DNA of 28,194 nt from a virus (IMGVR_UViG_3300006802_000412:1-28194), one strand, 5' to 3'; shown: positions 1 through 28,194, numbered from the stretch's first letter. A program made the numbers and translations. Notes: generated by a model from the sequence alone, not told the origin.

Positions 1-17
1 GCGGGTCTTTTTTTTCC
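1..17 (+). terminator. 3' end of an intrinsic terminator (cut by window edge)
   Basis: The window opens with GCGGGTC followed by an eight-base T run, which looks like the 3' arm and U-tract of a rho-independent terminator whose 5' arm lies outside the window. The same terminator-then-promoter order occurs twice more at 15265-15300 and 22587-22627, which supports the reading. The stem itself cannot be seen. Confidence 0.45.
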
Positions 18-19
18 TC

Positions 20-27
20 TATATTTG
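20..27 (+). promoter_or_regulatory. Bacteroidota-type -7 box TATATTTG for the holin-like gene
   Basis: TATATTTG matches the Bacteroidota sigma-ABfr -7 consensus TAnnTTTG exactly. It lies 22 bases before the ATG at 50, so the transcript would have a leader of roughly 15 bases. No clear -33 TTG element is visible, partly because the upstream sequence is a T-tract and the window edge. Confidence 0.55.
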
Positions 28-49
28 CTCCAACTAAACCCATTCTCCT

Positions 50-214
50 ATGAAAATGTCCAAGGAACAACTTTTCGGAATTATCCGCCACGTTATGTCT
101 GCCGCTGCTGGCTACCTCATCTACCGAGGCTACCTCACCGAAGACCAGGCTGCCGAGATTAGCGGTGCTATCCTCGCTATTATGGCCACCACTTGGTCTG
201 TTGGCTCTAAGTAG
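50..214 (+). CDS. Small holin-like membrane protein (54 aa)
   Basis: This short ORF starts at ATG 50 and ends at TAG 212-214. It encodes 54 residues with a charged N-terminus (MKMSKEQLFG), then two hydrophobic stretches at about residues 13-28 and 38-52 separated by an acidic turn (TEDQAAE). Length and layout resemble the small Pam3-gp28-like putative holins, which share a KEQ..RH..t..GG..v.kG...e..a.ei.GA...l....WS pattern. A holin would form holes in the inner membrane and let the endolysin reach peptidoglycan; the amidase at 2322-2732 is the natural partner, but it is on the opposite strand. A promoter box sits just upstream. The last 8 bases overlap the 3' end of the convergent methyltransferase gene. 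The holin role is inferred from family resemblance and topology. Confidence 0.7.
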   Translation: MKMSKEQLFGIIRHVMSAAAGYLIYRGYLTEDQAAEISGAILAIMATTWSVGSK

Positions 215-875
215 GCGTACAAATCACATCAAACTGAATATCTGAAAGCCCATTAGAAGGGTAGATATTTCGGTAAGAGTACCCAAGGCCGCTAATAGCC
301 TCAAAAAGCTGTTCTGCGGTCTTTTCTTTTCTATGAAGCGTGTGTCTGTTAACCTCTATGAGCATATATGGCTTATATTTCTCAATGGTTTGACGACCTC
401 CTTCCAAAACTTCTATTTCCATGCCCTCGCAGTCAATTTTCATGAAGTTGCATGCCTCTAAATTAAGGCTATCAAGGGTAACGCAAGGGATATCGCCTCC
501 ATTGACCGCATGACTTGCCCCAACGTTTTTATCTATAAGGATTTCTATGTTGTGGCTGCTATCGCTAACGCCAAGAGCCATGCACTTGACCCAATTATAT
601 CGGCTCATATTATGAACTAAACAGTCAAACGATATTTGATTGGGCTCAAAAGCCACGACACTGCCAGTCGAGCCAACGGCATTAGCATAGTAAATCGTGT
701 GGTCTCCAATGAAAGCCCCAATATCAACTACCGTATCTCCTTTCTTAATGTATGGCTTGAGTAAACTCAGCATAGATTGGTCATGGTCTAATCTCCCAGA
801 CTGCTTAACCCACTTCGATATATGAGTGTCTCCATCTATAATAGCAATATTGTTCCTTAGGACAATCTTTTTCAT
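207..875 (-). CDS. FkbM-family SAM-dependent methyltransferase
   Basis: The 222-residue product has the class I methyltransferase layout of the FkbM family. Motif I is seen as VVDIGAFIGDHT at residues 49-60 (SAM binding). An AFEPN motif at 75-79 is typical of the acidic loop that contacts the SAM ribose. The FkbM C-terminal signature MKIDCEGMEIEVLEGG lies at 145-160. FkbM enzymes O-methylate sugars or polyketides; next to two glycosyltransferase-like genes, methylation of a glycan is the likely role. It is the last gene of the minus-strand operon; its ATG overlaps the upstream gene's stop by 4 bases (872-875), which suggests translational coupling. The substrate cannot be read from sequence. 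Confidence 0.85.
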   Translation of the reverse strand: MKKIVLRNNIAIIDGDTHISKWVKQSGRLDHDQSMLSLLKPYIKKGDTVVDIGAFIGDHTIYYANAVGSTGSVVAFEPNQISFDCLVHNMSRYNWVKCMALGVSDSSHNIEILIDKNVGASHAVNGGDIPCVTLDSLNLEACNFMKIDCEGMEIEVLEGGRQTIEKYKPYMLIEVNRHTLHRKEKTAEQLFEAISGLGYSYRNIYPSNGLSDIQFDVICTPT

Positions 876-1567
876 TTTAGAATATTTTTTATTTCGTTAG
901 ACTCATCTTCTGTCAGCCCTGACCAAGACCAAAATTGCTTAACCGGTATGCCCTCAAAACCATCCGAAGAGTGCGTATCTATAAAAAGATAGTTATCCGC
1001 ATCAAAATTTTCGGCACATACCCCCATAACATTAAACTCCGAGAAAGTTCTATTCGCAACCCCATTCATGTACTTATACAAAGACTTCCCATGGATTCTT
1101 TCGAGGTATTCATACGTTAGCTTTACCGTTGAGCCATAAAAAAACAACGGCATCCTCCTCATATATTCCCACTCGCACTTAATCTTAGTAGTATTTTCAA
1201 CGATAGGCTTCCATGGAACATCTATTTTAGAGTAAGGAGACTTCAATAAAATAACTCTTCCATCGACCACTTGACTACGAACATCAAATGGCTCATACGC
1301 TATGCAGTCGCTATCCCAATAACAGATTACGTCTGCATCGGTATATCTCCATGCCTCGAGCTTCGTGTACTGCTGACCAACATAACCATCCTTCATATCT
1401 TGAACCTGAACAACGATTTCTTTCGTTAGGTGAGTCAGATGCCTTTTGTTCGGTATAGCCACGATTACGTTTCGATAGCCGGTAACATTCTTTTCAATAG
1501 AAGCCAACGCATAATCTAACCACCTCAAATCCTTCTCGTAAGTCCTAATAAATATGTCTATAATCAT
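872..1567 (-). CDS. GT-A fold glycosyltransferase-like protein
   Basis: The 231-residue protein begins with a short beta strand and an IRTYEKDLRWLDYALASI segment, as in GT-A-type transferases. It carries a DxD motif in CYWDSDC (D85 and D87), the usual site for Mn2+ and the nucleotide-sugar phosphates. Sequence style resembles the DUF6492-like sugar transferase group, although that assignment is by eye. There is no signal peptide or membrane segment, so it should act in the host cytoplasm. It is joined by 4-base overlaps to genes on both sides, so the three are probably translated as a unit. Donor and acceptor are unknown. Confidence 0.65.
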   Translation of the reverse strand: MIIDIFIRTYEKDLRWLDYALASIEKNVTGYRNVIVAIPNKRHLTHLTKEIVVQVQDMKDGYVGQQYTKLEAWRYTDADVICYWDSDCIAYEPFDVRSQVVDGRVILLKSPYSKIDVPWKPIVENTTKIKCEWEYMRRMPLFFYGSTVKLTYEYLERIHGKSLYKYMNGVANRTFSEFNVMGVCAENFDADNYLFIDTHSSDGFEGIPVKQFWSWSGLTEDESNEIKNILK

Positions 1568-2325
1568 ATCATCTGCATTTTAGCACTAATAATTCCAAAA
1601 ACTTCATAAGAAACGCCACCATAGTTAGGCTCTCCATTTGAATGCCTGTTCATCCTTAAATGAGCAGGCTTCCTCCTCGGCTTAGATGAAATACTCTTAT
1701 ACCCCTCCAAGCTTATAAAATGTTCACACATCCGCATCCAATCGGCAGCAGAATACTGAACATGATGCTCCTTATGGTAAAATATAGATGCCTTTATGTT
1801 AAAAATCGGCAAGTCATTGACCGCAAAACGATAGGGCAGCCAATAATCCCACCAAGTTTGCCCCATAACAAAAGGTGCTTCCGAGAATAAGTGATAGAAC
1901 TTCTTATGAACAACAAAAACGTCTATTCCGACAAAATATCTAATCCCTTTAATATAGTTCCCACTATGGTCGTACCTGTTTGATATAACCAGCCCTCTTT
2001 CACAAGCATCTAAGTATCCGCCAAGAACCTTCCTTTGGTCTCGAAGCTCTATGTCTGAGTTTATGAGCATAACCGAGTCATAATCGTTCTTACGAGCGTA
2101 GTCTATCATATCGGTTATGTAGATATACGGTGCTTTGAACACCTCTTTCCCACTTTTAGGCGCATCCACACGAATGCACCCCCTCGGAACTTTTATGTCC
2201 TCGCACGGGTCGTTCATAGTAACCACATCCCCGATATCGGCTGCCACCCAAGAACTCACACACCTCTGCTGAATATCCCCATTCACATGAGTAGGGCTAA
2301 TCGAAGTTATTACGAGCCTTCTCAT
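1564..2325 (-). CDS. GT-A-like glycosyltransferase
   Basis: The 253-residue product starts RRLVITSISPTH and reaches a conserved-looking VMLINSDIEL segment at residues 85-94, where N89-S-D91 sits in the DxD position of GT-A enzymes. A GIDVFVVHKKF segment and a later VMGQTWWDYWLPY segment look like the acceptor side of this fold. I read it as a glycosyltransferase of the phage or plant 'GT-A-like' type, not as a named family. The gene overlaps the upstream amidase by 4 bases (2322-2325) and the downstream gene by 4 bases (1564-1567). The DxD is a variant, so catalytic activity is less certain than for its neighbour. Confidence 0.55.
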   Translation of the reverse strand: MRRLVITSISPTHVNGDIQQRCVSSWVAADIGDVVTMNDPCEDIKVPRGCIRVDAPKSGKEVFKAPYIYITDMIDYARKNDYDSVMLINSDIELRDQRKVLGGYLDACERGLVISNRYDHSGNYIKGIRYFVGIDVFVVHKKFYHLFSEAPFVMGQTWWDYWLPYRFAVNDLPIFNIKASIFYHKEHHVQYSAADWMRMCEHFISLEGYKSISSKPRRKPAHLRMNRHSNGEPNYGGVSYEVFGIISAKMQMI

Positions 2326-2732
2326 ATATGAGCATACTCAGCCTTAGCATCGAACGAGGGACAGGCCTTATTCACTTTTGGGAAGTCGCAGTGGCCTTGA
2401 ATCTTCGCATTCGGGTACTTCTCTCTCCAAGCATAAAGAACTTGGCTTAACGCATCTCTCTGACCTTGCGTTCGGTTATCAAGCGGATTGCCCCTCGAAT
2501 CAATACCCCCAATATAAGAGACGTGGAGGCTAACAGAATTAAACCCAACCACCCCATTACAAATCGCATCATCCTGCGCCAAAGTGATAACTTCTCCATT
2601 TGCTTTAATAATTTTATGATATCCTGGGGATTTCCATCCCAATCTTTCCCGCCAGTGCCGCTGAATGCTCTCTACCGTGGTCGTTTGCGGGGTAGCAGTA
2701 CAATGAACGCACAAGAACTCAATCTTTCTCAT
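2322..2732 (-). CDS. N-acetylmuramoyl-L-alanine amidase (T7 lysozyme-like endolysin)
   Basis: The 136-residue protein is close to T7 lysozyme in size and motifs. The zinc ligands are visible as H10 (CVHCTAT), H114 (QGHCDF) and C124 (KACPSF). The catalytic-type Y38 lies in PGYHKII, and K122, two residues before the Cys ligand, matches the K128/C130 pair of T7 lysozyme. The family cleaves the amide bond between N-acetylmuramic acid and L-alanine and serves as endolysin. There is no signal peptide, so release would need a holin such as the one at 50-214. It lies between a metallophosphoesterase and glycosyltransferase genes on the minus strand, which is an odd place for a lysis gene. Confidence 0.93.
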   Translation of the reverse strand: MRKIEFLCVHCTATPQTTTVESIQRHWRERLGWKSPGYHKIIKANGEVITLAQDDAICNGVVGFNSVSLHVSYIGGIDSRGNPLDNRTQGQRDALSQVLYAWREKYPNAKIQGHCDFPKVNKACPSFDAKAEYAHI

Positions 2733-2766
2733 ATCGTCTAAGTAAGTGATTTTTTCGTTTATCGTG

Positions 2767-2774
2767 CGAATATA
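2767..2774 (-). promoter_or_regulatory. Possible -7 box upstream of the amidase gene
   Basis: Read on the minus strand the bases are TATATTCG, one mismatch from TAnnTTTG. They lie 34 bases upstream of the amidase ATG in the 45-base gap after the metallophosphoesterase stop. An ATCGT/ACGAT inverted repeat (2761-2765 and 2774-2778) overlaps it and could form a small hairpin. This could be an internal promoter, but the match is imperfect. Confidence 0.25.
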
Positions 2775-2777
2775 CGA

Positions 2778-3680
2778 TTAGGTCGTATGAAATTTAGCTT
2801 CGACAAATCTTGTGTCGTTCTGCGCGCCTTCATTCCTTTTACCTAATATAACCCTGTTCACCTTCAAGTTCATCCAATAGCCTCCGAGTGGCTTAATTCC
2901 CCTTCCTCTCTCAACGTGGTATCCACCTTCACCTGCGCCAAATTCCTCCTTGTATGTACTTGTCCGTAGTTGATGTACCCTTCGATGGGTGATGATTTTA
3001 TTTCTTTTGTTGTAATGATGCACCATATTGACATGGTGATATAACTCATGGACATGCCCTTGCCAAGTTAGGTCATAGCCCTCGGTGTTGGCCATCATAC
3101 GTTGGTCTTGAATAACCCCCTTGGTAACTGGGCCACCTCCTCCTGAGCCGTGGTAGTAGTGAATGATGAATGCCGTGTTGCGCGTTACGTCATCGTTTGG
3201 GGTACTTACGTCCAAGTTAATATGGATAGTGCCTCCATATCCGCCAATCTGCACATTTCCTTTATGCTTGTAGTTATATATGGATTGGAAATATTTGAGC
3301 GCGTCAAACTCCATGTGCCGTAATACTCCTGTTTCGTGGTTGCCATAGCCGATTAAAGCAAGGTTGTCCTTGTATGGCGCGAACCAATCCACTGCATCCT
3401 CCACAACAGCTTGCAAATAATTGCCCTTGTTATGCTCCGGTCGGATATCATCCTTGCTTCGCCTTGGGTCTCCCTTCCCTTGCATTAGACAAAAGAAGTC
3501 TCCGTTCACAATAATGATAGCTCCACGCTCAACAGCCTCATCCAAGTCCTTTTTGAGCAACGCTCTATCGCATTTTGGATTGTCCCAATGTAGGTCGGAA
3601 ATCAACAAAAAATCACAGGATTTGCCTTTTATAGTAATTAGGTGAATGTTTGGCTGCATCTGCTGGATTGAGTGTATCAT
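2778..3680 (-). CDS. Calcineurin-like metallophosphoesterase
   Basis: The 300-residue protein shows the complete metal-binding series of the calcineurin-like phosphoesterase family. The motifs are DLH (D29, H31), GD (D61 in NGDFF), GNHE (N114, H115), a His-rich strand HYYHG around 174-178, and GHVH (H209, H211). Such enzymes use two metal ions to cleave phosphomonoesters, phosphodiesters or nucleotides, and occasionally DNA ends. The substrate is not evident. It is the first gene of the minus-strand operon, with its own promoter, and sits back to back with the terminase genes. A role in nucleotide-sugar or DNA metabolism would fit either neighbour set. There is no signal peptide. Confidence 0.88.
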   Translation of the reverse strand: MIHSIQQMQPNIHLITIKGKSCDFLLISDLHWDNPKCDRALLKKDLDEAVERGAIIIVNGDFFCLMQGKGDPRRSKDDIRPEHNKGNYLQAVVEDAVDWFAPYKDNLALIGYGNHETGVLRHMEFDALKYFQSIYNYKHKGNVQIGGYGGTIHINLDVSTPNDDVTRNTAFIIHYYHGSGGGGPVTKGVIQDQRMMANTEGYDLTWQGHVHELYHHVNMVHHYNKRNKIITHRRVHQLRTSTYKEEFGAGEGGYHVERGRGIKPLGGYWMNLKVNRVILGKRNEGAQNDTRFVEAKFHTT

Positions 3681-3701
3681 TAAGTGGCTTGGTTAATGCC
3701 A

Positions 3702-3709
3702 CAAAGATA
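3702..3709 (-). promoter_or_regulatory. -7 box TATCTTTG for the minus-strand operon
   Basis: On the minus strand TATCTTTG is an exact TAnnTTTG match, 21 bases before the metallophosphoesterase ATG. It should drive the minus-strand operon of phosphoesterase, amidase, transferases and methyltransferase. No convincing -33 TTG is seen. Confidence 0.6.
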
Positions 3710-3747
3710 GTAACCCTAATTAAGTCAGTTTTTTCATAAAAATCTAT

Positions 3748-3755
3748 CATATTTG
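3748..3755 (+). promoter_or_regulatory. -7-like box CATATTTG for the terminase genes
   Basis: CATATTTG differs from TAnnTTTG only at the first base. It ends five bases before the ATG at 3761, so the transcript would be leaderless or nearly so. It is divergent from the minus-strand -7 box, with 38 bases between the two. One start region can therefore serve both directions. Confidence 0.45.
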
Positions 3756-3760
3756 CACAC

Positions 3761-4192
3761 ATGGAAGAAAGTCCATTAGAAAAGAAAGAGAAAAGGAGGG
3801 CTAATCTTGTGGAGTTAAACAAGAATACAAGAATAGTTAATGGCGTTCCGCATGGTAGTATTGTCGGAGCTGCTGAACTTAAGAAGAAAGACCTCCGTAA
3901 AATGATTGAGGCTGAACTCTCTAAAAAAATTAGCGGTACTACTCGTGCAGAAGGATTAGTTGCTCGCTTGATAACCATGGGAATCCAAGGAAACATGAGA
4001 GCGATAGAGCTTATATTGGCCTACCTATACGGAAAACCACAATCCCAAGTTATAGAAGCAGACAACAAACCCTTTGTTTTAGAGCTTACTGAGCCAGAAA
4101 AAGAAGAAGCTTCTATTATGGCTGAAACATATACACAAGTTATTAACAATCAATCTGATGAAACTAACGGCGAAGCAGACGTTAGCTTATAA
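3761..4192 (+). CDS. terS: Putative terminase small subunit
   Basis: The 143-residue protein lies directly before, and overlaps, the large terminase gene. It is mostly charged and helical. The N-terminus is basic (KKEKRRANL). A central ELKKKDLRKMIEAELSKK helix is followed by GNMRAIELILAYLYGKPQ, a pattern seen in phage terminase-small or DUF5681-like proteins where a helical segment precedes a 'YGKP' loop. Small subunits bind the packaging site and load the motor. No clear helix-turn-helix can be assigned by eye, so the call rests on position plus the YGKP-type segment. The acidic tail overlaps the terL start by 35 bases. Confidence 0.65.
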   Translation: MEESPLEKKEKRRANLVELNKNTRIVNGVPHGSIVGAAELKKKDLRKMIEAELSKKISGTTRAEGLVARLITMGIQGNMRAIELILAYLYGKPQSQVIEADNKPFVLELTEPEKEEASIMAETYTQVINNQSDETNGEADVSL

Positions 4193-5501
4193 ACTTGCTC
4201 TATCTGGGGAAAAGCAGTTCATTCTATTTGGCGGGGCAATTCGAGGCGGCAAAACTTACTGGCTTCTTCTCACCTTCATATCTCTTTGCTCTAAGTATCC
4301 TAAGTCTCGGTGGCTAATAGTGCGTTCTTCAAGGCCTACCCTTGAGCGCACCACTATGGTTACATTTAATATGATACTGAGTGAAGGGCTTAAACATTAC
4401 ATATCTGGCTACGATAAGCAGTCTTTAACCGTTACATTCAGTAACGGCAGTGAGCTTATCTTTATGGGGGAGAACTACGACACCGACAAAGACCTTGACC
4501 GCTTCAAAGGGCTTGAAATCAACGGAGGTGGGATTGATGAGATTAACGAGTGCCAAGAGGCTACTTTGTATAAAATGTTAGAGAGGGCAGGTTCTTGGAA
4601 CAACGCTGAGGGCAGGCCTCCTATTGTTGTCTTGGCTACTTGCAACCCGGCAAGTAATTGGGTGAAGGAGGAGGTTTACGATAAGTGGGTGAAGGGAACT
4701 CTGCCTGACACTTGGGCGTACATTCCATCCAAGATAACGGACAATCCGTATATCCCGGAGGACTACCTTAATTCCTTGAAGGCCAATATGCCGGAGTACG
4801 AGTACCTTCGTTTCGTTGAGGGCGACTGGGAGGTTCAAGAGAAGCCTGAAAATCCGTTCTTCACCGCATTTGAGCCGAAGCAGCACGAAAGCCAAGAGAC
4901 GTTTTTCAATCCGAACTTGCCGATTTTATTCTCCTTTGACTTCAACTTACAGCCCTTCGCAGGTATTGTATGCCAAAAGTGGAAGGACGATGAGGGCGAG
5001 CACTTCCATATCGTTGATGAGTTCTCCGTTGCTGATGGCTCTATCCCTAAGATGATAGACGTGATAAAAGAACGCTATGAGCCATACCTTCCTATGTGCT
5101 TGGTTACTGGCGATGCTATGGGCAAACGAGGCGATTTATCTCAGAGGGATAATGCCAACTACTATGAGCAGTTAGCAAGGGGCTTGAAGCTAAGCGGAAA
5201 GCAAATCCGTGTTCAAGATAACCCCAAGCATGAGAACTCTCGAGCCGAGTGCAACTATATTTTGAGGCACTTCCCTGATTTTAAGGTTAATCCAAAGACT
5301 TGCCCCAATACGGCAAGAGACCTTCGAATGCTCAAATGTGATGCCATGGGAAGCATAATTAAGCGAAATAGAAATATAATAACACAACTCGCAGACCACG
5401 GAGATTGCCTCCGCTATGGATTCCACACATATCTTGGAGAGTGGTATATTTACCACTTGAAAAAGAGTGGTTATAAACACATGCCCTATGAGCTGTATTG
5501 A
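4158..5501 (+). CDS. terL: Terminase large subunit (packaging ATPase/nuclease)
   Basis: The 447-residue protein has both terminase domains. In the ATPase half, Walker A is GGAIRGGKT (25-33), Walker B ends GGGIDE (123-128, with catalytic E128), and the coupling motif is VLATCNP (158-164). In the RNase H-like nuclease half, acidic residues appear as D261 (FSFDFN), D319 (TGDAMG) and D413/D416 (LADHGDC). The enzyme drives DNA into the prohead through the portal and cuts the concatemer. Start ATG 4158 places the adenine-binding and Walker A segment at the normal distance from the N-terminus. The portal gene is 12 kb downstream rather than adjacent. Confidence 0.95.
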   Translation: MKLTAKQTLAYKLALSGEKQFILFGGAIRGGKTYWLLLTFISLCSKYPKSRWLIVRSSRPTLERTTMVTFNMILSEGLKHYISGYDKQSLTVTFSNGSELIFMGENYDTDKDLDRFKGLEINGGGIDEINECQEATLYKMLERAGSWNNAEGRPPIVVLATCNPASNWVKEEVYDKWVKGTLPDTWAYIPSKITDNPYIPEDYLNSLKANMPEYEYLRFVEGDWEVQEKPENPFFTAFEPKQHESQETFFNPNLPILFSFDFNLQPFAGIVCQKWKDDEGEHFHIVDEFSVADGSIPKMIDVIKERYEPYLPMCLVTGDAMGKRGDLSQRDNANYYEQLARGLKLSGKQIRVQDNPKHENSRAECNYILRHFPDFKVNPKTCPNTARDLRMLKCDAMGSIIKRNRNIITQLADHGDCLRYGFHTYLGEWYIYHLKKSGYKHMPYELY

Positions 5502-5826
5502 GTGTACCGATTGCCCTTCCATTGGGACTTATGACATTTGTTGCGATGAAATAGTCGTAGCTACTAACTTAACCGCATCTACCGATTATTTGGTTAGGAT
5601 ACTTGACTTAACCTTGAATAGATACATTAACGAAACGGTAACGAGTGATGCTTCTGGGAACGTTTCTATTTCTATAAGTCAAGCTGTCTATGCGCCAAAC
5701 AGAACGTATGAGGCGAAGGTTTATGCAGATGCGACTTGTTCTTTGGATGACCCCATTGAGTTTGAGATGCCTGATACTTCCGAGGCTGCTGATTGTGTTT
5801 CATTTGAACTAATTTATGCTGATTGA
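5488..5826 (+). CDS. Small Cys-rich beta protein, probable virion component
   Basis: From ATG 5488 the product is 112 residues (MSCIECTDCPS...). A GTG at 5467 would add seven residues; the ATG is preferred because it gives the smaller overlap with terL. The N-terminus packs cysteines as C3, C6, C9, C18 and C19. The rest alternates polar and hydrophobic residues (VVATNLTASTDYLVRI, GNVSISISQ, TYEAKVYAD), which suggests an immunoglobulin-like beta sandwich. The ECxDCP motif recurs in the tail protein at 13187-14572, so I infer a structural role. I do not recognise a named family. The end overlaps the next gene by 11 bases. Confidence 0.6.
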   Translation: MSCIECTDCPSIGTYDICCDEIVVATNLTASTDYLVRILDLTLNRYINETVTSDASGNVSISISQAVYAPNRTYEAKVYADATCSLDDPIEFEMPDTSEAADCVSFELIYAD

Positions 5827-6109
5827 AAGAGCTATTGTGGTTAGCCTTATGATTGTGGCTACCCATATTTCTATGGAGGTGGATATGTGGCTTGAATGGC
5901 TAAGACGTATTCTTTCCAAGTTTGTCCCTGAGTCAAGTGTATGGAGCAAGCCATTATACAACTGCGTTGGCTGTATGGCTTCCTTTTGGGGTGTTTTCTA
6001 CTATTGTATTACTGCTTTAACCCCTTACTTTGGGTTTAGTCTTATAGAAATGGCTATCGTGTGCGTTATCTGCATACCTTTGAACTTCATTTTTATAAAA
6101 CTATCGTGA
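5816..6109 (+). CDS. Small membrane protein with CxxC motif
   Basis: The 97-residue protein has an N-terminal hydrophobic helix (about 5-20), an amphipathic middle (MWLEWLRRILSKF), and two strongly hydrophobic stretches near 54-72 and 76-94. Between them lies NCVGCMASFWG, a CxxC next to aromatic and glycine residues that resembles the C-x-x-C-xx-FW signature of small DUF1360-like membrane proteins. Function is unknown; a second holin or a membrane-associated assembly or entry factor are possibilities. It overlaps the preceding gene by 11 bases and ends inside the GTGA start of the following gene. Confidence 0.65.
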   Translation: MLIERAIVVSLMIVATHISMEVDMWLEWLRRILSKFVPESSVWSKPLYNCVGCMASFWGVFYYCITALTPYFGFSLIEMAIVCVICIPLNFIFIKLS

Positions 6110-6765
6110 TAGCCGAATTACTTTACAAATGGTTTCCCAAGCAGTTCAATCAACTTGTTTGGGATGCTACCTATAAGCCGGACAAGATGCGCGGATTAAA
6201 GTTCGCCTTTGTCTGCGAGGGGCACAGGTTCTATGTGTTTGACTCTCTCTTTGAGATGCCTTTGGAGCGTCTTGGGAGGGCTCAAGACTTCGTAATGCAG
6301 CTTCAGAGGATGGTGAGCGACCAAGAGCTAACGCGGTTTCTCGATTCTATGGAGTCTGCTTTATTCGAGTCCACGAATGCTGAAAAGCTTAAGTCCATAT
6401 CGAGGATTGGGTTTCTGATAGGGGAGATGAAGGAGCGTAAGAAGATTTTGATTCACCCTGAAATCATGATGGAGCTTGCAAGCTGTATGCTTGTAAGGGA
6501 AGACCAAGACCCTGCCGACTGGAATGATGAGTTTGAGCAGAAGAAGGTGGAGATGTTCCGAAGGAACTACAAAGGCAAGGGGTTATATGATTTTTTCGTT
6601 TCCGGCGGGTTGAAACAGTTCTTTCCCAACTTAGATTCTTTCGAACAAGATTGGGAAACATATTTAGAGATGTCTCAGTCCCGCCTCAAAGCCCTCGAGG
6701 AGTTGATGAAATCACCTCGCTCGGTAGGCAGCTCTACGACCAAGACAAAGAGTACCGTGAATTAG
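6106..6765 (+). CDS. Putative tail assembly chaperone, upstream frame (G-like)
   Basis: I start this gene at GTG 6106, which overlaps the previous stop by 4 bases (GTGA); an earlier GTG at 6061 would bury 49 bases inside the membrane-protein gene. The product is about 219 residues, helical and charged, with no motif I can name. It sits immediately before a second overlapping frame and then the tape measure gene, the classical place of the lambda G/GT tail chaperone pair. Reading sense is strong up to LKALEELMK (to about 6711). After that the frame gives a low-quality tail (SPRSVGSSTTKTKSTVN), while the -1 frame becomes protein-like. This points to a -1 frameshift giving a fusion of about 275 residues. 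The chaperone role is inferred from position. Confidence 0.65.
   Translation: MIAELLYKWFPKQFNQLVWDATYKPDKMRGLKFAFVCEGHRFYVFDSLFEMPLERLGRAQDFVMQLQRMVSDQELTRFLDSMESALFESTNAEKLKSISRIGFLIGEMKERKKILIHPEIMMELASCMLVREDQDPADWNDEFEQKKVEMFRRNYKGKGLYDFFVSGGLKQFFPNLDSFEQDWETYLEMSQSRLKALEELMKSPRSVGSSTTKTKSTVN
6591..6597 (+). other. Candidate -1 slippery heptamer T-TTT-TTC
   Basis: In the upstream chaperone frame the codons TTT TTC are preceded by T, giving a perfect X-XXY-YYZ heptamer. The -1 frame has a TGA at 6588-6590 directly before it and is then open to 6932, so the heptamer lies exactly where the -1 frame opens. A weak 5 bp stem (GTTTC 6598-6602 with GAAAC 6612-6616) follows at once. Against it, codon sense in 6597-6700 still favours the upstream frame, so the actual shift may lie nearer 6700-6715. 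Confidence 0.35.
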
Positions 6766-6932
6766 TTATCTATCTATCTGAGGGGGATGTCCTTCGCTAC
6801 AACGCCTACATGAAAGTGTCCGTTGAAAAAGCCTTAACTTTGCTTGAGTTTAATCGAGAGAGGCAGAAACGGGAAATGGAAAGTCTAAAAAGCGATGGCA
6901 AGAATACAGATAGAATATACGGCAAGCGTTGA
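6651..6932 (+). CDS. Putative tail assembly chaperone, downstream frame (T-like, by -1 frameshift)
   Basis: This frame is -1 relative to the preceding gene and is open from 6591. The only start-like codons are TTG 6651 and ATG 6810. Good protein-like sequence already begins near 6702 (VDEITSLGRQLYDQDKEYRELV), well before that ATG. An independent start is therefore awkward, and a frameshift from the upstream gene is the simpler explanation, as in lambda G-T. The segment is helical and charged and ends 38 bases inside the tape measure gene. In the family such a T domain binds the tape measure protein while tail tube subunits assemble around it. Coordinates give the ORF, not a proven start. Confidence 0.55.
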   Translation: MGNIFRDVSVPPQSPRGVDEITSLGRQLYDQDKEYRELVIYLSEGDVLRYNAYMKVSVEKALTLLEFNRERQKREMESLKSDGKNTDRIYGKR

Positions 6933-9900
6933 GGCTTACAAAGCCAAGTTACAAGAGTTAATAGCTCTTAACGAAACCTTGACGCGAGTTTCGAATAGTG
7001 CTAATGCATCTATTCAAAACTTAAACAAGAGCGCGTCTCAAGCTGGGGGCACATCAAAGATTGCCTCTCAAGCCAATACTGCTCAGAAGGAAGCTGAGAA
7101 AGCTCAAAAGGCAGCCGAAGCCGCTGAGAAGGCTAAGGCAAAAGCTGCGGAAGCTGCGGAAGCTGCCAAAATAAAAGCGGCTGAAAAAGCTCAAAAAGCT
7201 GCCGAGGCATTGGCAAAAAAATCCCAAAAAGAGGCGGAAGCAGCAGAAAAGGCTAAAGTAAAAGCTGCCGAAGCGGCTGAAAACGCCAAAGTCAGAGCTG
7301 CGGAAGCAGCCGCAAAAAAAAGAGAGGCGGCAGAATTTAGAATTTTACTTGCTCAAGAAAGAAAAGAAAAGGCTGCTGTTAAGGCTACCGAAGCTGCGGA
7401 AAATGCAAGAGTAAAAGCAGCTGAGAAAGCGGCAAAAGAAAGGGAGCGGCTTGAAAAGCAAGCAATTCGTGCCACTGAAATGGCCGAGAAACAAAGGGTA
7501 AGGGCAGCACAAAGAGAGGCCAAAGAAAGGGAAAGGCTTGAAAAACAAGCTGTTCGCGCTGCTGAGATGGCCGAAAAACAAAGAGTAAGAGCCGCTCAGC
7601 AAGCAGAAAAGGAAAAAGTAAGGGCAACACAACAAGCTGAAAGGGAAAGGGCGAGGGCATCTCAAGAGCGAATAAGAGCTGAACAAAACGTTGCAAGGCC
7701 GCTTCAAGGAATAACAAGCTATGTGGCTGCTGCATTTGCCATTGGTTCTATTGTAAACTTTACAAAAGAGTTAGTTCAACTTATAGCTCAACTTGAGATT
7801 GTTCAATCAAGGTTTAATTTTATATACAACGGACAAGAAGAAGGGGAAAAAGGATTTTTAAGACTTTCAGAAGGAATAAGAACGCTTGGTCTTGACTACC
7901 AATCCACTATTGAGCAGTTTTCTTCGTTTTCTATTGCTGCTCAGCAAGCCAACTTCACGGTTCTTCAGACTGAGGATATGTTTGTTCGATTTGCCTCATC
8001 TTTAAGAGCGGTGGGTGCGAGCAACCTTCAAGTTCAAAGGTCTTTCTATGCCTTACAGCAGATGATGTCTAAGGGTGTAGTTGCTGCTGAGGAGTTACGC
8101 AGACAGATGGGTGAGTCGTTGCCTGGTGCGGCATCTCTTATGTATCAAGCGTATAAGAAGCTTCATCCGGAATCGGTTCAAACCGAGAGGGACTTTATGA
8201 AGCTTCAAGAGGAGGGCAAGATTCTTTCAAGAGAGGTCTTACCAGAGTTTATCAATATGCTTGAAAAGACTTTTGCCCCAGCTCTTGAGTCTAAGATAAA
8301 TTCATTGACTGCAACGATAGAGAGAACGGAACAAGCTTGGCTTGATTTTAAGTTCACCCTACTTGATGTGCAGCCAATAAAAAATGCCCTAAATACGATA
8401 ACTGAAAAGTTAAGGGATTTTACAAATGTTTCAAAAGCACGGAATTTAACAGCTGCGGAAAAGGATGCTTATGATAGAGGTGTTATAGGAGATGTTATTA
8501 TTGGTGCAGGGGTAGGTGCAACGCTATTAAAACTAATCCCAACTCTTGTTAATGGTTTTTTCACATTTTTAATACAAAAAGCACCTGAAATTGGCTTCAA
8601 TCTTGCCAAGGCATTTACTACTGCTTTGTCCGCGATGAGGGTTTCTCTGCCTGCATTCTTCCTTTCGCTTCAAGGGGATACGGCAGAAGGCTCAAGTGCT
8701 CTTGGCGATAGGGCAAAAAGTAGGATGGATTATGAGGAGAGAAGAAGAATTTTTGCGGCAGCCGTAGAAGCCAAGAAAAAAACTGAGATTGAAAATGATT
8801 TGCGTAAGAGATACCCGGAGTTAAACGGAGAGGCTTTTGCTAAAAGGGTTCAGCAAGCATTAGCCATAGAAATGGCTAAAATTAGCAGCTTAAAAATAGG
8901 CATTGACGTTAAAAATCTAAACACAGGATTGGTTCAAGCGAGAGGTCAAGTTTCCGCAAAAGACCTGTTTTCTCCAGCGGAACTTGCAAGGTTAGACTAT
9001 GAGGCTCGAGTTGCCGAAGCCGAAAAAGCCGCATCTGAACGTCAAGAAGCTTCTCAAAGGTTTAGAGGCCTTGACCAAGAAAGCAGGGAAAATATTATCG
9101 AAGACTTGACTCAGACTTTAGATTTTTATGCAACAAAGATAGAAGAAATAGACAAAACTTATAAGGATTTTCCAGAAAAAGCAGGGGAAGAAATTAAAAA
9201 ACTAAATGCAGAAAAAACACAAATTACTACTGCGGGTGCTAATGCCTTTAATTTACGAGCTGGCACTATACTTAAGACAGGGGATTTGCGTGAAATGGCG
9301 CAAGCATATCTTGCCGACTATCTAAAAATCCATCAGTCTTTATTAGAAACTGACTTAAAAAGAGAGGAAGAGGATAAAAATGCTCTTGAAGCAAGGCAAA
9401 AATATCTTCAAGGGCTTGTTGACTTGGCTAAAATAGCGGTAGAAAAAGAAAAGTTTCAACTACAAAAGAGGGGTAAAGATGAACTTGGGATGGAAACCAC
9501 AAACTCTAAAAACTTATTAGAGTTGCAGAAAAAGCTTTCTAAAGCCGAGTTAGATTTAGCCAATCACAATGACCGAGAGAGCTCACAAAAACTGTTGGCT
9601 AACAAGCAAGAGTATCAACTCAAAGTAGAAAAACTTGATTATGAGTTTAGTGAGTATGAAAAAAACGTGGCTTATGAAAGGGGAGTTAGAACGATAAATG
9701 AACAAAAAGCAGTTCTTGAAAAGAACTTAATAAACCTTAAGGAATACCAAAAAGAATCGCTTCAAAACACATTAGATGCCCTCGATAAAGATGAGCAGCT
9801 TCTTAAGATTGGATTTGAGAAAAAAGAAATTCTTGAGGAAGAATATTCCAAGAGATTGGAAGATATCAATAAAAAGAGATTTGATGCGACTAAAAAGTAC

Positions 9901-11226
9901 AATGTAGCCATTTTAGACTTAGAGCTTGCTTCGGTAGAAAAGAAGATTTCATTAGTTCAGCAAGAATTTGCCTCTTTTGAAATGATGACAAGCGATGAAA
10001 TGAGGCTTAAGGAGGAGGCTATGAGGATAGAGATGGAAAGAGAGATAAAGCAAAACGAATTACTTGGAGAGCTTGCCGAGGCAAGAAGAGAGAAGTTCAA
10101 TGCTGAGGTTAAAAAGATGTATGCTGATGCCAGAAAAGAAGATAAAGAATATTTTCAAGACCTTAAACAGTATATAGAAGAGCCATTTTTAAGTAGTGGC
10201 ACAAAAGAAATAAAAGATATCGACAAGGAGGTTCAAGATAGGATTGTTGAATATACTCAAAGGGTTATGGCAGGTAGGGTTAGAGGAGCTGGTGCGGTGG
10301 AAGGCTTTGACCCGATTACTGGCTTGCCTCAAGTTTCTCAAGGTGCTTTGGTAACAGTTGGCAGTAAAGAATACAACGATACCGTTGATAAGATACGCGA
10401 GTCTGGAGAGAAAAGAAAAGAACCAATAACTGAAAACCCATTCGGACTTAATGATGAGCAATTACGCCAGATAAAAGATGCCCTTAATATTGTGGGCAAC
10501 GCCTTTAAGGACTTGTATGATGTTCGAATGGAGTTAGCTCGTAGGGCAAATGAAGCTGAGTTAGAGATGCTTGATAAGAGGCTCAATGCAGGTCTTATGC
10601 GTGAGAACGAGTACAATGAGAAGGTAGCCGAGGTTAAGAAAAGGCAAGCCCTTGCCGAGCGTGATGCCGCCAAGTTTGGTATTGTTTTAAACACCGCCCA
10701 GGGTATTGCCAATGTATGGTCTAAATTCGGTGCTGTACCTCCTGTTGCCGCTGCCCTTACTGCACTTCTTGTGGGCGTTTCTGCGGCTCAGTTGAATGCG
10801 GTAAACTCCGCTCCTTTGCCCACCTTCCACGAAGGGGGATTGGATATCCGTAAGAACTCGAAGAAGAAGCCTGATAACGGCTTAAAGAGTGATGAGTTCT
10901 ACGCAAAACTCCAAGAGGGTGAGTCGGTGATGACTCGTGAGGAAACAAGGAAGTATAAGGATGTCTTAAAGGCCATTAGGGAGGACGCTATGCCCATAGA
11001 ATTGATGAAGGCATACAAACTACCTGCCTACCCTCGTTCTATCGACAAGCCCTCTCTTATGGCTTCTAACAGCAACTCCCTTGAACTTGCCTACCAGAAT
11101 GCTGAATTGGTGGATGCTGTTAAGAGGAATGGTGCTGTAACCATACGGAATGCTAACGATATTGCGGAGGCAATTGTGTCCAAGAGTTCTTTTATGAAAA
11201 TCGCTAACCGAAGGAGAATTAAATGA
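6895..11226 (+). CDS. Tail tape measure protein
   Basis: At 1443 residues this is the largest complete gene in the window. Residues 1-60 are a helical start. About 62-268 is an Ala/Lys/Glu/Arg coiled coil with internal repeats. About 308-420 matches the N-terminal tape-measure domain (GLDYQSTIEQF.., LRAVGASNLQVQRSF.ALQQMMSKG, EELRRQMGESLPGA). About 530-561 is hydrophobic and probably membrane-inserting. Long coiled coils fill 700-1150. A Gly/Ala-rich hydrophobic stretch lies at about 1278-1300, followed by the conserved-looking TFHEGG..., LQEGESVMTREE end. The protein sets tail length and is injected ahead of DNA; at about 0.15 nm per residue it implies a tail of roughly 200 nm. Upstream is the chaperone pair, and it ends in an ATGA overlap with the next tail gene. 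Confidence 0.93.
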   Translation: MARIQIEYTASVEAYKAKLQELIALNETLTRVSNSANASIQNLNKSASQAGGTSKIASQANTAQKEAEKAQKAAEAAEKAKAKAAEAAEAAKIKAAEKAQKAAEALAKKSQKEAEAAEKAKVKAAEAAENAKVRAAEAAAKKREAAEFRILLAQERKEKAAVKATEAAENARVKAAEKAAKERERLEKQAIRATEMAEKQRVRAAQREAKERERLEKQAVRAAEMAEKQRVRAAQQAEKEKVRATQQAERERARASQERIRAEQNVARPLQGITSYVAAAFAIGSIVNFTKELVQLIAQLEIVQSRFNFIYNGQEEGEKGFLRLSEGIRTLGLDYQSTIEQFSSFSIAAQQANFTVLQTEDMFVRFASSLRAVGASNLQVQRSFYALQQMMSKGVVAAEELRRQMGESLPGAASLMYQAYKKLHPESVQTERDFMKLQEEGKILSREVLPEFINMLEKTFAPALESKINSLTATIERTEQAWLDFKFTLLDVQPIKNALNTITEKLRDFTNVSKARNLTAAEKDAYDRGVIGDVIIGAGVGATLLKLIPTLVNGFFTFLIQKAPEIGFNLAKAFTTALSAMRVSLPAFFLSLQGDTAEGSSALGDRAKSRMDYEERRRIFAAAVEAKKKTEIENDLRKRYPELNGEAFAKRVQQALAIEMAKISSLKIGIDVKNLNTGLVQARGQVSAKDLFSPAELARLDYEARVAEAEKAASERQEASQRFRGLDQESRENIIEDLTQTLDFYATKIEEIDKTYKDFPEKAGEEIKKLNAEKTQITTAGANAFNLRAGTILKTGDLREMAQAYLADYLKIHQSLLETDLKREEEDKNALEARQKYLQGLVDLAKIAVEKEKFQLQKRGKDELGMETTNSKNLLELQKKLSKAELDLANHNDRESSQKLLANKQEYQLKVEKLDYEFSEYEKNVAYERGVRTINEQKAVLEKNLINLKEYQKESLQNTLDALDKDEQLLKIGFEKKEILEEEYSKRLEDINKKRFDATKKYNVAILDLELASVEKKISLVQQEFASFEMMTSDEMRLKEEAMRIEMEREIKQNELLGELAEARREKFNAEVKKMYADARKEDKEYFQDLKQYIEEPFLSSGTKEIKDIDKEVQDRIVEYTQRVMAGRVRGAGAVEGFDPITGLPQVSQGALVTVGSKEYNDTVDKIRESGEKRKEPITENPFGLNDEQLRQIKDALNIVGNAFKDLYDVRMELARRANEAELEMLDKRLNAGLMRENEYNEKVAEVKKRQALAERDAAKFGIVLNTAQGIANVWSKFGAVPPVAAALTALLVGVSAAQLNAVNSAPLPTFHEGGLDIRKNSKKKPDNGLKSDEFYAKLQEGESVMTREETRKYKDVLKAIREDAMPIELMKAYKLPAYPRSIDKPSLMASNSNSLELAYQNAELVDAVKRNGAVTIRNANDIAEAIVSKSSFMKIANRRRIK
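7435..7608 (+). repeat. Two tandem 87-bp copies in the tape measure coiled coil
   Basis: Copy 1 (7435-7521) and copy 2 (7522-7608) each encode 29 residues of the form KERERLEKQAxRAxEMAEKQ followed by RVRAAQ. Synonymous differences between the copies show that the duplication is old or under protein-level constraint. Looser AAEKAKVKAAEAAE-type units lie before it (about 7080-7330). Such repeats allow tail length to change by unequal recombination. Confidence 0.75.
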
Positions 11227-13190
11227 GTTTTCAGGTATCTATAAATGATGGCACGTCTTGGATAGCCTTATCCGATGAGCCTATGGGCTTGGTTGATGCG
11301 AATATTAAGATTTATCGTGATGAGCAGTTTAGTGGGATAGTGAGTAACATTGTTTCCGACCTTTCCTTTTGGGGTGATGGTTGGGACGTTATCTACCGTT
11401 TGTTTACGGACTCTACTCAATGCTTGGAGATACCTGTTCGTATTGAGCAGAATGACTGCACTGGTTTTTTCTTTGAGGGCATTATCTTCCTTGCCGATAT
11501 TGAGCTTGATATTAGCAGGTGTATAGCCAAGTGCACGATTTCGGATAATTCTTTGTCCTCTCTACTGGCACGAAACTACGATGTTAAAGTTCCTATAAAC
11601 AGCGAGAAGAGTATTGATGGGACTGCCTTATCCCCTATTGGGGAGATACTGTATAATCCGTTTTATGCAGGCGTTCCTTCGGTAAACTATTGGCCTAATG
11701 AAGGCCCGTTTGTTGATGGCCCGTTTCGTTGGTATGGCCTTATGGAGTTGTATCCATACGTTATGAGGTATTTTACGAACAACGCTCCGCTTACTTTCCA
11801 AGATGACCCTATAAATCCTTATTTTTCTGACTCATCAAAGTATTTTAATCCTGACCACTGGAGGATAAGGATAGATGCCCCTTGTAATACAACGGGCGCA
11901 AATCCCGCTTGCCAAGTAAAGTTTAATGATGCCTATGGGGTAGAGCAAACAATAAGCGTGAATCTTATTGATTGTATAGTTACGGCATTCACTCCACAAA
12001 GAGTTTTGTTGATGATAGGTGAGGTCATAGGAAGCCATTTTACTATGACAAGCATAAATCCATTTGATGGCGAGTGGATAGAGAACTATTGTGATAGGGC
12101 TATGTTTGTTACAGAGCCCGAAGTAGCCCCCGCTCCAAATCCGAGCGGATTCGACAGATATATAGATGTTTACTTCCCTTGGGATGCTGGCACGTTACAA
12201 GTAGTGAATTTGGTTGATTGCACCTTTGGAGGCCTTACAATAACGCAAGAGGGAACGTACAGCTACGGCCCGTATTACACGAGGATAACCTCCGGCAAAA
12301 CCTTAAAGAATTTCGTTAATCCTGCGGCAACAACTCCAGAGGATGATGCCATAGCCAATGCAGCCAAGATTAACGTTTCATTTGCCGACCTACAACAAGG
12401 TTTTGGGGTGCTGTTTAACGCGGCATTAAAGTTCACCAAGGATGGGGCAGGGAATGACGTGGTTACGATAGGGCAAGAGAAGAACTTCTACGAAACAACC
12501 GAGGCTTTTTCCATTGGCGATATTTATGAGATAAAGCTCATTAAGGATAATGTTTTTGGCATATCGGCACTCAAGATAGGGCAGTCTAATACCAATCCTT
12601 CCTTTGAGGCAGGCATTCAAGAGGAAGCGGATTATGTGAGTAATGTGTGCAATAGCCAAAGCTATGACGCGACTACTGGGTTTATAATACCCACCATTGA
12701 TTCGTTAGTTGAGCTCGATGGCGTTCCTACTTTGGATGACGAAACCTTGTATATAGCCGAGAAAGACCCTAATGAGCAGAGTACAACTGGGTATGTTACA
12801 AATTTCTATAAGATAGCGGCTCATGGCGTGAGTTATTACAAGAGAGATGACTGGGGTGTAGTGGCAGGTGCTCCGTACTGCCCATATCGTTTCCAAGCCG
12901 AGATACTTGCCGGGGTTGTAAACCATCCTGAGATAGCCAAGGCATACGCTCATCGTGGCGGAGATGGGTTTTATTGGAATGGTAACTTTGTGCCGAACAC
13001 TACTGGGGTGAACATCAAGAACAAGATATCTTTTGAAGCACCTATATCGGTTGATAATTTCAATGCGATAAGGGCTAATCCATATCAGAAGATTCGCTAT
13101 GGAAGCGGATTGAATGACGTTGGTTGGGTGTTCAGCCTTGAATACAGCATTACTACTGGAATGACTAAATTTGAACTTTTAACGGAATGA
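11223..13190 (+). CDS. Large tail protein downstream of tape measure (distal tail/baseplate candidate)
   Basis: The 655-residue product starts at ATG 11223 in an ATGA overlap with the tape measure stop. It is rich in beta strands, aromatic residues and Asp/Asn, with a Cys pair around residues 75-110 (STQCLEI, NDCTGFFF) and SRCIAKCTISD. No enzymatic motif is seen. In siphophages the genes directly after the tape measure encode the distal tail protein and tail-associated hub, and this gene's size and place fit that role. It is coupled by ATGA to the following large tail gene, so the two are probably made in fixed ratio. Family-level identity is not recognised. Confidence 0.6.
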   Translation: MSFQVSINDGTSWIALSDEPMGLVDANIKIYRDEQFSGIVSNIVSDLSFWGDGWDVIYRLFTDSTQCLEIPVRIEQNDCTGFFFEGIIFLADIELDISRCIAKCTISDNSLSSLLARNYDVKVPINSEKSIDGTALSPIGEILYNPFYAGVPSVNYWPNEGPFVDGPFRWYGLMELYPYVMRYFTNNAPLTFQDDPINPYFSDSSKYFNPDHWRIRIDAPCNTTGANPACQVKFNDAYGVEQTISVNLIDCIVTAFTPQRVLLMIGEVIGSHFTMTSINPFDGEWIENYCDRAMFVTEPEVAPAPNPSGFDRYIDVYFPWDAGTLQVVNLVDCTFGGLTITQEGTYSYGPYYTRITSGKTLKNFVNPAATTPEDDAIANAAKINVSFADLQQGFGVLFNAALKFTKDGAGNDVVTIGQEKNFYETTEAFSIGDIYEIKLIKDNVFGISALKIGQSNTNPSFEAGIQEEADYVSNVCNSQSYDATTGFIIPTIDSLVELDGVPTLDDETLYIAEKDPNEQSTTGYVTNFYKIAAHGVSYYKRDDWGVVAGAPYCPYRFQAEILAGVVNHPEIAKAYAHRGGDGFYWNGNFVPNTTGVNIKNKISFEAPISVDNFNAIRANPYQKIRYGSGLNDVGWVFSLEYSITTGMTKFELLTE

Positions 13191-14572
13191 GTTTACAAGC
13201 TACACCGAATCAGCCCCTTGACTGGCAGTTACTTCCTTTGGGGGAAGCTGAATGCCCTGACTGCCCTCCTTCGGACTACTGCTCTCCGATGTTATTCGAG
13301 CGGTATTTAGATTCTGGCTCTTACTACTATCGTTCCAAAGATTATTTCAGCTTCTCGATAGAGGGAAGCCTTGCAGCGGAGGATATGTGCCCTATTGTTA
13401 TGGAAGGAGTTGAAACCACGGCAGAAAATTCTCAAATAACTTTTAACGATAACGGCTCTGTAACAATACAGTTCGGCCCGCTTGAAAGTCCTGGAGAGGA
13501 TTCATTCGCTCGTTTTGATAATTTCCCGACAGAAATAGGTTGCCCACTCGTGTTTACATACTGCGTGGATTGGGATACGGATTGCGAGGGCTGCGAATCT
13601 TCCCGCGTCTATCCTGTTGAGCTTTTCTTTTCTATTAACGGAACGAATACGCCATCCCAAACAAGGACTGTAACAATAAACAGCCCAGATGAACTTCCAA
13701 AGTGTAGTGCGGTAGTATTTACGGGCATTGCGGATAGCACGGTTGAATTACAGATAACGGGCACTGAAAGCGTACCAGCAACCTTTTGTGAGCCAGAAGG
13801 AGACCCCTGCACCTCTCAAATTACATTTGCTCCTTACACCGCTTGTAATGTAGTGCCATTAAACATAGTAACCGCTAACGGAACTCCTAACGAGTGGGGT
13901 GGCACTTTTAACTTAATCCACTACAACTTCGGAACGATAGATGGCGAGACCTATTACATTACAGGGGTTTATCAGATAGATGGTATACCTGAGGTGGCTG
14001 TTATAGGTAATTCAGCATTCTCTACTTATGTAGAAAACTGCATGAAGATAAACATATCTGTTGGTGATTGCTGTAATGAGTGCGAGCAACAGGTATTCGA
14101 GTCCGTATGCATAAAGCCCATCCTCGACCCTTGTGGAACGGTTAGGGTTGAATACTACCAAGACGTTACCACTACGGAGGATGCCTTCGGATTCGGGTTC
14201 TACTACCCTGCTACAAGCCCTACGTTCACTCAGCATATGAGGCTTCCTGGGAATGTTCGAGATGCCAAGTACGATGGTACGATGATTTCCTATCAAGATT
14301 CGCTTGGCAGAAAGAGGGTTGTTTATGCTGAAAGGAGGAAGGCTCTTTCCTTCAATACCGGTAGAGTTCCAGAGTACGTTCACGATGCCCTAAGCCTTGC
14401 TTGTAGGCACGATAACTTCTTATTGGAAGATGCCCTTTACAGCGTGAATGATAATTTCTTTACGAGAACTACTGAATACACTCCAACATACATTCGTATG
14501 AGCCGCCTTGCTCCTGTGAGTTTGGAGGTTGAGGTTAAAACCCAAGACCTAAAAAAGAATATGTGTATTTAG
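13187..14572 (+). CDS. Cys-rich tail protein (tail tip candidate)
   Basis: The 461-residue protein starts with an ATGA overlap. Its N-terminal segment has a dense Cys motif, ECPDCPPSDYCSPM, that echoes the ECTDCPS motif of the gene at 5488. More pairs follow in the middle (DTDCEGCES, GDCCNECEQQVFESVC). The C-terminal 130 residues (GFGFYYPATSPTF, YDGTMISYQDSLGRKRVVY, EYVHDALSLACRHDNF) look like a compact conserved domain of Bacteroidota phage tail proteins. The cysteines may bind metal or cross-link the tip. It is the last gene of the tape measure operon; a new promoter begins 3 bases after its stop. Role is inferred from position. Confidence 0.58.
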   Translation: MSLQATPNQPLDWQLLPLGEAECPDCPPSDYCSPMLFERYLDSGSYYYRSKDYFSFSIEGSLAAEDMCPIVMEGVETTAENSQITFNDNGSVTIQFGPLESPGEDSFARFDNFPTEIGCPLVFTYCVDWDTDCEGCESSRVYPVELFFSINGTNTPSQTRTVTINSPDELPKCSAVVFTGIADSTVELQITGTESVPATFCEPEGDPCTSQITFAPYTACNVVPLNIVTANGTPNEWGGTFNLIHYNFGTIDGETYYITGVYQIDGIPEVAVIGNSAFSTYVENCMKINISVGDCCNECEQQVFESVCIKPILDPCGTVRVEYYQDVTTTEDAFGFGFYYPATSPTFTQHMRLPGNVRDAKYDGTMISYQDSLGRKRVVYAERRKALSFNTGRVPEYVHDALSLACRHDNFLLEDALYSVNDNFFTRTTEYTPTYIRMSRLAPVSLEVEVKTQDLKKNMCI

Positions 14573-14574
14573 CG

Positions 14575-14582
14575 TATATTTG
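14575..14582 (+). promoter_or_regulatory. -7 box TATATTTG for the putative tail tube gene
   Basis: TATATTTG is an exact TAnnTTTG match placed three bases after the stop of the preceding gene. It is followed by a leader of about 65 bases before ATG 14652. With the terminator at 15265-15293 it makes the gene between them a one-gene transcription unit, as expected for a protein needed in many copies. Confidence 0.6.
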
Positions 14583-14593
14583 CGTGTCGTTGT

Positions 14594-14612
14594 TGTGGTA
14601 GAGGCTACCATA
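14594..14612 (+). promoter_or_regulatory. Stem-loop in the leader of the putative tail tube mRNA
   Basis: TGTGGTAG (14594-14601) pairs with CTACCATA (14605-14612) around an AGG loop; the core TGGTAG/CTACCA is perfect. It would lie about 7 bases after the transcript start. No T-tract follows, so it is not a terminator; a 5' stabilising hairpin for a highly expressed mRNA is the simplest idea. Confidence 0.4.
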
Positions 14613-14651
14613 TAAAGTCCCTCGAAACCAAACTTCTTAAACTTAAAAAAA

Positions 14652-15239
14652 ATGGCTTTTTGCTCTTATGATTGTTCCGAACTCCCAGACCACGAGATAG
14701 TAGTCTGTGGAGACTATAAACTTGGCGGTATTTCCGCTGCCGCTATCTTGAATTGTGATTTAGATTTAGATGGAGACCCAAACCTATCCTTGGATGCTAC
14801 TTGGGAAGGATGGGCTACTGCCGGTAGCGTAAAACCTATCCGACAGATTAAAGGCACTGTTGCAAGTCCTGCTGCTGTTGAAGTTCCAAATCCGATTGCT
14901 TGTGGCCCTGAAAACATCCTTGTGGGCTTCAACTGGACTTGTACTTGGCAGGATGCCAATGCTACTGGTGCTTCTTCTGGGAGTTCATTTACAGGTGGCA
15001 ACACGGATTTCTATTGCGACCTTAACACTCGTACTACCTATTTGGCTTTGTACTTGTGTGGTAGCGATGAGGTTATGTTGATTAACTTCCCTACGAACTA
15101 CCGTGCTGCCTTGATGATTCCAGACAATGACCGTGCCTTGCAAATGTTCGAGGTTTCGGCTACTGCCTACATCCCTGTCGGTGCTTGTATTCAGAAGTTT
15201 CCTGCTCCTCCTACTTTCTTCGACACAGTTCCTGCTTAA
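14652..15239 (+). CDS. Putative major tail (tube) protein
   Basis: The 195-residue product has its own promoter and a strong terminator, so it is a separate, probably abundant, transcript. The N-terminus MAFCSYDCSELPDHEIVVCG resembles short Cys-bearing N-termini I associate with Bacteroidota phage virion proteins; nine cysteines occur in all. The body alternates beta strands (KPIRQIKGTV, ILVGFNWTCTWQD, TTYLALYLCG, EVMLINFPTNY, MFEVSATAYIPVGA), which fits a tail tube beta-sandwich. An A-rich leader (AAACTTAAAAAAAATG) replaces a Shine-Dalgarno. It follows the tape measure operon rather than preceding it, which is unusual for a tube gene. A small decoration or fibre protein is the main alternative. 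Confidence 0.55.
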   Translation: MAFCSYDCSELPDHEIVVCGDYKLGGISAAAILNCDLDLDGDPNLSLDATWEGWATAGSVKPIRQIKGTVASPAAVEVPNPIACGPENILVGFNWTCTWQDANATGASSGSSFTGGNTDFYCDLNTRTTYLALYLCGSDEVMLINFPTNYRAALMIPDNDRALQMFEVSATAYIPVGACIQKFPAPPTFFDTVPA

Positions 15240-15264
15240 TCTTTCATCCTCATCTTTCAAATTA

Positions 15265-15293
15265 GAGCCACAAATGCGTGGCTCTTTTTTTTT
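15265..15293 (+). terminator. Intrinsic terminator after the putative tail tube gene
   Basis: GAGCCAC (15265-15271) and GTGGCTC (15278-15284) form a perfect 7 bp stem with a 6-base loop, followed by nine T residues. The T-tract runs straight into the next promoter box at 15293. Confidence 0.92.
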
Positions 15294-15300
15294 ACTTTTG
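15293..15300 (+). promoter_or_regulatory. -7 box TACTTTTG, near-leaderless promoter for glycosyltransferase cassette
   Basis: TACTTTTG matches TAnnTTTG and is followed by CCCT and the ATG at 15305. The transcript start would fall at or within a few bases of the start codon. The string TTTGCCCTATGAA is identical at 22624-22636 in front of another operon. Confidence 0.6.
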
Positions 15301-15304
15301 CCCT

Positions 15305-16171
15305 ATGAATACGCCAATAGTCCTTCTTGCCTTAAACAAAAAGGAATACTATCAGATGGCTTTCAATGCAGCGGCATCTATCAAGCACTTTAACCAAGGC
15401 GTTCAGATAACGCTCCTACACGATGGGAAGCATAAGCTACCTGAATCTAAGTCTTGGATTTTCGATAAGAGCATTTGTATGGATGCTGATGATACTACCC
15501 ACAATGGGGTATTTCATCCCGGGAAGGCTAAGCTCAATATTCACAAGTACCTCAACAAGGGCGCTTACCTATACCTCGATGTAGATGTTATCTGCATAGC
15601 TCCATTTGGGGATATAGTAGAGAACTGCGAGAAGGCTAAGGGGTATTACTACATTTTACAGAGTGGGCACTTATGGGCATCTGAATCCGATATACGGCAC
15701 TACAACGGCTTATCTGCCGATGCTGTTATCTACGGAATGAACTCTTCGTTTATGTTTATGAGGACTGGTAAGGAGCTGACCAAGTTCTTTTATAGGGCTA
15801 TGAAGGCTATGTTTGAGGGACTTCCTGCTTCCAATCTTTCGATGCCTTGGGGGCAGTCCTACCCAGATGAACTTGCGATGACCGTTGCTTGTGCCGACTT
15901 GAAGGTAAATCCATACCTTGACTTTGGAGACCCGATTAGGTTCTTTGGAAGAACTTCGAACTATGACCAAGAGATAGGTGGCGCAAGGATGGTTGCTTTA
16001 TTTGGCCCGAAGGGGATGATTCCATTAAAAGCCATTGATAAGTGCGACAAGGTTATGAGGAATGTCTGCGCTACTTTCTCTATGGCTCATGAGTACAAAA
16101 TACTTCCTCTTATGAAGGGCAAGTACGCCAACAAACACCGCCTTGTTGAAGGTGGTATAAATCGTGGGTAA
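15305..16171 (+). CDS. GT-A (GT8-like) glycosyltransferase
   Basis: I use ATG 15305, giving 288 residues; a GTG at 15278 lies inside the terminator stem and is rejected. The protein shows a GT8-like order: PIVLLALNKKEYYQMAFNAAASI at the start, then a catalytic DxD in YLYLDVDVICIAPF (D92, D94), then GMNSSFMFMRTG, and a Pro/Trp-containing acceptor segment (MPWGQSYPDELAMTVA). Such enzymes transfer hexoses from nucleotide sugars with retention of configuration. There are no membrane segments. It heads a three-gene cassette driven by its own promoter and overlaps the next gene by 8 bases. The acceptor may be a virion protein or a host glycan. Confidence 0.72.
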   Translation: MNTPIVLLALNKKEYYQMAFNAAASIKHFNQGVQITLLHDGKHKLPESKSWIFDKSICMDADDTTHNGVFHPGKAKLNIHKYLNKGAYLYLDVDVICIAPFGDIVENCEKAKGYYYILQSGHLWASESDIRHYNGLSADAVIYGMNSSFMFMRTGKELTKFFYRAMKAMFEGLPASNLSMPWGQSYPDELAMTVACADLKVNPYLDFGDPIRFFGRTSNYDQEIGGARMVALFGPKGMIPLKAIDKCDKVMRNVCATFSMAHEYKILPLMKGKYANKHRLVEGGINRG

Positions 16172-17039
16172 GCAAATTAAGATACGCGCCTTTTCTGATT
16201 GGGCAACTTCCTTTGCCCTCCACGATAAGATTATCGACCAATTTATGGGAGTGAAGCAACTTCGAGATACGATGATGTTCGTAACCGATGACTCCTATGA
16301 CTATGCGGTAGTCTTTGACCACAAGGGAGACAACGAGATACTTACTCCGAAAGACCGCACTCTTGGCTTTATAACTGAGCCACCTGATAGTACGCATTTT
16401 GATAGGCTTTTAAGCGATTATTGCCTTAGGGTGTACACTTGTGGCTCTGCCGAGAGTTATGGTCTTAGAGGCGATGTTAGGCACTTTCCTATGGGTGTTT
16501 TCTACCACTTGGAAGGTGAGATAGAAGATTATATGGTTTTGCCTCCCAAAACGCATAAGTTGGGGATGGTTTTGAGTGCTACGAGTGGTGGCTTTTACGA
16601 TTATCGGATGAATATTGCCAAGGCGATAGCAACGAGTAGCATAGGCTCTGTGTATGGTAGGGGGTTGAACTTTAAGGGCGTGAAGGGAGAGTTATCCAAC
16701 AAGGCTAACGGCTTGATTCCTTTTGAGTTCTCGGTTTGTATGGAAGGTGGGATATGGGATGGATATATGTCTGATGAGGTCTTGGATGCTGTTTTATGCT
16801 CTTGCATACCGATTTATGTGGGTTGCTCTACGATTACCACCTATGTTCCATTTGCGATACCGCTTGTTCGGTATGACAATCCGAAGGCGGCTATTAAGGA
16901 GATAGAAGATATTTTGGCGAGTGTAAAGTACGAGGAGGTTTATCCTCTAATTTTGTCTTGGAAGAAGAAGTATCTTACCAACTACAACCTATACGAAAAG
17001 ATAAGAGAGTTTATATGCAGCAAGCAATCGACATTGTAA
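16164..17039 (+). CDS. GT10-like (fucosyltransferase-type) glycosyltransferase
   Basis: The start is GTG 16164, overlapping the upstream stop by 8 bases. The 291-residue protein shows a GT-B-like layout. Its C-terminal half has the pattern of alpha-1,3-fucosyltransferases of family GT10: FEFSVCMEGGIWDGYMSDEVLDAVLCSCIPIYVGCS at about 187-222. This corresponds to the family's 'F.ia.EN....YvTEK..da..ag.vPvy.G' segment, although the EN and TEK residues are changed (ME and SDE). The N-terminal half is divergent. The family uses GDP-fucose; whether this protein does cannot be told. Next in the cassette is an FkbM-like gene. Confidence 0.62.
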   Translation: MGKQIKIRAFSDWATSFALHDKIIDQFMGVKQLRDTMMFVTDDSYDYAVVFDHKGDNEILTPKDRTLGFITEPPDSTHFDRLLSDYCLRVYTCGSAESYGLRGDVRHFPMGVFYHLEGEIEDYMVLPPKTHKLGMVLSATSGGFYDYRMNIAKAIATSSIGSVYGRGLNFKGVKGELSNKANGLIPFEFSVCMEGGIWDGYMSDEVLDAVLCSCIPIYVGCSTITTYVPFAIPLVRYDNPKAAIKEIEDILASVKYEEVYPLILSWKKKYLTNYNLYEKIREFICSKQSTL

Positions 17040-17629
17040 CCAAATCATTCAAGGACATTGAGGACATTCTGATAGTCGAAATAAACGCGAGGGATGGCTC
17101 GGTTACTAAGAAGTTGGCTGAGATACCGAGTTCAACTGTTCATTCTTTTGAGCCTTACGCGAGTAAGGTGATACCTAACTTACCGAGTAATGTGATTATG
17201 AATTACAGCGCGGTTATGGAAAAGGATGGAGTTACGAACCTGTGGATTCCAATGGATGGTGAGCGGTATGCATATAACAGGACTACAAGTTATACGGAGG
17301 CGATGCCTCCTTCGGTTACTTACCGAAAGATGATAGAGGTGAAAACTGTTTCTCTTGAATCATATCTTAGGGGGTATGGGCATACTTACATTGACTTGCT
17401 TTGGATTGATTGGTATGAATCTGAGGTGGGTGTTGTAAGGAACTGCCTTGCTTCGGTGGGTTCTACGAGTTTTATGTTCGTTAAGTGGGGTAATTTGACC
17501 GATATGTTTGGCCGGCCGAGGATTGAGCCTATCTTAAATCTGATAGGTGATGATTGGGATGTTATTGCCACATGGGACAGCGATGTACTGCTGGCTAATA
17601 GCCGTTTTGTAGAAAAAACAACAAATTGA
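17015..17629 (+). CDS. Divergent FkbM-like methyltransferase
   Basis: I choose ATG 17015 (204 residues, MQQAIDIVTKSF); an earlier TTG at 16958 would overlap the upstream gene by 82 bases. The fold pattern is FkbM-like: IVEINARDGSVTKKLAEI in the motif I place, SSTVHSFEPYASKV with the FEP motif, then VKTVSLESYLRGYGHTYIDL and LWIDWYESEVGVVRNCL in the place of the KIDxEGxExxVL signature. Compared with the enzyme at 207-875, the DIGAxxG loop and the IDxEG acids are altered, so SAM binding or activity may be weakened. It closes the second transferase cassette and is followed by the portal promoter. Confidence 0.55.
   Translation: MQQAIDIVTKSFKDIEDILIVEINARDGSVTKKLAEIPSSTVHSFEPYASKVIPNLPSNVIMNYSAVMEKDGVTNLWIPMDGERYAYNRTTSYTEAMPPSVTYRKMIEVKTVSLESYLRGYGHTYIDLLWIDWYESEVGVVRNCLASVGSTSFMFVKWGNLTDMFGRPRIEPILNLIGDDWDVIATWDSDVLLANSRFVEKTTN
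17612..17624 (+). repeat. 13-mer GAAAAAACAACAA upstream of portal promoter (copy 1)
   Basis: The 13 bases GAAAAAACAACAA lie 26 bases before the TACCTTTG box at 17638. They recur exactly at 25496-25508, 25 bases before a weaker box at 25521. The constant distance puts it around -33 to -45, where a sigma or UP element would bind. Copy 1 is inside the last codons of the FkbM-like gene. Confidence 0.45.
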
Positions 17630-17637
17630 GTTATTAC

Positions 17638-17645
17638 TACCTTTG
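17638..17645 (+). promoter_or_regulatory. -7 box TACCTTTG for the portal / head operon
   Basis: TACCTTTG is an exact TAnnTTTG match 9 bases after the preceding stop. It would start the transcript near 17650 and drive the head genes from portal through major capsid protein. The first ATG on this RNA is that of a 13-codon ORF at 17664. Confidence 0.6.
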
Positions 17646-17663
17646 TAGCATAAACTTTACGAT

Positions 17664-17705
17664 ATGTGTAAATGTAGAGGAGGAAGAAGGGGAGGTTCAA
17701 GATGA
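17664..17705 (+). CDS. 13-residue Cys/Arg/Gly micro-ORF coupled to the portal gene
   Basis: The sequence ATG TGT AAA TGT AGA ... TGA encodes MCKCRGGRRGGSR. Its TGA overlaps the portal ATG as ATGA (17702-17705), the form used for translational coupling. It is the first ORF on the transcript from the TACCTTTG promoter. The peptide is strongly basic with a CxC. The purine-rich codons that give Gly and Arg also form the Shine-Dalgarno of the portal gene, so the ORF could be a by-product of that site. No homology can be judged at this size. Confidence 0.35.
   Translation: MCKCRGGRRGGSR
17689..17695 (+). promoter_or_regulatory. Strong Shine-Dalgarno GGGGAGG of the portal gene
   Basis: GGGGAGG is followed by a 6-base spacer and ATG 17702, with further AGAGGAGGAAGAAGG just upstream. 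Other starts in the window have A-rich leaders and no such site, as is usual in Bacteroidota, so this one stands out. It fixes the portal start at 17702. Confidence 0.6.
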
Positions 17706-19564
17706 CTCTTGAACAAGCCTCTGAGCTTCTTGAAAAGATTTCTAAAGAATACGCTACCTACGAGACGAAGAAGCGTTCGGACAAGTATTACATTCCGAAC
17801 TTCTATCCTACCTATCGTGAGTGCGTAGAAATGGCTTCGAGGCTTAGGGTTCACTCGGACTATGATGCCTTCCCAGAAAAGTTATTCCGTGAGAAAGCTC
17901 CCAATGAGTTGCCCCACGAGTTCAACTACCGAAAGAACATCTACAAGCCGATAACCGTTCCTTATTTCCACAAGGCGGTTAATGTGGCTGGTCGTGTTTG
18001 GAATAGGCAGAACTACGAGATTAGGTATGCTAATGTTGAGCAGGAGCGGTATTTCAATGAAGAGTATCCGAGGTTTGGCAGTATTGAAACCTACTTTCAG
18101 CAGATAGTAACCTTCGTTACCTTGACTGACCCCAATGCTGTTTTGGGGATTATGCCAGTGAACTTACAGTATCTGGAGGATGGTACTTTCAATGATACGA
18201 TTGAGGTAACGCCAACGGCACATTGTTTTAAGAGCAAGAGGGTATGGGCTTGGAAGGATGAGGAGTATGCCATTATCCGTGCTGATTACAGTAGTAAGGT
18301 TACGCTTGGCTCTGATGGCTCGAAGGAGGTTGAGGATGGGTTGGTCTTTTTCATATTTGACCGCAACGAGATTCAAGTAGCCACTCAAGTAGGCAGAAAG
18401 AGTGATTACATATTCGATATAGAATTATACTACCGCCATAACCTCAATCAACTTCCTTGTGTTCGTTTAGGAGGGATTAGCGTTCAAGAGGATGGCGATT
18501 ACTACTATCAATCGTTTTATACGCCTGCTATCCCTGCCCTTGACCAAGCGGTTAATGACTTCTCTACTTTACAAATGAGCAAGTTTTCTCATGCTTTTTT
18601 GCAGAAGTGGGAGTATGTCGATGAGTGCGATAAGTGTAATGGAAGTGGGCAGATTGAAGAGGCTTTGGGCTTTGAGGATAAGGTGGCGATTGCTTGTTCG
18701 AATTGTGGCGGCACAGGAACGAGGCGGATGTTTGGGCCACTTTCTGTCTATCAAATTCAAGCACCCAATAGGTTTACAACGGAAACCGAGACCAAGATAC
18801 AAGTCCCTCCTGCTGGCTTCATAGACGTTAAGCACGAAATTCTTGACTTCTTGAACAAGCAAGTGATAACCAATATTCAGATGGCTTTCGAGCTTTTGTC
18901 TATTGACGTTATGAACAACGAGAAGATTAGCGGAAGGGAAACGGCAACTGGTAAGGCTATTGACCGAGAGGAGTTATACAGCTTCCTTTTGAGTTTCTCT
19001 GCTGTGGTCTTTTCGGACTTTGAGTTCGCCATCAATATGATAGGTCGGATGCGCTTTGGTGATTCTTGGCAGTCCCCTGCTATCCGTTACCCTCAGAACT
19101 TCGAGATGAGGACTGATGCCGAGCTTACTGCCGAGATTAAAGGTGCGCCATCGTTCTCTAAGGCTATGTTGGCTCAGCAGTACTTAGACACGAGGTTTCC
19201 AATTGAGGAAACAAAGAGTGCCATCATGAAGCTATCTGTTAAGGTTGACCCATACTTTAATTTGGATGCTAAGGAGGTTATGTTGCTTGTGGCTGGTGGT
19301 ATGATTGAGAAGTGGGAAGGCTTAATGCACTTTAAGGTGGAGTCGATTATTAGGGATTTGGTTTATGAGGATGAGGGCTTTTTGGCTTTAGACTACTTAG
19401 AACAAAAGAAAAAGATTGAAGAGGTGGCTAAAAGGCTTGTTCCCAAGAAAAATACACTACCTTTGAGCGACAATATGTCTGCTTATGGCTTACGACAAAA
19501 TAATAGAGCTTCTGGACGAAGTACCGCAGGAGATAGCTCAGAGGAACAAGGAATCGGAGAATAG
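17702..19564 (+). CDS. Portal protein with DnaJ-type zinc-finger insertion
   Basis: The 620-residue protein has the size and layout of a portal. There is a helical N-terminus, a long beta/alpha crown-stem region, then ALDQAVNDFSTLQMSKFSHAF, a long helix, and FLNKQVITNIQMAFELLSIDVM with GRETATGKAIDREELYSFL, resembling the conserved portal segment that carries 'SG.a....'. It forms the dodecameric DNA gate at one head vertex. Inserted at 309-339 are two CxxCxGxG units (C309/C312 and C332/C335), the zinc-binding form of DnaJ. It precedes a MuF-like gene, a standard partner. Its 3' end overlaps that gene by 80 bases, which is long. A strong Shine-Dalgarno and an ATGA link to the micro-ORF decide the start. 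Confidence 0.85.
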   Translation: MTLEQASELLEKISKEYATYETKKRSDKYYIPNFYPTYRECVEMASRLRVHSDYDAFPEKLFREKAPNELPHEFNYRKNIYKPITVPYFHKAVNVAGRVWNRQNYEIRYANVEQERYFNEEYPRFGSIETYFQQIVTFVTLTDPNAVLGIMPVNLQYLEDGTFNDTIEVTPTAHCFKSKRVWAWKDEEYAIIRADYSSKVTLGSDGSKEVEDGLVFFIFDRNEIQVATQVGRKSDYIFDIELYYRHNLNQLPCVRLGGISVQEDGDYYYQSFYTPAIPALDQAVNDFSTLQMSKFSHAFLQKWEYVDECDKCNGSGQIEEALGFEDKVAIACSNCGGTGTRRMFGPLSVYQIQAPNRFTTETETKIQVPPAGFIDVKHEILDFLNKQVITNIQMAFELLSIDVMNNEKISGRETATGKAIDREELYSFLLSFSAVVFSDFEFAINMIGRMRFGDSWQSPAIRYPQNFEMRTDAELTAEIKGAPSFSKAMLAQQYLDTRFPIEETKSAIMKLSVKVDPYFNLDAKEVMLLVAGGMIEKWEGLMHFKVESIIRDLVYEDEGFLALDYLEQKKKIEEVAKRLVPKKNTLPLSDNMSAYGLRQNNRASGRSTAGDSSEEQGIGE

Positions 19565-20306
19565 GTTTTTTGAGCTTATCCTTCTTTTGCTTTCTCGGTT
19601 TAGCTTCGATGATGAAGGAAATGTAGAGCAAACTGATGCCAACTACGCTCGATTCAATGGGATGGTAGATGACATTGAGGAGGCTTTATACGATAGTGGG
19701 TTTTCCGATACGATAGCCTATTTTCAGCAGAGTGTTGAGCAGGTGAAGGGACTTATTGAGGGTGAGTTTAACTTATCCGATGAGAGCGAGATGCTTCGTG
19801 ATACTTTGAATGCCGGGCAAGTGGAGGTTGAGGGGATTGCCGCAGAGGACATTCGTAGTGCTTCAAGGGATATTTCTACCGAGATAGCGAGCCTTATCGT
19901 GTTTTTAATTGTTGCTGGTTCAAGTCGTTCCGCCATTGAGGATTCTTTGGAGGAGTTGATAGTCGGCAATAGTTCTAAACTTGGTGTTGTTTCCCACAAT
20001 ACGAACACGAGGTTTGATTCTGTTTTCTCTGCTGTGGTTCGCTCGTATGCCTATTCGATATACACGCTATTGGGCTTCAATGAGTTTAGGTATGAGGGTG
20101 GCTTGATACAAGATTCAAGACCTTTCTGCGTTGAGCGCAATGGAAATACTTACACTACCGAGCAAGTTAAGTCTTGGGCTGATTTGCCTCAATGGAGGGG
20201 TAGAATGCCAGGGACTACCAAGGAAACGATATTCTTCTATTTGGGGGGGTATCGTTGCCGCCACTGGCTTGTTCCCATTAAGAATGCTGACCAACAAAAC
20301 GCTTAA
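19485..20306 (+). CDS. MuF-like minor head protein
   Basis: The 273-residue protein has a helical N-terminal two thirds and a typical MuF C-terminus: IQDSRPFCVERNGNTYT, followed by LPQWRGRMPGTTKE and LGGYRCRHWLVPI. The SRPFC / GGYxCRH combination is the MuF signature, with Cys and His residues likely to bind metal. MuF proteins sit inside the procapsid near the portal and help head maturation or accompany DNA. ATG 19485 lies within the portal gene, giving an 80-base out-of-frame overlap; no later in-frame ATG leaves an intact N-terminal helix. No toxin domain is fused to it, unlike some MuF proteins. Confidence 0.85.
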   Translation: MAYDKIIELLDEVPQEIAQRNKESENRFFELILLLLSRFSFDDEGNVEQTDANYARFNGMVDDIEEALYDSGFSDTIAYFQQSVEQVKGLIEGEFNLSDESEMLRDTLNAGQVEVEGIAAEDIRSASRDISTEIASLIVFLIVAGSSRSAIEDSLEELIVGNSSKLGVVSHNTNTRFDSVFSAVVRSYAYSIYTLLGFNEFRYEGGLIQDSRPFCVERNGNTYTTEQVKSWADLPQWRGRMPGTTKETIFFYLGGYRCRHWLVPIKNADQQNA

Positions 20307-20317
20307 ACCTTAAAACT

Positions 20318-20602
20318 ATGCAAACAAAAAAGATTAGAGCCATATCTCGCGGAAGTGTGATATGGATTTCTGAGGCTACGGCTAAGAACGCTGATTTTCT
20401 GAAGAAGTACAAGATTACCATTGATGACGCTTCGTTTCAGCCTGTTGAGGCTACTGTGGTTCAGAGGGAGGTAATTCCTGCTGGGCTTCCAGAGGTTGAG
20501 GATATGATTGAAGAGAGGCAAGAAACGGATGTAGAGTCTTTGGATGATGAGCCTTCCGAAGAAAAACCAAAGAGAACGAGAAAACCTAAAACAGAAGAAT
20601 AA
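20318..20602 (+). CDS. Small acidic/basic-tailed protein of the head module
   Basis: The 94-residue protein has a short folded N-terminus (KKIRAISRGSVIWISEATAKNADFLKKYKIT). A long disordered acidic stretch follows (VEDMIEERQETDVESLDDEPSEE), and a basic end (KPKRTRKPKTEE). I recognise no family. The place between MuF and scaffold, and the A/TAATG junction with the scaffold gene, suggest a small internal head or assembly protein. The charge pattern could bind DNA or scaffold. It is expressed with its neighbours; no promoter is seen in the 11-base gap before it. Confidence 0.55.
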   Translation: MQTKKIRAISRGSVIWISEATAKNADFLKKYKITIDDASFQPVEATVVQREVIPAGLPEVEDMIEERQETDVESLDDEPSEEKPKRTRKPKTEE

Positions 20603-21417
20603 TGCCTATTGACCACAAAGAAATGTCGAAGTGGCTCTTTGACAAAGAGCAAGAGTTTGAAACCTTGGATGAGTTTAAGGATTTATTGGCTAAGAAGTAT
20701 GTTAGCCGTGAGGTAGCTGCGGATGATGAGGATATCCGCAACAAGGTTACTGGCAAGACGCTCGGTGCTTTGGAAACTAAGTTCAAGCGTTCATTTGGCT
20801 TGACTGAGGATGAGGTTAAGGGCAAGAAGTTATCCGAGTTGTTTGAGCTTGCCGAGGCTAAGAACAAGGCCTTGATTGATGACCTTCAAAAGCAGATTAA
20901 GAACGCTGATACTCCGCAAGAGTTAAAGGAGCTTCGTGAGCAGTTGGATATGGCCAAAAGACGTGTTACTGAGCAGGAGGATTTGTCGAAGAGTCTGACT
21001 GAAAAGTTAGCTGAAACCGAGGCTTCTTCTGCTACTCGTTTCCAAGAGTATGTAACCAATATGAACGTGGAGAGGGTTAAAAATTCTATTCCTTGGAGCG
21101 ACTTAGCCAACCAATATGCGCGTAGGGGCTTTGAAATGGATATTAAAGAAAAGTATATCTTTGCAATGTCTGATGACAAGTTGATTGTAACGGACAAAAA
21201 CGGCAATCAGATTAAGAACGATAAGGGGACAGGGTATTTGACTGCGGAGGAACTTTATCGTTTGGAGGCTGATAAAGCTGGGTTGATAAAGAAAGCAGGG
21301 GATGCTGGGGGTAGGGCTACCACTTCAAGTGTTAGAACTCCTTCACCAGAAGCCCCAAAAAGATATGCTCACCCAAGGCTTTCGGGACACCTCGAGGCTT
21401 TGAAGCAAGAGAAATAA
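20602..21417 (+). CDS. Putative capsid scaffold protein
   Basis: The 271-residue protein lies directly before the major capsid gene. The middle (about 85-150) is a strong coiled coil: ELAEAKNKALIDDLQKQIKN, then LKELREQLDMAKRRVTEQEDL and SKSLTEKLAETEA. This is the pattern of phage scaffolds such as the GP20 family. The C-terminal third has a small globular part (DKLIVTDKNGNQIKNDKGTGYLTAEEL) and a basic, Pro-rich tail (APKRYAHPRLSGHLEALKQ) that would contact capsid subunits. Scaffolds guide prohead assembly and then leave or are degraded. Its start shares one base with the previous stop. No protease gene is evident nearby. Confidence 0.75.
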   Translation: MPIDHKEMSKWLFDKEQEFETLDEFKDLLAKKYVSREVAADDEDIRNKVTGKTLGALETKFKRSFGLTEDEVKGKKLSELFELAEAKNKALIDDLQKQIKNADTPQELKELREQLDMAKRRVTEQEDLSKSLTEKLAETEASSATRFQEYVTNMNVERVKNSIPWSDLANQYARRGFEMDIKEKYIFAMSDDKLIVTDKNGNQIKNDKGTGYLTAEELYRLEADKAGLIKKAGDAGGRATTSSVRTPSPEAPKRYAHPRLSGHLEALKQEK

Positions 21418-21418
21418 C

Positions 21419-21481
21419 GACACGCTGTGTCTGGCAGACAGTAAGTGCCAAATGTGCTCTGAGGTTAGGCATTAAGTAACC
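21419..21481 (+). promoter_or_regulatory. Structured leader before the major capsid gene
   Basis: The 90-base gap carries three short inverted repeats: GACAC/GTGTC (21419-21431), TGTCT/AGACA (21428-21440) and GGTTA/TAACC (21463-21481). The first two overlap and exclude each other. No T-tract follows and no clear TAnnTTTG box is present, so a processing, stabilising or translation-control role for capsid mRNA is more likely than a promoter or terminator. Confidence 0.35.
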
Positions 21482-21507
21482 GAAAAACCTTTTTAATATC
21501 TAACAAA

Positions 21508-22563
21508 ATGTCTTATTCTTTTAGTGATTTTATTTCTTGTCCAGACCTTCAAGGTCGTCTTGAGGAGGGCTACTTCAAAGGAGACCCTCAAATGTTCCCA
21601 GGGCACATTAACACCCTTCGTGCTGTTACCTCGCCCATGAATGAGCAGGGAATCCTGCAAAGTCAGATTGACACCGGAAACGGCCACTATCGCGCTGTTG
21701 AGGTTGTGTATCAGCCTCGTATGACCGACACTGGTACTTCTTCTTCTGCTGAACTTGATTGTGCCGCAGGGCCTACTTACGGAGAGACCTCTAAGCTTTA
21801 CAACATTGACCCTACGGTTGGTGCTTCTCGCAGTTGGTCTTTTTCTTTGGATGAGCTTGCTCCTCGTTGTGAGGCCGATGAGAACTATGTTGCTCGGCAG
21901 TTGGCTTACCACTTGCAAGCACTTAAGCGGAAGATGAACACCGAGGCTGTTAGCTTTATTGACACTAACTTCGGAAACTTCTCTACTGGTGCAGGTAGCA
22001 CGGTTACTGGTGGCAACTTGCTTACTACCAAAACCAAAAACACCACTACTGGTGTGTACTTGGATGATTACCTTTCCGATGTAACCTACCAATATCAGTT
22101 GGCAGAGGGTTGGGATAGGCCTATCGTTGTGGGTGGTGAGTTGTCTCATAAGTACATGACTGCTGTTCGTAACAGCTGTTGCGCTACTTTGAACGTTGAC
22201 CTTCAGTCGATGATGAGTTCGGATGCTCAGATGTACTTCTTCTTCGAGCCAAAGGCTGATTCTGTTTTCGGTACTGGTGAGTTCGCGTTCTTCGCCCCTG
22301 GTGCTATTCAGCTTATCCGCTACAATGCGTTCAAGGGTGCTAATGGTATCCGTGTAATTAACGACCAAGCCATCAAGAAGGGTACTATCGTTGACCCTGA
22401 AACTGGTTTGGAGTTTGATTACTACGCTCAACTTGACTGTAACCAATGGAAATTCTTCCTTGGCTTAGCATTCGAGTATGTTGGAATGCCTGATGATATG
22501 TTCTTCGCTACCGATGCATTGAGTGGTGTGAACTACATCTTCAATGGTCTGGTGAGCAACTAA
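21508..22563 (+). CDS. Major capsid protein
   Basis: The 351-residue protein follows the scaffold and is followed by a strong terminator. Its structure is mixed alpha/beta with an N-terminal arm, a long helix (ENYVARQLAYHLQALKRKMNTEAVSFI) as in the HK97-type spine helix, and beta-rich P and A domain segments (RPIVVGGELSHKYM, FAFFAPGAIQLIRYNAF). The codons are strongly biased to GCT, GGT, GTT and CGT forms, as expected for the most abundant protein. It contains six cysteines, including the adjacent pair in NSCCAT. I infer HK97 fold from context and helix; the exact family is not identified. The A-rich leader TATCTAACAAAATG serves as start region. Confidence 0.85.
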   Translation: MSYSFSDFISCPDLQGRLEEGYFKGDPQMFPGHINTLRAVTSPMNEQGILQSQIDTGNGHYRAVEVVYQPRMTDTGTSSSAELDCAAGPTYGETSKLYNIDPTVGASRSWSFSLDELAPRCEADENYVARQLAYHLQALKRKMNTEAVSFIDTNFGNFSTGAGSTVTGGNLLTTKTKNTTTGVYLDDYLSDVTYQYQLAEGWDRPIVVGGELSHKYMTAVRNSCCATLNVDLQSMMSSDAQMYFFFEPKADSVFGTGEFAFFAPGAIQLIRYNAFKGANGIRVINDQAIKKGTIVDPETGLEFDYYAQLDCNQWKFFLGLAFEYVGMPDDMFFATDALSGVNYIFNGLVSN

Positions 22564-22586
22564 GAAGGCTTAGTATGTGATGACGA

Positions 22587-22615
22587 GGGGGTGCTGAAAA
22601 GCATCCCCTTTTTTT
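22587..22615 (+). terminator. Intrinsic terminator after the major capsid gene
   Basis: GGGGGTGCT (22587-22595) pairs with AGCATCCCC (22600-22608), nine pairs with one G-U, around a GAAA tetraloop, then seven T residues. This is a textbook strong terminator for the head operon. Confidence 0.93.
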
Positions 22616-22619
22616 ATGT

Positions 22620-22627
22620 TAAATTTG
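22620..22627 (+). promoter_or_regulatory. -7 box TAAATTTG, near-leaderless promoter for the neck genes
   Basis: TAAATTTG matches TAnnTTTG and lies five bases after the terminator T-tract. CCCT and ATG 22632 follow, the same spacing and letters as at 15293-15307. The transcript would begin at or next to the start codon. Confidence 0.6.
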
Positions 22628-22631
22628 CCCT

Positions 22632-23633
22632 ATGAACTGTTGGAATAACGTAATTGGTATTAGGGGTTTATGCGACCCTGAAACTCCTTCAAGCGGTCTA
22701 TACATCAATGACTTGACAGGCATCTCTATGAGCGACCTTGATTCAGGCGTTAATGAGGAAGATAAGACCGCCTACACGCTCATTCAGAGGAAGATAGACC
22801 AAGCCGCGAATATGATTCAGGCGGAGTCTTTGGCTTACCTATACAATCGTTGGAACTACCTAACGAGCAGTTGGGATGGCCAAGTTGGTTTTTGGCCTCA
22901 GCAACTTGAAGCATTAGGTTCTTCTGCTGTTTGGAGGGGCATCGGTGTTCGCTACCGACAAGCCGACTACATAGCCGTTACCCTTACTGCCGTTAATCTC
23001 TTGGTGAACTACACTGGAACGGTGAATGTCTTGGTTTACGATTTGATTACTGGGAATGTTTTAGAGACCATCCCTGTAACTACTGTGGCAGGAACTCCAT
23101 CGAGGCTTGTGGTGAACAAGAAGTTCACGAGTAACGGGCAGATGCTTAACCTTGCTTTCTTGTATAACGCTACTGCGGTGAACTCCTACCAAACTGGGCT
23201 TTACCCTGTCTATGGCTGTGGGGGTTGTTCAAGGGGTTCGAGGTGGCAGAACAACGTATTGGAGAGGACTATTGAGATACCTACCACTGGTGCAGTTATC
23301 GAGCAGAATATATCTGGTGGCTCTTGGACTGGCGGTCTTTCCGTTGAGTACCAAGTGGCATGTTCTTTTGAGAGCTTGCTGTGCGCTCATATAGGGCAGT
23401 TGGGCTATCCTTTGCTTTACAAGGCAGGGATGCTGATTATGAAGGAGATGGAGTTCTCCAAAAGGCTGAATGGGATTATTTCCTACAATCGTGAGCGGAA
23501 TGCTCAGCTTGTAGAGTATTACCAACAGCAGTATGATGCCTATATGTCGAGGTATTTTGAACAAGCCTATATGCCTGATACTGGTTGTTTTTCTTGCAGA
23601 CAAAGGGTTAGACAAGTGAGTAGAATCCCATGA
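22632..23633 (+). CDS. Putative head-tail connector/neck protein
   Basis: The 333-residue protein is the first gene after the capsid terminator. The N-terminal part is helical (EEDKTAYTLIQRKIDQAANMIQAESLAYLYNRW), resembling head-completion adaptors. The middle is a beta domain with YTGTVNVLVYDLITGNVLETIPV. A CGGCSRGSRW motif (around residues 197-206) and a CFSCRQR near the C-terminus give two CxxC pairs that could bind zinc. The C-terminal helix (KEMEFSKRLNGIISYNRERNAQLVEYYQQQYDAY) is long and charged. Connector role is inferred from position after the capsid gene and coupling (ATGA) to the next gene. I do not recognise a family. Confidence 0.55.
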   Translation: MNCWNNVIGIRGLCDPETPSSGLYINDLTGISMSDLDSGVNEEDKTAYTLIQRKIDQAANMIQAESLAYLYNRWNYLTSSWDGQVGFWPQQLEALGSSAVWRGIGVRYRQADYIAVTLTAVNLLVNYTGTVNVLVYDLITGNVLETIPVTTVAGTPSRLVVNKKFTSNGQMLNLAFLYNATAVNSYQTGLYPVYGCGGCSRGSRWQNNVLERTIEIPTTGAVIEQNISGGSWTGGLSVEYQVACSFESLLCAHIGQLGYPLLYKAGMLIMKEMEFSKRLNGIISYNRERNAQLVEYYQQQYDAYMSRYFEQAYMPDTGCFSCRQRVRQVSRIP

Positions 23634-24289
23634 AGATAGAGGACTTCATATCAATTTTGAAGAGGCAAGAGGCTTCTATGAAGCAAGCTTCGGAGCAAGC
23701 TTTGAAAACCTCTGCTCAAATGGTGCATAAGCAATATGTGGAGAGGATATTTGATACTGGCCTTGACCATAAGGAGCAGCCTATTGGTAAGTATAGCACG
23801 AGGAGAACCACTTTTTATCGTTGGAATTTCTTGCCGAGCAAGTTAAATAAGTTTAAGCCTACCGGATATTATACGAGCAAAGGCAAGGTAGTGCCCTATA
23901 TGGTGTTGAATGGATATAAGGAGTTAAAGTCTATTCAAGGGCTTAATTCTTCTTTCGTTGATTTGACTTATACTGGTTCTTTGAAGAAAGATTTCAGTCA
24001 AGTTCCTAAGAGGTTAAATTCAAGAACTTACCAAGGTTATTCCTTTTTTGCTTATGGAATAAAAATTGAGGACAACAACCCAACAAGTCCTGGTTGGGAT
24101 ACTCCTTCTAAGCCAAAAGCGATAGGAAATGCCTCTAAGGTTGTTAAAAACACAAGTCGGTTTAGGACTCCGATTGGCAAGCATTCAGTACGAGAGGAGT
24201 ATGCTTTTATAAGCAGTTTTAATAGGATTCTGAATAGATTGGTTTTTAGGGATACTCCAATATCTCAGATTGAAGGCTTTGGCGGATAA
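23630..24289 (+). CDS. Putative head-tail joining / tail completion protein
   Basis: The 219-residue protein begins at an ATGA overlap with the connector candidate. Its N-terminus (MKIEDFISILKRQEASMKQASEQALKTSAQMVHKQYVERI) is a long helix of the type seen in HK97 gp10-like completion proteins. The rest is basic and rich in Lys, Ser and Tyr. Base composition is clearly more AT-rich than its neighbours, with AAG/AAA lysines and TTT/TAT codons, which may reflect separate descent. It is followed by an 11-base gap. Neck or tail completion is inferred from order only. Confidence 0.5.
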   Translation: MKIEDFISILKRQEASMKQASEQALKTSAQMVHKQYVERIFDTGLDHKEQPIGKYSTRRTTFYRWNFLPSKLNKFKPTGYYTSKGKVVPYMVLNGYKELKSIQGLNSSFVDLTYTGSLKKDFSQVPKRLNSRTYQGYSFFAYGIKIEDNNPTSPGWDTPSKPKAIGNASKVVKNTSRFRTPIGKHSVREEYAFISSFNRILNRLVFRDTPISQIEGFGG

Positions 24290-24300
24290 TTTAAGAATAT

Positions 24301-24924
24301 ATGATTATAACTATCGTAAACGGCATTTTAGACAGACTTCGTGATTACGATGTGGCTCGGCATTATGGCTTTGCGGAGATGCTCCCGGATGGGGAGAGTA
24401 TCATCCCTGCTATCTACTGCAACAATGGAGAGTATCGGCACGTTGTAAACGACTATGAGTGGAGTGAGGGTATTGCCTACATTCGTTTGAGTGGTGCTGA
24501 TACGAGTGAGCCTATTTTCGATGAGGCGTTTGTTGGATGCCAAGACCTCATTTCTATTCGGCAGCCTATGACTTTGGTTGTTATTGGTAAGAGGAAGAAG
24601 TATCGTAACTTCGAGATGGGTGAGTTGATTAGGGCTAAGGTTACAGGCACTTATCCTTCAATTTCTGCCACTATCGGTGCTGTCTATGTAGATATAGATG
24701 TTCGTTCTATTGACTACGATATATCGACTGTTTTACGCTCTGAGTTTGAGGGGGCTTCTATCTCTTGGGATACTGCCAACTATATTATTTCCTTGTCTAT
24801 TGATGTTACCATTCGTATTGATAGCAAGTGTTTGAATCAAGCGGCTTCGTGTGATGTGAATGCGATAGCCGTTAATTTGGACGATGATTTAGCTTCGAAT
24901 GGTAGTACAACTTTAACATACTAA
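24301..24924 (+). CDS. Putative neck/tail terminator protein of unknown family
   Basis: The 207-residue protein starts ITIVNGILDRLRDYDVARHYGFAEML, a helix-strand beginning, then alternates beta strands with acidic loops. Two late cysteines lie in SKCLNQAASCDVNA. Size and place after a completion protein resemble tail terminator genes, which cap the tube when it reaches tape measure length, but no sequence signature supports this directly. Two bases separate it from the next gene. I cannot exclude another neck role. Confidence 0.45.
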   Translation: MIITIVNGILDRLRDYDVARHYGFAEMLPDGESIIPAIYCNNGEYRHVVNDYEWSEGIAYIRLSGADTSEPIFDEAFVGCQDLISIRQPMTLVVIGKRKKYRNFEMGELIRAKVTGTYPSISATIGAVYVDIDVRSIDYDISTVLRSEFEGASISWDTANYIISLSIDVTIRIDSKCLNQAASCDVNAIAVNLDDDLASNGSTTLTY

Positions 24925-24926
24925 AA

Positions 24927-25493
24927 ATGGCACGAAAAAGGATTAAGGATTTAGATTTGGCTTCTTCGACCACTGGCTCGGAGTTTGTGGCTATTGATGC
25001 CCAAGGGTTTAGTTCGGCTAAGAAGGTGGCTTTAACCTCTGTTGTGAGCTCGGCATCTTCTTACTGCTCTTGGGGGTTCACCGATGAGAGTGGTACTTTT
25101 GAAACGAGCTTTTTAGGGGCTAACGCCTATGCGAACCTCAATGTAGGAAGCTCGATTGCTTTTGCTGTTAATACCTCGGACTTTTCGGTTTCCAATACCG
25201 GGATTATAACCTACACTGGCACTGCTACCAAACCTTTCCTTATTTTGGTTGGTGCGGATGTATTTGGAACGAACAACGAGGATATTCGATTTGCGGTATC
25301 GAAAGTCAATACGATATTGGCAGGAGGGATTGCCTCTTGTGTCTTACCCTCTGGCAATAAAAGTGAGTCCGTGTTCTTGGCTGCGGCTACTACTCTATCC
25401 ACGAATGATACTATCCGAATAAGGGTTAAGAATGTTACTCAGAGCAATCCTATTTATACGATAGCCGCTTCTTTGAGCATTGTGTCTTTGTAG
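24927..25493 (+). CDS. Head fibre/decoration-like protein
   Basis: The 188-residue protein has the N-terminal form RKRIKDLDLASSTTGSEFVAIDAQGFSSAKKVALTSV. This matches the capsid- or tail-anchoring segment I associate with phage fibres (I.DL......G.d.i.vd......kKv.l). After a Ser-rich linker comes an all-beta C-terminal domain of about 130 residues (FAVNTSDFSVSNTGIITYTGTATKPFLILVGADV ... IRIRVKNVTQSNPIY) that resembles a C1q/TNF-like jelly roll used for trimeric binding proteins. It probably sits on the outside of the virion. Receptor or glycan binding is possible. It is last in its operon; a further promoter-like box follows. Confidence 0.6.
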   Translation: MARKRIKDLDLASSTTGSEFVAIDAQGFSSAKKVALTSVVSSASSYCSWGFTDESGTFETSFLGANAYANLNVGSSIAFAVNTSDFSVSNTGIITYTGTATKPFLILVGADVFGTNNEDIRFAVSKVNTILAGGIASCVLPSGNKSESVFLAAATTLSTNDTIRIRVKNVTQSNPIYTIAASLSIVSL

Positions 25494-25495
25494 CC

Positions 25496-25508
25496 GAAAA
25501 AACAACAA
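25496..25508 (+). repeat. 13-mer GAAAAAACAACAA (copy 2)
   Basis: This is the second exact copy of the 13-mer seen at 17612-17624, here just after a stop codon and 25 bases before the box at 25521. The shared distance to a -7-like box suggests a promoter element and not chance. Confidence 0.45.
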
Positions 25509-25520
25509 TTTAGAATATCG

Positions 25521-25528
25521 TAATTTAG
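25521..25528 (+). promoter_or_regulatory. Possible -7 box TAATTTAG for the 25548 gene
   Basis: TAATTTAG differs from TAnnTTTG at one position and lies 19 bases before ATG 25548. The upstream 13-mer copy strengthens the case. The mismatch in the TTTG core keeps confidence modest. Confidence 0.35.
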
Positions 25529-25547
25529 CACCCATAAACACAATAAG

Positions 25548-26066
25548 ATGCCTGCATTACCAAGATTAACTGCTTTCAGCCTTGGAACTTCACAGCTTGT
25601 CCTTACCTACGCTGATGGGAGGATTTTCTATGTGAACTATGCTGATATTATCACCGTTGAACTTGACCCTACCTCTGGGGAAACGTTAGTCCGTATTTAT
25701 GCCGAGGGGGAGGTTAGCGTTACCTTAACGGCTTCCAATACTGATTTGGTGGCATTAGGAACTACGGCTACTGCCTTCATTACCAACTTAAACCTTAAAC
25801 TCGCATACTCCGCTTCTGCCCCTACCCTTGGCTCTAAAATGGAGTTGGTTACAGGCTCGGTTACTGGAAAGGCTTACACCGCCATTATGGTGAATGCCTC
25901 TACGAGTTTCACGACCTTAACTGATAGTGCTGCCGTTAATATGCTTCTTGATATGAATTTAACGGGCATTACCGTTTATACCGGAATGATTATCCGTGCT
26001 AATGAGGGCAAGACTATCGCTGCGGTGAATGTTTCAGGGGGTAATGTATTTGGATATTTTAACTAA
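25548..26066 (+). CDS. Small virion-like beta protein of unknown function
   Basis: The 172-residue protein contains an N-terminal beta domain (LVLTYADGRIFYVNYADIITVELDP, TLVRIYAEGEVSVTLTA). A helix-like linker (LVALGTTATAFITNLNLKL) and a second beta part with Gly/Thr/Val strands (GMIIRANEGKTIAAVNVSGGNVFGYF) follow. No family is recognised. It lies between a fibre-like gene and a large modular fibre, so it may be an adaptor, a fibre chaperone or a decoration protein. Only two bases separate it from the next ATG, so the pair is probably cotranslated from the promoter near 25521. Confidence 0.5.
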   Translation: MPALPRLTAFSLGTSQLVLTYADGRIFYVNYADIITVELDPTSGETLVRIYAEGEVSVTLTASNTDLVALGTTATAFITNLNLKLAYSASAPTLGSKMELVTGSVTGKAYTAIMVNASTSFTTLTDSAAVNMLLDMNLTGITVYTGMIIRANEGKTIAAVNVSGGNVFGYFN

Positions 26067-26068
26067 CT

Positions 26069-28194
26069 ATGGCTTTAATACCTGGTTTCTCCATAAATGG
26101 GAATGCTCTTCATGTTACTCGGAACTATTCCGAGGATGATGCCGATGCTTTTGCAAGGGCGCAAGCTGATGCTGGCTCTCGTGAGTTTTCAGGTGGCTGT
26201 TTAGATGGAAGGGTATTTGATTTAAGGGGTAGGACTACGGTTCAGCCTTCTATATTGATTGTCCCTCAATTAACGAGGAATGGGGTGGCTTACAATCAAC
26301 TCCCCAATACGCGCACCAACTTCATTCCAAACAACACGATGGTAGGCGCGACTGGTTCGGTTATTCCGAATTTATGGAGTTTAGGCAGTTTACCCTCTGG
26401 AATTACTATTGGCTATTCCGCAAGCGGTCAGACGACTGCGGCTGATGGTACGTTGGTCGACTACATTGACGTAACGGTGAGCGGAACGGCAACGGCTACT
26501 GGCTTTCTAAACCTTAGGCCAAATCCTGTCAGTTCAACGGTAAGTGGTAATATGCTATTTGCTCCTGGGATTAACTACATAGCAAGTTTTTACTTGTCCT
26601 TAGTGTCTGGTTCGTTTTCTGGGGTTAATCCAGGATTTCAGCTTCAAGAGGCATCAGGTGCTTCTTTTGTATCTCCTATCGCCACATTTCAAGCATCAGG
26701 CATTACATCGGCTTTAACGCGGTATAATGTTTCAGGAACTATTGTAGGCACAGGTGCAGATAGGATAGCTTTGAGATGGGGACACGCCATAGCAAGCGGT
26801 CAGGTATTGGACTACACGGTTCGCATAGCATCTCCGCAGTTGGAGAAGGGGAGTGTTGCTACGCCTGTCATCCGCACGGCGAGTGGCTTTGTTACCGTTC
26901 AAGATATGGTTCAAGGGGCGCAGGATGTTAATTTGGCGTTGCAGAGTGAGGATTTTACGACCACTTGGGCGGCTACAAACATATCAGTGAGCGCAAATAG
27001 CACAGGTACGCTTGACCCGCTTGGTACAAATCTTGCTGACTTATTAACCGCAACAGCAAATGGTTCGGCAAGAGTTGCTCAGTCGTTTAGTTTTGTGAGC
27101 GGAACAACGTATACTTATTCTTGCTTTGCAAAAGCAGGTACTGGATTTTTTGGGATGACGATGGAGAATTCAGGTCTTGCAAGTGGAACTGCCGTTATTT
27201 GGAATCTTACAACTGGTGGATTTGTTGTAAGTGGAAGTGGTGGTAGTAATTACACATTGCAGGCGCACAACATAGAGAATTACGGCAACGGCTGGTATCG
27301 TTGTTCAATGCGGGTATTGGTGGGGGCGAGCGTTGCAGGTAACATAAGAGTGAACACCAGTAATGGAACGATAAGTACCGCAGTCGTTAATTCTGATATC
27401 GGAAACACAGTATACGTCTTCGGAGCACAACTCGAAGTCGGCTCAACGGCTACCCCATACATTTCTACAACTACTTCTGCGAGAGCGAGAGCGGCTTATG
27501 ATGGCGCACCGCCTGACTTCACCTTCACGCGAGCGACCACCGCCACGCGGGTGAATGCGAGTGGCTTGATTGAATCGGTCGCTTCGGGAGTGCTTCGCTT
27601 GGACTACCCTGTGACAGGCGGTTGCCCTGCCGCGTTGATTGAGCCGAGTGCGCAGAATTTGGCGTGGCATTCAGAAACGTGGGCGACAGGGACGAATTGG
27701 CAGTTACTTAACACAACAACTGTAACAGGAACGACAGGCACGCTCGACCCGCTTGGCACGAATACGGCGAATGCGATTAGTCCGACTGCGGTGAGTGGGT
27801 CGCATTATGTCGCGTCTAATAATTCAACAGGAATAATATTCACAAGCGGAACGATTTACACGCAATCCGCTTTTTTCAAGCAAGGCACAGGCGATGCAGG
27901 TAAGTATGTGCAGTTGACTTTTACAGGGGGAAGATTTACGCAAAATGGCTATGCCAACTTTGACCTGCAACTTGGAACGGTCGCAGTAGTGAGCGGCACG
28001 AGTGCGGATACCAATAGAGCGGCAAGCATTGAGAATTACGGCAACGGATGGTACAGGTGTAGGTTAACGGCAACGTGCAATAGTGGAGGGGGAGGTTTAG
28101 GCGTAGTAGCTGTTTTAATCACCGCAAGCGGCGATACCCGCGTTGCCTCGTTCGCAGGCGTTACAGGCGATGTATTGTACACTTGGGGCGCACA
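26069..28194 (+). CDS. Large modular tail fibre / receptor-binding protein (3' truncated by window)
   Basis: The frame starts at ATG 26069 (MALIPGFSINGNALHVTRNY) and is open to the window end, giving at least 708 residues. It is built from carbohydrate-binding-like beta modules of a type frequent in phage fibres. The modules end in phrases such as PQLEKGSVATPVI (about residue 262-274) and GAQLEVGSTATPYI (about 453-466). Each of the last two has an NL...SE..... start, a TLDPLGTN loop, and IENYGNGWYRC near its end. Between modules is the recurrent phage linker FTRATTATRVNASGLIE with CPAALIEPSAQNL. The third module is cut by the edge just after WGA. GCG and ACG codons increase towards the 3' end. 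The role is probably host-glycan recognition. Confidence 0.8.
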   Translation, partial: MALIPGFSINGNALHVTRNYSEDDADAFARAQADAGSREFSGGCLDGRVFDLRGRTTVQPSILIVPQLTRNGVAYNQLPNTRTNFIPNNTMVGATGSVIPNLWSLGSLPSGITIGYSASGQTTAADGTLVDYIDVTVSGTATATGFLNLRPNPVSSTVSGNMLFAPGINYIASFYLSLVSGSFSGVNPGFQLQEASGASFVSPIATFQASGITSALTRYNVSGTIVGTGADRIALRWGHAIASGQVLDYTVRIASPQLEKGSVATPVIRTASGFVTVQDMVQGAQDVNLALQSEDFTTTWAATNISVSANSTGTLDPLGTNLADLLTATANGSARVAQSFSFVSGTTYTYSCFAKAGTGFFGMTMENSGLASGTAVIWNLTTGGFVVSGSGGSNYTLQAHNIENYGNGWYRCSMRVLVGASVAGNIRVNTSNGTISTAVVNSDIGNTVYVFGAQLEVGSTATPYISTTTSARARAAYDGAPPDFTFTRATTATRVNASGLIESVASGVLRLDYPVTGGCPAALIEPSAQNLAWHSETWATGTNWQLLNTTTVTGTTGTLDPLGTNTANAISPTAVSGSHYVASNNSTGIIFTSGTIYTQSAFFKQGTGDAGKYVQLTFTGGRFTQNGYANFDLQLGTVAVVSGTSADTNRAASIENYGNGWYRCRLTATCNSGGGGLGVVAVLITASGDTRVASFAGVTGDVLYTWGA
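27008..28047 (+). repeat. Duplicated lectin-like module in the fibre gene
   Basis: Two DNA landmarks recur in order. ACGCTTGACCCGCTTGG (27008) is repeated as ACGCTCGACCCGCTTGG (27740), and GAGAATTACGGCAACGG is exact at 27275-27291 and 28031-28047. The period is about 730-760 bases (near 250 residues). Matching DNA in otherwise diverged modules suggests recent duplication or ongoing gene conversion at the conserved core. Confidence 0.65.

Follow-up and report, generated by a model that had tools for sequence, protein, structure and literature searches.

The window, meaning the whole stretch of DNA analysed here, is the linear IMG/VR virus record IMGVR_UViG_3300006802_000412:1-28194 of 28,194 bases. 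It encodes terminase, tape measure, portal, putative scaffold and capsid, amidase and holin, together with six predicted sugar-transferring or methylating enzymes. Three of these genes, at 1564-2325, 872-1567 and 207-875 on the minus strand, share a 4-base overlap at each junction, and three on the plus strand, at 15305-16171, 16164-17039 and 17015-17629, overlap by 8 and 25 bases. All six had been reported, with these coordinates and overlaps, in a preliminary description that read them as two parallel cassettes of two glycosyltransferases (GT) and an FkbM methyltransferase. Profile searches and structure prediction support the transferase identities at family or fold level. The claim of a common order holds by class (GT, GT, methyltransferase), but the matching positions are occupied by different families except for FkbM. 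Pairwise dN/dS against near relatives lies between 0.03 and 0.28 for the six genes, the single exception being a divergent pair of the first minus-strand gene (0.42), indicating that all six are maintained and that purifying selection is acting on each of them. The two sets had also been credited with different promoters; a simple scan for Bacteroidota-type sites found none ahead of either. We infer a Bacteroidota host only from the scarcity of Shine-Dalgarno sites (2 of the 25 window genes) and from weak matches of the portal and terminase, which include Polaribacter, Bacteroides and Flavobacterium phages among others. At the right end of the window an ORF that remains open (26069-28194) encodes a Ser/Thr-rich product with repeated NYGNGWYRC-type segments, a probable receptor-binding or tail-fibre protein.

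The first minus-strand gene, GTa (1564-2325), has no Pfam family that we could find. Its AlphaFold model (pLDDT 82) retrieves in Foldseek the WrtF fucosyltransferase, a polypeptide GalNAc-transferase and others at E about 1e-4 and TM up to 0.57, matches that are weak yet consistent and suggest a GT-A-like enzyme. GTb (872-1567) gives a weak family match to PF20102 (DUF6492, 1.5e-5). A WDSD motif of DxD type is invariant across its alignment, and glycogenin is weakly nearest to its profile at an E of about 0.04, below significance. The initial naming of the pair as GT-A-like thus stands on the fold for GTa and, for GTb, goes as far as the DUF6492 match. FkbM1 (207-875), a predicted SAM-dependent methyltransferase of FkbM type, hits PF05050 at 1.2e-17 (65 bits, the curated cut-off being 22.7) and the methyltransferase family phrog_8156 at 4e-29. 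Its motifs DIGAxxGDHT, FEPN and DCEG are all intact in the family alignment. Immediately upstream, the gene of an N-acetylmuramoyl-L-alanine amidase with a role in lysis (2322-2732, minus strand; PF01510 6.7e-12, phrog_822 3.7e-42) overlaps GTa by 4 bases, so that the minus-strand unit is amidase-GTa-GTb-FkbM1, the end of a lysis-side unit rather than a free cassette. A holin gene (50-214, plus strand; PF23987 Phage_holin_10, 5.1e-12) is convergent with FkbM1 and places the set in the lysis region. Past the holin, just outside the window's left edge, four related contigs carry a gene for a GT-B glycosyltransferase (L010:10161-11228, minus strand, PF13692 9.3e-9; also in L009, L011 and L013).

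The plus-strand set begins with a GT8-like glycosyltransferase (15305-16171). Its AlphaFold model (pLDDT 88) has LARGE1, glycogenin and LgtC as top Foldseek matches (1e-7 to 1e-8), and its DxD motif (D92, D94) is invariant in the family. The fold is nearest to GT8 enzymes but none of 13 family members matches the GT8 Pfam models, and we therefore call the protein GT8-like, without filing it under GT8. The next gene (16164-17039) encodes a predicted glycosyltransferase of GT10 type, similar to alpha-1,3-fucosyltransferases. The window's copy searched by itself against Pfam gives no match, and the assignment is borne out through its family, 10 of whose 11 members match PF00852 (Glyco_transf_10, best 5.5e-14) and whose profile hits the Helicobacter pylori fucosyltransferase 2nzw at 2.4e-9 and 5zoi at 3e-9. 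FkbM2 (17015-17629) passes the PF05050 cut-off of 22.7 with 25.5 bits (E 1.3e-5 to 1.6e-5) and its relatives reach 1.9e-14, so that both methyltransferases merit the FkbM name that they had been given. SAM motif I of FkbM2 is partly degenerate, reading EINARDG, and EIGAHKG in the relatives L066 and L072.

This set is flanked by a conserved 195-aa protein (14652-15239, plus strand) that is syntenic in relatives and by the portal protein (17702-19564, plus strand; phrog_7376, 1.1e-9). The position in the structural region, next to tail tube and portal, is confirmed as regards the portal; the putative tail tube, that is the 195-aa protein, has no family or structure match when the window's copy is compared with PHROG and the PDB, and the label stays putative. 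A search for Ser/Thr-rich acceptors drew attention to a TGASSGSSFTGG loop that the 195-aa protein possesses in the window's subclade and lacks in others. It was dropped as a candidate acceptor site since other structural proteins are equally rich in Ser/Thr stretches. Two neighbours have features of their own. In the portal there is a weak match, below the Pfam cut-off, to a DnaJ-like zinc finger with four cysteines, present as an insert. The Cys-rich protein of the structural region encoded at 13187-14572 is 72% identical to that of L003, against 95-98% for its neighbours, and varies from about 460 to 806 aa across relatives, which suggests mosaic exchange at this position.

Relatives were gathered by a portal-anchored search that was blind to sugar genes; all are metagenomic contigs, many of them fragmentary. 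Sugar genes occupy the slot between the 195-aa gene and the portal in every one of the 41 contigs that display both markers. Since their portals are 74-100% identical and the contigs share recent ancestry, this count reflects conservation within one clade and not 41 independent events. With genes labelled by BLAST to proteins of the window or its relatives (E 1e-4), the islands comprise 3-8 genes in 13 architectures. The GT8-like gene always comes first (41/41), GT10 is present in 38 and a methyltransferase gene in nearly all. Additional cargo consists of GT2, FkbM, Methyltransf_23/24, a DegT aminotransferase and hexapeptide and PglD-type acetyltransferases, and a few island ORFs lack any match. 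The form GT8-GT10-FkbM2 recurs in L004 and L054; judged by gene content, the window's plus-strand trio is a short version of a clade-wide, variable island in the structural operon. Judged by hydropathy, the 288 island ORFs are practically free of membrane segments. The threshold is exceeded by 12 of them, namely one 80-aa ORF and 11 GT8, GT10 or acetyltransferase ORFs, which are likely extended ORFs or contain buried strands. No membrane GT, flippase or GtrABC-like protein was seen in the islands. In two contigs the island includes a DegT aminotransferase (L077:7682-8916) and PglD/hexapeptide acetyltransferases (L077; L091:7374-7937), a cargo that suggests an N-acetylated aminosugar variant.

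The locus behind the amidase behaves differently. A GTa module following the amidase is found only in the window's close clade, and there GTa is constant while all else varies: what follows it is either GTb-FkbM1, the same pair preceded by a methyltransferase gene, other GT-like genes or just one FkbM gene. Nearly all the remaining amidase relatives have no recognised sugar genes at this place, and the amidase side of L150 has just a relative of the GT-B gene located past the holin in other contigs.

The search with GTa, which yielded 45 relatives, connects the two loci. In L019, L020 and L021 all six genes lie in a single run, GT8-GTa-GTb-FkbM1-GT10-FkbM2, bounded by the 195-aa gene and the portal, and L022 has the same run plus one additional methyltransferase. 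The idea of two parallel cassettes consequently does not hold as a unit: one is a short form of the structural-operon island and the other a portable trio that is found inside that island elsewhere. Nor is the three-gene order uniform among related phages, where the GT8-like gene is always first, the trio is kept as a unit in some and the distal content varies. In a distant clade whose portal is 25-31% identical to the window's, GTa-GTb-FkbM1 precedes the portal. The upstream edge is marked there by another protein, of about 185 aa, with a homologue of the window gene 19485-20306 sitting between it and GTa. These phages were first reached via GTa; a later portal-anchored scan of 17 contigs, close relatives of one another, found GTb and FkbM1 in all 17 and GTa in the 16 that are not cut short. 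A GDP-mannose 4,6-dehydratase gene (PF16363, 1.3e-113) is present in 16 of the 17, and L015, L016, L017 and L053 have in its place an epimerase-family, GDP-fucose-synthase-like gene. Such enzymes match a donor supply for the putative GT10 fucosyltransferase. An ORF between GTb and FkbM1 in L018 (8635-9093, plus strand) may encode a sulfotransferase (PF00685 at E 0.027, short of the cut-off), a hint that a sulfated variant exists.

The identity matrices of GTa, GTb and FkbM1 agree better with each other (r 0.79-0.89) than with that of the portal (0.52-0.55), and L020, whose portal is 86% identical to the window's, has a trio that resembles those of the distant clade more closely. The three genes therefore seem to pass between phage lineages together. 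A recent transfer of the trio out of an L020-like island into the window's phage was considered and rejected, since the L020 copy is closer to the distant clade's than to the window's. These data also bear on the rather unlikely alternative that the two sets are separate cargo, parallel in appearance and without a joint pathway here, which is compatible with either of them acting on the virion. The different families at corresponding GT positions and the independent variation of the amidase-side locus behind GTa are what it would predict. The joint occurrence of the six genes in one run in L019-L021 and the mutual agreement of the trio matrices speak against it.

We privilege the hypothesis that these phages encode the glycosylation of their own virion with a methyl-capped, fucose-type glycan, which we regard as probable. 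The enzymes would be expressed late, alongside the structural genes. A sugar would probably be attached to, or started on, some abundant protein of the virion by the cytosolic GT8-like enzyme. Using a GDP-sugar as donor, GT10 would add a deoxyhexose of fucose type, which FkbM2 would cap by O-methylation. GTa, GTb and FkbM1 may build another branch, likewise methyl-capped, or a different glycan. With the genes of the island exchanged between phages, relatives would probably have differing sugar coats, which may alter recognition or protection of the particle. The case for virion proteins as target combines the fixed position of the genes in the structural block with the solubility of the enzymes, the genes for a GDP-fucose-type donor in relatives, an enzyme of a fucosyltransferase family and the methyl caps; the near absence of membrane segments in island ORFs is expected for a cytosolic modification of such proteins. 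The late-operon location by itself only suggests a virion target, and we infer the virion protein as acceptor, the sequence of steps, the identity of the sugars and the advantage gained alike. Three observations count against the virion: part of the window's system resides in the lysis region, outside the structural genes, the SAM motif of FkbM2 is partly degenerate, and the 41 relatives are not independent. Of what the preliminary description had proposed, a methyl-capped glycan system probably acting on virion proteins fits the comparative data (the island in 41 of 41 relatives, lack of lysogeny signs, likeness to mycobacteriophage Corndog, see below), parallel cassettes excepted. Independent variation of the genes, which it had taken as an argument against such a system, is seen for the distal genes and not for the always-present GT8-like gene.

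Late in infection a host glycan could also serve as substrate of these enzymes. We consider it unlikely that their main role is remodelling of a host surface glycan or its precursor, blocking superinfection or helping release of progeny. Surface polysaccharide loci typically carry GT and FkbM genes, the minus-strand genes are coupled in translation to that of the amidase and run towards the holin gene, and the fast turnover of gene content would also suit an arms race over receptors. However, an integrase gene (PF00589) is found in none of 20 records, making lysogenic conversion unlikely, and a late change of surface would be of little gain to a lytic phage. The conserved place of the genes is the structural block and not the early region. 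The gtrABC serotype conversion of temperate phages resembles the present case in that phage GTs alter a surface glycan, but it requires lysogeny and membrane proteins, neither of which is found in the present phages (20 records and 288 island ORFs, respectively). Glycosylation of a hypermodified base in phage DNA against restriction is very improbable: some GTs of phages are known to act on DNA (Pyle 2024, as cited in PMC12619734), but no gene of the thymidylate synthase family (PF00303) occurs in the 20 records, eleven of at least 37 kb and some perhaps incomplete, and the usual set for DNA modification does not consist of a GDP-deoxysugar supply, a GT10 enzyme and FkbM caps encoded next to structural genes. 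The missing integrase, thymidylate synthase and island membrane proteins thus weaken the alternatives to virion glycosylation.

Virion glycosylation has been established experimentally in a few mycobacteriophages, where it affects antibody recognition. The subunits of capsid and tail tube are reported to carry the glycans (Freeman 2023, as cited in PMC12363180 and PMC12619734). The closest precedent by layout is the cluster O phage Corndog, in which gp35-gp38, an O-methyltransferase and three GTs encoded between portal and protease, were proposed to modify the capsid (PMC4351075). Both systems combine methyltransferase and GT genes within the structural block and lack an integrase, in our case across 20 records. 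The island described here differs by its position upstream of the portal, its GT8-like, GT10 and FkbM families and its high variability, and relatives of the window's phage add GDP-sugar, aminosugar and acetylation genes. Corndog is likened by layout, no mycobacteriophage appearing among the matches listed when annotated phages were searched with GTa, GTb, GT8 and GT10. Chlorovirus PBCV-1 offers a second parallel, as its soluble, virus-encoded GTs act on its major capsid protein and it makes its own GDP-sugars. One of these capsid GTs appears in the GTa fold search (2p6w, E 1.3e-4), a similarity that is generic to the GT-A fold, and PBCV-1 is an algal virus with an unrelated virion. Among named phages GTa and GTb have no match. 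GT8 gives one weak match to annotated phages, and GT10 only partial ones of about 30% identity, to Synechococcus phages and uncultured or marine phage records. GTDB genomes scanned with GTa and with the portal contain no relative, and no GT is annotated close to the distantly related portal of a Polaribacter phage.

The window's phage and all its checkable relatives carry, inside their particle-building genes, a swappable set of genes for attaching and methylating sugars, which probably provides a changeable coat on their own particles. Such a coat is already known for a few mycobacterial viruses, and environmental phages would supply a further variant. More tentatively, and with somewhat less than an even chance in our estimation, this clade of uncultured, apparently lytic phages may possess an obligatory, combinatorial 'glycotype' locus in which a fixed GT8-like initiator is joined by exchangeable transferases, methyltransferases and nucleotide-sugar enzymes. 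It would confer a strain-specific virion coat, as O-antigen varies in bacteria, and would do so without an obvious vertebrate immune driver. The conserved flanks are a simple handle for cataloguing glycotypes in metagenomes. If a glycan island is indeed always present and freely exchanged across the clade, sugar coats on virions would be a routine, fast-evolving phage trait, and one would have to ask by what they are read in nature, with the receptors or defences of the host, grazers and surfaces as candidates.
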